Shown here: in pieces, positions 1-59,143 of the stretch
Position numbering within the stretch: position 1 is the first letter of the stretch
How the letters are laid out: each line of letters begins with the position of its first letter
Source of the DNA: Bacteroidales bacterium
Lineage (GTDB): Bacteria > Bacteroidota > Bacteroidia > Bacteroidales > Marinilabiliaceae
Assembly (NCBI GenBank): GCA_017539645.1
Contig: JAFYCM010000028.1
Location: 1-59,143, forward strand
Direction: 5' to 3'
Length of the DNA: 59,143 nt
Notes under the pieces: model-generated
What the model saw: only the letters and a program-made list of their open reading frames with translations
What the model was told of the DNA's origin: nothing
The model's database searches: none
Program-made: the position numbers and the translations under genes

Positions 1-2093
<2,093 letters not shown>

Positions 2094-2140
2094 TTACATT
2101 ATAAATAGCACGGATAATACTGATTACACAGATTTCCCGG

Positions 2141-2187
2141 TTGAAAAAATGGCGCTGCGAAGCAACTATCGCAGCCTTCGCAGCGCC
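2141..2187 (-). terminator. Rho-independent terminator after the GH10 gene
   Basis: A perfect 12-bp inverted repeat (2151-2162 and 2176-2187, arm GGCGCTGCGAAG) with a 13-nt loop is followed, on the minus strand, by ATTTTTTC. It lies just downstream of the xylanase stop and separates the xus operon from the GH43-CE1 gene. Confidence 0.85.
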
Positions 2188-2267
2188 AACAATAACAATT
2201 CTTTTACTTACAAATGGCTGGAGTCCGACAAGGGAGCATGCCCCTTGCCAAACTTGCCATTCTTCGT

Positions 2268-4586
2268 TTATTTATTGTATTCCTTACCTTGCAAACCTTC
2301 AGCAAAGCCGCCATAGGTATGCTTGCGGTCGTAGTTGAGATCCCAAAGACCAGTAGGTGCATTAGGACGCCAAGCAGAAGTTGCAGGGCTGTCGGTGAGG
2401 CACCATTGAGTGATACCATACTGCTGAGCTGCAGGCACAATCTCAAGATACTTACGTACGATGAAGTTATAGTATGCAGCCATCTGCTTGTGTTGTTCCT
2501 CGGTAAGTTCACTTGTTTCGAGAGCAATACCATTAGCATCTTCGTAACCCATATCGAGTTCGGAGATACGAACCAACTTACCTGTAGCAGCCATGAGTTC
2601 AAACATCTTTACAACGCCCTCCTCTTGTTTTGCTTGCGTTTCTGCATTTGCACTATAAGTGACATGCATCTGAGTGCCTATACCATCAATCTTGGTAGTG
2701 CCATCGGCTTCCCACTTAGCAATCCAGTTGATGAGGCTCTTGAGTTTCTTATTGTCTGACCATCTATTAGTAGCATAATCCCAAGTAGACTCAAGGCTAT
2801 AGTCATTGATGAAGAGCTTGAGGTCGGCAGCATTGCCACCATTAGCAGCGAAGTGCTTACGAGCCGAAGCTACAGCAATGCGTACATAGTCGATGTCGCC
2901 GAGGTAATCTTGCCAGAAGAAGTCGGTAGTGTTACCCTCAGAACCATGTTGCAAATCGTAGAAGCCATCGCCGTCTTTGTCGGCACCACTGATAGCCTCG
3001 TTCACAACGTCCCAAGCCTTAACATTGCCGTTGCAAGCTACCATCATGCCACCAATCCAGCGATCGAGAGCCCAAGTGAGGGTATCTTTCTTCTCTTCGG
3101 CGGTTTGAGGCACGCCACCGCTTTCGCTCTTGCGTTCAAAGAGAACTTCGACATTGTCGAAATAGTAAGTAGTAGCAGTCTTGGTAACCGAAAGGTTGAA
3201 TGCGCACGATTTGCAACCACCATCTTTGCCTTGCTCAGCATCGATAGTTACAGTCTTTTCGTAGCGCTTCCATTCGGTGGTGAAGTTTACATCGCCGATG
3301 AATGACCAATGGTGATATGCACCTGGCTCACCATGAGCCTGAGTATTAGCTACTGCAGCTTGGCTTGCCTTGTAGTCGAATGCAATCTTTATAGTAGTGC
3401 CTTCTGGATATGACTCAGGGAATACGATCCAGAACTGAGCGTCCCAATCTTGACCTTCGTATACATCGTTACCATTATCATCTTTCTCGCCAGTAGCGTT
3501 ACGAGTTGCAGATGTTACTGAGACGCACTTGCCAGGGTTACCACCATCGACAAACGTAGCAGGAGCACCATTGCTTTCGCCTGCATTCTTTACATATAAT
3601 GCGCTACCATCAGAGCCTTCGCAGTCGCTATTGGCGAGGACGTTCTCCCAATAAGATACCGAAGCAGCAACAGCTGGAATATCGCGTCTCATAGAAGGAC
3701 CATTCCAGTTAACACTCCAACCTTCTGTACCAGGCTCATCGAACGAACCATTAGCAATCATCTCTACGTCAGAGCCTTTCTCTTTGCACGATACATCATC
3801 GATGCAAACATCGCCTTTGGCAAGACCGAATACAAATTGAAGACGATCGTGTGGGAACGAAGCCTCAAACTCCCATGTGAGTTCAGAGAATTCTTTCGTG
3901 GTAGCTGGATCACCTAAATACTGAACATCGTTACTTCCACCCCATTCGTTCTTATTGTCGCTGGCATTCCAAATAGGCCACAAAGCACATTTTGCGCCAT
4001 CGTCGGTCTTAACTTTTGCCTTAACAACATAGGTTTTGCCTTTCTCCATAGGAGTAGGCAAATCGTAGATACCTTGCTGATCCCAAGCGTTGACTCCACC
4101 AGCACAAGTGAAGATGATGCAAGGGTTATCACCCGCAACAGCTTCAACAGGTTTGTCGGCCAAAACAACCTCTTCGAGCCATTTCTTAGGCTGCTGAGCA
4201 TGCCAAGCAAGGGTGTGACCAAATACGCTCACACCTGCAGCCTTGGCATTATCTACAAAATCGCTAACCGTACCAAAATTCATAGTACCATCATCGCCAA
4301 CGCACGATGCCATCTTCATAGCATTGCCAGCCACAACCTCGTTGAAGTTGCTAACTGCAATCTGATAGAGCGCACCACCATTATTGAAGTCGCCAGCTTC
4401 GAGCGCACCACCGAGTTTGAAGTTCGGGTTGGTTACGTAGTCGCGAAGTGGCTTATAATCGGCCAAATAGGCGTAGTCTTCGAGCGACTTAGGCTTTGCT
4501 ACGCTATATGCTTGGTCGAATTCATCGGCACACGAAGCCGCAAGAGCTCCTACAGCCAATGTTGCCAGATATATTCTATGTTTCAT
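2268..4586 (-). CDS. xyn10C: GH10 endo-1,4-beta-xylanase lipoprotein with CBMs inserted in the catalytic domain
   Basis: Cleaves internal beta-1,4 bonds of xylan, probably at the cell surface. The 772-residue protein has a lipoprotein signal (LAASC, C19). GH10 sequence begins at about 45 and reaches the HTLAWHAQQP strand (121-133), then is interrupted by about 360 residues holding two beta-sandwich CBM4/22-like modules (about 150-268 and 275-485). GH10 resumes at about 497 with the acid/base E530 (DVVNEAI) and nucleophile E676 (RISELDMG). This split layout is known from Prevotella and Bacteroides xylanases of the xus type. It is the last gene of the main operon, 147 bp after the lipoprotein gene, and is followed by a strong terminator. 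The gene symbol is given by analogy with P. bryantii. Confidence 0.93.
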   Translation of the reverse strand: MKHRIYLATLAVGALAASCADEFDQAYSVAKPKSLEDYAYLADYKPLRDYVTNPNFKLGGALEAGDFNNGGALYQIAVSNFNEVVAGNAMKMASCVGDDGTMNFGTVSDFVDNAKAAGVSVFGHTLAWHAQQPKKWLEEVVLADKPVEAVAGDNPCIIFTCAGGVNAWDQQGIYDLPTPMEKGKTYVVKAKVKTDDGAKCALWPIWNASDNKNEWGGSNDVQYLGDPATTKEFSELTWEFEASFPHDRLQFVFGLAKGDVCIDDVSCKEKGSDVEMIANGSFDEPGTEGWSVNWNGPSMRRDIPAVAASVSYWENVLANSDCEGSDGSALYVKNAGESNGAPATFVDGGNPGKCVSVTSATRNATGEKDDNGNDVYEGQDWDAQFWIVFPESYPEGTTIKIAFDYKASQAAVANTQAHGEPGAYHHWSFIGDVNFTTEWKRYEKTVTIDAEQGKDGGCKSCAFNLSVTKTATTYYFDNVEVLFERKSESGGVPQTAEEKKDTLTWALDRWIGGMMVACNGNVKAWDVVNEAISGADKDGDGFYDLQHGSEGNTTDFFWQDYLGDIDYVRIAVASARKHFAANGGNAADLKLFINDYSLESTWDYATNRWSDNKKLKSLINWIAKWEADGTTKIDGIGTQMHVTYSANAETQAKQEEGVVKMFELMAATGKLVRISELDMGYEDANGIALETSELTEEQHKQMAAYYNFIVRKYLEIVPAAQQYGITQWCLTDSPATSAWRPNAPTGLWDLNYDRKHTYGGFAEGLQGKEYNK

Positions 4587-4596
4587 ACTTTCTTTA

Positions 4597-4729
4597 GTTA
4601 TGAGTTATGAATTCCGAATTACGATTGTCGCAGTAGTAAGCACACAGATGATACAGATCGAACGGATTTTCCAGAATTATTTATCTGTGTTCTTAGAGCT
4701 CGCAACTCGTAATTCATAACTCGTAATTA
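4597..4729. repeat. Nested inverted intergenic repeat
   Basis: The spacer between the surface lipoprotein gene and the xylanase holds several nested inverted repeats: AGTTATGAATT at 4603-4613 with its complement at 4711-4721, GAATTACGA at 4616-4624 with TCGTAATTC at 4707-4715, and ACACAGAT at 4642-4649 with ATCTGTGT at 4683-4690. The RNA could fold into one long hairpin. The ACACAGAT motif recurs at 21709-21788. Likely a small dispersed palindromic repeat; it might also lower or protect transcript between the two genes. Confidence 0.7.
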
Positions 4730-4733
4730 TTTA

Positions 4734-5804
4734 CTATTCTGCCGTATACTTTATAGCAAACTCATTGATAGGTAACACACCACTACGCTTCCAGATGAGG
4801 CGCTCTTCGCAAGCGATTTTTGCACCACTTGCATTGGTGAGGGTGTAGTTGAGTTCAATCAAATCACGGTCCTTGTTGTTGTTTGCTTTCTTAGCACCGT
4901 TCAATGTGTATTTGCCCGAGCCACTTGCCGTAACACCATCGGTGAGTGAGGTTACAGTACAGTTGTCGCTTTCATCGAAGGTGAGCAACAAGTTAGCCGC
5001 AATGGTAACGGTATCGGTTGCGGTTGTCAACGTACGATTTACGGAATAGGTCACAGAGTTGAGCGACTTGGTAACGGTGTTGCAATCTTCGCCATCGACG
5101 AACTCATCGAAACCGCCATTCCATTTAGCAGAACTTGGGTCTGGGAATTGCACTGCAGGACCGCCATTGAGGCTATACTTACCCGTGCGCGAGAAGTAAG
5201 CATCATACTTACACTTGTAGTTCACGCAATAGAGTACGTAGTCTTGAGGCACTTCAATCCAACTATCTGCATCGGTGCGAGCAGGAGCATGTTGAAGCAA
5301 TTCGGTATCGTACTTACCAGAGAGAATGCGGTCGGCACCTAATTGGTTTCTCAAAACGATAGGAATCACGTAGGTCTCATTCACCGATTCAGGGTCGGAA
5401 AAGAATGCGTTGGTGAGTTCCACCTCGATAGCACCAGTAAGATTACCATTGAAGCGAAAGACATCGTCGGAAAGCGTGTAATAATTTTCAGGCATAACTT
5501 TTATAGCTCCGCCATCTGCTTTCGTTACATTCTCGACAAGCGTAGGATCAACTACATAATCAACCAAGATGTCGCGACCGCTGTATGCGCCACCCATAGT
5601 AGCAGAGATTAGGCATTTGTGAGCCTTATCTCTTGATGTATCGCCCTCATCGGTGCCAAGCACGAGCGTACGAACTGGCGTCTGATATGGGAAATATACC
5701 GAAATACCATCCTGATAATCGGGGAAGTCGTTGTCTTGGTTTTCGCAAGCCATGAAAGACATCGACAGTGCGGCAAGAGCCGCTATTTTACCATTGAATT
5801 TCAT
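4734..5804 (-). CDS. xusE: Surface glycan-binding lipoprotein (XusE-like; DUF1735/DUF4361 type)
   Basis: A 356-residue lipoprotein that probably binds xylan chains at the cell surface next to the SusC/SusD transporters. The start at 5804 is preferred over the ATG 18 bases upstream because it gives a compact lipoprotein signal (MKFNGKIAAL... with C20 in SFMAC). The body looks all-beta: an N-terminal DUF1735-like domain (about 30-160, with YFPYQTPVRTLVLG and YYTLSDD) and a C-terminal DUF4361-like domain (about 190-350, with KCKYDAYFSRTGKYSLNGG). No catalytic motif is seen. Its place after the second SusD gene and before GH10 matches xusE in P. bryantii. Confidence 0.8.
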   Translation of the reverse strand: MKFNGKIAALAALSMSFMACENQDNDFPDYQDGISVYFPYQTPVRTLVLGTDEGDTSRDKAHKCLISATMGGAYSGRDILVDYVVDPTLVENVTKADGGAIKVMPENYYTLSDDVFRFNGNLTGAIEVELTNAFFSDPESVNETYVIPIVLRNQLGADRILSGKYDTELLQHAPARTDADSWIEVPQDYVLYCVNYKCKYDAYFSRTGKYSLNGGPAVQFPDPSSAKWNGGFDEFVDGEDCNTVTKSLNSVTYSVNRTLTTATDTVTIAANLLLTFDESDNCTVTSLTDGVTASGSGKYTLNGAKKANNNKDRDLIELNYTLTNASGAKIACEERLIWKRSGVLPINEFAIKYTAE

Positions 5805-5841
5805 ATTAATTCTATTTTCCAAATATTCGATTTTACATCAA

Positions 5842-7611
5842 TTACCAGCCCTGATTTTGCTGCAGAGCGTTGAACTTCTGTATTTCGCCGTAAGGAATAG
5901 GACCGTAATACATATAATCTTTGTAGTTACGAGTATCTACGTCGATATATTCATAAGTATCGCCCGTAATCTTCACACCCTTAGCAGTAGCATTGAGTTC
6001 GCTCAAATCAACTTTCCAGCGGCGGAGATCCCAGAAACGCTTATTCTCGAAGCAGAATTCGAGGCGGCGTTCGTTGCGGATGAGCTGACGCATAGCATCT
6101 TTATCGTTCTTGATGCTCTCGAGGTATGGATCGTCGTCGATGCCAAGAGCACGATGACGGATTGCCTTGATAACGTCATAAGCAGAACCCATATCGCCAT
6201 TGCCGGTAGGACCATAAGCCTCGTTGGCAGCCTCAGCATAACCAAGGAAGAGCTCGGTGAAGCGGATACGTGGCGTATAGTGACGCTTACCAGTTTTAGA
6301 GTTAGGGTCGATGTTAACGTCGGCGCGGGTGAGCTTCTTCAGATAGTAGCCAGTGCGCGTAGAGAGTTTGTTCTCTTTGTTGATACCATCGATGGTGCTC
6401 GATGTGGTAGTAACATCGATAGCAGTGCCATTCACGCCTTGTGCAGCGCCATTATAGATAATAGCAGCATAGAAACGTGGGTCGCGGCCTTCGTATGGCT
6501 TGCTTGCATCGTAGCCCGAAGCGGCAGCGGTGATAGGATAACCGTTAGCCATTGGGAATGCGTCAACAAGGTTTTGGGTAGGGTTGGTGCGACCTTTACC
6601 ATAGATTGAGGGAGGGAAGTTGTCTTCCTCAATGCCTGTGCTATTGTCGCTGTTGCCACTACGCCAAAGAACTTCGGCAGGATTTTCGTCGCTGGCGAGT
6701 TTGTCTATTTGCGCAGTGTTAGCAAACCAAGTGTGACCAGTTGGATCGAGACCAGCAATACCACCAAGTTCTGTTTTGAGTACCGTAGCAAAAGCTTTAG
6801 CAGCCTCGGCGTAGGTAGCACCCGATGCCTCGTAAGCAGGGCTTGCCGACATAAGCAAAAGTTGAGCTTTGATTGTTTTCACAATGATGCCGTCAACTTT
6901 GCCTTTGTGGTTGTTGCCGAAAGCACGGTTGTATTCGCTTTGGGTAGCACCGATAGCTTTATACTTAGCAGGTATTTGATTTGCATTGTCGATGTTACCG
7001 AAGTGGTCGGGCAAAAGATCAAGAGCCTTTGCAAAGTCGGCTTCGATGAGGTCGAGAGTCTCTTTGTATGTATTACGTGGCTGATTGAAATCCGAAGTAG
7101 CATCTTCGGAAGAGAGGTGATATGGAATACCCATGAGAGTACTACCTACATAACCTGCATGAACCTGCAAGAGATAGTAGTGGAACATACCACGCATAGC
7201 GTAGCACTGACCTTTCACAACGTCGTTGTGCATGGTGCGAAGTGCCGACGAAGCAGCATATTCTACATTATCAGTATTCTCGAGCAAGAGGTTGATATAC
7301 TGAATAGCGTGGTAGCAACGTTGCCAACGCGAGGTTGGGTTATTGTCGGCAGCCCAAGCACCTGCAGCTATTTTGCGATAGCCATTGTCAGGATCGTTGC
7401 TGACAGCATCGTCGGTAGCGAGGTCGGTTTGGGGCGTTCCGTCGTATGGCAAGAAGCTGTAGGCATTACCAAGCATACCCATTGCCATAGCTGGGTTTGA
7501 ATACATGGCCGTAACGTCCATTGCGTTCTCTGCTGCAGGCTCAAGCACGTCGTCGCACGAAGCCAATGCAGGGATTAACATTAGGGCCGGTAAGAAATAT
7601 TTACTTTTCAT
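5842..7611 (-). CDS. xusD: SusD/RagB-family glycan-binding lipoprotein, second pair
   Basis: A 589-residue lipoprotein (LIPALASC, C19) that should form the lid over its partner SusC-like porin and capture xylo-oligosaccharides. It shows the SusD pattern: an N-terminal helical TPR scaffold (RWQRCYHAIQYINLLLENTD, MRGMFHYYLL), a loop-rich binding part, and the C-terminal signature FTELFLGYAEAANEAYGP ... IRNERRLEFCFENKRFWDLRRWK, ending in LQQNQGW. It starts 14 bases after the second SusC gene, so the two are almost certainly cotranscribed. Confidence 0.92.
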   Translation of the reverse strand: MKSKYFLPALMLIPALASCDDVLEPAAENAMDVTAMYSNPAMAMGMLGNAYSFLPYDGTPQTDLATDDAVSNDPDNGYRKIAAGAWAADNNPTSRWQRCYHAIQYINLLLENTDNVEYAASSALRTMHNDVVKGQCYAMRGMFHYYLLQVHAGYVGSTLMGIPYHLSSEDATSDFNQPRNTYKETLDLIEADFAKALDLLPDHFGNIDNANQIPAKYKAIGATQSEYNRAFGNNHKGKVDGIIVKTIKAQLLLMSASPAYEASGATYAEAAKAFATVLKTELGGIAGLDPTGHTWFANTAQIDKLASDENPAEVLWRSGNSDNSTGIEEDNFPPSIYGKGRTNPTQNLVDAFPMANGYPITAAASGYDASKPYEGRDPRFYAAIIYNGAAQGVNGTAIDVTTTSSTIDGINKENKLSTRTGYYLKKLTRADVNIDPNSKTGKRHYTPRIRFTELFLGYAEAANEAYGPTGNGDMGSAYDVIKAIRHRALGIDDDPYLESIKNDKDAMRQLIRNERRLEFCFENKRFWDLRRWKVDLSELNATAKGVKITGDTYEYIDVDTRNYKDYMYYGPIPYGEIQKFNALQQNQGW

Positions 7612-7625
7612 TTATTCTCAGTTTA

Positions 7626-10469
7626 TTAGAATGTAACCTTTACACCAAGATTGTAGAAACGTGTTTGAGGTGCAGAACCTACGTTAGTCTCTTCATACTC
7701 GCGCTCTTTAGAGAAGCGAACCAAGTCAGAACCGCTTACATAAACCTGAGCAGCGCTCAACACCTTCATACCCTCGAAGATTGAAGAAGGAAGATCGTAG
7801 GTGAGCTGAACTTTCGAAATATCGAAGATGTTCGTTTTGTAGGTCCAGAAGTCAGAAGTCTGACGGTTGTTCTGAGCAGCAGTGGTAGTCAAACGTGGCA
7901 GAGTAGCCGAGTTGGCATTCTCCTTAGTCCAACGGTTGCGAGCCTCAACAGAGTATTTGTCGTCGCCCGACATCCAGTAGAGTTTATTTTTCTTCACAAC
8001 AGTACCACCAACTGCGCCATCGCAAGCAACGAAGAGCGTGAAACCGCTGTACTTAGCAGTCAAGCCCAAACCATATTCGAATGGGTTGCTTTCGCGACCG
8101 AGTTCCACTTCGTCTTTATTATCAATTCTGCCATCGCCGTTTTGGTCCTTATACTTGAGGTCGCCTGGTTTGATTTCTTGACCGAAGCTGCTTTGGTCGG
8201 CAGATTTGTCGATGTCAGCTTGATCCTTGAAGAAGCCGAGACACTCATAACCCCAAACACCATCGATGAACTTGCCTTCGCGTTTCTGATATGCGTCTTT
8301 GTATCGCGTATCGTCGCGCTTGGTAGCTTCAGTGGTGTAGAGACGACCAGTAGCGAATGCGCTAAAGTCTACCTCGCCAATCTTCTTGTTGTAGCCAAGA
8401 GAGAATTCCATGCCTTTGCGCAAGTCGTCTTCGTAGTTGATACTGGTGATGAACGATGAAATTTCATCTTTATTAGGATCGCCATACTGAACACGCATAT
8501 ACTCAGGCATTTGATATTCAGCAGAAATAATCTTGCCAGTTTGCTTGTTGAGGTAAGCCGAAACGGTGAAGGTGTATGTATTGTCGAGCAAACCGCCACG
8601 CAAGCCAAGAGAGAACTCTTTGTTGCGAATGAAGTCGAGGTCGTTGTTAGAACCACGTTTTGATACGGTCGACTGCTGGCTCTGGTCGGTCCACGACCAC
8701 CACATACCTGTTTCTGAGAATGAACCGAGGTATTTAGTATAGCTATCAATATCAACGTCGTTAGCAACGTTGCTTGCACTTACGCTAAACATAAGGTCGT
8801 TGAGTGCCGAACCTTCGAGGAAGCTCTCTTTAGCAATATTCCAACCAAGAGTTACGCTTGGCGAGAATGCGTTGCGATGACCTTCGGCAAGTTTAGCTGT
8901 GTGAGCTACTGTACCCGTAACATCGATGAAGTAACGCTTAGCGAAGTCGTAGTGGACGTTGAAGCCTACACTTGCATCGCTCTCTGAGTGATAGCTACCC
9001 GTCTTGCGATATTGGAAACCACGAAGCACTGCGATAGCACCAATAGAGTGTTCGTCGAAAGTGCGGTCGTAGTTGAAACGCGCATCGAGTGAGTAGGTCT
9101 GCTGGCTCGAAGAATTGCCAATGTTTTGCGAACCTGTATGCAAGTCTATGGTTGCAGTACCATCTACGGCGATAATCTCATCTTTGCCGTTGAGGTTCGA
9201 CCAAGTTGGAGTGTAGGTTCTGTAAGTGTTGGAGTACGACTGCGTGTAGGCATTCTTGAAGTCCATACCAAACTGAGTGTGGAACGACAAACCTTCGGTG
9301 AGTGGCGAGAGGTCTACATCGAGACCAGTCTCGAACTGGAACTGACGCGTAGTCTTCTTTGAGCTACCAGAGCAATACATATCGGCAAACACGTTGGTAG
9401 CATCGGTTGTGGTACCGCCAAGGAACTTACCATCGATGATGTTGCTTGATGCACCCAACTGCTTCTGAGCCTCGATAGCATCAGCATTTACATAGCTCAA
9501 TGGAATGAATGGAGCTATACGGTTAGGACGCCATGTAGAAGCAGCCTCCCAGTAGTTACCACCGCTATAACCACGCTCGTTGTAGAAGGTGATGTTGGCA
9601 TCTACGCGAGCAGCAATATAGTCACTTACGTTGAGGTCGACATTACCACGCACACTGAAGCGGTTGGTGTAGCTCTTCTTAGCTTCGCCCACTTTGAAGC
9701 GTGTACCTACATTGTAGAAGCTGATGTTGGTGTAGTAGCGAGCGCGGTCGTTACCACCATCAATTTCTGCAGTAGCATCGGTGCGATTGTAAGACTTCTT
9801 GATGTAGTCTTTCGAATAGAAATCTACACTTGGATAGCGATATGGGTTCTCGCCCGATGCATAATGATAGATGTCTTCTGCAGAATAGTATGGATCTGTT
9901 ACTTTGTTCAAGCCATCGTTTACACGAGCTTCGTTGTAGAGAACCATATATTCGGCAGAGCCAAGATATTTAGGATAAGCCTTATCGACATACCAGCCAG
10001 TGTTAGCACGAGCCTTGATGCGGATGTCGCCCTCAGCACCACGTTTTGTGGTTATGAGCAAAACACCTTTAGCTGCGTGGCTACCATAGAGCGCAACAGC
10101 ATTAGCGCCTTTGAGGAACGAAACAGTTTCAATCTCATCTGGTTTGATGTTGTCAAGGTCACGAGGCACACCATCGATAAGAGTCAAGTATGAACCGCCC
10201 CAAGTAGAAGCACCACCAGGAACGAATGCTAGGAGGTCCGAGAGAGGATATGTGAGATAATCTTTCTCGATAACATCCCTGTAGTTCATTGTCGACACAC
10301 CCACGAGAGCATCGCTGGCTGCTACCTCTCGAAAGGCTAGCATGACCTTAGCTTGCTCGTTGAGCTTTGCCGAGTCGGGAGTTGCGGCTACGGTTGCTTC
10401 TTCTTGTGCCATAGCTACATTGGCTGTGCACAAGGCTGCCGCAAGATATTTATACTTACTAATTTTCAT
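7626..10469 (-). CDS. xusC: SusC-like TonB-dependent receptor, second pair, without the usual N-terminal extension
   Basis: Outer-membrane porin for TonB-driven import of xylo-oligosaccharides, 947 residues, with a signal peptide ending near VAMAQ. The plug domain is clear (LSDLLAFVPG, YLTLIDGVPRDLD, FLKGANAVALYGSHAAKGVLLITTKRG) and the protein ends with an aromatic residue (LGVKVTF), as outer-membrane barrels do. Unlike the first SusC, it lacks a carboxypeptidase-regulatory-like domain, and I see no DEVVVVGYG-like TonB box, only about 60 residues of unclear sequence before the plug. It is therefore about 110 residues shorter than its partner. It lies 19 bases after the first SusD gene and 14 bases before its own. 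Confidence 0.9.
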   Translation of the reverse strand: MKISKYKYLAAALCTANVAMAQEEATVAATPDSAKLNEQAKVMLAFREVAASDALVGVSTMNYRDVIEKDYLTYPLSDLLAFVPGGASTWGGSYLTLIDGVPRDLDNIKPDEIETVSFLKGANAVALYGSHAAKGVLLITTKRGAEGDIRIKARANTGWYVDKAYPKYLGSAEYMVLYNEARVNDGLNKVTDPYYSAEDIYHYASGENPYRYPSVDFYSKDYIKKSYNRTDATAEIDGGNDRARYYTNISFYNVGTRFKVGEAKKSYTNRFSVRGNVDLNVSDYIAARVDANITFYNERGYSGGNYWEAASTWRPNRIAPFIPLSYVNADAIEAQKQLGASSNIIDGKFLGGTTTDATNVFADMYCSGSSKKTTRQFQFETGLDVDLSPLTEGLSFHTQFGMDFKNAYTQSYSNTYRTYTPTWSNLNGKDEIIAVDGTATIDLHTGSQNIGNSSSQQTYSLDARFNYDRTFDEHSIGAIAVLRGFQYRKTGSYHSESDASVGFNVHYDFAKRYFIDVTGTVAHTAKLAEGHRNAFSPSVTLGWNIAKESFLEGSALNDLMFSVSASNVANDVDIDSYTKYLGSFSETGMWWSWTDQSQQSTVSKRGSNNDLDFIRNKEFSLGLRGGLLDNTYTFTVSAYLNKQTGKIISAEYQMPEYMRVQYGDPNKDEISSFITSINYEDDLRKGMEFSLGYNKKIGEVDFSAFATGRLYTTEATKRDDTRYKDAYQKREGKFIDGVWGYECLGFFKDQADIDKSADQSSFGQEIKPGDLKYKDQNGDGRIDNKDEVELGRESNPFEYGLGLTAKYSGFTLFVACDGAVGGTVVKKNKLYWMSGDDKYSVEARNRWTKENANSATLPRLTTTAAQNNRQTSDFWTYKTNIFDISKVQLTYDLPSSIFEGMKVLSAAQVYVSGSDLVRFSKEREYEETNVGSAPQTRFYNLGVKVTF

Positions 10470-10488
10470 ATTCTACAATCAATTGTAT

Positions 10489-12456
10489 TTACCAACCTGG
10501 GTTTTGAGCAAAGTCTTCATATATGTAGACTTGGCTTTCGAGAATTGGGAACCAATAGTGCTTTGTTCCTAAATTACGCGTCAAGAGAGTCTCTTCGTGC
10601 CAGCCTTTCACTTCGGCATCGCGTGGGTCATTGGTCTTGTACCACTCATCATCATATACACGAGTAAACTCTTGCGAAGTTTTGGTTGTGTATGGTTTTT
10701 CGGTGAGTAGCAACCAACGCTGAATATCGTTGAAGCGGAAGCCTTCGAATGCAAGTTCGCAAGCACGCTCACGACGAACTTCGTCCATAAACTTCTGCTG
10801 CGAAGCTGCGTAACCAGCGTCAACATGGCCCGCACCTACGCGATCGCGAAGCGTGTTGATAGCCTCTTCGGCAGTCTTAGAGAATGAGTTTGCTTTATAC
10901 GAAGCGCCACTTACTGCAGCACCAGCTTCGGCATACATAAGGTACACATCGGCTACGCGCATATATGGCAAATAGCTTTCGAAACCTTTACCCCAGTCGT
11001 CGGTTACTCGGTCGACTTTGTTACCTGTGTGTGGCACAAGTTTCTGGCAGAAATAACCCGTACGGCTTGCATTTGTTACATCACGCATGATACCGTCAGT
11101 GTACAACGTTGCATACTGCTGATCGACAAAATCTTCGGTAGCATCTTGGTCGATGAAACGTTCACCATCGAATACAATATCGTGATAGAAACGTGGGTCA
11201 CGATTTTTGAATGGGTGAGTTGGGTCGAAACCGCTGTTCGGGTCGTCGAGTGGAAGGCCATTAGCCATACCGTATGCATAGTTAACATAGTTGGCTGTAG
11301 GCACTTGGCAGAAACCGCCATAGAACAATCCGTTCACATTTGAGCCCCAGCTTACAGCGAAGCCCCAACGAGCATCGTTAGCTTGATTGAATCGTGTACC
11401 GCGCATCATAGCCTCAACAGTACCTGGCTGCTTGAAGTTCTGACCAACTGTGTAGAAAATGTCCGAATAGCAAGAGTTGGTAGTCTTCTTACGGTCGTGA
11501 TGGTAGAGAGCGTCGAAGTCGTCTGCTGGATAGTATTCAGCGAGTGAGTAAGGCGATTCGCCATTCTCTATGAGCGCAAGGCTCTGACCAAGATATTCGG
11601 CAGCTTGCTTAGCATATTCGGTGTTGTAGTTATAGGTCTCTTTACCACCTACTTTTGCACCTACATTATTAAGTGGACTTGCAGCCCAAAGCATAATCTT
11701 ACCTGCGTATGCAAGAGCAGTAGCTTTGGTGATGCGGAGTTGGTTTGCACCGAGTGTACGCTTACCTACGGTCGACTTATCCCAATCGTTAGGGAGGAGC
11801 TTAGCAGCAGCCTCGAAGTCGGCAGCAGCCTTCTTAGCACAATCGGTAAACGATTCGCGTGGGAAGGTGAATGTTTCAGATGCATCGAGAGCACGGTCGA
11901 AGTAAGGCATACCACCAAACCAAACCATAAGTTCCTCATACCACCAACCACGGAAGAAGAGAAGTTGACCTTTTACGAAGTCGCGTTCTTCTTGGGTAGC
12001 ATCGGTCATAAGGCCTTGCTCCAAAGCTTCAAGACCGAGGTTAGCTTTACGGATGCAGTACCACGAGTCGTTCCAGATGTGGTGCTTCATACGGTCTTTT
12101 GATTTAACATCATCGTTGTTACCATAGAGGAAGCAGAGGTTACCACCCCAAGAGGTGTAGTATGCCTTGAAGTCGCCTTTATCCATCTTCGACGTAACGT
12201 AGAAGTCGGCGTTGTTGAGCGTAAGGATTTCGTCCTCACCCCAGTTGAAGGTAGTATTCCAATAGCAACATGTCTTGTGAGGGATGCTGTTGTACATCTG
12301 CTCAACAAAGCCTTGGAAATTTTCAAAGTTTTTGAATGCCTCCTCCGGATTCACATCTGAGTCAGGCTCTTTGTCGAGATAATCCTCGCACGATGAGAGG
12401 CTGCCCATTACGAGCGCTGCCGAAAGGACGGCGAATATTGATTTATATAATTTCAT
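10489..12456 (-). CDS. xusB: SusD/RagB-family glycan-binding lipoprotein, first pair
   Basis: A 655-residue lipoprotein (MGSLSSC, C23) forming the lid of the first SusC-like porin. SusD hallmarks are the early YLDKEPDSDVNPEEAF segment, the helical scaffold (WYCIRKANLGLEALEQGL, FFRGWWYEELMVWFGG), and the C-terminal signature YMRVADVYLMYAEAGAAVSG ... RRERACELAFEGFRFNDIQRW, ending AQNPGW. It is larger than the second SusD and lies 10 bases after the first SusC gene. The pair matches XusA/XusB in order and size class. Confidence 0.92.
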   Translation of the reverse strand: MKLYKSIFAVLSAALVMGSLSSCEDYLDKEPDSDVNPEEAFKNFENFQGFVEQMYNSIPHKTCCYWNTTFNWGEDEILTLNNADFYVTSKMDKGDFKAYYTSWGGNLCFLYGNNDDVKSKDRMKHHIWNDSWYCIRKANLGLEALEQGLMTDATQEERDFVKGQLLFFRGWWYEELMVWFGGMPYFDRALDASETFTFPRESFTDCAKKAAADFEAAAKLLPNDWDKSTVGKRTLGANQLRITKATALAYAGKIMLWAASPLNNVGAKVGGKETYNYNTEYAKQAAEYLGQSLALIENGESPYSLAEYYPADDFDALYHHDRKKTTNSCYSDIFYTVGQNFKQPGTVEAMMRGTRFNQANDARWGFAVSWGSNVNGLFYGGFCQVPTANYVNYAYGMANGLPLDDPNSGFDPTHPFKNRDPRFYHDIVFDGERFIDQDATEDFVDQQYATLYTDGIMRDVTNASRTGYFCQKLVPHTGNKVDRVTDDWGKGFESYLPYMRVADVYLMYAEAGAAVSGASYKANSFSKTAEEAINTLRDRVGAGHVDAGYAASQQKFMDEVRRERACELAFEGFRFNDIQRWLLLTEKPYTTKTSQEFTRVYDDEWYKTNDPRDAEVKGWHEETLLTRNLGTKHYWFPILESQVYIYEDFAQNPGW

Positions 12457-12466
12457 TGCTTTCCGG

Positions 12467-15400
12467 TTATAAAGAGAATTTCAAACCTAAGTTTACACGC
12501 TTAACCGTAGGATATTGACCAGTGTTTGATGCACCAGCGAAGTTCGATTCGCGGTCATCTGGCATCTTGGTCCATACCCAAAGGTTGTTACCACTTACGA
12601 AGAGCTTGAGGTCTTTGATTGCGAGCTTGCCAACATTAACCTTAGCGAAGGTGTATGCAAGTTCGGCGTTCTTCAAACGAAGATAAGAGCCATCGTAGAG
12701 GAACTGAGTACCAGTAGAATACTGTTCTGTACCCCAACGTGGTGTGGTTACTTCTGCACCACGATGATCGTCGGACCACCATGTTCCGTTGTCATATACG
12801 TTGTTGAGCTGGCTACCGAATGAAGTAAGGCCAACTTCACGTGTTACATTGCTTACGCCATAGAACTGAACGAAGCAGCTCCATCCTCTCCACTCCATAC
12901 CGATAGTAGCATTGTAGGTGTTTTGAGGAATATCTGAGTAGCCCCAAGGTGCCTGGTCGTCGCTTGTGATTTTACCATCACCATTGAAGTCGATGAGATA
13001 GTAGTCGCCAAGGAGTTTTTGGTTGTCGTTCACGTCGTATTTCGGGCTTGCCAAAAGGTCATCATAACTCTGCATGAAACCAGCGTCGAGGAATGAGCGG
13101 GTTTGACCAATAGCGTAGCCTGCTGTCTTGCGATAGGCGGGCAAGAGTTGTGCATCGTCCATCTTCTGAACTTCGTTCTCTGCATGAGTATAGTTGAGGT
13201 TTGCCCATGCGCGAATACCATTGCTGAAATTCTTATTGAGGCGCACCTCAATTTCGTAACCTTTATTGTGAATCTCGCCAAGGTTAGCAGCTACTGCAGG
13301 CTGACCAAAGTATGCAGGCACTGCACGGCCCTTATCTTTTACGTATACATTGACACGTTTATCTCTAAATACATCTACACTACCAGCCACAAGACCATCG
13401 AGGAACGAGTAGTCGAGACCAAAGTTGAGCTTGCGAACAGACTCCCAATGAACATCGGGGTTACCCACACTTTCCTCACGGTACCATTGATATGGACTGG
13501 CAGAGCCATGAGGTTCACCCATTTCGGATTTACCAGGTCTCTCATCACCACCATTACCACCAATTGCCCATTGAGATACATAGCCAAAACGTGGAGTACC
13601 ACTATCATCACCTACTTCACCATACGATGCACGGAGCTTCAAGTAGTCGATAATCTTATTATCCTTCAGAGTCTGCATGAAATTCTCTTCGGTGATAGTC
13701 CAACCGATAGCACCCGACTGGAAGAAGGCAAGACGATAATCTTTAGAGAACTTCTCAGAACCATTGTATGCACCATTATACTCGAAGAAGTATTTCGATG
13801 CCCAATCGTATGTTACACGGAACACCCAGTCTTCACGGTGCGAAGGAACACCATTACCTTGGTTGTACTCTTGGCGCTGGAAAAGTCCCATGGCCGTAAC
13901 GTTGTTCTGACCGAATGAGTTGCCGTAGAATATCTGCGCTTGATATTGTAGGTTACGTGAGGTATTCCAATCTTGAACTGAACCAGCATCGGTGCTCCAC
14001 TTGATACCTGCTGCATAGTCGTAGCCATTGTAACGCTCGGTAGACTCTGAATTCTGACGTACACCAGTGTAAGGATTTATCCACGTATGCTGTGCACCAT
14101 GGTAGAGGTCGTTTATACCAAAACCAGTAGAAACGAAGGTGTTATCCCAAGATATAGAACCATGGAGTTTCAAGCCTTCGAGCAGGAACTTCAAATCCTG
14201 GTCGAGAGTAAAGTCGGTTGTGATGCGAGTGGTAATATTCTTCTGTATACCGCCCAATGCAATCTTCTCTGGAGAGTTCGTCACATTCGCCTTGCCAGTT
14301 CCTTCGTAGCCCCAAGAGCCATCGGCATACTTAGGCAAATAGACGTCAGGAGCAATGTTATAAGCACCTGCCCAGGTCTGAGAGAACTGCCAGTCGCCAA
14401 TTGACGAATAACCACCGTATGTAGTCTTCTGTATACCTGTGTTACCAGCCAAATTGACTTTGAACAATGTGGTAGGAGTCAAGTTGAAGTCGAGGTTCGA
14501 ACGAACACCCACCTTATTGTAACCAAAACCAGCGGTATAGTTACGATCCGACTCAAACTCTTTGAAAAGGTCACCTTCGTGTACGAAGTCCGCCGAAGCA
14601 AAGTACTTCACGAACTTGGTACCACCCGATACGTTTACGTTGGCATTGTAGGACATTGCATGTTTTTTGAACAAGTAGTCCTGCCAGTCAACGTTCGGAT
14701 AACGTTCGATCTGTTCTTGAGTTGTTTGGTTACGATACTGATTGATAAACTCTTGCGAATTCATCGCATCCCAAGCACCTGGGTTGATGTTCATTTCGTG
14801 CTGAATAGCAGTATTGCGCTGCATAAGAGCATCGTATGCATCGAGTTTACCAGGAAGTTTAGAAACCATCTTCAAAATGGCGTTAGCTGCTACGTTTACG
14901 TGTGCCTTACCCTCTTCACCACGTTTGGTAGTGATAAGGATAACACCGTTAGCACCCTTCACACCATAAACGGCCGTTGCCGATGCGTCTTTCAATACAG
15001 ATATGTTTGCTACAGAAGCCATATCTACAGTTGCCATATCACGCTCTATACCATCAACAAGTACCAGAGGTGCAGAACTATTTGGTGAAGACTGACCACG
15101 AATAACAATATTAATAGTCTCTTCACCAGGAAGACCAGAACTCTGAGTGGTGATAACACCAGGAAGGTTACCCGTGAGGGCTGCGCCTACGTTAGAGATA
15201 CCGGCAGCGCGCTCGAGTACCTCACCTGTGGTTTGGGTAATAGCACCCACAACCGATGCTTTCTTCTGTTGACCATAACCAACGATGATGACCTCATCGA
15301 GTTCCTTGGTATCGTCTTGCATAGTAACATTGTAATTTGCACCAGCACCAACAGTCACTGTTTGGTTATCAAAGCCGACAAACGAGAACTTTAGCTGAGT

Positions 15401-15637
15401 GCCTTCAGGAACGCTAAGTGTGTACTTACCGTCGAAATCGGTAACCGTACCACCACCAGCTGCACCTTGAATCATGACAGCCACACCAGGCAGCGGGTTG
15501 CCATCAGAATCGACAACTTGACCCGACACCTTTGTCTGAACCTGTGCTAAAGCCATTCCTGCCGACAAGCCAATGGCCGTGGCAAGAACTAACCCTCTCC
15601 GCATAGGTCCGTAGAAGTGAAAGATTTTCTTTTTCAT
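12467..15637 (-). CDS. xusA: SusC-like TonB-dependent receptor, first pair
   Basis: A 1056-residue outer-membrane transporter for xylo-oligosaccharides. After the signal peptide (ending MALAQ, about 31) comes a carboxypeptidase-regulatory-like domain (about 36-108; GQVVDSDGNPLPGVAVMIQG and TDFDGKYTLSVPEGT), a TonB-box-like LDEVIIVGYGQQKK, a plug domain (about 125-245; PLVLVDGIERDM, VLKDASATAVYGVKGANGVILITTKRG) and a 22-strand-type barrel ending in LGLKFSL. It follows the GH43 gene by 27 bases and precedes its SusD by 10. Gene order supports the XusA assignment. Confidence 0.93.
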   Translation of the reverse strand: MKKKIFHFYGPMRRGLVLATAIGLSAGMALAQVQTKVSGQVVDSDGNPLPGVAVMIQGAAGGGTVTDFDGKYTLSVPEGTQLKFSFVGFDNQTVTVGAGANYNVTMQDDTKELDEVIIVGYGQQKKASVVGAITQTTGEVLERAAGISNVGAALTGNLPGVITTQSSGLPGEETINIVIRGQSSPNSSAPLVLVDGIERDMATVDMASVANISVLKDASATAVYGVKGANGVILITTKRGEEGKAHVNVAANAILKMVSKLPGKLDAYDALMQRNTAIQHEMNINPGAWDAMNSQEFINQYRNQTTQEQIERYPNVDWQDYLFKKHAMSYNANVNVSGGTKFVKYFASADFVHEGDLFKEFESDRNYTAGFGYNKVGVRSNLDFNLTPTTLFKVNLAGNTGIQKTTYGGYSSIGDWQFSQTWAGAYNIAPDVYLPKYADGSWGYEGTGKANVTNSPEKIALGGIQKNITTRITTDFTLDQDLKFLLEGLKLHGSISWDNTFVSTGFGINDLYHGAQHTWINPYTGVRQNSESTERYNGYDYAAGIKWSTDAGSVQDWNTSRNLQYQAQIFYGNSFGQNNVTAMGLFQRQEYNQGNGVPSHREDWVFRVTYDWASKYFFEYNGAYNGSEKFSKDYRLAFFQSGAIGWTITEENFMQTLKDNKIIDYLKLRASYGEVGDDSGTPRFGYVSQWAIGGNGGDERPGKSEMGEPHGSASPYQWYREESVGNPDVHWESVRKLNFGLDYSFLDGLVAGSVDVFRDKRVNVYVKDKGRAVPAYFGQPAVAANLGEIHNKGYEIEVRLNKNFSNGIRAWANLNYTHAENEVQKMDDAQLLPAYRKTAGYAIGQTRSFLDAGFMQSYDDLLASPKYDVNDNQKLLGDYYLIDFNGDGKITSDDQAPWGYSDIPQNTYNATIGMEWRGWSCFVQFYGVSNVTREVGLTSFGSQLNNVYDNGTWWSDDHRGAEVTTPRWGTEQYSTGTQFLYDGSYLRLKNAELAYTFAKVNVGKLAIKDLKLFVSGNNLWVWTKMPDDRESNFAGASNTGQYPTVKRVNLGLKFSL

Positions 15638-15664
15638 GGAAAAAAGGTTAATAATAAAAATTGT

Positions 15665-17365
15665 TTATTTGGTTGCATATAAGCCTATTGTAGTACCGGT
15701 GAAGCCACCAGCATTTGCTGTGGAGAGCGGTCGAGCAGCAAGCGGCTCGCCTACTTTGTTCCACTTGTCGCCACCAGTAGAGTATGCAAACGAGAACGTA
15801 GCTCCGTCTGACGTAATCTGAAGCTTCACATTCTTTGCATCTGCGCCAACTTTCTCAGCTGCCACAACCTCATCACTTTCGCCATCAACCTTGTGAAGCT
15901 TAATAGCCTTCTTGCCATCGAGCAAACCAACGGTGATGTAGTAGTGATGCCTCTCATCTTTGAAGAGTATCATACCGGCTTCTTCTGTGCCGCGTGGCTC
16001 AAAACAGATGTCGGTAGAGCAGGTGAATTTATGGTGATGAAGTACACGAGCCACAAGCGAAGGTGTGCAACGCTGCGAAGCACGCAATGTGTCGCAACGC
16101 AAACGAAGCACTCCGCCGTCTACTTCATAGTGACCAGCAGCAGCACCGCGCAACGTAAGCCAATCGTAGCCGAGCGTATCGCCATCGAACGTTTCGGTAT
16201 AGCCAAAGTTGCCAAGGCGCGAATTGCTCTCTACGCTTACGCCTTTGCGCTCGCATATCATACTTACAAGTTCGTCGCCCTCGGTAATGACTGGATAACC
16301 ATCTTGGGTCCATCGAACGGGCATCATAAATGTCTCGCGACCTAAATTCTCGTATCCAAAGCCACCATCAAGCGGACGGCAAGCAAGGAACACTGCCCAC
16401 CAATCGCCTTCTACAGCTTGAATAAGGTCTGCATGTCCAGCGCAAGTGATAGGATAGTCGCGATTAGGGTCAAGGTGACGCTGAGTGAGTATTGGATTAT
16501 TCTTCCAAGGTTTGAATGGACCCATCGGGCTGTTAGAGGTAAATATCACCTCCGAGTGGTTAACACTCGTGCCGCCTTCGGCATCCATCAAATAGTATTT
16601 ACCATTTATTTTATAGATATGCGGACCTTCAATCCAGATTGGCTTCTCTTCTGGGCGGCAACCTTTATCTATAAGTGCCGGACGTGGACCATACGTACAC
16701 TCCTTTTCAACGTCGAAACGCTGAATACGTATTGAGCGGTGACCATCGTATTCTGCAGGATAGGTAGGCTCATCATTATTTACAATGTATGCACTACCAT
16801 CTTCATCGAAGAAGAACGAAGGGTCGATACCCGTAACTTCTGGAAGATATACAGGGTCTGACCAGTTGCCAGAGAATGGATCTTTAGTCTTCACAAAGAA
16901 GTTGCCCGCACCTACGTTTGTAGTAATCATATAATAGGTCTCGTTGTGCGGGTTGTAGGCAAGCGCCGGGGCAAAGATGCCACCGCTAACATGCTGCGGT
17001 TGCAAATTCTGCAACTGCGATTCACGGTTGAGCACATGACCGATTTGCTTCCAATTCACAAGGTCGCGGCTATGGAAGAGAGGCACACCGGGGAAATATA
17101 CGAAAGTCGACGTAGCCAAAAAGTAGTCGCCTTTGCCGTTTGTGCAGATTGACGGGTCGCTATACCAGCCCGGCAATATTGGGTTATAAAAACTTGCAGC
17201 CGATGGCAACGGATTGTTGTTGTAGAAATCGTCGTTGCCCTGATAACTAAAGTTGTCAAATAGCGCCCAATTGTCAGCACAAGAATTACTCTCACACGAC
17301 GTTAGTGCCGCAAGAGAACCAAATGCCGCCACAGTGAGCGCCACATTTTTTACATTCATTTTCAT
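15665..17365 (-). CDS. GH43 beta-xylosidase/arabinofuranosidase lipoprotein
   Basis: First gene of the PUL operon. I chose the start at 17365, because the longer reading adds ten unlikely residues and this start gives a lipoprotein signal (SLAALTSC, C24); the ATG at 17359 is also possible. The GH43 propeller spans about 55-370 with base D70 (PGWYSDPS), modulator D181 (GIDPSFFFDEDG) and acid E246 (IEGPHIY). A C-terminal beta-sandwich (about 385-560, DUF1349/GH43_C2-like) follows, as in beta-xylosidases that shape the active site with this domain. Predicted to release xylose or arabinose from oligosaccharides. The exact subfamily needs a CAZy comparison. Confidence 0.88.
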   Translation of the reverse strand: MKMNVKNVALTVAAFGSLAALTSCESNSCADNWALFDNFSYQGNDDFYNNNPLPSAASFYNPILPGWYSDPSICTNGKGDYFLATSTFVYFPGVPLFHSRDLVNWKQIGHVLNRESQLQNLQPQHVSGGIFAPALAYNPHNETYYMITTNVGAGNFFVKTKDPFSGNWSDPVYLPEVTGIDPSFFFDEDGSAYIVNNDEPTYPAEYDGHRSIRIQRFDVEKECTYGPRPALIDKGCRPEEKPIWIEGPHIYKINGKYYLMDAEGGTSVNHSEVIFTSNSPMGPFKPWKNNPILTQRHLDPNRDYPITCAGHADLIQAVEGDWWAVFLACRPLDGGFGYENLGRETFMMPVRWTQDGYPVITEGDELVSMICERKGVSVESNSRLGNFGYTETFDGDTLGYDWLTLRGAAAGHYEVDGGVLRLRCDTLRASQRCTPSLVARVLHHHKFTCSTDICFEPRGTEEAGMILFKDERHHYYITVGLLDGKKAIKLHKVDGESDEVVAAEKVGADAKNVKLQITSDGATFSFAYSTGGDKWNKVGEPLAARPLSTANAGGFTGTTIGLYATK

Positions 17366-17657
17366 TTGTTGGGTTAAAATTTGTTTGATGCACACTTGCT
17401 CATTGTTTCAAAATCGCGCACGAACAAACGTTCGTACACAATTTTTAACACTACGAAAATAGACCTAATATTTGCGGGGCAAAGACACTTATGTTACACA
17501 TGCATTCAATTATGAAACATCATCAATTGCGTAACATAAACACATGTTTGATGTAACAAAAACAACATTGTTGATATTCGTACACGAAACAAAAACTGAA
17601 ACAATAATTAACAACTACAAGAAAAAAAGTAACTTCGCACTGTTAACGAACCTAAAT
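17366..17657. promoter_or_regulatory. Divergent control region of the xylan PUL and its regulator
   Basis: This 292-bp gap separates the GH43/xus operon (minus) from the HTCS regulator (plus). A candidate Bacteroidetes promoter for the operon lies on the minus strand: TTTG (17483-17480), 18 bases, then TATTTTCG (17461-17454), one base off the TAnnTTTG consensus. Upstream of it a 9-bp inverted repeat, TTATGTTAC (17489-17497) and GTAACATAA (17531-17539), is a plausible HTCS binding site. A smaller repeat ACGAAC-4-GTTCGT (17420-17435) lies in the predicted leader. No convincing promoter for the regulator was found. Confidence 0.45.
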
Positions 17658-20600
17658 ATGTATTTGACTTATCGCTTCAAAAACTGCTATTCATTTTTAC
17701 TGATAATCTTACTATTAATAGTAACGCTACCAGCCTCAGCAACTATTTTGAACACAAAAAATGGTCTGCCATCGTCACTCATCAACGATATAAAGCAGAC
17801 AAGCGATGGCTACGTATGGATAGCTACTGAAGACGGCCTCACACGTTACGACGGTGCAAAATGCGAAACATATTACCACGTAGCCGACGACAGCACTTCG
17901 CTCGCCAGCAACTACACTCGCCTCTGCTTCGAATCGCAAAATCATAATATATATATAGGTGGATTGCACGGCGTCATGCAATACGACAAAGAGCACGACA
18001 ATTTCCGCAACGTACGTTTGGTGCTGCCTAATGGCCTTGTTGTGGCGGCATTCATCACTGGCATTGTACAACTCAGTACGGGCGATATTTACATAGCTAC
18101 ATCGGGACACGGACTTTTCAAAATGCGCGATGGTGCTACCGAAGCCAAGCAACTCGACGGATTCACAGGCTATTACATAAATAGCATCATGGCCGACCAC
18201 CACAACAATGTCTGGATTTCTACCACCGACCGCGGCAACACGCGCATCAGCGAGAACGGCTTCGTATACATAGTGAAAACCGAAGGCAATGCTGCCATTA
18301 GTACATTCTGCGAAACGCCCGACGGCAATGTATACGCCTCCAGCAACAGCCGAGGCATAATGCGCTACAATGCCGCTACCGACATCTTCGAAACGATAAA
18401 CACCGCCACCATAGGTCTCAACGTCATGACGCTCTACCCTATCAACGAGCGCATACTTATAGGAACCGACGGCAACGGCATAAAGGAGTTCAACACGCAA
18501 ACAGGCACAACTTCTACGTTCGACATGGGCGCGTTGCCTTTCGACACCCACAAAGCCAAGGTTCACTCCATAATGGCCGATAGCTGGGGAAGTCTTTGGA
18601 TTGGACTCTTCCAACGCGGCGCGGTCATCATTCCGCAAAACACCAATAAGTTCGACTACATTGGTTGTCTGTCGACCATGCGCAACCTCATTGGCTCCAA
18701 TTACGTGTCGCAATTGCTCTACGCCAAAGACGGCAAGCTCTACGTAGGCACCGACAACGATGGCATCTATGCCGTCGACTCGAAAACGTGGAACTCCACG
18801 CACTACACTCAGCCAAACACCACTATGAGTCTCGCATCAGACATCAATGGCAATGTGTGGATAGGTACTTTCAACGAAGGTCTTTGGCATCTCAACATAC
18901 ATACGGGCACTCTCACTCGCACACCACTTCTGCACAACGCCAATGGTCAATCGCCTTCGATAAACGCCATTATGCCCGACGACTTTGGCAATATATATAT
19001 AGGTACGATGGGACAAGGCCTATATATATACAACATAAAAACGCAGAAGCTAAAGCAATACGAATATTGCACTGGCATCGATTATACTCCATACATAAAT
19101 AAGCTACACAACAATTGGATTAGCAGTCTTTGTCTCTATGGAGATAAGCTGTTTATAGGTACGCAAGATGGCATTGGCTGCCTCAACACCAAGACAGGCG
19201 ACTTCATGTCGGAAATGCGTGTGAATCGAATTTTGCCAGACTACACCATAATAGATCTCACTGCCGACAGCTGCGGATACATTTGGGCAGCCACCAACAA
19301 AGGTCTGATTCGCATAAACGCCGAAACTGCCGAAACGCAAAACTTTGAACTCAACAAAGGCATGGCGCACGAGGTGTTTATGGCTACCATCTGCGACCAC
19401 AAGGGCAACATCTGGGCAACATCGTCGCACGAACTTCTGCATATCGACTCTCGCTCGCTCAACGTGACTTCATACTACGAGCAAGACGGCATCATAACTA
19501 CCGAATTTGCCAAACGCTCAGCCACTATCACGCCCGACGACCACATATTCTTCGGTGGCACCGATGGCATAACGCACTTCAGTACCAACGATGTTTCTAC
19601 ATACAGTCAACCGCCTATGATCAAGATAGCCGACCTCTATTTGAGAGGACAGCGAGTGCTGAGTTCTACCACATCGGGGCGATACAAAGTGAAGCGCGAC
19701 ACAGATGGACAATACTACGACCTCAACTACAACGACAATTCGTTCGTAATAGAACTAACTACGCTGCAATTCATTCCGCAGCCACACATGTCGTATAGCT
19801 ATACCATAAATAATGAGCCTCCTATCGACGCTGGTAGCGGCATCAACCGTATTTCGCTTCGCAACATCGCCCCAGGGCAATACAACATAACTATCGTTGG
19901 CGAAAACAACGGCCACCTCTCCGACCCAATAACTATAAATATAGTAGTGCATCCGGCGTGGTGGAACACTTGGTGGGCGCGCATCTTCTACTTTGCTTTA
20001 GTATTTATGCTCCTCGTACTCTTCGTTCGCCTAAACAGAATGCGTCGACGCACCAAAGCGCAACTCGTACATACGCTGCACACTCAACAGCTGCGCGAAG
20101 CTAAAATGCAGATGTTCACCGACATAGCTCACGAAATACGTACGCCGATGAGCCTCGTAATATCGCCGCTCAACAACCTCATGGCGAACGATAGTGATGC
20201 CTCGCGACAGCAGAACTACAATATTATCTATCGCAACACGCAACGCATATTGCGCCTAATGACTCAAATTCTTGATATTCAGAAAATAGACGCCGGCAAA
20301 ATGGAGATGCATTTCTTTCCAACCGTTGTCAGCGACATAATTAGCGACGTATGCACCACATTCGACTTTGAAGCGCGCGCTAAGAATATTACGCTCACTA
20401 CCGACACCAAGCAAGTAGAAAGCACTGTTATTGAAGTAGATACGCGCCATTTCGACAAGATTCTTACTAACCTCATATCTAACGCTATAAAATATACGCC
20501 AGCCGATGGAAATATCGTGGTGCGCGCATACATAGGCCAATGCCCCGACCGCGATGGCGATAGCTACATCATAGAAGTGGAAGACTCGGGCAATGGTTTC

Positions 20601-21671
20601 ACCCCCGACGAAGCCGCTCACCTCTTCGACCGTTTCCACCGCTCGCCTGATGCCGTAAATAGCGGAACTGTTGGCTTTGGCGTTGGTCTCGACCTCACAC
20701 GCACGCTCGTCGAACTGCACCACGGCACTATCAAGGCACTCAACTGTCCTACTCACCGAGGCGGTCTCATGCGCATCTGTCTGCCATATACGCCTAACGA
20801 AGTTGCTGAAACAGAACCAACAACCACCACCGACGCCGCCGAAGAAGAATCCACTTCGACCGACACCGCCAAAGGTCGCCGACCGAAATACACCATCCTT
20901 TTCGTCGACGATGACAAGGAGATTTGTAAATACGTATGCAAAGCTGTGGGTAGCAAGCAGTACAACATAATTACATGCCACAACGGTCAAGATGCACTAA
21001 ACGTACTGCTCAGCCAAGAGGTTGACATTGTGGTAACCGACGTCGTGATGCCTCAGATGGATGGCTTCACACTCTGCCGCAACATCAAGAACAACATCAA
21101 TATCAGCCACATACCTGTAATTATACTTACATCGCGCAGTGCCGACACAGACCGCATAGAGAGCTACGAAAATGGTGCTGATATTTACATAGCCAAACCT
21201 TTCAACACCGAAGTGCTCCTAGCCAGCATCCGTAGCCTTATTTCGCGCCGCGAGAAAATCCGTGCCGACAAGGTGGCAAAAGACATAGTTATGACGCAAA
21301 AGAATTCCGCCGAACCAACTCTCGACGAAAAACTCCTCAAGCGCATAACAGACATGATAAATAAAAACGTCAAAAATCCAGATTACAGCATCGAGGATCT
21401 TGCAAACGACGTTGGTATTAGCCGCGTACACCTACACCGCAAGATGCGCGAATTAACGGGCCTTACTACACGCGATTTTGTGCGCAACGTACGTATGGAA
21501 TATGCTGGAGAACTTCTCCGCGACAAGAAATACGAGGTAGGCGAGGTGGCTATAATGACCGGCTACTCCACCACGAGCTACTTCAGTCAAGCGTTCAAAG
21601 CACACTTCGGCATCTCGCCAAGCATGTATATAGCCAAATACAAAAAGGAGAAGGAAGAGCCCCAAGAATAG
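17658..21671 (+). CDS. Hybrid two-component system regulator (HTCS) of the xylan PUL
   Basis: One-protein sensor and transcription activator, 1337 residues from the chosen start; the ATG at 17544 adds 38 residues before the evident signal sequence FLLIILLLIVTLPASA. Order: periplasmic two-bladed propeller of repeats such as GLPSSLINDIKQTSDGYVWIATEDGLTRYDG (about 35-665), Y_Y_Y domain (about 670-765), membrane helix (about 775-793), histidine kinase with H825 (DIAHEIRTP) and ATPase N-box NLISNAIKY (about 938), response regulator with D1128 (TDVVMPQMDG), and AraC-type HTH (about 1240-1335). HTCS proteins bind oligosaccharides in the periplasm and activate the adjacent PUL. The divergent position next to the xus operon makes xylan the likely cue. 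Confidence 0.94.
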   Translation: MYLTYRFKNCYSFLLIILLLIVTLPASATILNTKNGLPSSLINDIKQTSDGYVWIATEDGLTRYDGAKCETYYHVADDSTSLASNYTRLCFESQNHNIYIGGLHGVMQYDKEHDNFRNVRLVLPNGLVVAAFITGIVQLSTGDIYIATSGHGLFKMRDGATEAKQLDGFTGYYINSIMADHHNNVWISTTDRGNTRISENGFVYIVKTEGNAAISTFCETPDGNVYASSNSRGIMRYNAATDIFETINTATIGLNVMTLYPINERILIGTDGNGIKEFNTQTGTTSTFDMGALPFDTHKAKVHSIMADSWGSLWIGLFQRGAVIIPQNTNKFDYIGCLSTMRNLIGSNYVSQLLYAKDGKLYVGTDNDGIYAVDSKTWNSTHYTQPNTTMSLASDINGNVWIGTFNEGLWHLNIHTGTLTRTPLLHNANGQSPSINAIMPDDFGNIYIGTMGQGLYIYNIKTQKLKQYEYCTGIDYTPYINKLHNNWISSLCLYGDKLFIGTQDGIGCLNTKTGDFMSEMRVNRILPDYTIIDLTADSCGYIWAATNKGLIRINAETAETQNFELNKGMAHEVFMATICDHKGNIWATSSHELLHIDSRSLNVTSYYEQDGIITTEFAKRSATITPDDHIFFGGTDGITHFSTNDVSTYSQPPMIKIADLYLRGQRVLSSTTSGRYKVKRDTDGQYYDLNYNDNSFVIELTTLQFIPQPHMSYSYTINNEPPIDAGSGINRISLRNIAPGQYNITIVGENNGHLSDPITINIVVHPAWWNTWWARIFYFALVFMLLVLFVRLNRMRRRTKAQLVHTLHTQQLREAKMQMFTDIAHEIRTPMSLVISPLNNLMANDSDASRQQNYNIIYRNTQRILRLMTQILDIQKIDAGKMEMHFFPTVVSDIISDVCTTFDFEARAKNITLTTDTKQVESTVIEVDTRHFDKILTNLISNAIKYTPADGNIVVRAYIGQCPDRDGDSYIIEVEDSGNGFTPDEAAHLFDRFHRSPDAVNSGTVGFGVGLDLTRTLVELHHGTIKALNCPTHRGGLMRICLPYTPNEVAETEPTTTTDAAEEESTSTDTAKGRRPKYTILFVDDDKEICKYVCKAVGSKQYNIITCHNGQDALNVLLSQEVDIVVTDVVMPQMDGFTLCRNIKNNINISHIPVIILTSRSADTDRIESYENGADIYIAKPFNTEVLLASIRSLISRREKIRADKVAKDIVMTQKNSAEPTLDEKLLKRITDMINKNVKNPDYSIEDLANDVGISRVHLHRKMRELTGLTTRDFVRNVRMEYAGELLRDKKYEVGEVAIMTGYSTTSYFSQAFKAHFGISPSMYIAKYKKEKEEPQE

Positions 21672-21708
21672 ACAAAGCTCCCGCAAGACGCTTGTATGCA
21701 TAAAAAAC

Positions 21709-21788
21709 GAACACAGATAACTCAGATTTATGATTGACGCAGACTGGAAATCTGTGTAAATCGTTCTAAACCTGTGTTATCTGTGCTC
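21709..21788. repeat. Intergenic palindrome between convergent genes
   Basis: A 17-bp imperfect inverted repeat (21709-21725 and 21772-21788, 15 of 17 matching; core ACACAGATAA) and an inner pair CAGATTT (21723-21729) / AAATCTG (21748-21754) fill the gap between the convergent HTCS and ABC genes. The CACAGAT core is shared with the repeat at 4597-4729 and, as a single copy, near 2126. It may act as a two-way terminator, although it lacks a long T run. Confidence 0.6.
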
Positions 21789-21797
21789 TTATAAGTA

Positions 21798-23234
21798 TTA
21801 CTTACCGAGATGCTTCTCTTGCGTAATGCACTGAGGAATCTCCTCGGCATAGTGCGAAACAAAAATCAGCGTTACGTCAGCTGCTTTGCAATAGTGCTCG
21901 ATGATATTTTCTACAACGCGTTTCTTTCCAACGTCTACGCCGTGCATAGGTTCATCGAGAATCACGAGTTGCGGCTGCTTTACAAACACACGTGCAAGCA
22001 ACACAATGCGCTGTTCGCCATACGAAATCTTCAAGAAACTGCGCTCAGCTAAATATTCGCAATGGAAAGCCTTTAGCCATTTGCGAGCTATCTCAAGTTG
22101 CTCACGTTGCGGCACATGGTTTAGTCCGATGGTATCGAAGAAACCCGAGGCAGCCACACTTAGGCAATCTATATCGTCGCGATAATACGTATGCAAATCG
22201 GGCGAAATGTAGCCTATACGGTGTTTTATATCCCAAATGCTCTCGCCCGAACCGCGCTTACAATCAAAAAGCGTTATGTCGTTAGCGTAGCTCTGAGGAT
22301 TGTCGCCACATATCAAACTCAGCAAAGTAGACTTACCAGAACCATTCGGTCCAAGCAGCGCCCACTTCTCGCCGCGCTTAATTGTCCAATTGACGTTTTC
22401 TAATATTTTATGACCGAAATAGCTAACATTCACATTATTGAGCTGCACAACCTTCTCGTAGTTAGCGGTATCGGCGCTACTTAGGGGCTGAGGCAACGTT
22501 TTCACTTCGCAATCGCAGAAGTCGGGGAAAACCATCTCCACCAACTTGTTGTTGTTGATGAAGGCATCGTTTTCATACGTACCCAACACATTCATGTCCT
22601 TAGTGGCTATTATCGTCTCTATCCAGCTTGGAATTTCTCGATGATCAGCCAACACAAGTATCACCTGAATGTTGGAATCTTTGGCAAGCGAGCGAAGAAG
22701 TTCGTCCACCTTATCGCGCGAGTCGGCATCCAATCCTATGTACGGATTATCGATGATGAGCAATCGCGGATTTTGCAGCAGATGCTTAATTAGCATAACC
22801 TTGCGAAGTTCGCCACTCGAAAGATTTATGAGCCTTTTGTCAATAATCTCCCTCAAGCCAAACTCAGCATATTTACAATTCTCAACCTCATCAGGCTGCA
22901 TCTTCAAGATGTCGCTGACGAATTTCGAATCGTCGGTCTCGGTTGTGTTCCAGCGCTGCTGATAGTAGCTCACGCTGTTGGATGTCATATCGTAGATATT
23001 TCTAAACGATACGTATGCAATCTTCATTCGTGGCATACGTAGTCCGTTGATGCTTACGAATGCATGACCAGAACGCAATGGCACTTCGCCCAACATAATA
23101 TCTACAAGTGTAGACTTGCCCGAACCGTTAGCTCCAACAATAGCCACCGATTCGCCTTCAGCAATCTTTATGTTGATTGGACGTCGAAATTGGCGTTCCT
23201 GATATATAGGCACTGCATCGCGGACAACTATCAT
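21798..23234 (-). CDS. Double ABC ATPase, ModF-like
   Basis: A 478-residue protein of two fused ABC ATPase domains with no membrane segment. Domain 1 has Walker A GANGSGKST (34-42), signature LSSGELRK and Walker B RLLIIDNP. Domain 2 has Walker A GPNGSGKST, signature ISYGEQR and Walker B QLVILDEP. This arrangement resembles ModF/YbhF-like ATPases of unclear role; a membrane partner is not encoded nearby. It is convergent with the HTCS gene and lies upstream of nothing obviously related. In domain 1, DNP replaces the usual DEP, so the catalytic Glu is missing and this site may bind rather than hydrolyse ATP. Confidence 0.75.
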   Translation of the reverse strand: MIVVRDAVPIYQERQFRRPINIKIAEGESVAIVGANGSGKSTLVDIMLGEVPLRSGHAFVSINGLRMPRMKIAYVSFRNIYDMTSNSVSYYQQRWNTTETDDSKFVSDILKMQPDEVENCKYAEFGLREIIDKRLINLSSGELRKVMLIKHLLQNPRLLIIDNPYIGLDADSRDKVDELLRSLAKDSNIQVILVLADHREIPSWIETIIATKDMNVLGTYENDAFINNNKLVEMVFPDFCDCEVKTLPQPLSSADTANYEKVVQLNNVNVSYFGHKILENVNWTIKRGEKWALLGPNGSGKSTLLSLICGDNPQSYANDITLFDCKRGSGESIWDIKHRIGYISPDLHTYYRDDIDCLSVAASGFFDTIGLNHVPQREQLEIARKWLKAFHCEYLAERSFLKISYGEQRIVLLARVFVKQPQLVILDEPMHGVDVGKKRVVENIIEHYCKAADVTLIFVSHYAEEIPQCITQEKHLGK

Positions 23235-23299
23235 ACGAAATCGTCTTTACACAACTTTGCTAATTTACCTATTTCGCTTAAATATTGAAAAGAAAAAAT

Positions 23300-24133
23300 T
23301 TATTTTGCTTCGTTTTCAAAGCTCTTATTATACTGAGTCATAGCTCGTTCGCTCATACCTACGCTTGAGAAACCGCCATCGTGGAAGATGTTCTGCATGG
23401 TGATTTTCTTGGTGAGATCTGAGAACATGGTGATGCAGAAGTTTGCACAATCTTCAGCCGATGCGTTGCCAAGAGGCGACATGCGATCAGAGAAGTCCAT
23501 CAAGCCATCGAAACCTGCGATACCCGAACCTGCGGTGGTTGCGGTAGGCGACTGTGAAATGGTATTCACACGCACGTGACGTTCGCTACCGAAAATGTAG
23601 CCGAAGCTACGACCGATAGACTCGAGAAGAGCCTTGGCGTCGGCCATATCGTTGTAGCCAAAGAGCGTACGCTGCGAAGCTATATATGTAAGAGCTACAA
23701 TAGAACCCCACTCGTTGATAGCGTCCATCTGGTAGGCCGTCTGGAGCATCTTGTGGAACGAGATTGATGAAATATCGAGGGTTTTGTTCAAGAAATCGTA
23801 GTCAAGGTCGTTGTATGTACGCTTCTTTCTTACGTTGAGCGACATACCTATGGAGTGAAGAACGAAGTCAACTTTGCCGCCAAAGATTTCCATTGATTGG
23901 CTGAAGACTTGCTTCAAATCCTCTACGCTTGTGGCATCGGCTGCGATAAGCGGAGCATTGAGGCGTTCGCTAAGTTCTTTGATTTCGCCCATACGGCAAG
24001 CTACAGCGGTGTTAGAGAGTGTTATCTGCGCACCTTGTTCTACAGCTTTTTCTGCAACTTTCCATGCTATAGAGCGGTCGTTTAGCGCTCCGAAAATAAT
24101 GCCTTTTTTGCCTGCGAGTAGATTTTGTACCAT
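23300..24133 (-). CDS. fabI: Enoyl-[acyl-carrier-protein] reductase (NADH)
   Basis: Catalyses the last reduction of each fatty-acid elongation cycle. At 277 residues it has the usual FabI size. Visible features are the nucleotide-binding start KKGIIFGALNDRSIAWKVAEKA (FabI-type modified Rossmann motif), the VDFVLHSIGMS segment, the catalytic pair Y160 and K167 (Y-x6-K in GYNDMADAK), and the conserved SPTATTAGSGI loop. It stands alone between the ABC gene and the feo operon, all on the minus strand, with about 300 bases of upstream spacer. Confidence 0.95.
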   Translation of the reverse strand: MVQNLLAGKKGIIFGALNDRSIAWKVAEKAVEQGAQITLSNTAVACRMGEIKELSERLNAPLIAADATSVEDLKQVFSQSMEIFGGKVDFVLHSIGMSLNVRKKRTYNDLDYDFLNKTLDISSISFHKMLQTAYQMDAINEWGSIVALTYIASQRTLFGYNDMADAKALLESIGRSFGYIFGSERHVRVNTISQSPTATTAGSGIAGFDGLMDFSDRMSPLGNASAEDCANFCITMFSDLTKKITMQNIFHDGGFSSVGMSERAMTQYNKSFENEAK

Positions 24134-24275
24134 TGTTATCGTATTGTTTTTCAGTTAGAATTGGACGACAAAAATACGTATTAACCCCTTGGCGCAATGT
24201 TAAATATATTTGAAAGATGGTAACGAGAGTTATAAGATGGCCCTAACAGACAAAAATTTGCGCCTTTCAGAAAAC

Positions 24276-24306
24276 AGGAAAGGGAGAATCTTGCGATTCC
24301 CCCTTC
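24276..24306 (-). terminator. Stem-loop downstream of the feo operon
   Basis: GGAAAGGGAGAATC and GATTCCCCCTTCC pair imperfectly around a TTGC loop, and TGTTTTCTG follows on the minus strand. The hairpin sits in the 306-base gap between the small feo partner gene and fabI. It is the likely end of the feo transcript. The rest of the gap (24134-24275 and 24307-24439) shows no gene. Confidence 0.6.
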
Positions 24307-24439
24307 CATAACCTAACCCAAATTTATGAAAAAACTAATGAGATGAAGAAAACCTTGTCTCAAGGATCTCCACACTATCAGCGCACAATATTAACATTTT
24401 TTATCTACCAATCAACTTTTTAGCAAAATAAAATCTGTT

Positions 24440-24577
24440 TCAACTGCGACAGTTCGGGCAGTTTTTGCCGCAACCGCAGCCGCAATCGCCACGCCCGTTA
24501 CGACGTACTCTACGAATTATTGCATACGCTACGGCAGCAATAAGTACGATGGTGACGATAACATCTTGCACACTCAT
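24440..24577 (-). CDS. FeoB-associated Cys-rich membrane protein
   Basis: A 45-residue gene found by reading the minus strand after feoB. It has one membrane helix (about 5-21) followed by a basic stretch and a cluster of five cysteines (CGCGCGKNCPNC). This matches the small FeoB-associated Cys-rich proteins (Pfam FeoB_associated) that follow feoB in many bacteria. The role is unproven; binding Fe(II) on the cytoplasmic side or helping FeoB assemble has been suggested for such proteins. It starts 15 bases after the feoB stop, so it should be cotranscribed. Confidence 0.8.
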   Translation of the reverse strand: MSVQDVIVTIVLIAAVAYAIIRRVRRNGRGDCGCGCGKNCPNCRS

Positions 24578-24592
24578 AATCAATAGTTTATT

Positions 24593-27085
24593 TCATTTTA
24601 GGATATTATATACAAGCCACGACACAACCCACGCAAGCACTGTGGTGTAGCCCACTACAAAGAGTGACCAACGCCACGGCGAATGCACTTTGCGTCGGCG
24701 ACGCTTAGACATGTGGAAGTCGTTCCAGTGTCCAGCCTCGTTTTTGATGGCAGTAAGCGTGGCCAAACACGGGAAGTAAATCAGCGTAAACGTCATGAAC
24801 GACAGGACGTTAGCCTTGGTGAAGAAACGTTCGCCGTTGCGTTTTTCATTGTAAATATTACTCATCAGCGAGGCATCTTCGTCGTCTGAATGGTAGAGCA
24901 CAGCGAGCGTACTCACCACAATCTCCTTGGCTGCCACACCAGCCACAAGACTCACACCCATCTTCCAGTCGAAGCCAAGTGGACGAATTACGGGCTCTAT
25001 CACGCGCCCCATGCGACCAATGAGCGAATACTCCTGCGCTGCACTGCGGTAGGCAATCTCTACAGAATCTACAGCGGCATCGTGCTCCTCGGCAGAAGCA
25101 AACGTCTGTCTTTCAATATTTTCTATTGCATATGCATAATTCTTTTCTATCTCTTCGCTCTTCGGGTAATAGCCTAAGAACCAAACTATTATCGATGCCA
25201 CCATAATTATGCCACCCATCTTTTGCAAGTATTGTTTAGCCTTGCTCCACATGTTTAGGAGCGTGGTTCGCAGCGTAGGCATGCGATATTGTGGAAGCTC
25301 CATCACGAATGGCAAATCTTGCGTATTGAAGAGCGTGCGTTTGAAGAGCCTACACATAATTATGGCCAACACTATTCCCAATATATATATACTAAACAGC
25401 ACATTACCAGCATTTTCTGGGAAGAAAGCGCCGCAGAATAGTATGTAAACTGGCAAACGCGCCGAGCACGACATCAGTGGAATGATGAGCATGGTGAGCA
25501 TGCGGTTGTTGCGGTCCTCAATGGTGCGCGTGGCCATGATAGCCGGCACATTGCAGCCAAAGCCCATGATAAGCGGAATGAACGACTTGCCGTGAAGTCC
25601 CATCTTGTGCATCATCTTATCCATGATGAACGCTGCTCGCGCCATATAACCCGTATCTTCCATAAAACTTATGAACAGAAAGAGTATCAATATGTTAGGC
25701 AAGAACACGAGCACGCCACCGCAACCCGAAATAATGCCATCTACGAGGAGGTCGCGCACTGGACCATCGGGCAAACTGCTGCTGACTAAGTCCGAAAACC
25801 ACGACACAAACATATCTATCCAATCCATTGGATATTGGCCAATTTTGAACGTACATTCAAACATGATCCATATAACCAAGAAGAAGATAGGTATGCCCCA
25901 CACACGATGCGTAAAAATATTATCAAGTCGCTGAGATAGAGTCTGTTTAGAGCTACGTTTGGCCGGTTTATAGGTCTCGTTGAGTGCGCCATCGATGAAG
26001 CTATAGCGCAAGTCGGTGACGTAGGTCTCAAGGTCGGCTATAGAACTCATCTCTTTAGCGTGGTCGCGCATAGCTACGAGTTCGTTGATAAGTGCGTCTA
26101 CGTCGGCGCATTTCACATTCTCACGCACGAAATCGAGGTCGTTTTCTATAACTTTTATAGCTACGAAACGCGACAGCAAAATGGGCGATGCGTGGCAGTT
26201 CTTATCTATGAGGTTGATCATATTTACGATGAGCATCTCGAGCTCGCCGTAATTAATATGCACGCGACGCACGAAAATATCTTCGCCTTCGTAGACTTGT
26301 ATAATTTTATCGAGAAGCGCCTTAGTACCAGTACCTTTCGAGCCAACCGTTGGCGCCATAGCTATGCCAATCATCTTGCCGAGTTGATCGAAGTCGAGTT
26401 GGTCGCCACTCTTCTCAAAATCATCGTACATATTGAGCGCCATCACCATGCGTTCGCCCATATCGATGAGCTGTGTGGTGAGGTAGAGATTGCGCGCAAG
26501 GTTGGTAGAATCTACAACATTGAGTACGACATCGGGGTCGTAAGTGAGGAGTTTGTTGCGGACAAAGGTCTCTTCGGGCGAATATGCCGATATGGAGTAG
26601 GTTCCTGGCAGATCGACAAACTCGAATATGTAGTTGCCGTAGGTGAACGAATTGGTTGCAGCACCGATAGTTACGCCCGAGTAGTTGCCCGTGTGCTCGT
26701 TGGTGCCGCATAGGTAATTATAGAGCGTCGTCTTACCGCAGTTTGGATTACCAACAAGCGCCACCTTAACAATCTTAGGTTCAGGATGTTCCTGCGTAGC
26801 AAATGCGCCACCGTCGGCAATGGAGAACGCCGGACGCGACAATTTCTTAGCCTCATCGGAATCTGCATCAGCCACCTCAACGAGGTGAGCCTCTTCGCGC
26901 CTAAGCGACACGAAGTAGTCCATAATTTTATATTCAATTGGGTCGTTGAGCGGCGCGTTGCGAATGGCCGTTACCGTTTTGCCGCGCACAAAGCCCATCT
27001 CTATAATTCTCTTACGAAAGGCACCAGCGCCTGCCACAGACACTATCACAGCCGAGCGCCCAGTACTCAAATCAGACAGTTTCAT
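24593..27085 (-). CDS. feoB: Ferrous iron transporter FeoB with fused N-terminal FeoA domain
   Basis: An 830-residue inner-membrane Fe(II) transporter. A FeoA-like SH3 domain (about 1-75; GAGAFRKRIIEMGFVRG) is fused to the FeoB G domain (about 105-275; G1 motif GNPNCGKT at 112-119, DLPGTYS as G3, ALNMYDD as G4), a helical switch region, and two gate domains with many membrane helices (MGFGCNVPAIMATRTI, GVAAKEIVVSTLAVLY). The FeoA-FeoB fusion is usual in Bacteroidetes. The small Cys-rich gene follows it in the same operon. No clear Fur box was recognised upstream (27086-27328). Confidence 0.95.
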   Translation of the reverse strand: MKLSDLSTGRSAVIVSVAGAGAFRKRIIEMGFVRGKTVTAIRNAPLNDPIEYKIMDYFVSLRREEAHLVEVADADSDEAKKLSRPAFSIADGGAFATQEHPEPKIVKVALVGNPNCGKTTLYNYLCGTNEHTGNYSGVTIGAATNSFTYGNYIFEFVDLPGTYSISAYSPEETFVRNKLLTYDPDVVLNVVDSTNLARNLYLTTQLIDMGERMVMALNMYDDFEKSGDQLDFDQLGKMIGIAMAPTVGSKGTGTKALLDKIIQVYEGEDIFVRRVHINYGELEMLIVNMINLIDKNCHASPILLSRFVAIKVIENDLDFVRENVKCADVDALINELVAMRDHAKEMSSIADLETYVTDLRYSFIDGALNETYKPAKRSSKQTLSQRLDNIFTHRVWGIPIFFLVIWIMFECTFKIGQYPMDWIDMFVSWFSDLVSSSLPDGPVRDLLVDGIISGCGGVLVFLPNILILFLFISFMEDTGYMARAAFIMDKMMHKMGLHGKSFIPLIMGFGCNVPAIMATRTIEDRNNRMLTMLIIPLMSCSARLPVYILFCGAFFPENAGNVLFSIYILGIVLAIIMCRLFKRTLFNTQDLPFVMELPQYRMPTLRTTLLNMWSKAKQYLQKMGGIIMVASIIVWFLGYYPKSEEIEKNYAYAIENIERQTFASAEEHDAAVDSVEIAYRSAAQEYSLIGRMGRVIEPVIRPLGFDWKMGVSLVAGVAAKEIVVSTLAVLYHSDDEDASLMSNIYNEKRNGERFFTKANVLSFMTFTLIYFPCLATLTAIKNEAGHWNDFHMSKRRRRKVHSPWRWSLFVVGYTTVLAWVVSWLVYNILK

Positions 27086-27328
27086 CTAACTTTTGCTATA
27101 CTCTTTTTCAGCCTGCGAGTTACTAACTACTTTGCTATTTATCAATAATTCTTTTTAGGTAAATACACATATATTTATCATATACATATATCACTATTAC
27201 TCAACACATTACACCTCACAACCCACATATTTTTCACTCATTCAATACCTATTTTTAGTTATGGTGACGGGTCGACGTATGCAGAACTTAGCACTTATAT
27301 CTCCAAAACTTACCGCTATTTTTGCGGC

Positions 27329-29302
27329 ATGGAGAAAGCAAATCTGTTGGACTATTTGCCCACATCGAAGAAGGAAGTTGAGTTGCGCGGTTGGAGCGAA
27401 CTCGACGTGATACTTTTTACTGGCGATGCATACGTAGACCACCCGTCGTTTGGCGCGGCAGTAATCGGTCGCACGCTCGAAGCTACGGGAATGAAGGTGG
27501 CCATTGTGCCGCAACCCAACTGGCAGGACGACCTCCGCGACTTCAAGAAACTCGGCCGCCCGCGCTATTTCTTCGCTGTGTCGCCTGGCGCTATGGACTC
27601 CATGGTGAACCACTACACCGCTGCCCGTCGCCGCCGTTCCGACGACGCTTACACTCCTGGAGGTCGCTCTGGCGCTCGCCCCGACATGCCTTCTATCGTA
27701 TATACAAAGATTCTGAAAAAGCTCTTTCCCGACGTACCTGTTGTGCTTGGCGGCATTGAGGCATCGCTGCGCCGCACCACGCACTACGACTATTGGGAAG
27801 ACCGCCTGCGTCCGTCGATTCTCGTGGAGTCGGGCGCAGATTTGCTTGTGTATGGTATGGGCGAGCTACCGCTCACCGACATTGCTAAACTCCTACAACG
27901 CGGCGTGCCGTTTAGCTCGCTACGCAATATCCCGCAAATTGGCTTTCTACAGCCCATCGACGAGCCACTGCCCAAGCAGAAACATTGGGAAACCTTAGAG
28001 CTGCATTCTCACGAAGAATGCTTACGTAACAAGGTGGCTCACGCCGAAAATTTCAAGCATGTAGAAGAGGAATCGAACCGCAAACATGGCGCACGTCTCA
28101 CACAGCAAGTCAGTGAAACCGAGCGCCTTGTGCTCAATCCTATGTATCCGCCTATGAGCGAAGCACAAGTCGATGCCTCGTTCGACCTTCCATATACACA
28201 TCTGCCCCACCCGCGCTATGCCGGCAAAGGCGACATACCAGCCTACGAGATGATAAAATTCTCCATCTGCCTACATCGCGGATGCTTCGGCGGCTGTAGC
28301 TTCTGCACCATCTCGGCACATCAGGGCAAGTTCATCGCATCGCGCAGCGAACGCTCGGTGATGAAGGAGGTGCAGAAGGTGGTCAAACTGCCCGGATTCA
28401 AAGGCTATCTGAGCGATTTGGGCGGGCCGAGTGCCAATATGTATGGTATGCGCGGTAGAGACGAGAAACTATGCGAAGTCTGCCGCCGTCCGTCGTGCAT
28501 TTTTCCATCGGTATGTAAGAATATGAATACCGACCACACGCGCCTCATAAACCTCTACAAGGCTGTTGATGCATTGCCAGAGGTGAAGAAATCGTTCATT
28601 GGCAGTGGCGTTCGCTACGACATACTTATGAACGACAACGCCACACCCGAAGAGGCTCGCTCGCACAAACTCTACACCGAGGAACTCATTGCGCACCACG
28701 TCAGCGGACGACTGAAGGTGGCGCCCGAACATACCTCTAAAGCGGTGCTCGACATTATGCGCAAGCCGTCGTTTGAACTATTCTATAAATTCAAGAAAGA
28801 GTTCGACGAGATAAACTGTAAATACAAACTAAATCAGCAGATTATACCATATTTCATATCGTCGCACCCTGGTTGTCACGACGTAGATATGGCAGAACTT
28901 GCAGCCGAGACCTGCGCGCTCGACTTCAAACTTGAGCAGGTGCAAGACTTCACGCCCACGCCAATGACGGTATCGACTACAATTTACTACACTGGCGTGC
29001 ATCCGTATACACTAAAACCCGTCTACACCGCCCACACACCCGACGAAAAGAAGCGCCAACGCATGTTTTTCTTCTGGTACAAACCCGAAGAACGCCAGCG
29101 CATACAGATGGCTCTGCGCGCAATGAACCGCCGCGACATAGAAGAGCGACTCTTCAGCCAGAAAATCAATAATTACGAATCATCGAAGCCGAAGCAAGAG
29201 TTTCGCCAACCCGAAAAGCCGAAGCCTCAAAAGGATTTTGGTGCGAAGAAATTCTATGGCAACAGCAACTACGGCAAGCATGAGAAGCGCCGTAAATGGT
29301 GA
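27329..29302 (+). CDS. ygiQ: YgiQ-family radical SAM protein
   Basis: A 657-residue member of the UPF0313/YgiQ family. The start MEKANLLDYLPTSKKEVELRGW is typical. An N-terminal B12-binding-like Rossmann region (about 10-200, with DVILFTGDAYVDHPSFG) is followed by a radical SAM domain with the cluster motif C-FGG-C-SF-C in RGCFGGCSFC, and a C-terminal region (DFTPTPMTVSTTIYYTG) ending in a basic, Lys/Gln-rich tail. The substrate is unknown. It is divergent from the feo operon across a 243-base AT-rich gap in which I see no clear site. Confidence 0.9.
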   Translation: MEKANLLDYLPTSKKEVELRGWSELDVILFTGDAYVDHPSFGAAVIGRTLEATGMKVAIVPQPNWQDDLRDFKKLGRPRYFFAVSPGAMDSMVNHYTAARRRRSDDAYTPGGRSGARPDMPSIVYTKILKKLFPDVPVVLGGIEASLRRTTHYDYWEDRLRPSILVESGADLLVYGMGELPLTDIAKLLQRGVPFSSLRNIPQIGFLQPIDEPLPKQKHWETLELHSHEECLRNKVAHAENFKHVEEESNRKHGARLTQQVSETERLVLNPMYPPMSEAQVDASFDLPYTHLPHPRYAGKGDIPAYEMIKFSICLHRGCFGGCSFCTISAHQGKFIASRSERSVMKEVQKVVKLPGFKGYLSDLGGPSANMYGMRGRDEKLCEVCRRPSCIFPSVCKNMNTDHTRLINLYKAVDALPEVKKSFIGSGVRYDILMNDNATPEEARSHKLYTEELIAHHVSGRLKVAPEHTSKAVLDIMRKPSFELFYKFKKEFDEINCKYKLNQQIIPYFISSHPGCHDVDMAELAAETCALDFKLEQVQDFTPTPMTVSTTIYYTGVHPYTLKPVYTAHTPDEKKRQRMFFFWYKPEERQRIQMALRAMNRRDIEERLFSQKINNYESSKPKQEFRQPEKPKPQKDFGAKKFYGNSNYGKHEKRRKW

Positions 29303-29334
29303 ATGACTACGAATCTTGGAAATAGTCAATTACA

Positions 29335-30633
29335 ATGTCCGTAAATAGAGAAATTCTTCGTTTGGCAGTACCCAATGTGGTGTCGAATCTTACGGTGCCA
29401 CTGCTTGGCTTGGCCGACGTAGCTATTGCGGGCCGCATAGGTAGCGATGTTGCCATCGGCGCACTCTCTGTAGGCACTATGGTTTTCAACCTCGTCTATT
29501 GGAATTGCGGATTCTTGCGTATGTCCACAAGCGGACTGACGGCGCAGAGTTTTGGCGCACAACATTGGGTTGAATGCAAGCGGCTATTGGTTCGCAGCAT
29601 AGCTATGGCATTGGCTCTCGCATTGGCATTGTTACTTATTCGCAACCCACTGACGCACATATCTCTACGTATTATCGATGGCGATACCGATGTGCTTGCT
29701 TTGGCGCTGCGCTACCTCAACATTCGATGGTTTTCCGCGCCTGCCGACATTGCTCTTTTTGCCTTCAATGGCTGGTTCATAGGTATGCAAGATTCGCGCA
29801 CGCCAATGGTTATTGCCATCGTTGGAAACCTTATAAATATTGGGCTAAACATATTTTTGTCGATCCACTTAGGTTGGGGCATCGAAGGCATAGCTACGGC
29901 AACGGTTGTTGCGCAATATCTGTCGGTGATTATGGCGCTGAGCGTATTTCTGTGGCGCTACTCTCACCGCTTGGGACGCATCTCGCTGGGTGACTGCTTC
30001 GATAGCAATTCTATGCGACGCTTCTTCAGCGTGAATGGTCACATTTTTCAACGTTCGCTTTGCATCGTGACAGCATTTTTCATACAGACTTCCGTTTCTT
30101 CGCGTTTCGGCGCTACTACGCTGGCTGCCAACGCATTGCTAATGCAACTTTTCACGCTTTTTAGCTACTTGCAAGATGGTCTTGCCTACGCAGCCGAAGC
30201 CCTTTGCGGACGCTATCTCGGTGCGCACGATTTTATTCGATTACGCAGCGTGGTTAAACGTCTTGCGCTAATAGGCGGCGTGGTTATGGTGCTTTATGGC
30301 GTTGTTTATGCCGTAGCGTGGCGACCAGTGCTGATGTTTTTCGAACCTACCCAAGCAGTGCTTGACGTAGCCTCGCATTACATTGGTTGGGCAATTGCCG
30401 TTCCGCTTGTTGGCACTTTGGCGTTCTTGCTCGATGGCGTACTTATTGGCGCCACTCAAGTTCGCACGCTGCGCAACTGCACATTCATTGCACTCGCATC
30501 ATACGTATGTATGCTCGCCATAACTATTCCAACCATCGGGAACACTGGCATTTGGGTTTCGTTTCTCATATTTATGTTTATGCGCGGCGCGCTGCTTGTG
30601 AAACCAACGTACAAAATGACCTCTGGAAATTGA
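29335..30633 (+). CDS. MATE-family efflux transporter (DinF-like)
   Basis: A 432-residue inner-membrane protein with about 12 hydrophobic segments. The opening ILRLAVPNVVSNLTVPLLGLADVAIAG and the repeat-like second half fit the MATE fold; the subtype resembles DinF more than NorM. Exports small cationic or organic compounds using a sodium or proton gradient; the substrate cannot be read from sequence. It begins 32 bases after the YgiQ-family gene and may be cotranscribed with it. Confidence 0.88.
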   Translation: MSVNREILRLAVPNVVSNLTVPLLGLADVAIAGRIGSDVAIGALSVGTMVFNLVYWNCGFLRMSTSGLTAQSFGAQHWVECKRLLVRSIAMALALALALLLIRNPLTHISLRIIDGDTDVLALALRYLNIRWFSAPADIALFAFNGWFIGMQDSRTPMVIAIVGNLINIGLNIFLSIHLGWGIEGIATATVVAQYLSVIMALSVFLWRYSHRLGRISLGDCFDSNSMRRFFSVNGHIFQRSLCIVTAFFIQTSVSSRFGATTLAANALLMQLFTLFSYLQDGLAYAAEALCGRYLGAHDFIRLRSVVKRLALIGGVVMVLYGVVYAVAWRPVLMFFEPTQAVLDVASHYIGWAIAVPLVGTLAFLLDGVLIGATQVRTLRNCTFIALASYVCMLAITIPTIGNTGIWVSFLIFMFMRGALLVKPTYKMTSGN

Positions 30634-30853
30634 ATCTCGACGGATGTCAATTGAGTTTTTTGCGCCTTCGTTGGTTAATTCTGAGAGAGTTCTGTGGTTA
30701 ATTCTGATTTTCAATTTACATTTGCTAACGTTTTCCTCAGGTATTGAGTGCAAGGTTATTATAACTAAGACGATACCATTCCGCTTTAGATAATTCCTCC
30801 AAACCTGAGTAAAGCCATCTTGTAGCTAAACCTTTTATTTCCAAATACTAACA

Positions 30854-31507
30854 ATGAACAAAAAACGTATTCTATTGTTACTGATGTTGTGGGTAATGGC
30901 CCTTTCAGCATCGCAGACGGCTTTTGCCGAAGAGACTGTAACCAAAGTAAAGTACCCCGTAAAAGGCTACCGAAATTTCTGGGAAATTGGCGTTTCGCCA
31001 GACGTTTTCAAAGTATTTTCCTCCGATAGTGAAACTAATGCTGTTGATGTCCAAATATTCACAATGATTCATGGTTGCCAAATCATACCGCAATTGTTTG
31101 TAGGTATTGGCAATACGTTCGAATTTCAACTACTCAACTTCAATAATAAGAAGAACACGAAAGACAAGGATTTTGACTATTTAGTATTCAATACGTTTTT
31201 CTCTGTTCGTTATGATATTTTTCAATATAAAATAACGCCATACGTAGAGGGACGAATTGGCCGTAGAGACTATCTTGACTTGAGAACATCAAAACCGAAC
31301 AAACTTTATATCGCCCCAATAGTTGGTGTGAGATTACGCCATTTCAATTTGGGCGTTTCTCTTGAAACAGCAACTGTTGATCCAAACATAGAAGAATCAG
31401 TGTGGTATGGCATGCCGGAAACACACTATTATCATGTGAAAAAGACATTCTTTTACCCAGCATTTCACATGAGTTTCGATTTTGGCGCTCGTCGCCTCGA
31501 GCAATAA
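30854..31507 (+). CDS. Predicted outer-membrane beta-barrel protein, unknown function
   Basis: A 217-residue secreted protein with a clear signal peptide (about 1-25, ending TAFAEE). The rest alternates short beta-strand-like stretches with aromatic girdle residues (GYRNFWEIGVSPDVFKVF, NTFFSVRYDIFQYKITPYVEG, PIVGVRLRHFNLGVSLETA, FHMSFDFG), as small outer-membrane barrels do. I do not recognise the family. The gene following by 28 bases encodes a lipoprotein, so the two may form a surface pair. Confidence 0.6.
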   Translation: MNKKRILLLLMLWVMALSASQTAFAEETVTKVKYPVKGYRNFWEIGVSPDVFKVFSSDSETNAVDVQIFTMIHGCQIIPQLFVGIGNTFEFQLLNFNNKKNTKDKDFDYLVFNTFFSVRYDIFQYKITPYVEGRIGRRDYLDLRTSKPNKLYIAPIVGVRLRHFNLGVSLETATVDPNIEESVWYGMPETHYYHVKKTFFYPAFHMSFDFGARRLEQ

Positions 31508-31535
31508 CATAATTATGATTCAAAAGAGACAGAAT

Positions 31536-32960
31536 ATGAATAGATATAAAATAGCCGCAGCTTCTATATTCACAATGGCAATGGTGTGCTTCACTTCGTG
31601 CGAAGATGAAGTCGAAATCGTTTGGATTCCTGAAAATATGGGCGCAACGTATACTGAAGAAGGTTATAATGGAACTATATATCACAGTATAAAAGGATTA
31701 AATGGTAAAACCATTTCAGATCTAACCGAAATACATATCGTTGCAAGAACTCAAAATGACTTTTGGGATTCTGGAATTTCTTCAGGTATTGATGTAAAGT
31801 ACGGCATTGTTGGTGGCGATACTTTGCGTGCCGACAATATAAATGAGCTAACAATCAATCTCGACCAACCACTCGAGGAGTATTTCATTCATTCACAATC
31901 GTTTGGCGTCGACGGAGAGGGCAATAAATACTACGTATCGGAGCCAGAAATAGTGCATTTTTACTATGTACCAAACATAAAATTCAATTTATCTCGCGAC
32001 TTCGATAGCGGCAAATATGCAACAACAATAAAGTGGAACATTGACCTTTCCAGAAAAGTTGCGTATAGCGATAGTTACTATGGTTACTATGATGTAGCTA
32101 TTCCATTGTCGGACGACAAGCGCAAGCAAATAGGCATTACTATAGATATTACGTCGGACGAGGCCCCTTGCGATGCTAAACCTATAACGCTCACTGGCGA
32201 TGTAGATTCGATATACGTAACTAAAAACTTCGGCAATAGTACGTTCTTCACTAAACATACGGTATACGACACTATCAACGGCTACAATAGCTATATGTAT
32301 GAGGAGGCTTATAGGTATACATTCAATGTAAATGTGAAGATTCCTGTAGGAAGCAAAACGATAGAATTGTCCAAAACCATAAAATCTATACTCATAGACA
32401 AAGACCAGTATGCTATTGACGATGAACTAAACATCTACAACATTGTGAAAATTGGCAACGATGTCTGGACTATAGATAATTACAGAGGCGAAAAGGTTTC
32501 TCACTCATTGTCTTTTTATGAGAAATACGCAAATGCTGGCTTCTATTTTTATAGTGATTACGGGAGCATAAACGAGCACATTATCAATGGTTATCACGTA
32601 GCCACCGAAAGCGATTGGAAGAATATGGAATCATATTTGGGAATGAAGTATACGGAGAAATACGATATTCCAAACTATAGCAAGGTGTTCAAAGGAGACG
32701 ACGTGACCACTTATGCAGACTATTTTGCGAAGAACATTCCTTGGCACGTTTTCGACCCTGACCACGGATATGCAGATCGTGAAATGATGGACAAATATCC
32801 ATTCTCATTCCACGTACATTACGCAGGCTCTTCCTATTGCGAAGATTTGGCATCATTTGCGTCAAATGGAGGCTACCCTCGCGTTATATCTAAAAAATAT
32901 AAGAGTATGTGTAGAGGCTTCATGACCGCCAATAACGTACGTTTGGTAAAAAACAGATAA
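31536..32960 (+). CDS. Lipoprotein with C-terminal FISUMP-like domain
   Basis: A 474-residue predicted lipoprotein. The start at 31536 is chosen because it gives the signal MNRYKIAAASIFTM and lipobox VCFTSC (C22); an earlier start would overlap the upstream gene. The first two thirds (about 30-300) look like beta-sandwich repeats of no known family. The last third (about 305-474) resembles the Fibrobacter succinogenes major paralogous domain: IGNDVWTIDNYRGE, NGYHVATESDWKNMESYLG, and the final MTANNVRLVKNR. Such domains occur in surface proteins of Bacteroidetes; their function is unknown. Confidence 0.6.
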   Translation: MNRYKIAAASIFTMAMVCFTSCEDEVEIVWIPENMGATYTEEGYNGTIYHSIKGLNGKTISDLTEIHIVARTQNDFWDSGISSGIDVKYGIVGGDTLRADNINELTINLDQPLEEYFIHSQSFGVDGEGNKYYVSEPEIVHFYYVPNIKFNLSRDFDSGKYATTIKWNIDLSRKVAYSDSYYGYYDVAIPLSDDKRKQIGITIDITSDEAPCDAKPITLTGDVDSIYVTKNFGNSTFFTKHTVYDTINGYNSYMYEEAYRYTFNVNVKIPVGSKTIELSKTIKSILIDKDQYAIDDELNIYNIVKIGNDVWTIDNYRGEKVSHSLSFYEKYANAGFYFYSDYGSINEHIINGYHVATESDWKNMESYLGMKYTEKYDIPNYSKVFKGDDVTTYADYFAKNIPWHVFDPDHGYADREMMDKYPFSFHVHYAGSSYCEDLASFASNGGYPRVISKKYKSMCRGFMTANNVRLVKNR

Positions 32961-32988
32961 TTCGTAAGCATAACGTTGCAAAACGGCG

Positions 32989-33022
32989 ATGGCTGTCACA
33001 TCAACTGTGGCGGCCATTTTTG
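32989..33022 (+). terminator. Rho-independent terminator after the FISUMP lipoprotein gene
   Basis: ATGGCTGTCAC (32989-32999) pairs with GTGGCGGCCAT (33007-33017), including two G-U pairs, around a 7-base loop, followed by TTTTTG. Confidence 0.75.
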
Positions 33023-33121
33023 TTGCGAGCCAGCAAACTTTCATCAAAAGTTCGTTTGTCGATTGCATAATCCGCAAAACAACGCCAAATTTGCTTTATA
33101 CATAAATTAATACTTAGCACA

Positions 33122-34282
33122 ATGGACACATCTATTAGCAAGACGATACAATACGTAGGCGTTGACGATTTAGACATCGACCTATTTGAAAATCAATACA
33201 TAGTGCCAGAAGGTATGTCGTATAACTCATACCTCATTACCGACGAGAAGACGGTTCTTATGGACACCGTAGACGCCAGAAAATCAGCAGAATGGGAAGC
33301 CAACGTAGCCAAGGCGCTCGGTGGCAAAAAACTCGACTATTTGGTGGTGCTGCACGTAGAGCCCGACCACTCGGCTAACATCGTAAACATTCTCATTAAA
33401 CATCCTGAATGTCAGTGCATTTGTTCGGAGAGAGCCGTACCACTATTGAACCAATTCTTCCCAACGTTCGACTTCTCAAGCCGCATAATTACGAAGAAAG
33501 ATGGCGAAACGCTCGAATTGGGCAGCCACAAGTTGACGTTCTTCACCGCAGCAATGGTGCATTGGCCAGAAGTTTTGGTTGCATACGAATCGTCAGAGAA
33601 GGTGCTCTTCAGTGCCGATGCGTTCGGTAAGTTTGGCGCTCTGCAAAACGAAACCGACGATTGGGCTTGCGAGGCTCGCCGCTACTACTTCAACATAGTT
33701 GGTAAATATGGCGTGCAAGTGCAATCGGTACTAAAAAAATTGGCAGGACTCGACATTCAGACCATCTGCGCACTCCACGGACCAATATTGAAGGAGAATC
33801 TCGCATACTACATAAATCTATACGACACTTGGAGCAGCTATCGTGCTGAGACTGAAGGAGTTTTTGTGGCGCACAGTTCACTTCACGGCAACACGTCGAA
33901 AGCTGCACTTGCACTCGTAGATATGCTTCGCGCCGAGGGTCTCAAAGTAGCCGAAAGCGACATCTGCCGCGCCGACCTTGCCGAAGTTATAGAGGACGCA
34001 TTCCGCTACGACCGCATAGTTTTCGCCGCGCCCACCTACGATGGCGGTCTTATGCCTATTATGGAGACGTTGCTCGCTCACCTGAAAGCTAAAGGCTACC
34101 GCAACAAGAAGGTTGGCCTGATAGAGAACGGCTCGTGGGCTCCACAATCGGCCAGACTGATGCGCGCAACGCTCGAAACAATGAAGGACATAACCATTGT
34201 AGAGCCAGTAGTTACGCTACGTTCTACCATGAAAGAGACTGATAAAGAGGCACTTGCAGCACTCGCTAAAGCTTTGAAATAG
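33122..34282 (+). CDS. Flavodiiron protein (A-type flavoprotein, O2/NO reductase)
   Basis: A 386-residue cytoplasmic enzyme reducing O2 to water or NO to N2O, protecting anaerobes. The N-terminal metallo-beta-lactamase-like domain (about 1-245) carries the diiron ligands in H78-x-E80-x-D82-H83 (LHVEPDH), a His in MVHWPEV, an Asp in LFSADAFG and a His in ALHGPIL. The C-terminal flavodoxin-like domain (about 250-386) has the FMN loop AHSSLHGNTSKAA and the segment APTYDGGLMP. No rubredoxin is fused. It is preceded by a terminator and so probably has its own promoter. Confidence 0.92.
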   Translation: MDTSISKTIQYVGVDDLDIDLFENQYIVPEGMSYNSYLITDEKTVLMDTVDARKSAEWEANVAKALGGKKLDYLVVLHVEPDHSANIVNILIKHPECQCICSERAVPLLNQFFPTFDFSSRIITKKDGETLELGSHKLTFFTAAMVHWPEVLVAYESSEKVLFSADAFGKFGALQNETDDWACEARRYYFNIVGKYGVQVQSVLKKLAGLDIQTICALHGPILKENLAYYINLYDTWSSYRAETEGVFVAHSSLHGNTSKAALALVDMLRAEGLKVAESDICRADLAEVIEDAFRYDRIVFAAPTYDGGLMPIMETLLAHLKAKGYRNKKVGLIENGSWAPQSARLMRATLETMKDITIVEPVVTLRSTMKETDKEALAALAKALK

Positions 34283-34330
34283 TGTGTTTACATACAAACA
34301 ATTAAGAGTCTGATACTAAGAAGATAAAAC

Positions 34331-34786
34331 ATGTATACAAAAGAAGAGGCTCAACTGATGCGCCACGAGTTTTGGCACAAGATGGAGAGCAAAACGCGCC
34401 GACTGCCTGGGCAGAAAGGCAAGCCCAAGAAGTGGATTAGCGACCGCACTGGTGTGCGCGGGCTCGACTTGCGCTTCGACGTGAATCGCGACTTTGCCAT
34501 GGTGGCTATGGAGATTTCGCGTCGTGCCGAGGAACATGCCGCTTCGCTTTGGACGAAAATGGAATCGTGCAAAAAACTTTTCGAATCGCATTTTGAAGCA
34601 CCTGTAATATGGGATTTCAACTACGTGAAAGAGGCAGGCGACGTGGTAGCGCGTATTTATGTGAGAACCGAGGGCAACATCTACGACCGCGAAAAATGGT
34701 CGGATATGATTCATTTCCTCATCGATAATATGATCCGTCTCGAAGAGGCTTTCGGCGAACTAAAAGACTACCTCGAGAACTTCTAA
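34331..34786 (+). CDS. DUF4268-family protein
   Basis: A 151-residue cytoplasmic protein matching the DUF4268 pattern: LMRHEFWHKMESKTR near the start, LRFDVNRDFAMVAMEIS in the centre, and a C-terminal EKWSDMIHFLIDNMIRLEEAF helix. DUF4268 often occurs in or near DNA-binding and nuclease-like proteins but has no proven role. It sits 48 bases after the flavodiiron gene and 18 bases before trkH, with no link to potassium transport that I can see. Confidence 0.75.
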   Translation: MYTKEEAQLMRHEFWHKMESKTRRLPGQKGKPKKWISDRTGVRGLDLRFDVNRDFAMVAMEISRRAEEHAASLWTKMESCKKLFESHFEAPVIWDFNYVKEAGDVVARIYVRTEGNIYDREKWSDMIHFLIDNMIRLEEAFGELKDYLENF

Positions 34787-34804
34787 CTCACTGAGAATCA
34801 AACA

Positions 34805-36694
34805 TTGGACATTCGCAGCAAAATACTCGAAATTTCCAGAAAAGCGGTAGGCGTAGCAAGGAGAATCAGCCAAATAAACTATCGGCAGATTTTCAATTTA
34901 GTTCGTTACCGCTTGCGTCTTTTCTACAACAAGGCTCGCCAGAATGCGCTCCGCACCATCGACACATTCACAATCTTGGCTGCGTTGTGGAGCATCTTGA
35001 ACATCATTTTCCAAGTTGGTTTTAGCGCATCGCCCGAACTGCAAGATTCGCTTTTCGACATCAACAAAGGCTGTGTTATCTTCTTCGGCATCGTCATGGT
35101 GCTGAAACTCATCGACTCCATTTCGCCTGCTGGCAATACGCGTTTCTCGTCGTATCTTCTTATATATCCGCTCATTACGTGGGCATATATTTATAGTATG
35201 ACGGCGTCGAGCATTTCGCCACAACTGCAAGCGTTTCTGAACCATAAGTACGTGCTTAGCTTCGTGCTGCTTGTGCTGTCGGTGAACGAGATGTCGCGCC
35301 TTGGTCTGTCGCTACTCGGGCGGCGAACTAATCCAACGATAATGTTCGTGGGCAGCTTCATAGTATTTATAGTTATCGGCACTGCCCTACTGCTACTTCC
35401 GCGCAGCCACGATGGCACGCTCACTTTCTTCGATGCGCTATTCACCTCTACATCATCAGTCTGTGTATCAGGACTTTCCGTAATAGATATTTCGCAGCAT
35501 TTGACCTTCTTTGGGCAGTGCGTAGTGCTTGGTTTGGTGCAAGTTGGCGGCATTGGTGTGATGACATTCACTTGTTTCTTTGCGCTGTCCATCACGCGCG
35601 GTTCCATGCAGAACAACCTTGTTATCAAGGACTTAATCAGTGCCGACAGCATGAGCAGCATACTTATGACACTCATACGTATTATGTATGTAACATTCAT
35701 AATAGAAGCTGCGTGCACATGGCTACTCTACAACGAATTTGCTGCACAGATGCCCACAAGCGACAGCCGCGATATACTCTTCGTATCGGTATTTCACGCC
35801 GTTTCGGCATTCTGCAACGCCGGCATCTCGTGCCTCCCCGATGGCATGTGCAACGCCACCATCGTCGACTGCCGCGCCATTCAGTGGATTGTGGCGTGCA
35901 CGGTGATTTTCGGTGGCATGGGTTTTCCAATGCAGACGAGCGTCATAAATTGGATAAAACACAAGTTAGGAAACCTCATAAACAGCCTATTACACCGCCA
36001 TCAGCGCATGCGCTACCGCTCGCACTTGATAAACGCCAACGCCAAATTGGCTGTATATACGCACCTCATTTTGGTGGGCGTAGGCATAATAGTGTTCCTA
36101 CTTACCGAAAACCGATTCACGCAAGAAGGCGACTCGTTTTTCGACCGCCTGACAAAATCGCTATTTATGTCGGTTTCGGCGCGAACAGTGGGCTACAACA
36201 TCGTACCTATTGAGGCGCTGAGCCCCATCTCACTTGCCTTCACCATAATGCTTATGTGGATTGGCTGCGCACCAATGTCGACTGGTGGCGGCATAAAAGT
36301 CACCACTTTCGCAATATGTATGCTCAACATACGTAACGTGCTCGTAGGCCGCGACAGCATTGAGATTTTTGGTCGCCGTATTGCGCCGCAATCTATTCGC
36401 AAAGCCTTCGCAGTGGCTATAATTACGCTGGGCTTCGTAGCGTTGGTAACTATATCGCTAAAGGTTTGCGCGCCCGAAATACGTATTTCGCACCTGCTGC
36501 TCGAAGCCAGTTCGGCTATATGTACTGCCGGCATCAGCCTTGGCGTGACGCCTGAACTCAACACGGCTGGGCGCATTATAATTATGCTAAGCATGTTCAT
36601 CGGACGTATCGGCGTCATGGCGTTCTTGCTATGCTTCTTCACTCCAAAGAAGAAATTGCGCTATAGCTATCCGCAAGAAGAGATAATGATATAA
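34805..36694 (+). CDS. trkH: TrkH/KtrB-family potassium uptake channel subunit
   Basis: A 629-residue inner-membrane protein that passes K+ under control of the TrkA-like subunit encoded next. Two N-terminal membrane-helix groups precede four pore repeats with selectivity-filter-like motifs (TSTSSVCVSGLS, SAFCNAGISC, SARTVGYN, SSAICTAGISLG). The start is a TTG at 34805: no ATG lies in frame after the upstream stop, and the next in-frame Met is deep in the protein. Gene spacing to trkA is 35 bases. Confidence 0.9.
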   Translation: MDIRSKILEISRKAVGVARRISQINYRQIFNLVRYRLRLFYNKARQNALRTIDTFTILAALWSILNIIFQVGFSASPELQDSLFDINKGCVIFFGIVMVLKLIDSISPAGNTRFSSYLLIYPLITWAYIYSMTASSISPQLQAFLNHKYVLSFVLLVLSVNEMSRLGLSLLGRRTNPTIMFVGSFIVFIVIGTALLLLPRSHDGTLTFFDALFTSTSSVCVSGLSVIDISQHLTFFGQCVVLGLVQVGGIGVMTFTCFFALSITRGSMQNNLVIKDLISADSMSSILMTLIRIMYVTFIIEAACTWLLYNEFAAQMPTSDSRDILFVSVFHAVSAFCNAGISCLPDGMCNATIVDCRAIQWIVACTVIFGGMGFPMQTSVINWIKHKLGNLINSLLHRHQRMRYRSHLINANAKLAVYTHLILVGVGIIVFLLTENRFTQEGDSFFDRLTKSLFMSVSARTVGYNIVPIEALSPISLAFTIMLMWIGCAPMSTGGGIKVTTFAICMLNIRNVLVGRDSIEIFGRRIAPQSIRKAFAVAIITLGFVALVTISLKVCAPEIRISHLLLEASSAICTAGISLGVTPELNTAGRIIIMLSMFIGRIGVMAFLLCFFTPKKKLRYSYPQEEIMI

Positions 36695-36729
36695 TACACT
36701 ATAATCCAACAAGTTAATACATACTTACA

Positions 36730-37413
36730 ATGAAGTTCATCATAATAGGATTAGGAAATTTCGGCTCGAACCTTGGCTTGCGTCTCTGCGACGACGGCCA
36801 CGAAGTGATAGGCATCGACGTGCACGAAAATATTGTTGAGGAACTCAAAGACAAGCTCACCAACACCGTCTGCATGAACAGCACCGACGAGGTTTCGCTG
36901 CGTTCGCAACCCATCTTGGAGGTCGATGCGGTGATTGTTGCCATTGGCGAAGACTGGGGCGCTTCGGTACAGACTGCGGCGCTGCTCAAAGAACTCAACG
37001 TGAAGCGCGTCATCGGGCGTTCGCTCTCGGCTCTGCACACCAAAGTGCTACGCGGTCTCGACATTCACGAGATTGTTAACCCCGAGGAGGAGGCAGCCAA
37101 CTCCATCGCCAATCGCATTGTGTCGACTAAAATCCACAACTCGTTCAACCTCAACGAGAATCACTCGGTTTGCGAAATCGACATACCCAATGACCTCGTG
37201 CAGCAAACCGTGGCAGCCGTCGATCTAAAGAAGAATTTCGACCTCACACTCGTGGCTATAAAACACGAAAATGAGCAAAGCAACATAATCAGCAAACTGC
37301 GCAAACAGTGGGCTATACGCGAAGAAAATTTATCAGAATACCGTTTCATGGCAGGTGACCGCATTGTGGTAATTGGTGATATGAAGAACGTAGAACGCCT
37401 CGTGGGCAGATAA
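36730..37413 (+). CDS. trkA: TrkA/KtrA-family potassium uptake regulatory subunit
   Basis: A 227-residue cytoplasmic protein that gates the TrkH channel on nucleotide binding. An N-terminal RCK Rossmann domain has GLGNFG (7-12) and the acidic residue D30 region of EVIGIDVHE. A C-terminal RCK_C domain (about 140-225) holds ENHSVCEIDIPNDL and YRFMAGDRIVVIGD. The single RCK pair fits the KtrA-type half-length protein rather than the doubled TrkA of enterobacteria. It is in one operon with trkH. Confidence 0.93.
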   Translation: MKFIIIGLGNFGSNLGLRLCDDGHEVIGIDVHENIVEELKDKLTNTVCMNSTDEVSLRSQPILEVDAVIVAIGEDWGASVQTAALLKELNVKRVIGRSLSALHTKVLRGLDIHEIVNPEEEAANSIANRIVSTKIHNSFNLNENHSVCEIDIPNDLVQQTVAAVDLKKNFDLTLVAIKHENEQSNIISKLRKQWAIREENLSEYRFMAGDRIVVIGDMKNVERLVGR

Positions 37414-37427
37414 ATATTTACATACGT

Positions 37428-39986
37428 ATGAAGAAGTTCATAACTATACTTATAACAATTTGTGCACTAACAAGTTGCAATCAAAGCAATCAAGTCGAAG
37501 TACCTTCACTTCGCGAAGTATGTATAGATAGCTGCGGCACATTCCGCTATGCCGACGATGGTAGCGAGGCTGTATTTTTCGGCACTAACTACACTGCGCC
37601 ATTTGCCTATGCCTACCGCGCTCTGAAGAGGCAAAATTGCAATATCTACAACGTCATCGACAACGACGTATACCAGATGGCGCGCCTCGGCTTCAACGCA
37701 TACCGTATCCATCTTTGGGACGTAGAGCTGAGCGACTCCGCCGGCAATCTTCTTGATAATGAGCACCTTGCACTGCTCGATTATCTAATGATGCGACTTA
37801 CAGAACGCGGCATCTACACCATAATTACGCTGCAAACCAACTTTGGTAACGGCTACCCCGAGCCTAACCAAAAGACCGACGGCTACTCGTATCGCTTCGA
37901 CAAACACCACGTGCACTCCGACACTGCAGCCATAGCTTGCCAACATAAATATGCCACAGCGCTTATGCAGCACCGCAACGCGTTCACTGGTCGCCAATGG
38001 GCTACAGACGCAAATATTGTTGGTTTCGAAGTGAACAACGAGCCAAGCCACACCGCCACTACAGAGAAGGTTTTGGACTACATAAACGGCATGGTAGCTA
38101 CGATGCGCGACGCTGGCTGCACACGTCCAATTTTCTACAACATGTCGCACAACGGCCACTTGCGCGATACTTATTTCAAAGCCAACGTCGATGGCGTTAC
38201 GGCGCAATGGTATCCGACGGGCTTGGTAACTGGTCACACGCGCTGCGGCAACTGTCTGCCTTCGGTCGACGAATACCCAGACGAGTTCAGCAAATACGAG
38301 GGCTCGGCTAATAAGGCACGCATCGTCTACGAGTTTGACCCAGGCGACATGCTCGGCTCGTACCTCTACCCTGCCACGGTTCGCTCGTTTCGCTCTGCTG
38401 GCTTCGGATGGATTACGCAGTTTGCCTACGACCCCACGCCACTTGCACCATACAACACTGAGTATCAGACTCATTACCTCAACCTCGCCTACACGCCTGC
38501 TAAAGCAATTAGTGCAGCAATTGCAGCTCAGGCTATGCGCGAGATTCCTATGCATTACAAATCAGCCGATTACCCAGCCGACACAACATTCGGGCACACC
38601 ACGGTCAGCTACAAGCAAGATTTGAGTTTGTTCAATTCGGACAGCATCTATATGTATAGCAACAACACTGACATTCAACCGATTAACGCAAATAAACTCA
38701 CAAAAATTGTTGGCCACGGCAATTCACCGATAATACAATACAACGGTAGCGGCGCCTATTTCTTGGATAAGATTGACGATGGCGTTTGGCGCTTGGAGGT
38801 TATGCCCGACCACGAACTTACCGCCGATCCATTCGTCAAATCATCTGAAAGCAAGACTGTTAACTATGTACGCAACCGCTTCGAGCGCATACATATAACG
38901 CTACCAAACCTCGGAAGCAATTTCTACATAAAATGCACCGACAACAATAGTGAAGCCTACCATTGCACCGGCGATTCGGTGGACGTGATGCCATATTCGT
39001 ACATACTTTATAGCAGCACAAAACAATTTGATAACAAGTGGCTTACGGCAAAAATTGGCAATATCAGCGCGAATGAATACGCATACATTCCCGACACTCA
39101 CGAGAAGATTGCGTTCGCCCATACCGCCCCGACTTTTGCGTCGAAAAGCACCGACATACGTATCAGTTGTATTGCCGACGAATCAGTCGATTCGGTGGTT
39201 GCCATGCCGAGCTATGTATCTATGTGGCGCGATGATAATGAGCAAGTTACGCTGCACAAAACAGCACCTAACCACTTCGCGGGCAACCTTCCGCAAAAAT
39301 GGTTCTGGGGCAACGAAGCTACCTATTACCTAACTACATACAGCAAAGGCGCGGCTCGCACCTACCCCGACAATGTGGAAGGTTCGCCTATCTATTGGCA
39401 AAGCGAAGCTCGTAATAAGTTCAATATAAGCTTATTGACTATCGGCGACTACATCCCGCTGATTCAGAACGCTGCCACCGATAATGACATCGAAGTTTTT
39501 GCTCTTCCATATTATTCTGGGCTTAGAGAGATGCGCCATAAGAACCTCATCAATCGCGCTGATTATCTTGAACTTAGCATTAGCACAAAACAACCTACAC
39601 GCTATTTTGTCAGGAAATTTGTAGGCGACATAATGAACGAAGTCAAAGCGATAAATAATGGGCGAAATATGGTGCGTATTTATGCCAATACAAAAGGCAT
39701 CAACACGCTAAATTTCAGCGTTGTAGATAGAGATGGCATCACCTACACCAAAGCAATAAAGCCTACATCAGGCTACGTTGATGTCGACCTAAATAGTTTA
39801 CAACAAACGCATACAGCCATTTTGCCAATTGGCTACCCAGATTTCGTTCCAAAATATTTCAATACGTCAATTCGTAAGTGTCTAAATATCAGCGATATTG
39901 ACATCATAGAAATATCTACCGACGAACTCACCGACACGCAAGCAGCGGTAGAAATAAGCGGCGTGGTATTGTTGAGCAAAAAGTAA
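37428..39986 (+). CDS. Clan GH-A glycoside hydrolase-like lipoprotein (GH5-like)
   Basis: An 852-residue lipoprotein (ALTSC, C17). The N-terminal (beta/alpha)8 domain (about 40-370) has the two clan GH-A carboxylates: acid/base E205 after two Asn (FEVNNEPSH) and likely nucleophile E302 (IVYEFDPGD). The remaining about 480 residues are beta-rich with several Ig-like stretches. Similar large proteins in Bacteroidetes are annotated as secreted cellulase-family proteins; the substrate is unknown. It starts only 14 bases after trkA, which is odd company for a glycosidase, and a bidirectional terminator follows. Confidence 0.72.
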   Translation: MKKFITILITICALTSCNQSNQVEVPSLREVCIDSCGTFRYADDGSEAVFFGTNYTAPFAYAYRALKRQNCNIYNVIDNDVYQMARLGFNAYRIHLWDVELSDSAGNLLDNEHLALLDYLMMRLTERGIYTIITLQTNFGNGYPEPNQKTDGYSYRFDKHHVHSDTAAIACQHKYATALMQHRNAFTGRQWATDANIVGFEVNNEPSHTATTEKVLDYINGMVATMRDAGCTRPIFYNMSHNGHLRDTYFKANVDGVTAQWYPTGLVTGHTRCGNCLPSVDEYPDEFSKYEGSANKARIVYEFDPGDMLGSYLYPATVRSFRSAGFGWITQFAYDPTPLAPYNTEYQTHYLNLAYTPAKAISAAIAAQAMREIPMHYKSADYPADTTFGHTTVSYKQDLSLFNSDSIYMYSNNTDIQPINANKLTKIVGHGNSPIIQYNGSGAYFLDKIDDGVWRLEVMPDHELTADPFVKSSESKTVNYVRNRFERIHITLPNLGSNFYIKCTDNNSEAYHCTGDSVDVMPYSYILYSSTKQFDNKWLTAKIGNISANEYAYIPDTHEKIAFAHTAPTFASKSTDIRISCIADESVDSVVAMPSYVSMWRDDNEQVTLHKTAPNHFAGNLPQKWFWGNEATYYLTTYSKGAARTYPDNVEGSPIYWQSEARNKFNISLLTIGDYIPLIQNAATDNDIEVFALPYYSGLREMRHKNLINRADYLELSISTKQPTRYFVRKFVGDIMNEVKAINNGRNMVRIYANTKGINTLNFSVVDRDGITYTKAIKPTSGYVDVDLNSLQQTHTAILPIGYPDFVPKYFNTSIRKCLNISDIDIIEISTDELTDTQAAVEISGVVLLSKK

Positions 39987-40006
39987 TAGAGAATTTGTAT
40001 AAAAGG

Positions 40007-40047
40007 GAATCGCCCCTGAAGCATGCGGCTCCAGAGGCGATTCTTTT
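40007..40047. terminator. Bidirectional terminator between convergent genes
   Basis: GAATCGCCCCTG (40007-40018) pairs with CCAGAGGCGATTC (40031-40043), followed by TTTTTAT on the plus strand and TTTTATAC on the minus strand. It serves the glycosidase-like gene and the convergent YfiR-like gene. Confidence 0.85.
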
Positions 40048-40063
40048 TATTCGGAACTATTAC

Positions 40064-40567
40064 TTAATCTACTTGTTTACCGAGTTGAAGAAGTTTATTG
40101 TGTACGCTGAGATTCTTCTTCTTGAAGTTCTGTTCAGAGATTTCGAAACCAAGTTTCGAACCAGATTGCTCGAATGCTATGCATGCGCCGCTGCTGCACT
40201 GACCTTGCTTGCAGCTAACGATTACAGATTTATTGCTGTTCTGCAATTGAACGAGCTGACCAATCTGAGAAGCTTTCGACTCACCAAGAACGATGATGTC
40301 GCTCTTTGAGACGCCGCTGATAGAAGGAGACTCTTTGACAACTACGTTACGAGAGCCAACTTTCTTGGTCTTAGCCAACTTGTTGAGCTCTGAAGCTACG
40401 CCGTTGTCACCGATTACTGTGATTACAAAATCGCTCTGCTCGTCAGCCTTTGGCCAACCAATTTCTTTAGCGAAGTTGAAAATGTAGAGAGCTTGGAATT
40501 TACCCATTTGAGCACTAACAGTGCAGCAAATAAGTGCAAACGCGAAAACTGAGATTATCTTTTTCAT
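40064..40567 (-). CDS. YfiR/DUF4154-family periplasmic protein
   Basis: A 167-residue secreted protein with a signal peptide (about 1-19, ending CTVSAQ). The start at 40567 is chosen over the ATG 24 bases upstream because it begins the signal sequence directly (MKKIISVFAFAL). The first conserved stretch ALYIFNFAKEIGWP and the later VITVIGDNGVASELNKLA and SDIIVLGES match the YfiR-like (DUF4154) pattern. In Pseudomonas YfiR is a periplasmic repressor of a diguanylate cyclase; here no cyclase is adjacent, and instead a divergent kinase-like gene (40831) shares the promoter region 40568-40830. Confidence 0.75.
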   Translation of the reverse strand: MKKIISVFAFALICCTVSAQMGKFQALYIFNFAKEIGWPKADEQSDFVITVIGDNGVASELNKLAKTKKVGSRNVVVKESPSISGVSKSDIIVLGESKASQIGQLVQLQNSNKSVIVSCKQGQCSSGACIAFEQSGSKLGFEISEQNFKKKNLSVHNKLLQLGKQVD

Positions 40568-40830
40568 AACACAACTGTTTTTTTTGTTCATACAATAGTT
40601 CGTTTCTAAGATGCTGTCTATATCAATTATGTATTACTTTTTTCAACCTTACGAGGGCAAAGGTGCAACGTTCGAATCAAAAAAAGAAACGTTAGACCTC
40701 CGCAGCCCAATAATATATAGATATTTAACTGTTTGTCTAAAAAATCTTACACGGCACAAAAATTCTATCCGTATTTTTCATATTATTGTCAAGCACACCG
40801 AAAAGGGGGATTTTGGTACAAAATACATAT

Positions 40831-42378
40831 ATGTCTACTAAGAGACTTTACATATTATTTACTACGCTGCTGGCAGTTATGTATAGCTACGCCCAAACGC
40901 CACTACCCATAAGTCCGCACTATACCCCACCATACAACATTCAGCAACTGCTCGAAAGTTGCACCGCCCATTGCACCGACACCTCCGTTCTGCGCTACGC
41001 CGACGAATTGGAGCGAACAGCTTTGACCGAAAAAGACTCCGTTGCAGTAGCAATTGCAATAGCATACAAAGCACATTATTATATAGAATATGCGCCCAAC
41101 GCGAACCTCGACACCGTGACGAAATACTACAACGAAGCTAAAGAATTGTGCGCAAAATCGAACCTCACCACCCTATATTATTGGTTATGGACGAAGCGCT
41201 TGATTAGGTTTCTAAATACGTCGTACAACTTTTCGGCTATTAGCTACGAAACAAATGCGCTGTTTCTCGATGCCGTGAGGACAAATCTCAGCGAGGCGTT
41301 CATATCGGCATACTTAGTCATATCGTATATATACAACGTACAAGGCAATATGGAGAAGTCGGCACAATTCTGCCAAATAGCTATCGACATAATAAAATCC
41401 GACGAGACGCGCATGACAAATTTTGCATACTACTGCGCCATTCTTGCTCGTAAATATCTATTCCTCGACATGAAGAACGAAGCCATCGCCATGTTGGACG
41501 AGGCTCGCAAAGTAGCAAAAGACTACAATTCGAAGCAATCCGTTGAATATGCTATGGCTTTTGTGAATGCATACAATGGCGATTTCGGTGAAGCCATACG
41601 TACCTATTCGCAAGTAGGACCGACCATCTCGTATCTGTCTACCGAGCAACGTGCAAGCGACATGGTGGATATTTACTACCTAAGTGGGCACTTGCAGGAG
41701 GCGTACAAATGCATCTTACGCAACGACAAAGACAGTCAGCGCAAACATTACCACTACATACGCAAACGCATACTTGAACGCATCAACGAATTGGACGTTT
41801 CGGACGAAGAACGCATAGAAAACTTTACGTCGTATCTGCAAGAAGGTCGCAGAATAAACGCCGACCTCAATAATGTGATGAGCATCGAAGAGTCGGTTGT
41901 GCTTATCACCAACTCGCAACTCGGACGCAAGAGCGTGGACTACAGCAAATCGCTGGCTTACGAGAAGTTCAAATTCTCTCGCGAAGTAAATATTTTAGCT
42001 ATCGCCATACTGATATATATAGCTATATGTATAGTATATCTTACGTGGCTCAACAAAGGTTTGACGAAGAGCGTGGTAGAAATTTCGCGGCAGAACAGCG
42101 TACTTATTCGCAAGAAAGACGAGCTGCACGAGAAGAAGAAAAAGCTTGTGGAAGCCGACCGAAAGAAGGAAGAATTTGTGCGCAACCTCAGCCACGAGAT
42201 TCGCACACCGCTAAATGCTATCGATGGCTTTTCTAACGTAATTTCAGAGAAAAAAGGCGACGATAGTTGCATACAAGAGTTAGCCAACACCATATCAGAA
42301 AACAGTGGTAAACTCATCGATATTATCGACAACACAGTAGAGATGTCACTTCTCAACAACGACACTACAACTAAATAG
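40831..42378 (+). CDS. TPR-sensor histidine-kinase-like protein lacking the ATPase domain
   Basis: A 515-residue membrane protein. The start at 40831 gives a signal peptide (MSTKRLYILF... ending SYAQ); the ATG 45 bases upstream would bury it. The periplasmic part (about 25-380) is helical with TPR-like repeats (FISAYLVISYIYNVQGNMEKSAQFCQIA). One membrane helix (about 386-408), a coiled coil, and a HisKA helix pair with H455 (NLSHEIRTP) follow. The protein stops about 60 residues after the His; the HATPase_c domain expected in a kinase is absent and nothing downstream encodes it. It may be a phosphotransfer partner or a truncated relic. It is divergent from the YfiR-like gene. Confidence 0.8.
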   Translation: MSTKRLYILFTTLLAVMYSYAQTPLPISPHYTPPYNIQQLLESCTAHCTDTSVLRYADELERTALTEKDSVAVAIAIAYKAHYYIEYAPNANLDTVTKYYNEAKELCAKSNLTTLYYWLWTKRLIRFLNTSYNFSAISYETNALFLDAVRTNLSEAFISAYLVISYIYNVQGNMEKSAQFCQIAIDIIKSDETRMTNFAYYCAILARKYLFLDMKNEAIAMLDEARKVAKDYNSKQSVEYAMAFVNAYNGDFGEAIRTYSQVGPTISYLSTEQRASDMVDIYYLSGHLQEAYKCILRNDKDSQRKHYHYIRKRILERINELDVSDEERIENFTSYLQEGRRINADLNNVMSIEESVVLITNSQLGRKSVDYSKSLAYEKFKFSREVNILAIAILIYIAICIVYLTWLNKGLTKSVVEISRQNSVLIRKKDELHEKKKKLVEADRKKEEFVRNLSHEIRTPLNAIDGFSNVISEKKGDDSCIQELANTISENSGKLIDIIDNTVEMSLLNNDTTTK

Positions 42379-42460
42379 CCCCCGTCCCCAAAGGCTGCCA
42401 CACATTGCTGTGACAGTATTATGCCTCTTTCTCATTGCACATATTTTTTTGAGATAAAAA

Positions 42461-42532
42461 TGTCATAGCGCGATTGTGCTACGTGTCCGAAACGTAGCAC
42501 AAAATGACACTAATGTCCGAAAAATATTTTTG
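42461..42532 (+). promoter_or_regulatory. dnaK promoter region with a large palindrome
   Basis: A perfect 11-bp inverted repeat TTGTGCTACGT (42474-42484) / ACGTAGCACAA (42492-42502) with a 7-base spacer is flanked by TGTCAT (42461-42466) and ATGACA (42504-42509). A Bacteroidetes -7 element TATTTTTG (42525-42532, fits TAnnTTTG) lies 16 bases downstream; a clear -33 TTTG is missing. The palindrome overlaps the expected -33 region, the place for a repressor or activator. It is not the CIRCE sequence. A second GTCCGAAA copy follows at 42515. Upstream, 42397-42418 can form a weak hairpin ending the kinase-like gene. Confidence 0.6.
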
Positions 42533-42610
42533 GCACGCCCTTTGAAACATCGGCTGTCGTCTGAAAAAAACAGACAACAAAATTTCGAATAACAATTAAA
42601 ACAAAATAAA

Positions 42611-44518
42611 ATGGGAAAGATTATAGGTATAGACCTTGGAACCACAAACTCCTGCGTAGCAGTGATGGAAGGCAACGAACCTGTTGTAATAGCTAACAGC
42701 GAAGGCAAGCGTACAACTCCTTCAGTGGTTGCATTTATCGATGGCGGCGAGCGCAAAATTGGTGATCCTGCAAAACGTCAGGCTGTTACCAACCCGCACA
42801 AGACTGTTTATTCTATCAAACGTTTCATGGGCGAAACTTACGACCGTCTTGCTAAAGAAATCGAACGCGTTCCTTACACAGTAAAGAAAGGCGACAACAA
42901 TACACCTCGTGTAGATATTGATGGTCGACTCTACTCTCCACAAGAAATTTCGGCTATCATCCTTCAAAAGATGAAGAAGACAGCTGAAGAGTATCTTGGT
43001 CAAGAAGTTACCGAAGCCGTAATTACCGTTCCAGCATACTTCAACGACTCACAGCGTCAGGCTACTAAAGAGGCTGGTGAGATTGCAGGTTTGAAAGTTC
43101 GCCGTATCGTGAACGAGCCTACAGCAGCCGCTCTTGCTTACGGTCTCGACAAGAATCAGAAGGATATGAAGATTGTCGTATTCGACTGCGGTGGTGGTAC
43201 GCACGATGTGTCAGTCCTCGAATTGGGCGATGGCGTGTTTGAAGTGAAGGCTACCGATGGAGATACGCACCTTGGCGGCGATGACTTCGACCACAGAATT
43301 ATCGATTGGCTTGCTGACGAGTTCCAAAAGAACGAAGGTGTTGACCTCCGTCAAGACCCAATGGCTCTACAACGTTTGAAAGAGGCTGCCGAGAAAGCTA
43401 AAATCGAGCTTTCGTCTTCGGCATCTACCGAAATCAACTTGCCATACATAACCGTAGCAGCAAGCGGTCCTAAGCACCTCGTAACTACTCTTACACGTGC
43501 TAAGTTTGAGCAGCTTATCGACGATTTGATTCAGCGCACCATCGCTCCTTGTAAGTCGGCCCTCCAAAGCGCAGGCCTCTCTACAAGCGATATTGATGAA
43601 GTTATTCTCGTAGGTGGTTCAACTCGTATTCCTGCAATCCAAGCAGCTGTTGAGAAATTCTTCGGCAAAGCTCCTTCTAAAGGCGTTAACCCTGATGAGG
43701 TTGTTGCAGTTGGTGCAGCTATCCAAGGTGCAGTGCTTACGGGCGAAGTAAAAGACGTGCTTTTGCTCGACGTTACTCCTCTTTCTCTTGGTATTGAGAC
43801 CATGGGTGGCGTGATGACTAAACTCATCGATGCCAACACCACCATACCTACCAAGAAGAGCCAAGTATTCTCAACTGCTACCGATAACCAGCCTGAGGTT
43901 ACCATACACGTACTCCAAGGCGAGCGTCCTATGGCAGCTCAGAACAAGAGTATTGGTCAGTTCAACCTCTCTAACATTCCACCCGCACCACGTGGCGTAC
44001 CTCAAATCGAGGTTACTTTCGATATTGACGCCAATGGTATCTTGAACGTAACAGCTAAAGATAAAGCTACTGGCAAAGAGCAGTCGATACGTATTGAGGC
44101 ATCGAGCGGTTTGAGCGACGACGAAATCAAGCGTATGAAAGCTGAGGCAGAAGCTAACGCAGAGGCTGATAAGGCTCAGAAAGATAAGGTTGAGAAGATT
44201 AACCAAGCCGATTCGATGATTTTCCAAACCGAAAAGAGTTTGAAAGATTACGGCGACAAGATTCCTGCCGACAAGAAGAGCCAAATTGAGGCTGCACTTG
44301 CTAAGTTGAAAGAGGCTCACCAGAAGCAAGACCTCGCTGCTATCGACGCTGCAATGGCTGAGGTGAACACCACTTTCCAAGCTGCAAGTCAGGATATGTA
44401 CAACGCAGCTGGTGGCGCACAAGGTGCTCAGCAACAAGCTGGTCCTCAAGGTGCACAAGGCGGTTCACAAAAAGCAGGCGACGATGTAACAGACGTCGAT
44501 TTCGAAGAGGTGAAATAA
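42611..44518 (+). CDS. dnaK: Chaperone protein DnaK (Hsp70)
   Basis: A 635-residue ATP-driven chaperone. The N-terminal actin-like ATPase (about 1-385) starts [16 protein letters not shown] and shows the phosphate-2 region [17 protein letters not shown] (Cys and His replace the more usual Leu and Phe) and the adenosine motif [13 protein letters not shown]. The substrate-binding domain (about 390-510) has [17 protein letters not shown], and a helical lid with a Gly/Gln/Ala-rich tail ends in [11 protein letters not shown]. No grpE or dnaJ is adjacent. It ends 33 bases before a perfect terminator and is the last core gene before the mobile element. Confidence 0.98.
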
Positions 44519-44550
44519 AATCGATAAATAAGCATAAATAATCAACAAGC

Positions 44551-44590
44551 AATGAGGTGTAACTCAATAAGTTACACCTCATTTTATTTT
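44551..44590 (+). terminator. dnaK Rho-independent terminator
   Basis: A perfect 14-bp stem (44551-44564 and 44570-44583, arm AATGAGGTGTAACT) with a 5-base loop CAATA and a T-rich tail TTATTTT. Confidence 0.92.
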
Positions 44591-44715
44591 ATAACAATTA
44601 TTGTTTTATTCATTTTCTTATCGATATTTACTTTATATTTGCTACATATTTGCAACATTACAAAAAGCGAGACGAAGTGTTACAAAATTAAGTTAATAAG
44701 CTAATAACCAGCACT
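44591..44715. other. Candidate left end (attL) of the mobile element
   Basis: This AT-rich gap lies between the dnaK terminator and the first element gene. It holds an 11-bp tandem direct repeat ATATTTGCTAC/ATATTTGCAAC (44635-44656) and a palindrome AACAATTATTGTT (44593-44605), of the kind found at recombinase arm or core sites. The true attachment core cannot be named because the right end lies outside the window and no tRNA gene is present. Confidence 0.3.
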
Positions 44716-45264
44716 ATGCCAAAAGGCAAATTTGAGATAATAAGGAAGTGTCAAATATGTGGGGCTGAGTTCGCTGCAAAAACGATAGAGTCTATTTACT
44801 GCTCTAAAGCATGTTCAAATAAAGCGTACAGACAGCGACAAGCGCAACTTCGAGAAGAGAAAAAACTCGACGAAATAGCGAATAAGATTGACAACCGATA
44901 CGACTTAATCAATGTATCGGAAGCACATGCACTTTTCGGCGTTTGCACTGTTACTATTTATAGGCTCATACGTAAAGGCATAATCTCTCATGTCAATTTA
45001 GGAGAGAAGCAGATTCGTGTCAAGAAATCCGAACTAATGAACATATATCCCTTACGGAAGAGCATAAAAGAAACGACAAAACCTATTGCAAAGATGTATA
45101 GCATGGAACCCCAAGATTGCTATACCATCGGACAAGTAACCGAAATATATAAAGTAAGCGAAAAGACCGTTTATAAGCATATCCGCCAATATGGGATTCC
45201 GATTAGACAAATCGGCAAATATGTTTATACACCCAAATCAGAAATAGATAACTTATACAAATAG
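44716..45264 (+). CDS. Zinc-finger and double excisionase-type HTH protein
   Basis: A 182-residue DNA-binding protein. A small N-terminal zinc-binding motif CQICGAEF ... YCSKACSN (about 11-37) is followed by a basic helix and two winged HTH_17/MerR-like units (LINVSEAHALFGVCTVTIYRLIRKGII at about 60-90 and YTIGQVTEIYKVSEKTVYKHIRQYGIP at about 135-165), each with a wing ending in a SE-L/I helix. Genes of this type commonly precede Bacteroidetes tyrosine recombinases and likely help set excision direction or regulate the element. The recombinase starts 6 bases later. Confidence 0.82.
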   Translation: MPKGKFEIIRKCQICGAEFAAKTIESIYCSKACSNKAYRQRQAQLREEKKLDEIANKIDNRYDLINVSEAHALFGVCTVTIYRLIRKGIISHVNLGEKQIRVKKSELMNIYPLRKSIKETTKPIAKMYSMEPQDCYTIGQVTEIYKVSEKTVYKHIRQYGIPIRQIGKYVYTPKSEIDNLYK

Positions 45265-45270
45265 CAATCT

Positions 45271-46524
45271 ATGAAGAGAGCGCTAACAAATACAAAAGCT
45301 ACAGTCAAACTTCGTAAATCTGAATACCACAACGAATGGTATCTGATAATTGAAAGTTACCCTGTATTCAAAGCTGGTAGCACAAAACCAAGCCGTGTGA
45401 TTGAAGCACTCAATCGCACAATCACCACTCCCATTTGGGACAAGACTCGCACGGCACGAACAACAGAAGCAGGCAAAACCTATAAGCCTAAAAGAGACGC
45501 TAATGGTATTATTCAATGCAAAAGCGAGAAAGACCAAGAGTCGTGCATCTTTGCCGATAACGTGCGCAAGATCCGGCAACATGACTATGACAATGCTGCG
45601 CTTTACACAGATAAAGAGGCTGCACAAGCAGAACAAAATGCACGTTCACAATGCAATTTCATTGAATACTTCAACAAAATAACAATCGAGCGACATAAGA
45701 AGTCGTCTGAGTCAATCATTGTCAACTGGAATCGTGTTGGCGAATTACTCAAACTCTACGCTAACAGCGACAGAATCCTGTTCTCGCAAATCGACCTAAA
45801 GATGATAGAAGATTTTCGTCGTTGGATACTTACTGCGCCATGTGGTGGCAGCAAAAAAGGTACAATATCGCAGAACACAGCAGCAACATACTTCAGTATT
45901 TTCAAAGCGGGGCTCAAGCAAGCATTTATTGATGGTTATCTATATACGGACATGTCTGCCAAAGTCAAAGGCATACAAGAACTAGAGAGTCGCCGCGAGC
46001 ATCTCACAGTAGAAGAACTCAACACTCTTGTAAAGACCGAATGCGACCAACCGACAATGAAACGTGCTGCATTATTCTCAGCCCTCACTGGTTTGCGTCA
46101 TTGCGACATTCAGAAGTTGCGGTGGAGTGAAATACAAAAAGAGGGAGGCAATTACCGACTAAACTTCACTCAGCAGAAAACAAAAGGTGTTGAATACATG
46201 CCAATAAGCATGCAAGCATATCAACTATGTGGAGAACCACAAGACGATGACAAATTAGTTTTTGAGGATTTGCCAGATCCTTCGTGGATTTCAAGACCAT
46301 TGGAGCGTTGGATAAAAGCTGCTGGCATTACTCGTCGCATAACATTTCACTGTTTCCGTCATACTTACGCAACGTTACAGTTAGCAGGCGGCACTGACAT
46401 CTACACCGTTAGTAAAATGTTAGGACATACCAACGTCCGTACAACTCAGATCTACGCCAAAGTGGTTGACGAGAAGAAAGAGAAAGCCGTCGATGTGATA
46501 AAGATTGATAACCTAAAACAATAA
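45271..46524 (+). CDS. Tyrosine recombinase (integrase) of the element
   Basis: A 417-residue site-specific recombinase that should integrate and excise this element. The N-terminal arm-binding domain (about 1-120) and SAM-like core-binding domain (about 125-235) precede the catalytic domain with R276 (TGLRHCDIQKL), H360-x-x-R363 (HCFRHTYATL), H386 (LGHTNVRTT) and nucleophile Y395 (TQIYAKVV). All catalytic residues are present, so the enzyme looks active. It belongs to the Bacteroidetes integrase group with the phage_int_SAM_5 domain. Confidence 0.95.
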   Translation: MKRALTNTKATVKLRKSEYHNEWYLIIESYPVFKAGSTKPSRVIEALNRTITTPIWDKTRTARTTEAGKTYKPKRDANGIIQCKSEKDQESCIFADNVRKIRQHDYDNAALYTDKEAAQAEQNARSQCNFIEYFNKITIERHKKSSESIIVNWNRVGELLKLYANSDRILFSQIDLKMIEDFRRWILTAPCGGSKKGTISQNTAATYFSIFKAGLKQAFIDGYLYTDMSAKVKGIQELESRREHLTVEELNTLVKTECDQPTMKRAALFSALTGLRHCDIQKLRWSEIQKEGGNYRLNFTQQKTKGVEYMPISMQAYQLCGEPQDDDKLVFEDLPDPSWISRPLERWIKAAGITRRITFHCFRHTYATLQLAGGTDIYTVSKMLGHTNVRTTQIYAKVVDEKKEKAVDVIKIDNLKQ

Positions 46525-46528
46525 TAGA

Positions 46529-47431
46529 ATGAATAAAATCCAGATAACAGAAAATGAAGTGCATGACAGAATTTTTTATCGTAAAAAACATAAGAATAAG
46601 GAGCTTAACAATGCACTTTATGAAAAATATCAATCTATACACGATGATACTGGCAAAGAAGACAAAGACAAATATGTGTCAGAAATATTCAATTTAGCTT
46701 ATACCATATACGATAATTTATCAAAGGAGCAGGATTTCCCAGAAGACACTGTCGATGATTTGTATGATATGGTTCAAAAGAAGTATAATGAGGCTCATCC
46801 TTTCTGTGATATTGTTGATGAGTATTACGATCCTCTAAAAGAGTATATTTCAATAGTTTTTGTATTCGCATATGTAATATTGAACAACTCTGGCTGCTCA
46901 TATGAAGAGCTCCCATGTGCTATGAATAAAATTGAAAGAATAATTGATGATGACTATTTTGAAGAGTTCAAGCTATTGCTGAAAAAAGAAAGAAACACAT
47001 CAAACGAACCATCTTCCGAAGAGAATAGGGGAATGCAAATTATAGCCTCAACGGATGCAATAATATTATCGTTTACATATGCAAAACTTGCAACTAACCA
47101 AGACAACATTACATATCTAATGGATAGGCTTAAAGACAATGGTTTTATTGATAAAGGAACAAAAGCAGTTGATTTTAAGCGTGTATTTTCTGGTAAGGAG
47201 GTGAAAAATCCCATTCGTTGGACAACGTATTTGGGCGGTTTGTTAGACTTATTTCGTCAACTGAACAAAAACAAACTCATTAAGTTTGAGGGCAACAATA
47301 TGTACAAAATCGTTTGTTCATGTTTTATTGACACCGATGGCAATGCGATTTCAGAGGAAAAGCTTAGAAATTGCAAAATATCAAAATCAATTAATCCTCT
47401 CATTTCAAAAGCAGTTAATTTGATGAAGTGA
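46529..47431 (+). CDS. Hypothetical protein coupled to the integrase gene
   Basis: A 300-residue, acidic, mostly helical protein of unknown family with no signal peptide. It starts 4 bases after the integrase stop and is markedly AT-richer than the integrase. The C-terminal third (GFIDKGTKAVDFKRVFSGKEVKNPIRWTTYLGGLLDLFRQLNKNKLI) has a pattern I associate with unnamed C-terminal domains of Bacteroidetes mobile-element proteins, but I cannot assign a function. A regulatory role in integration or excision is only a guess from position. Confidence 0.65.
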   Translation: MNKIQITENEVHDRIFYRKKHKNKELNNALYEKYQSIHDDTGKEDKDKYVSEIFNLAYTIYDNLSKEQDFPEDTVDDLYDMVQKKYNEAHPFCDIVDEYYDPLKEYISIVFVFAYVILNNSGCSYEELPCAMNKIERIIDDDYFEEFKLLLKKERNTSNEPSSEENRGMQIIASTDAIILSFTYAKLATNQDNITYLMDRLKDNGFIDKGTKAVDFKRVFSGKEVKNPIRWTTYLGGLLDLFRQLNKNKLIKFEGNNMYKIVCSCFIDTDGNAISEEKLRNCKISKSINPLISKAVNLMK

Positions 47432-47436
47432 GTTCT

Positions 47437-47556
47437 CTCCGTACTCCGACAATATCATTTTCTTTCAAATAAATTTTCAATAAAGGCCAAAGCAAAAACG
47501 TTGGTCTTTATTGCTTTATAGCACTCCGTACTCCGTAGGCACTCCGTACGGAGTGC
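47437..47556. repeat. ACTCCGTA repeats and an 18-bp palindrome
   Basis: The 241-base gap after the hypothetical gene holds CTCCGTACTCCG (47437-47448), AGCACTCCGTACTCCGTAGG (47520-47539), and a perfect palindrome GCACTCCGTACGGAGTGC (47539-47556). The unit ACTCCGTA occurs four times in direct and inverted order. This looks like an operator or a recombinase/Rep binding cluster. Confidence 0.6.
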
Positions 47557-47600
47557 TATCCTCCAAATCCACATCTATTTGCATGTCATTTTTGCATCAA

Positions 47601-47655
47601 GCAACCGCTCGAATAAGAGGCACTCGAACGGTTGCGGTGCCTTTATTTTTTTATT
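47601..47655 (+). terminator. Terminator with a competing hairpin (possible attenuator)
   Basis: AGGCAC (47618-47623) pairs with GTGCCT (47637-47642), followed by TTATTTTTTTATTG. An overlapping, longer stem GCAACCGCTCGA (47601-47612) / TCGAACGGTTGC (47624-47635) cannot form at the same time. The first structure would stop transcription and the second would prevent it. It lies 18-70 bases before the next gene. Confidence 0.6.
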
Positions 47656-47672
47656 GTTAAAAATTAGACACA

Positions 47673-48038
47673 ATGCAAACATGTGATTTGCAAAACCCAA
47701 CTTTCGAGCAACTGCCGCAAGCAGTATCAATGCTCATCAACGAAGTAAAAGAGCTAAAAGAGTTGCTTCGTAACATTAACAACACTCCAACCGAACCTTC
47801 TGACCGTTGGTTCGACATGAAAGAATTAAGTGCATACTTGCCTGACCATCCTGCACGTCAAACCGTCTATGGGTGGATTGGCAGACACGCAATTCCTTAC
47901 CACAAGAAGGGCAAGAAACTGCAATTTTTGAAGGCTGAAATTGATTCTTGGCTCAAGACTGACAAACGAAAGACTTCCGCAGAGCTCTATAATGACGCGT
48001 TGCAATTCGTCAACACGAAGAAAGGAGGTCTGATATGA
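47673..48038 (+). CDS. Helix-turn-helix (excisionase-like) DNA-binding protein
   Basis: A 121-residue protein with an N-terminal coiled-coil-like stretch (about 10-35, NEVKELKELLRN) and a winged HTH_17 domain (about 47-95: WFDMKELSAYLPDHPARQTVYGWIGRHAIPYHKKGKKLQFLKAEIDSWL). Such proteins open the replication module of many Bacteroidetes elements and may act as excisionase or repressor. It overlaps the next gene by 4 bases (ATGA), so they are translated together. Confidence 0.8.
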   Translation: MQTCDLQNPTFEQLPQAVSMLINEVKELKELLRNINNTPTEPSDRWFDMKELSAYLPDHPARQTVYGWIGRHAIPYHKKGKKLQFLKAEIDSWLKTDKRKTSAELYNDALQFVNTKKGGLI

Positions 48039-48670
48039 GCGAACCAAAATCTATTATGCAAATAATGAGCGAAATAGCCGTAGATCCACAAGACCCTTAT
48101 GGACCTCAGCTACGCAAATGCGGCATTGTGCCATCATTGATGTTTAGCTTCTTTAGTTCGCCAATAACTAATACCAAGCCCCAAGCTGTTTTTACACCAG
48201 TCGATGTCTACAAATACATTATCAGCGACAAAGCAAAAGCGCGAACAGAGCAGCTACGCTCGTTTGTCGATGTCAAGCAAGCACGCAATTTCAAGACCTA
48301 CAACTTCGATTATTGCACATTTAGCGGCACGTTTAATACGCGCAACGACAATGCTCTTATTCAGCATTCTGGCTTGTTATGCCTTGATTTCGACCATCTG
48401 CAAAACCTTGATGATGTTCGTAGAAACCTTTTGAACGATGAGTGTTTCGACACGCAGCTCTTGTTCCGTTCGCCTTCGGGTGATGGATTGAAGTGGGTTG
48501 TTGAAATAAATATTTCGCAGATGTCGCACGCCGATTATTTCCGTGCTGTAGCCAACTATCTCGTCCAAACATACGACTTTGTGGTTGACCAATCGGGCAA
48601 AGACGTTTCTCGCGCCTGCTTCCTACCTCACGACCCCAATTGCTTTATCAATCCCAAATTTCTGAAGTGA
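48035..48670 (+). CDS. VirE N-terminal/BT4734-like primase-type protein
   Basis: A 211-residue cytoplasmic protein matching the VirE_N (PF08800) domain. The LLCLDFDHL motif resembles the metal-binding DxD of archaeo-eukaryotic primases, followed by SPSGDGLKWVVEI and DQSGKDVSRACFLPHDP, which match later motifs of that fold. It probably provides primer synthesis for replication of the element, working with the PriCT/DUF3987 protein encoded by the next gene. The stop overlaps the next ATG by one base (TGATG). These two parts are often fused in one polypeptide; here they are separate. Confidence 0.82.
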   Translation: MSEPKSIMQIMSEIAVDPQDPYGPQLRKCGIVPSLMFSFFSSPITNTKPQAVFTPVDVYKYIISDKAKARTEQLRSFVDVKQARNFKTYNFDYCTFSGTFNTRNDNALIQHSGLLCLDFDHLQNLDDVRRNLLNDECFDTQLLFRSPSGDGLKWVVEINISQMSHADYFRAVANYLVQTYDFVVDQSGKDVSRACFLPHDPNCFINPKFLK

Positions 48671-50415
48671 TGAGCAATAAGACATTCAATCCCTTTGAGT
48701 GGCTAGATCCAACGCCCAAGCCTTGCAATATAAGCATGAAATATGGACAATCGGATATGTACACCAACATTGAAGAAATTACCCAACAAATTGAATCCGC
48801 AAATATCGACATAGCCCCGAGCTATGCCGAATGGCGCGATTTGGGCTTTGCTCTCGCTGATGCTTTGGGCGAAGATGGTCGTAGATATTACCATCGCCTT
48901 AGCCGTTTCTATCCAAACTATTCTTCAGAAGAAACAGACAAACAATTCAACGCTTGCATCAATGCTCATGGGCACGGAATAACTATTCGCACGCTTTTCC
49001 ATCTTGCCAAACAAGCAGGCATTTCATTGGGAAAATCCAGTTCATTTCCCCACAATTCCCCCAAATCCCCAATTGGGGGAATAGAGGATTTGGAGGAAAT
49101 GGAGAATTTAAAACCGATGCCAACGTTCTCGCAAAACATTCAGCAGTCGCTACCAACTATGCTGGCGCAAATAATTACACATACGCACACCTATGAGGAG
49201 GCTGATTTGTTGCTGTTGGGCGCGCTGACGGTCTTTTCGGCTTGTCTGCCCAATGTTTATGGTATTTATGGCGGAAGGGAAGTTTCCCCAAATCTGTTTG
49301 TATTTATCACAGCGCAAGCCTCAGCTGGCAAAGGGCGTTTGACGCTTTGTAGACACCTCGTGCAGCCTATTCACGAGCGTTTGAAGCAACTCTACGCTGC
49401 CGAACTTGAGGAATACAAACGCTTGCAAAAGGAGTATGCGGAGGACAAGCATTGCAACGAACCACCGCAAGAGCCGCCAATAAGAACGCTATTTATTCCT
49501 GCCAACAGCAGCGCTACTTCAGTCTATCAAGTTTTGAATGAGAACAAAGGCGTGGGGCTGATATTTGAGACTGAGGGCGATACGCTTGCCAATACGTTCA
49601 AGTCGGATTATGGCAATTTCTCTGATGGATTTCGCAAGGCATTCCATCATGAGATGATTTCCTACACGCGCCGCAAAGACCGTGAATTTGTTGAACTTGC
49701 GCGACCTCGCTTGTCGGCACTTTTATCGGGCACGCCTCGCCAAATTCTTTCGCTCATTCCCGATGCAGAGAATGGACTCTTCAGCCGTTTTATATTCTAT
49801 TATATGAATGTGCGTTTGGAGTGGCGCGATGTGTTTGCCGACAACGAAGAGGCGCTTGATGGCTATTTTGAGCAGCTTGGCAAACAGTTCTATCTGCTCT
49901 ACAATACGCTTCAATCGGTGCAGTCGATTCGATTTGTACTCACGCCAGCGCAACAAATGGAGTTCAACAAGTTCTTCGGCCAAGTGCAGACGAAATACGC
50001 CAATCTTTTTGGCCTCGACATAGTGGCATCGGTGCGCCGTTTGGGGCTAATAACGTTTCGCATAGCTATGATACTATCTACGCTGCGCATCGATGACATT
50101 GGGCATTTCACTACGACAATAACCTGCGTCGATGATGATTTCAAATCTGCATTAACAATTGCCGAAACGCTACTAAAACATACCGCCAAAGTTTTCGGAA
50201 TGTTGCCAACAACAGAGGCAACGACCTCCAATGCACCAACAGTTATCAAGCAGACGTTTCTCGACAATCTGCCACCAACGTTTGACCGCAAAACGTACCT
50301 GTCAGTTGCCCAAAAATTGAGTATTCCCGCCAAAACAGCCGAAAAATACATCAATCGTTTTTGCCTCAGCGGTCAACTCAAGCACATTGCGCATGGTCAA
50401 TACGAGAAAACATAA
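48670..50415 (+). CDS. PriCT-2 and DUF3987 replication protein
   Basis: A 581-residue protein. The start at 48670 overlaps the previous stop and is preferred over an ATG 30 bases earlier. A PriCT_2 domain (about 30-118; SYAEWRDLGFALADALGEDG) is followed by DUF3987 (about 160-500), a helicase/ATPase-like domain with the loop QASAGKGRLTLC, and a C-terminal HTH-like stretch. It likely completes the primase-helicase of the element. Residues about 127-149 (PHNSPKSPIGGIEDLEEM) come from a REP-like repeat embedded in frame, an insertion not expected in the family. Confidence 0.85.
   Translation: MSNKTFNPFEWLDPTPKPCNISMKYGQSDMYTNIEEITQQIESANIDIAPSYAEWRDLGFALADALGEDGRRYYHRLSRFYPNYSSEETDKQFNACINAHGHGITIRTLFHLAKQAGISLGKSSSFPHNSPKSPIGGIEDLEEMENLKPMPTFSQNIQQSLPTMLAQIITHTHTYEEADLLLLGALTVFSACLPNVYGIYGGREVSPNLFVFITAQASAGKGRLTLCRHLVQPIHERLKQLYAAELEEYKRLQKEYAEDKHCNEPPQEPPIRTLFIPANSSATSVYQVLNENKGVGLIFETEGDTLANTFKSDYGNFSDGFRKAFHHEMISYTRRKDREFVELARPRLSALLSGTPRQILSLIPDAENGLFSRFIFYYMNVRLEWRDVFADNEEALDGYFEQLGKQFYLLYNTLQSVQSIRFVLTPAQQMEFNKFFGQVQTKYANLFGLDIVASVRRLGLITFRIAMILSTLRIDDIGHFTTTITCVDDDFKSALTIAETLLKHTAKVFGMLPTTEATTSNAPTVIKQTFLDNLPPTFDRKTYLSVAQKLSIPAKTAEKYINRFCLSGQLKHIAHGQYEKT
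49047..49110. repeat. REP-like CCCC...GGGG repeat inside the DUF3987 gene
   Basis: Contains ATTCCCCCAAATCCCC, AATTGGGGGAAT and ATAGAGGATTTGGAGG. Its reverse complement resembles the repeat at 50591-50648 (shared AAATTC-C--ATTTCC and AAATCCTC runs). The copy keeps the reading frame and adds about 20 Pro/Ser/Glu-rich residues. Confidence 0.6.
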
Positions 50416-50434
50416 CCAAATACCGCTCAAAAAG

Positions 50435-50490
50435 GCTCCACAAACGCTCCACAGCGCTCCACAGTGCTCCACGCAGAGCTACACACGCTG
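50435..50490 (+). repeat. GCTCCACA direct-repeat cluster
   Basis: Four copies of GCTCCACA (or GCTCCACG) start at 50435, 50446, 50456 and 50466 (spacing 11, 10 and 10 bases), followed by degenerate GCTACACAC. The near-helical spacing resembles iterons or a stacked operator. It lies in the 50416-50777 gap after the DUF3987 gene, which otherwise holds only repeats. Confidence 0.6.
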
Positions 50491-50590
50491 CAACGGCTTG
50501 CAATCGCACCCAAACGGCGCCCACAAGCGCTGAAATGGCTTTATTGCACTATCGTTGCGGTGTCTGTGGAGCTTCATTTCTCCCTTCAAA

Positions 50591-50648
50591 TTCCCTATTT
50601 CCCCTAAATCCTCCAAATCCTCCGCTGGGGAAATGGAGGATTTTGGGG
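50591..50648. repeat. REP-like palindrome CCCC...GGGG
   Basis: CCCCTAAATCCTCCA (50601-50615) pairs with TGGAGGATTTTGGGG (50634-50648), 14 of 15 bases. A related short form CCCCCTAAGGGGGG is at 50759-50772, beside the next gene's start. Such GC-rich repeats are dispersed in many Bacteroidetes genomes. Confidence 0.7.
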
Positions 50649-50777
50649 CATAAAAGACACTTTGGTGAGGCACTAACAGAGTAATTTGTGACCTCAGATC
50701 CAATTTGTTAGTTGTTGCACTATGGAATTGAACCTGCCAATAATAATACCCCCTTTATCCCCCTAAGGGGGGAAATT

Positions 50778-51221
50778 TTGAGCGAAGCCCAAATCGAAAA
50801 TGGAAATAAAAAATCCAATGAAAATACCGATGGCGAAAATGATGCTTTGCCCACGGCGGTAGATGCTAAGCCCGACCTACCGAAAAAACCAAGGGGCGGC
50901 GCAAAATTCAGTTTTGAACTCGATGCGCGACCAGAATGGATCGCTGAAAATATGGCGCAAATTTTCAAGGATTACGTCGATTACCGAAGAGATATGGGAA
51001 AGGCTTTTCGGTCAGAAAAACAAGCGCACGATAGCTATGATGAATTGACGCATTTATCGGGTGGAGACCCCGAAATAGCTATGAAAATCGTGAAGAAAAC
51101 GAGTAGTAGTGGGTGGCAAAGCTATAATCCGTTCATTGGCGGTGGCAAAAACGTTCGCAATAACGTGACGCAAAACAATGGCGTGATTAACAGCAACAAG
51201 AAGAATTTCAAAGGGTGGTAG
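50778..51221 (+). CDS. DUF7833-like replication protein
   Basis: A 147-residue protein whose start is uncertain. Possible starts are TTG at 50778, just after the GGGGGG of a REP-like repeat, or TTG at 50712. The ATG at 50722 is in another frame that stops after 14 codons, so the repeat may have displaced the original start. The C-terminal half (about 55-125; FKDYVDYRRDMGKAFRSEKQ ... YDELTHLSGGDPEIAMKIVKKTSSSGWQSYNPF) matches the DnaD-like C-terminal domain common in Bacteroidetes element replication proteins. It lies 2 bases before the loader gene and is likely part of replication initiation. Confidence 0.7.
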   Translation: MSEAQIENGNKKSNENTDGENDALPTAVDAKPDLPKKPRGGAKFSFELDARPEWIAENMAQIFKDYVDYRRDMGKAFRSEKQAHDSYDELTHLSGGDPEIAMKIVKKTSSSGWQSYNPFIGGGKNVRNNVTQNNGVINSNKKNFKGW

Positions 51222-51223
51222 TT

Positions 51224-52015
51224 ATGGAAACAGCAGTTAAGCAACAATCAAGAGCTGACGCATACGCACAAAGAGTTGGTATTCAGCAACTGATAGATAC
51301 ACCACAAAAGGCTTGGCGAGTAGCTAATTACACTCGCAAAGGCATTGTGTGGAATATCAACGGTTTAAGACAAGTCGCGATTGACAGAATGGTTCCCGCG
51401 TTTAATTGGCGTTGCAAATGTGCTGGTGTTCCTGTTCCAGAGACGTTTACTGCCGAACAAGGTATTAGAGCATTGGTTCATTGGGAATTAGCAAAAGAGG
51501 TGGGTGAAAGTAGCGGTGCTTCGTATACTTGGCTTCCGCAATATACTGCAATTGTGGATTGGCTATGCAACAATGATTGCAAAGGGCTACTACTCTATGG
51601 CACTTGTGGTCAAGGTAAAACGTTGATGATGAAGATTATCAGTCGTTTATTGCCACTTCTATATGGTGGAATATTCGAACGGCAAATCATAGATGCAGTA
51701 GACCTTGACAGCCGAATATCCGACTTGCGCCAATCGCGAATTGTCTTTGTTGATGATATTGGCACAGAGTTTATCAGTGCATTTCGCAATATGTCGTTCG
51801 GTATGTTGGTAGACAGCCTTGAAAAGAAGAAAGGCATACTGATAGCAAGTACAAATCTTGATTTTGCATCGATGTACGAACGTTACGGCGAACGAGTGTG
51901 CGACCGACTGAAAGGCTTATGCCGAATGATAGAATTTGATGGAGAAAATTCATTTCGAGATGCGCAGTTACAAAGCGTGAAATTTTCAACAACTAATAAC
52001 AATAACAATCAATAA
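51224..52015 (+). CDS. DnaC-like AAA+ helicase loader
   Basis: A 263-residue ATPase. The ATG at 51224 follows the previous stop by 2 bases. Walker A is GTCGQGKT in LLLYGTCGQGKTLMM, Walker B is RIVFVDDIGTE, and the sensor 1-like ASTNLDF follows; this spacing is typical of DnaC/IstB-type loaders. It should load the host replicative helicase onto the element's origin. An N-terminal basic region (about 1-100, RKGIVWNINGLRQ ... FNWRCKCAG) may bind partners. It is the last clearly identifiable gene of the replication module. Confidence 0.83.
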   Translation: METAVKQQSRADAYAQRVGIQQLIDTPQKAWRVANYTRKGIVWNINGLRQVAIDRMVPAFNWRCKCAGVPVPETFTAEQGIRALVHWELAKEVGESSGASYTWLPQYTAIVDWLCNNDCKGLLLYGTCGQGKTLMMKIISRLLPLLYGGIFERQIIDAVDLDSRISDLRQSRIVFVDDIGTEFISAFRNMSFGMLVDSLEKKKGILIASTNLDFASMYERYGERVCDRLKGLCRMIEFDGENSFRDAQLQSVKFSTTNNNNNQ

Positions 52016-52030
52016 ACAAACAAAAAGATT

Positions 52031-52285
52031 ATGGAAGCAAAGTATTTATTTGAACAGCATTACGGCAAATGCACTCTGACCGACCCAAATACAGGTTTGA
52101 TTATAGAGTGGACAGCAGGAGAATTCAACGCAACTCAAGATGTCAAGTTAGACCCAACGAGCAAGTATAATCTTGTGCCGAATGTAATGTGCGATGGCGA
52201 TGCTCGAAAACTCGCATCAAAACTTGCTCACCAAGTGCGCGAAATGGCAGATTACATACGTGCCGAATATCCCGAATTAATCTAA
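52031..52285 (+). CDS. Small hypothetical protein
   Basis: An 84-residue protein, not recognised. It has two beta-rich strands (KCTLTDPNTGLIIEWTAGEF) and a C-terminal amphipathic helix (DARKLASKLAHQVREMADYIRAEYPELI). It follows the helicase loader by 15 bases, so it is probably in the same operon. Confidence 0.65.
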   Translation: MEAKYLFEQHYGKCTLTDPNTGLIIEWTAGEFNATQDVKLDPTSKYNLVPNVMCDGDARKLASKLAHQVREMADYIRAEYPELI

Positions 52286-52319
52286 CACGATCAATAACAA
52301 ACAACTAAAAACAAGAGTT

Positions 52320-52601
52320 ATGGAGGTAAAGACAAAATTCTGTACTGGCGATTTCGTTTTTTTTATGACGAACAGCCTTCCTCAGATAGGACGCATAGAA
52401 CAAATACATATTCTTCTGCGAAGAGTAGATAGTAAAAGAAAAAAAGAAAAAGTATTCACAAGTTTTATTTCGTATGATGTAAAAGACGAAGTGAATAATA
52501 AATATGAATTAGACGAATTCAAACTCTTCGCAACGAAAGAGGAACTCATAAAAACATATACCGAGTATATAAATGATTTAGATGATAGGAATTTCGATTA
52601 G
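52320..52601 (+). CDS. Small hypothetical protein with SH3/KOW-like start
   Basis: A 93-residue protein, not recognised. The N-terminal part (FCTGDFVFFMTNSLPQIGRIEQIHI) has the short strand pattern of KOW/SH3-like barrels, followed by a lysine-rich turn and an acidic helix ending YINDLDDRNFD. AT-rich, like its neighbours. Confidence 0.6.
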   Translation: MEVKTKFCTGDFVFFMTNSLPQIGRIEQIHILLRRVDSKRKKEKVFTSFISYDVKDEVNNKYELDEFKLFATKEELIKTYTEYINDLDDRNFD

Positions 52602-52613
52602 GAGCAACGTGTT

Positions 52614-52784
52614 ATGGAAACAATGAAGTGTTTATTTACTCGCTACATTCCAATTAATCATCAAGTAGTGATTGAATGTACCATCTATTGCGAGAAACCA
52701 AGATGCAAAACAGTGATTGAGGATTTTGGAGAATGGTATTTCCACCGAATGATGCAGAGAATTAGAGAGAAAGAGGAGTATTAA
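52614..52784 (+). CDS. Small hypothetical protein, 56 residues
   Basis: Read from the sequence: METMKCLFTRYIPINHQ... ending RIREKEEY. It holds three cysteines (C6, C22, C26) and C31 in ECTIYCEKPRC, which might bind a metal. It begins 12 bases after the previous stop and ends just before a terminator. Real by position and coupling, function unknown. Confidence 0.5.
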   Translation: METMKCLFTRYIPINHQVVIECTIYCEKPRCKTVIEDFGEWYFHRMMQRIREKEEY

Positions 52785-52794
52785 TCACGAAAGC

Positions 52795-52862
52795 CCGAAA
52801 GCACACGATATTTTTCTGTTGTATTGTTTTTTGGTGTTTGCGTGTGCTTTCGGTGCTTTTTG
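52795..52862 (+). terminator. Long-loop terminator ending the replication-module transcript
   Basis: A perfect 13-bp stem, CCGAAAGCACACG (52795-52807) and CGTGTGCTTTCGG (52841-52853), with a 33-base T-rich loop, followed by TGCTTTTTG. Confidence 0.75.
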
Positions 52863-52878
52863 ATAAACAAATTCAATT

Positions 52879-53070
52879 ATGACTAAAATGACAAAAGAAA
52901 GCAAAACAAAAATCTATTTCGTTGGTCACGTCAGCATAGGACCTAAAAAAGAAATCGTTATTACACCTAAGCACGATAGCGAAATAGGAATACTTAACGA
53001 TAGTATTGATTTTGACATAAAACTCAGTTTTGAGGATATAATGAGAATACTTGAAATGATAAAACAATGA
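52879..53070 (+). CDS. Small hypothetical protein
   Basis: A 63-residue beta-alpha protein, not recognised, with the pattern IYFVGHVSIG ... IVITPKHDS ... LSFEDIMRILEMI. It opens a new run of small genes after the terminator and overlaps the next gene by 4 bases (ATGA). Confidence 0.55.
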   Translation: MTKMTKESKTKIYFVGHVSIGPKKEIVITPKHDSEIGILNDSIDFDIKLSFEDIMRILEMIKQ

Positions 53071-53366
53071 GTTACATATATCAAAACATAGAGAGCATAC
53101 GTGATGAGATAGTGGACAACGTATGCCGCGAGGTGGAAAACTCGAAACTTACAGGCGTGTTCTTCTTCAGAGCCTTTGCCGATGATAACAACGATGGTAT
53201 TGATTGGTCGGCAATAGGCGATGTAAAGGCAAAACGAATTAATAAAGACAACTATCAAATGGAAGCTCACTTCACCATACACGATTTTGAAGATAATGAG
53301 CAAGACCAATTCACTTGTGACGTGGAAGTTGAAAATGGTTTTACCAAAACAAGGGAGATACAATAA
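53067..53366 (+). CDS. Small hypothetical protein
   Basis: A 99-residue acidic protein, not recognised. An initial helix (ESIRDEIVDNVCREVEN) is followed by beta strands (VFFFRAFADDNND, YQMEAHFTIHDFEDN). It overlaps the gene before it by 4 bases and the gene after it by 1 base, so three genes are translated as a coupled block. Confidence 0.55.
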   Translation: MSYIYQNIESIRDEIVDNVCREVENSKLTGVFFFRAFADDNNDGIDWSAIGDVKAKRINKDNYQMEAHFTIHDFEDNEQDQFTCDVEVENGFTKTREIQ

Positions 53367-53656
53367 TGGCATACGTAGAAATGGAATTTGACGTAGACGA
53401 TATTGATTGGAGCTACGAATCGGAATACACTTGTATTCGCACCATCGAATGTATTCTTGATAGTCACGATGGAATAAAAGAGGAAGTTGCTCAAAAGCTC
53501 AAAATCGAACGCCCTGATACGCGAATGCTCAGCAGAAAGGCATTTGCGCAATCGTCAATCGAGTATAAGCGCAAATTATTCGGTGAACTATTTAGCGATT
53601 TACTTCCGAACGAATTGGCAATGGTAAAGGAATTAATAACAAAGCATAGTAAATAA
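53366..53656 (+). CDS. Small hypothetical protein, paralog of the next gene
   Basis: A 96-residue protein. Its C-terminal helix, LLPNELAMVKELITKHSK, is nearly identical to that of the gene that follows (LMPNELEMIKELITKHSK). The N-terminal half is acidic (DVDDIDWSYES). Function unknown. Confidence 0.6.
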   Translation: MAYVEMEFDVDDIDWSYESEYTCIRTIECILDSHDGIKEEVAQKLKIERPDTRMLSRKAFAQSSIEYKRKLFGELFSDLLPNELAMVKELITKHSK

Positions 53657-53667
53657 TAAGTAAGAAA

Positions 53668-53919
53668 ATGGAATATTCAATAAGTAAGAAGAACATAAAA
53701 TATTCAAAAGATATACGCGAATTTGCAGCTCGTTTGCACCGAATCAAACCTATGGGAGAGGAGGAAAAGTTGAAATGGAGAGAACTGAAACAAGCAGTTG
53801 ACAAAATTGTGGAAGTATCAATTGATGATAAACGTTTATGCTTCGGTTCACTAATTAGTAGATTAATGCCTAATGAATTGGAAATGATAAAAGAATTAAT
53901 AACCAAGCATAGCAAATAA
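53668..53919 (+). CDS. Small hypothetical protein, paralog of the previous gene
   Basis: An 83-residue basic helical protein. The last 18 residues match the preceding gene at 15 of 18 positions while the N-terminal parts differ, suggesting duplication followed by N-terminal exchange, or selection on one binding helix. It starts 11 bases after its paralog. Confidence 0.6.
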   Translation: MEYSISKKNIKYSKDIREFAARLHRIKPMGEEEKLKWRELKQAVDKIVEVSIDDKRLCFGSLISRLMPNELEMIKELITKHSK

Positions 53920-53943
53920 CATACATTAAACTAATAAAGAAGT

Positions 53944-54099
53944 ATGAATCCTTTATTCGTTGCTTGGGTTTTGATGCTGCATCTGCATTTTGGAGTAACA
54001 ATGGTTGAGTACAACCGCAATAAGGATAAGTTACTCCGACAAATTATTCTTGATGCGATAGCCTATGTGTTATTCGTCGTAATGGTATGGCTTATGTAG
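53944..54099 (+). CDS. Small membrane protein, 51 residues
   Basis: Read from the sequence: two hydrophobic segments (about 3-19, FVAWVLMLHLHFGVT, and 36-51, DAIAYVLFVVMVWLM) joined by a basic loop (EYNRNKDK). A two-helix hairpin in the membrane with no known family. In phage-like elements such proteins can be holins, but nothing else here supports this. Confidence 0.5.
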   Translation: MNPLFVAWVLMLHLHFGVTMVEYNRNKDKLLRQIILDAIAYVLFVVMVWLM

Positions 54100-54149
54100 C
54101 ATTCAAAAACATATATCTTTGTAAAAAGAAACCTCATAGAAATAAAACT

Positions 54150-54344
54150 ATGGCTAAGATTACACAACAAGAGTATAGCGAGATTATGAAGCAAAAAAGA
54201 GCATTATTTGCTCTGCTTCTCAAAAAGACAGGCGTAAAAAAAGAAGAAATATATAGACTCGCTATGGAAGAATTTATAAACGCCAATTGGGACGAATTAA
54301 CCACAACAGAACGTAGGAAGTTTAACAAGTTAGTGTTTGTATGA
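54150..54344 (+). CDS. Candidate antitoxin of the PIN toxin
   Basis: A 64-residue basic helical protein. The start at 54150 is favoured over an upstream ATG that adds 21 unlikely residues. It overlaps the PIN-domain gene by 4 bases (ATGA), the typical antitoxin-toxin order and coupling. It contains KQKRALFALLLKKTGVKKEEIYRLAMEEFI, perhaps a DNA-binding or toxin-binding helix. It is not a recognised antitoxin family. Confidence 0.5.
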   Translation: MAKITQQEYSEIMKQKRALFALLLKKTGVKKEEIYRLAMEEFINANWDELTTTERRKFNKLVFV

Positions 54345-54784
54345 AAGGTAAGTATATAAGCGTGTATGTTGATTCTAACATACTTATAAACTATTGCAAT
54401 CGAATAAAAGTGGATTGCGATGCGCTTAAGTACTTATTCAAAAAGCGTAGACGTGAAGTGTTATTCACCTCGACGCTTGCCATTGCGCAAACCATTGCAA
54501 GATTGCAGACATACACCAAAAAAAGGAAAGCATATACGAGTGAACAAGTGGTTGCGATGCTCGAAGATGTACTTCCGCATTTTACAATCATTGATTTTAC
54601 TCAACAAGACATAATTAATGCGTTGGCTGTGGATTGTAAAGACTTGGAAGATTGTCTACACTTTATAATCAGCAGAAAGCGGAAATGTAGTTGTATACTT
54701 ACAAATAATACCAAAGACTTTTCTGCATTCAACGTTGATTGTGTAACACCTCAATTAGGAGTACTAAAAACCAAAATTCAATAA
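54341..54784 (+). CDS. PIN-domain protein, candidate VapC-like toxin
   Basis: A 147-residue protein with the PIN fold: the first acidic residue D11 in VYVDSNILI, the central acidic cluster D101-L-E103-D104 in CKDLEDCLHF, and D126 in TNNTKDF after the strand CSCILTN. PIN proteins are Mg2+-dependent ribonucleases; as toxins they cut tRNA or rRNA. Together with the gene it overlaps, it may keep the element in the cell or defend it. Confidence 0.78.
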   Translation: MKGKYISVYVDSNILINYCNRIKVDCDALKYLFKKRRREVLFTSTLAIAQTIARLQTYTKKRKAYTSEQVVAMLEDVLPHFTIIDFTQQDIINALAVDCKDLEDCLHFIISRKRKCSCILTNNTKDFSAFNVDCVTPQLGVLKTKIQ

Positions 54785-54803
54785 TTAGACTTCTCTTTTT
54801 TTT

Positions 54804-54842
54804 GAGAGCCGATGAAGCAAAATTCGTCGGCTCTTGCTTTTT
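54804..54842 (+). terminator. Terminator after the PIN-domain gene
   Basis: AGAGCCGATGAA (54805-54816) pairs with TTCGTCGGCTCT (54823-54834) with one G-U pair, followed by TGCTTTTTA. Confidence 0.8.
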
Positions 54843-54950
54843 ACCCCAAAATCATAGCATATAAATGCAAAAACACGCTCATAATTATCCAAAACAACAG
54901 AAAAATTAACATTTGATTAACACTTTTCGCGCGTACTTAACATAACGAAA

Positions 54951-55030
54951 GTGACTGAGCGTGACTTAGCGCGACTTAAAGTGATTTATCGTGACTTAAA
55001 GTGACTGAAAGCTACTTAGCGCGACTTTGA
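54951..55030 (+). repeat. Eight tandem 10-bp repeats (iteron-like)
   Basis: Eight head-to-tail 10-bp units, exactly in phase, begin at 54951, 54961, 54971, 54981, 54991, 55001, 55011 and 55021. Consensus G(T/C)GACTTA(G/A)(C/A): GTGACTGAGC, GTGACTTAGC, GCGACTTAAA, GTGATTTATC, GTGACTTAAA, GTGACTGAAA, GCTACTTAGC, GCGACTTTGA. A partial unit (GCGTACTTAA) is at 54931. Nothing coding explains this spacing, close to one helical turn. Confidence 0.9.
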
Positions 55031-55101
55031 ATATTTATGCGCTGTAATTTTGCTACGTGCAAGCAAAAGAAATGCACTTAAATGCACTTAGCAACTAACA
55101 A

Positions 55102-56232
55102 ATGAAAAAAGGTTTAGTATTTGGACTTATAGGTGGCGCACTTGGACTTCTTTACTTGTGGAGTAAGAAGTCATCAGTGACCAATATGATAGATAAGCTA
55201 ACTATCACCCCACGTTTGGGAGGTAGTTTGAAACTTGACGCAGGCTCAACGACCACATCTAATAAGATTGGAAAGTTTTTGCAGAAGGTTGTAAACTACG
55301 TGACCGATAGCGCATACGTCGTTGTGCCTATCAACGTTGATTTTGCAAACCGCTCGTCGCAAGAAATGAAGATTTCCGTGCAGTCAGTTATGGCGTACAT
55401 AGGCGAAGCGATGGTTGCAAGCAGCGTGCCTGCTGTTTCGAGCGTTGTGGTAAAGGCAAACGCCGTTTCTACGCTTGAAGGCATCAAGATGCAGATAGGC
55501 ACACGCACATTGCTCTCGATTTTCGGCACGAACATACAAGATTGGCTCACGAAGGGCAACTTCGACAACATTACCAAAGACCTAAAAATTAAGATTGGCG
55601 CGATACTCAACGATGCTTTTACGTTTGATATTATGCTCGACTTGGGTAAGAGTGGTCAAGTTGACACGACAGGCGCAGTGACCATTAGCGGTTTGGGACT
55701 TACCGCCGCATCGAAAAGGACAATTAGACCTCTTTCCGACTATATTTCACTAATCCCCGAAAAAACAAATCTCCGCCACCACGACTATATCGTGAAGGCA
55801 AACGGCTCGGTTGTAGACACTGCAAACATTATGCACCAAGCCGCATCAGCGGACGTGGAGAGTGTTCGTCGTTTGGCACAATCGCTACAACGCGACACTC
55901 TCACCGCTACGCTGCAATCTATTTTTGATTTCGTCTACACACACATACAATACGAACTCGACAGCCGATTTACTGAGCAAGTGCGCCGACCACTACGTGC
56001 GCTCTACGACCAAAAGGGCGATTGTGACTGCTTTGCAACGCTCATTGGCTCTATGCTCGAAGCTCTGAACATTCCGTACAAATTCCGCATAGCGGCATAC
56101 TCGGCAGGGCGTTTCCAACACGTCTATGTGATTGTACCAACGACCGACAATGTGCGCGGCTACTATGTTGTAGACCCTGTACTCGACAAATGCTTTGACG
56201 AGAAACCAACCACCAAATTCCTCGATGTATGA
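55102..56232 (+). CDS. Membrane-anchored LEA14-like and transglutaminase-like protein
   Basis: A 376-residue protein. An N-terminal membrane anchor (about 4-20, GLVFGLIGGALGLLYLW) is followed by a beta-sandwich (about 60-185; VVVPINVDFANRSSQEMKI and AYIGEAMVASS) similar to LEA14/WHy domains. A transglutaminase-like cysteine protease domain (about 260-376) has the triad C308-H340-D358 (GDCDCFATL, FQHVYVIV, YYVVDPV). Related domain pairs occur in phage genomes, but I cannot name the role. It begins the unit after the repeat array and overlaps the next gene by 4 bases. Confidence 0.65.
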   Translation: MKKGLVFGLIGGALGLLYLWSKKSSVTNMIDKLTITPRLGGSLKLDAGSTTTSNKIGKFLQKVVNYVTDSAYVVVPINVDFANRSSQEMKISVQSVMAYIGEAMVASSVPAVSSVVVKANAVSTLEGIKMQIGTRTLLSIFGTNIQDWLTKGNFDNITKDLKIKIGAILNDAFTFDIMLDLGKSGQVDTTGAVTISGLGLTAASKRTIRPLSDYISLIPEKTNLRHHDYIVKANGSVVDTANIMHQAASADVESVRRLAQSLQRDTLTATLQSIFDFVYTHIQYELDSRFTEQVRRPLRALYDQKGDCDCFATLIGSMLEALNIPYKFRIAAYSAGRFQHVYVIVPTTDNVRGYYVVDPVLDKCFDEKPTTKFLDV

Positions 56233-56720
56233 AAAACACAATAGACCTCTGTTTGCTTACCCCTATTGACATTTTCGGTATGACAATAGATGAACGCCGT
56301 GAGTATATCGAAATGGCAATGAAAGCTCAGTATTTGGGCAAAAAGTACTATTGCCCTGCTCTCTCTTGTGACGTAAGTGTAAATCAAAGAGGTATACACG
56401 AAACTGCTGTTCACGCAGCAAAGTCGGTAGAATCAACGATTGTAGCTCTAAATCTACACGAAGTGATTGAAAATGCGCAATTCATTCGTTTTGATAAGCC
56501 TAAAAAGGGCGTTCAAACAAAGCGTTTCCGTGCAGCGCAGACGTTGATTTTGCGTACGTATTTCAATAAGTTGACAGCGTTTCTCACCATAGTAGAAACG
56601 AAGAATGGCGCAAGAATAGAGTATTGCGCAACAGGGAAGAAGATGATTCCCAATTGGCTAAAAATAAAACTCTCGGACAAGGAACCTATATATCCCATTA
56701 GTCCGAGAGCTATAAAGTGA
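56229..56720 (+). CDS. LPD3-like polyvalent-protein domain protein
   Basis: A 163-residue basic protein. The stretch from about 55 to 145 (RGIHETAVHAAKSVESTIVAL ... EVIENAQFIRFDKPKKGVQTKRF ... TAFLTIVETKNGARIEY) resembles the LPD3 domain (large polyvalent protein-associated domain 3) of phage and conjugative-element proteins, here as a stand-alone protein. Its function is unknown. It overlaps the genes on both sides (ATGA and TGATG), so three genes form one coupled unit. Confidence 0.55.
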   Translation: MKNTIDLCLLTPIDIFGMTIDERREYIEMAMKAQYLGKKYYCPALSCDVSVNQRGIHETAVHAAKSVESTIVALNLHEVIENAQFIRFDKPKKGVQTKRFRAAQTLILRTYFNKLTAFLTIVETKNGARIEYCATGKKMIPNWLKIKLSDKEPIYPISPRAIK

Positions 56721-59143
56721 TGCACAAGCATCTGATTTCAAAAGTAGAACAACAGATTGAATTATGCAAATATAAATCTATGGATATTCAATATTTAGAC
56801 GGCATAGACATTCAATATCTTGATGGCACAAACGCAGCTAACGAGGTTGTGTTGGACCGAATAAACGGCTTGGCAAGACGACGTGCCGACCAACGTATAG
56901 CAACCATACAGACGCTTACACGCGGACTGACTAATAAGATGGCTGCACAGGCTGAGGACATTGCAAACGGAAACGATTTCCGTGGTTTCAATGGCGATGG
57001 CTCTGTGGCTGATGAAGAAATGATACGCACACACCTTATGCGCACAAAGGAGGTAGCCGATGCAGCACCATCGATGGTGGCTACGTATGGCAACCCGCAA
57101 ACGCTATCCAATATGATTGGGTATGTTCTCAATCGTTGGGACACGCCAGAGCGCGAAGAAGCTATCGACTATATGATAGCTGAGGAAAAGAAACTTGAAG
57201 GATTAGGACGCATAGACACTAACGCCGACACCCAACGTGGTGAACTAACAGCGGAAGCATACTATGACGTGGATTCATATATGTATGGACTTGGAGCTGC
57301 CAAAAGCACATTTTTTGCAAGCGTAAAAAGAGCACTCAAGCCAAACCTAACAACAGAAGCACAAGACATAGTAGCGTCCAATCCTGCACTACAACGCATT
57401 CGCGCCGAAAGACGCAATGCGATAGCACAAGCACGTCGGGCAAAAGGGCGTGCGAACGATGCCGATGTACGTGGATTAAACGGCACGGACGATTCAGACA
57501 TCGAATGCTTGATGAACGGCACAGACCTACAATATGCGTTCACAGGCGAAAATCCTCTAACAAGCATTGCTCGCTACATACAGCGAACACAGCGTGTTGC
57601 AGAACAGCACCCCGAATACTTTGATTCGGCTGCCGACAGCCAAGCGGTTGCAAACGCTTGCTCAATTCTGCTCCGTTCGTGGGAGAACGAGAAACTCCGC
57701 AATGCGGCTTTCGATTCCATCATCTTGGCTTGTGATGATGTTAACAGCGAGTTGAACGGAAGATTACGTAAGGCTCTAAAGAAAGCAGCAAAGAAGATAA
57801 AATCGGCGGCAAAGAAAGTAGGCTCAGCCGTAAAGACAGCCGCTAAAAAAGTAGCTACGGCGGTTAAGAAAGCGGTAAAAAAAGTAGGTAAAGCGATAGC
57901 AAAAGTGGCTAAAAAGGTTTGGAAGTTTATCGTACGATTCAATCCTCTCACATTGCTTATCCGCGCAGGCATATTGGGCTTTTGCCGCCTAAATATGTTC
58001 AAAGTTGCAAACAAGTGCTATATAGGCTCACTGAGCAAAGAGGAAGCACTAAAGAAAGGCGCAACCGCAGCCGAATGGGAGAAGTCTAACAAAGCCTACG
58101 GACATCTCAAAAACGCCTATACTAAGATTGGCGGTAAAGAGAGCAAACTGAAAAAGGTTCTCGAAAAGGGCAACAAAAAGAAGTGGAACGGCACGGAATA
58201 CCCGACCGATGGTAACTCCATCAAAAGCGCAGCTCAGAACGTCAATGCAGCCGACAACAAGGAAGCACAGGCTGATATGGACTACGATGAAACTTTGAAG
58301 GAATATCAAAAGAATGGTTACGTTAGCGACTCCACCATCAGCACCGACACCGCCACACAACAGAAAAAGGAGGAAGTTACGATTATTGAAAATGAGCGTA
58401 CCGCAAAGGCGGCTACCAAACTCTACGAGACTGACGAAACTACTGGTAAAGTGCTTGTAACTATACCAAAAGCAGCTAAAGTGCTTGTAGACACGGCGCA
58501 GACGAGCGGCAACTTCATTGCAGCCACTTACAATGGTAAAAATGGTTGGGTAACCAAAAACGACCTCGCAGGGCTTGGCAATTGCGATGCAGAGAGTGTT
58601 GCAGTCATTGGTCTTGGCGCAATCTACGATGAGTACACTACTATGGGACTTGGCGAGCCTGCCACTGCAACCGCTGTTGCTTCGGCATCGAGCGTCATTG
58701 CTTCTATAATGGCTAAAATCAAGAGCATTTTTGGCGTAGCCAAGAATGTAGTAGACAAAGTTAAGTCAGTTGCAAGTACGGCAAAAAAGGTTGCTAACGT
58801 CGTGAAAGACCCGAAAGGGGCTATCAAGAGCGCAGCAACAAAAGCAGCCGACAAAATAACCAATGGCGCAGCGTCGAGCATAAAGAACACCGCAAGCGCA
58901 ATAAAGAGTAACGTACAAACAGCTAAGCAACTTGTAAATCAAGCAAAGAGTGTTGCTAAAACCGCTGTAAGTACAGCCAATCAGAAAGTGGCTAAAGCGG
59001 CTGTAAAAGCGGCTAAACCTACCGCAACAACAACGCCAATTGTCAAGACGAACACTAACATCGTTACGCCTACGGCTACTAAAACGCAGACAACAACGAC
59101 AACAAGTGTAACGTCGAAGCCACGCACACAACAGCAAGTGCAA
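56720..59143 (+). CDS. Very long Lys/Ala-rich protein with SH3-like domain (3' end outside window)
   Basis: An open frame of 808 codons runs to the window edge without a stop; I translated it by hand. The ATG at 56720 overlaps the previous stop (TGATG) and is preferred; the ATG at 56780 (MDIQYLDGIDIQYLDG) is an alternative. After a charged helical part (about 20-345), a basic stretch of KKA/KKV repeats (about 351-401) leads into a hydrophobic segment RFNPLTLLIRAGILGFCRLN (about 405-425), then an SH3-like module (about 574-616, VTIPKAAKVLVDT ... NGWVTKNDL) and a long amphipathic Ala/Lys/Thr-rich tail (about 665-808). Not recognised. It could be a virion or DNA-associated structural protein. 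Confidence 0.75.
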   Translation, partial: MHKHLISKVEQQIELCKYKSMDIQYLDGIDIQYLDGTNAANEVVLDRINGLARRRADQRIATIQTLTRGLTNKMAAQAEDIANGNDFRGFNGDGSVADEEMIRTHLMRTKEVADAAPSMVATYGNPQTLSNMIGYVLNRWDTPEREEAIDYMIAEEKKLEGLGRIDTNADTQRGELTAEAYYDVDSYMYGLGAAKSTFFASVKRALKPNLTTEAQDIVASNPALQRIRAERRNAIAQARRAKGRANDADVRGLNGTDDSDIECLMNGTDLQYAFTGENPLTSIARYIQRTQRVAEQHPEYFDSAADSQAVANACSILLRSWENEKLRNAAFDSIILACDDVNSELNGRLRKALKKAAKKIKSAAKKVGSAVKTAAKKVATAVKKAVKKVGKAIAKVAKKVWKFIVRFNPLTLLIRAGILGFCRLNMFKVANKCYIGSLSKEEALKKGATAAEWEKSNKAYGHLKNAYTKIGGKESKLKKVLEKGNKKKWNGTEYPTDGNSIKSAAQNVNAADNKEAQADMDYDETLKEYQKNGYVSDSTISTDTATQQKKEEVTIIENERTAKAATKLYETDETTGKVLVTIPKAAKVLVDTAQTSGNFIAATYNGKNGWVTKNDLAGLGNCDAESVAVIGLGAIYDEYTTMGLGEPATATAVASASSVIASIMAKIKSIFGVAKNVVDKVKSVASTAKKVANVVKDPKGAIKSAATKAADKITNGAASSIKNTASAIKSNVQTAKQLVNQAKSVAKTAVSTANQKVAKAAVKAAKPTATTTPIVKTNTNIVTPTATKTQTTTTTSVTSKPRTQQQVQ

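Follow-up and report, generated by a model that had tools for sequence, protein, structure and literature searches.

A provirus arm beside a dnaK-associated island points to a probable family of tailless, membrane-containing viruses of Bacteroidota

The window analysed here, the whole 59,143-nucleotide stretch of a Bacteroidales genome (contig JAFYCM010000028.1), holds dnaK followed on the same strand by two adjacent units, the second of which runs off the contig end. The features are as follows.

42611..44518, + strand: dnaK, chromosomal flank (open reading frame; similarity to the dnaK region of genome G002 ends at about 44585)
44591..50738, + strand: separate dnaK-associated integrative island, outside the virus (recurrence after dnaK elsewhere)
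44716..45264, + strand: helix-turn-helix (HTH) protein of the island (HTH_17, 2.1e-18; homologues after dnaK elsewhere)
45271..46524, + strand: tyrosine recombinase of the island (Phage_int_SAM_5, Phage_integrase and Arm-DNA-bind_5, all above the Pfam cut-off)
47673..48038, + strand: small HTH protein of the island (HTH_17, 2.2e-7)
48035..48670, + strand: primase-like N-terminal protein of the island (BT4734-like_N, 3.5e-19)
48640..50415, + strand: PriCT_2/DUF3987 replication protein of the island (DUF3987, 3.8e-63; PriCT_2, 2.8e-16)
50714..50738, no strand: IS30-type terminal repeat, outer side to the right, marking the junction of island and virus
50712..51221, + strand: 3′ part of a virus replication gene (87% identity to a stretch of the corresponding gene, 357 aa long, in the complete relative)
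51215..52015, + strand: DnaC-like helicase loader of the virus (PHROG 3277, 3.4e-21; 90% identical in the complete relative)
54087..54344 and 54341..54784, + strand: small ORF and PIN-domain ORF, possible toxin–antitoxin pair (PIN, 5e-7)
54938..55027, no strand: 10-bp direct repeat array upstream of the virion genes
55102..56232, + strand: membrane-anchored transglutaminase-fold protein of 376 aa, predicted virion protein (Transglut_core, 1.5e-7)
56229..56720, + strand: LPD3-domain protein, accessory (PF18798, 1.5e-7, above cut-off)
56717..59143, + strand: Lys/Ala-rich protein, cut by the contig end and continuing in frame on contig C9 of the same genome

Much of what the initial annotation had named here is borne out, namely the DnaC-like loader, the toxin–antitoxin-like arrangement of a PIN-domain ORF preceded by a small ORF, the repeat array, the transglutaminase, the LPD3-like protein and the Lys/Ala-rich frame running off the contig. 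The recombinase and replication genes that it had combined into one module are likewise present, with Pfam and PHROG matches, but the recombinase, primase and DUF3987 protein are part of the separate island rather than of the virus. The transglutaminase-fold protein has hydrophobic first residues, and its N-terminal half yielded no Pfam match above cut-off; the complete relative matches neither ORF of the small ORF/PIN pair. Nor do the transglutaminase, LPD3 and Lys/Ala-rich genes form the fixed trio that had been suggested: the complete relative has no gene at the LPD3 position, and the provirus in the window carries three LPD3-like genes by our own profile, of which Pfam backs that of the window above cut-off and that of C9 just below it. 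The Lys/Ala-rich protein of the complete relative comprises 901 aa with a C-terminal hydrophobic span, and distant relatives have a single protein, about 800 aa long, that matches both the Lys/Ala-rich and the transglutaminase families.

DNA similarity of the window to the complete relative begins at 50739, directly after the IS30-type repeat, and positions 50713–50738 are identical to positions 17978–18003 of contig C23, which form the end of the element there. A search of the window for the 21-bp core of this repeat, with up to three mismatches allowed, found no second copy. One complete copy, element A of G002, combines an IS30 transposase with terminal inverted repeats and a short target duplication, and its empty site shows that 36,763 bp were inserted with a 3-bp duplication. 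Its transposase is 88% identical to that of the copy on contig C84, which matches the IS30 transposase model NF033563 (2.4e-73, NCBIfam); C84 and C23 show the right end only. In the genus to which the window belongs, the virus would insert in a transposon-like manner, with the IS30-family transposase acting on 25-bp inverted ends and producing the 3-bp duplication. Alternatively, the IS30 gene could be an ordinary insertion sequence that landed at the right end of an element integrating by other means, a possibility that competes only with this transposon step. An end-like sequence 161 bp before the transposase, the first 11 bases of which equal the left end (16/25 positions overall), allows a 1.17-kb insertion sequence to be drawn. 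Nevertheless, the outer ends agree at 19/25 positions, a value that no random pair among 200,000 reached, and every other 25-mer of the element scores at most 17 against either of them; moreover, the transposase was found three times in two genomes, each time beside such an element. Together with the empty site, this makes the ordinary insertion sequence unlikely, and we prefer the reading that the transposase moves the whole unit.

In the initial annotation everything after dnaK formed a single integrated element, which used the recombinase and primase unit as its own integration and replication module. The two units do adjoin on one contig and strand, at least one record of the family (G450) has a tyrosine-recombinase-like gene (404 aa, named by eye) near its virus block, and in genome G001 a DnaC-like gene with 36% identity to the loader in the window lies after the dnaK integrase. 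By contrast, HTH and integrase genes lie directly after dnaK in all four genomes fetched (G019, G061, G010 and G001), where the homologues of the island recombinase are 56%–74% identical, and the full set through DUF3987 recurs in the same order (HTH, integrase, primase, DUF3987) in G019 and G061; the contig of G010 ends after the integrase and G001 continues with different genes. Apart from the DnaC-like gene of G001, no virus protein of the window found a match in these dnaK-associated stretches. The merged element was therefore rejected, given that the island recurs after dnaK elsewhere, is missing from the complete relative, with which similarity starts only at 50739, and stops exactly where an IS30-type end marks the junction. 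In addition, a search of the window's genome for the left 1.9 kb of the virus returned just two short matches, both in a CRISPR array. We regard a single element as improbable, and the placement ‘after dnaK’ belongs to the island, not to the virus. The right flank of dnaK did not yield an attachment site for the island: G002 has a different set of genes in order behind dnaK, and the matching ones are found at other places on contig C101.

From position 50739, then, the window contains the left arm of a provirus, which continues on C9 and C84. Very probably (at a probability of roughly three in four) it is a member of a Bacteroidota virus family with double-stranded DNA and tailless, icosahedral, membrane-containing particles whose capsid consists of an upright single jelly-roll protein. 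Extension beyond the contig end supports the earlier suggestion of a tailless, membrane-containing virus: the continuation encodes a jelly-roll capsid-like protein and several proteins in which a hydrophobic span can be read by eye, alongside virion-protein matches to Salisaeta icosahedral phage 1 (SSIP-1). Two features that had been named as things to look for did not appear in the expected form. The capsid-like protein (197 aa) is predicted to fold as a jelly-roll of the type seen in Sulfolobus polyhedral virus 1 (SPV1) and has room for one jelly-roll only, rather than a double one, and the ATPase encoded by the element is RecA/Sak4-like, with no FtsK/HerA-type ATPase among the 32 proteins scanned. 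The capsid-family gene is single in 13 of the 14 loci and occurs as two tandem copies in locus L063; searched against PDB sequences, the capsid profile returned 11 weak matches, the best to tropomyosin (E 0.0067) and none to a virus capsid.

The scans covered 32 distinct proteins of the provirus (window from 50739, C9 and C84), 31 against Pfam and/or PHROGs and the transposase against NCBIfam only, with the Lys/Ala-rich protein included up to the end of the window; outside them lay the cytosine methyltransferase genes and a 200-aa gene of C84, an 81-aa ORF of C9, several short window ORFs at 52320–53919 and any genes lost in contig gaps. Neither relaxase and conjugation genes nor terminase, portal or tail genes, which had been named as findings that would speak against the earlier suggestion, were found among the scanned proteins, save for fibre-type tail matches from one YadA-stalk protein. 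No relaxase or transfer gene exceeded the curated cut-offs. Below them were a coiled-coil match to Relaxase_C (E 0.4) and a T4SS match (E 0.032).

A different reading is a non-viral element whose jelly-roll proteins build an assembly at the cell surface or one resembling a vesicle. No particle is known, none of the transglutaminase, SH3 and Lys/Ala-rich membrane proteins is virus-specific, and one relative resides on the Persicobacter plasmid pPP10, where virion genes share a circular replicon, non-mobilizable by PLSDB typing, with rep and par genes. Yet the element encodes an endolysin-type protein (PHROG 894, 9.7e-39) and polyvalent-type proteins, is matched by CRISPR spacers, shares virion-protein families with SSIP-1 and has relatives in IMG/VR, so that we consider this explanation very unlikely. 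The phage-plasmid lifestyle raised in the initial annotation fits the pPP10 relative only, which is not distinguishable here from a virus integrated into a plasmid. Least probable is that the element derives from a tailed phage or its satellite and that the terminase, portal and tail genes have diverged beyond recognition: despite the fibre-type matches and an ATPase family that also occurs in tailed phages, no family of terminases, portals, HK97 capsids, tape measures or sheaths was matched by any of the 32 proteins, inspection of records G450 and G451 by eye revealed none either, and modelling gives the conserved capsid-like protein a jelly-roll fold.

Direct evidence comes from the gene content, a gene order that is conserved, the predicted capsid fold with its matches and, for one complete copy, the ends, duplication and empty site; particle formation, the enclosed membrane, the part played by each protein and movement of the whole unit by the transposase are deduced from these. 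If the tailless virus is real, the 197-aa protein would build the capsid lattice over an inner membrane, with vertices formed by small conserved proteins and spikes by the YadA-stalk and repeat proteins. The transglutaminase, Lys/Ala-rich, SH3 and 158-aa proteins may be membrane or core components, whereas the LPD3, strawberry-notch helicase and methylase proteins could be packaged or act early in DNA protection. The M15 peptidase would lyse the cell, and the RecA/Sak4-like ATPase is a candidate for packaging or core assembly.

More tentatively, at slightly under even odds, we suggest that widespread temperate tailless viruses of Bacteroidota with one upright single jelly-roll capsid protein represent the bacterial counterpart of the proposed ancestor of the two-protein viruses, that one lineage became transposable by using an IS30 transposase as integrase, and that the tandem pair in L063 may show the duplication step. 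Viruses with upright single jelly-roll capsids were said in 2016, in the accessible part of that article, to be known only from extreme environments (PMC4958249). Should the family make such particles, they would be common in Bacteroidales, and searches by tail or terminase genes will miss them, since tblastn with the transglutaminase, 397-aa and capsid proteins gave no match in 50,697 phage records. Scans of viral contigs with the 397-aa protein and two distant capsid proteins likewise found no relative, and the accessible text of the open-licence papers searched contained no description of these proviruses. A path from one to two jelly-roll capsid proteins has been proposed (PMC8812541), and bacteria would then offer a system in which to test it; one family member is available in a culture-collection strain, Persicobacter psychrovividus NBRC 101262, where the counterpart of the 197-aa capsid-like protein has 280 aa (WP_332922705.1). 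If an IS30 transposase does integrate such a virus, the enzyme would have a role for which the open-licence literature searched gave no report in a double-stranded DNA virus.

Among known systems, islands comparable to that at 44591–50738 have, to our knowledge, no established name; elsewhere in Bacteroidales the genes behind them are restriction- or defence-like (as named by eye) or of other kinds, and not those of the virus. The integration signature, with its IS30 transposase, short inverted ends and 3-bp duplication, resembles that of IS30-family insertion sequences. Inoviruses are small, filamentous single-stranded DNA phages. Some of them, the Vespertiliovirus inoviruses, are said to use transposition for their replication, with transposases of the IS3 and IS30 types (PMC6668415), whereas here the transposase is carried by a 36.8-kb unit resembling a double-stranded DNA virus. 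The lipid-containing Bacteroidota phages FLiP and PhiCjT23 resemble our family in their hosts and related proviruses, but differ in being single-stranded DNA viruses with genomes below 10 kb; the available excerpt relates them to double jelly-roll viruses and describes dif sites suggesting XerC/D integration (PMC9719478). Sphaerolipoviridae and relatives (SH1, HHIV-2, HCIV-1 and P23-77), of the Helvetiavirae, combine two single jelly-roll capsid proteins with an FtsK-like packaging ATPase, according to two papers (PMC4958249; PMC8812541); neither was recognised among the proteins scanned here. SPV1 (Portogloboviridae), stated in the source text available to have no packaging ATPase, is similar in predicted capsid fold, but its host is archaeal and those of our family are bacterial.

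A further close system is SSIP-1, whose genome (43.8 kb) may be counted as a likeness. Our profiles match its gp34, gp40 and gp44 at 71.6, 38.0 and 15.0 bits, against control maxima of 19.1, 5.6 and 5.6. The match to the structural protein gp34 comes from the transglutaminase family and spans the transglutaminase domain only. The annotated virion RecA-like ATPase gp40 belongs to the same, non-specific family as our ATPase; as a specific link this was discarded and is given little weight, because tblastn returned similar proteins in 42 phage records, including those of RadA and Bacteroides phages, with Salisaeta in two. The gp44 gene, weak in hhalign, precedes the gp45–gp47 genes as our 158-aa gene precedes the capsid gene. 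The large methyltransferase gp43, annotated as structural, pairs with our methylase at 81.6% in hhalign, a link weighted low because hmmsearch gave 3.4 bits, below the 6.0 obtained with shuffled sequences. No counterparts in SSIP-1 were found for the 390-, 120-, 174-, 130- and 322-aa proteins, the best hhalign value being 21.2% (322-aa family against gp29). Comparison of the capsid protein with gp46 and gp47 gave no profile match or sequence similarity; it has a Foldseek match to I1ZBH9, equal in length to gp46. SSIP-1 is termed ‘single jelly roll?’ in one article (PMC6260650) and placed among viruses with two capsid proteins in another (PMC4958249), whereas most loci of our family show a single capsid-family gene. 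Further differences are that SSIP-1 was isolated from a halophile and that its annotation includes a sigma factor and a DNA invertase.

By sequence comparison, the window holds two elements rather than one, which meet at 50738/50739. The initial annotation had drawn a single element from 44591 to the right end of the window (the end of the entire contig C101, inside an open reading frame), and these boundaries are unsupported; the genes it listed are present and backed by ORF and domain searches. The window's DNA matches the complete relative, element A on contig C16 of genome G002, only from 50739 rightwards, a point inside a 357-aa gene of the relative of which the window retains the 3' part alone, and the junction coincides exactly with a 25-bp sequence; the same 25 bp form the putative right end of another element, located on contig C23 of the window's own genome. 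Left of 50739, the island after dnaK (44591-50738) encodes, in order:

HTH protein
integrase
300-aa protein
HTH protein
primase
DUF3987 protein

DNA searches with this unit gave matches in 16 of 100 relatives' genomes, and gene order after dnaK was inspected in four of them (G019, G061, G010 and G001; loci L138-L141). In G019 and G061, dnaK is followed by homologues of the HTH, integrase, small HTH, primase and DUF3987 genes in the same order and then by other genes, including, in G019, type I restriction-like genes named by eye. G010 has the HTH and integrase genes before its contig ends. In G001, HTH, integrase and small HTH genes precede others that include a DnaC-like gene, whose product shares 36% identity with the loader of the window; this argues against a strict separation of functions between island and virus units. 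The 3' side of dnaK is a hot spot for the integrase island in these four genomes, with restriction- or defence-like cargo, judged by eye, in two.

We read the DNA from 50739 rightwards as a provirus, extending over contigs C9 and C84 of the same genome, of a tailless, membrane-containing virus with a single jelly-roll capsid protein, with a probability of about three in four; the earlier guess of a tailless virus is well supported. The order C101-C9-C84 is inferred because the reading frame of the Lys/Ala-rich protein runs on into the start of C9, which encodes its C-terminus, C84 carries on, and both contigs are collinear with the relative. The gene order, with hydrophobic spans judged by eye, is:

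transglutaminase protein
LPD3 protein
Lys/Ala-rich protein, terminal hydrophobic span
SH3 protein, hydrophobic span
158-aa protein
197-aa capsid-like protein, predicted jelly-roll
LPD3-like protein
390-, 120-, 174-, 130- and 322-aa proteins
repeat and fibre-like proteins (YadA_stalk, 2.6e-8)
177-aa protein, hydrophobic span
M15 peptidase (1e-20)
methyltransferase genes
1011-aa methylase protein
strawberry-notch helicase
ATPase, AAA_24 domain (1.3e-10)
IS30 transposase

A 10-bp repeat array (54938-55027) lies immediately upstream of the putative virion genes.

The virus's left 1.9 kb, of which a genome search found no copy elsewhere in the window's genome, may have been lost from the window by deletion or at an assembly join. 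A CRISPR array of this genome (L144 2115-2690, corresponding to C47 about 48114-48689; 46-bp repeats) has two spacers, among seven read, that match element A (29/29 and 22/23 aligned bases), both within its first 1.1 kb, which the window's copy does not have; that this part was lost to escape self-targeting is at most an attractive guess.

Integration appears transposon-like. The site without element A is present on contig C14 of the window's genome, and comparison of filled and empty sites gives an insertion of 36,763 bp with duplication of CCA. The ends, GGCACACTCCATTTTATAGCGCAAC and CGCACATTCCATTCGTTATCGCAAC, match at 19/25 positions, a likeness equalled by none of 200,000 random pairs, and the transposase gene extends into the right end. 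A search of 18 genomes (E up to 1e-10) places the transposase at three sites, on G002:C16, C84 and C23, each time adjoining such an element; the right ends on C84 and C23 are putative, placed by likeness to that of element A. The C23 element (L093) is more diverged but of the same kind, with its own IS30 transposase at the end, beside a hemW-like gene (by eye). That the IS30 gene is an ordinary IS rather than the element's own integrase is kept alive by an end-like internal site upstream of it. Across the virus family the integration mode seems variable, since no transposase match was obtained in the other 16 of the 18 genomes searched, and a tyrosine-recombinase-like gene (named by eye) occurs in G450.

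The transglutaminase family occurs in 21 of 100 relatives' genomes, many by the transglutaminase region alone, and the capsid family in 21 of 393 Bacteroidales genomes (own genome included in both counts). One capsid query retrieved three IMG/VR records and another two more, while two further queries matched none. One IMG/VR record carries a tandem pair of capsid-family genes (L063 2715-4186; 243 and 218 aa). The capsid family had no match among 50,697 phage records; among 72,556 plasmid records it occurs in Persicobacter psychrovividus NBRC 101262, on two replicons. One of these, a 53-kb circular plasmid, combines the capsid gene with seven further families and rep, parA and parB. The capsid block of this strain recurs on the 1.07-Mb plasmid (NZ_AP025302.1, NZ_AP025293.1; L155, L156, L157).

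Neighbours of the capsid gene are retained across 14 loci, in identical order in most (the 322-aa gene is displaced in L071). The ATPase domain lies on the same contig as the capsid gene in 10 of 12 cases, the exceptions being G377 (different contig) and G447 (N-terminal part matched only), and in several loci the gene is split into two ORFs or broken by a stop. In distant lineages a single protein of ~800 aa matches both the transglutaminase and Lys/Ala-rich families. A second family member in G002, on contig C21 (L033/L034), carries a BREX-like defence set (BrxC 7.8e-251, PglX, PglZ, BrxA) between its replication and transglutaminase genes, and directly to its right L033 has Mu-like tailed-prophage-type genes (baseplate, tape measure; by eye).

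Profiles from the family loci were searched against the 57 annotated proteins of Salisaeta icosahedral phage 1 (SSIP-1), with controls consisting of 839 ORFs and 1,140 shuffled sequences. The family's capsid proteins had no sequence match to SSIP-1 in profile comparison, and its remaining conserved small proteins had no counterpart among the 57. Three other families scored above all controls: transglutaminase against gp34 with 71.6 bits, confined to the transglutaminase domain, ATPase against gp40 with 38.0 bits and the 158-aa family against gp44 with 15.0 bits. The wide distribution of the ATPase family and the weak hhalign result for gp44 (11%) count against the link, as do the negative results for the capsid and small proteins; gp44 precedes gp45-gp47 in SSIP-1, just as the 158-aa gene precedes the capsid gene in the window's virus.
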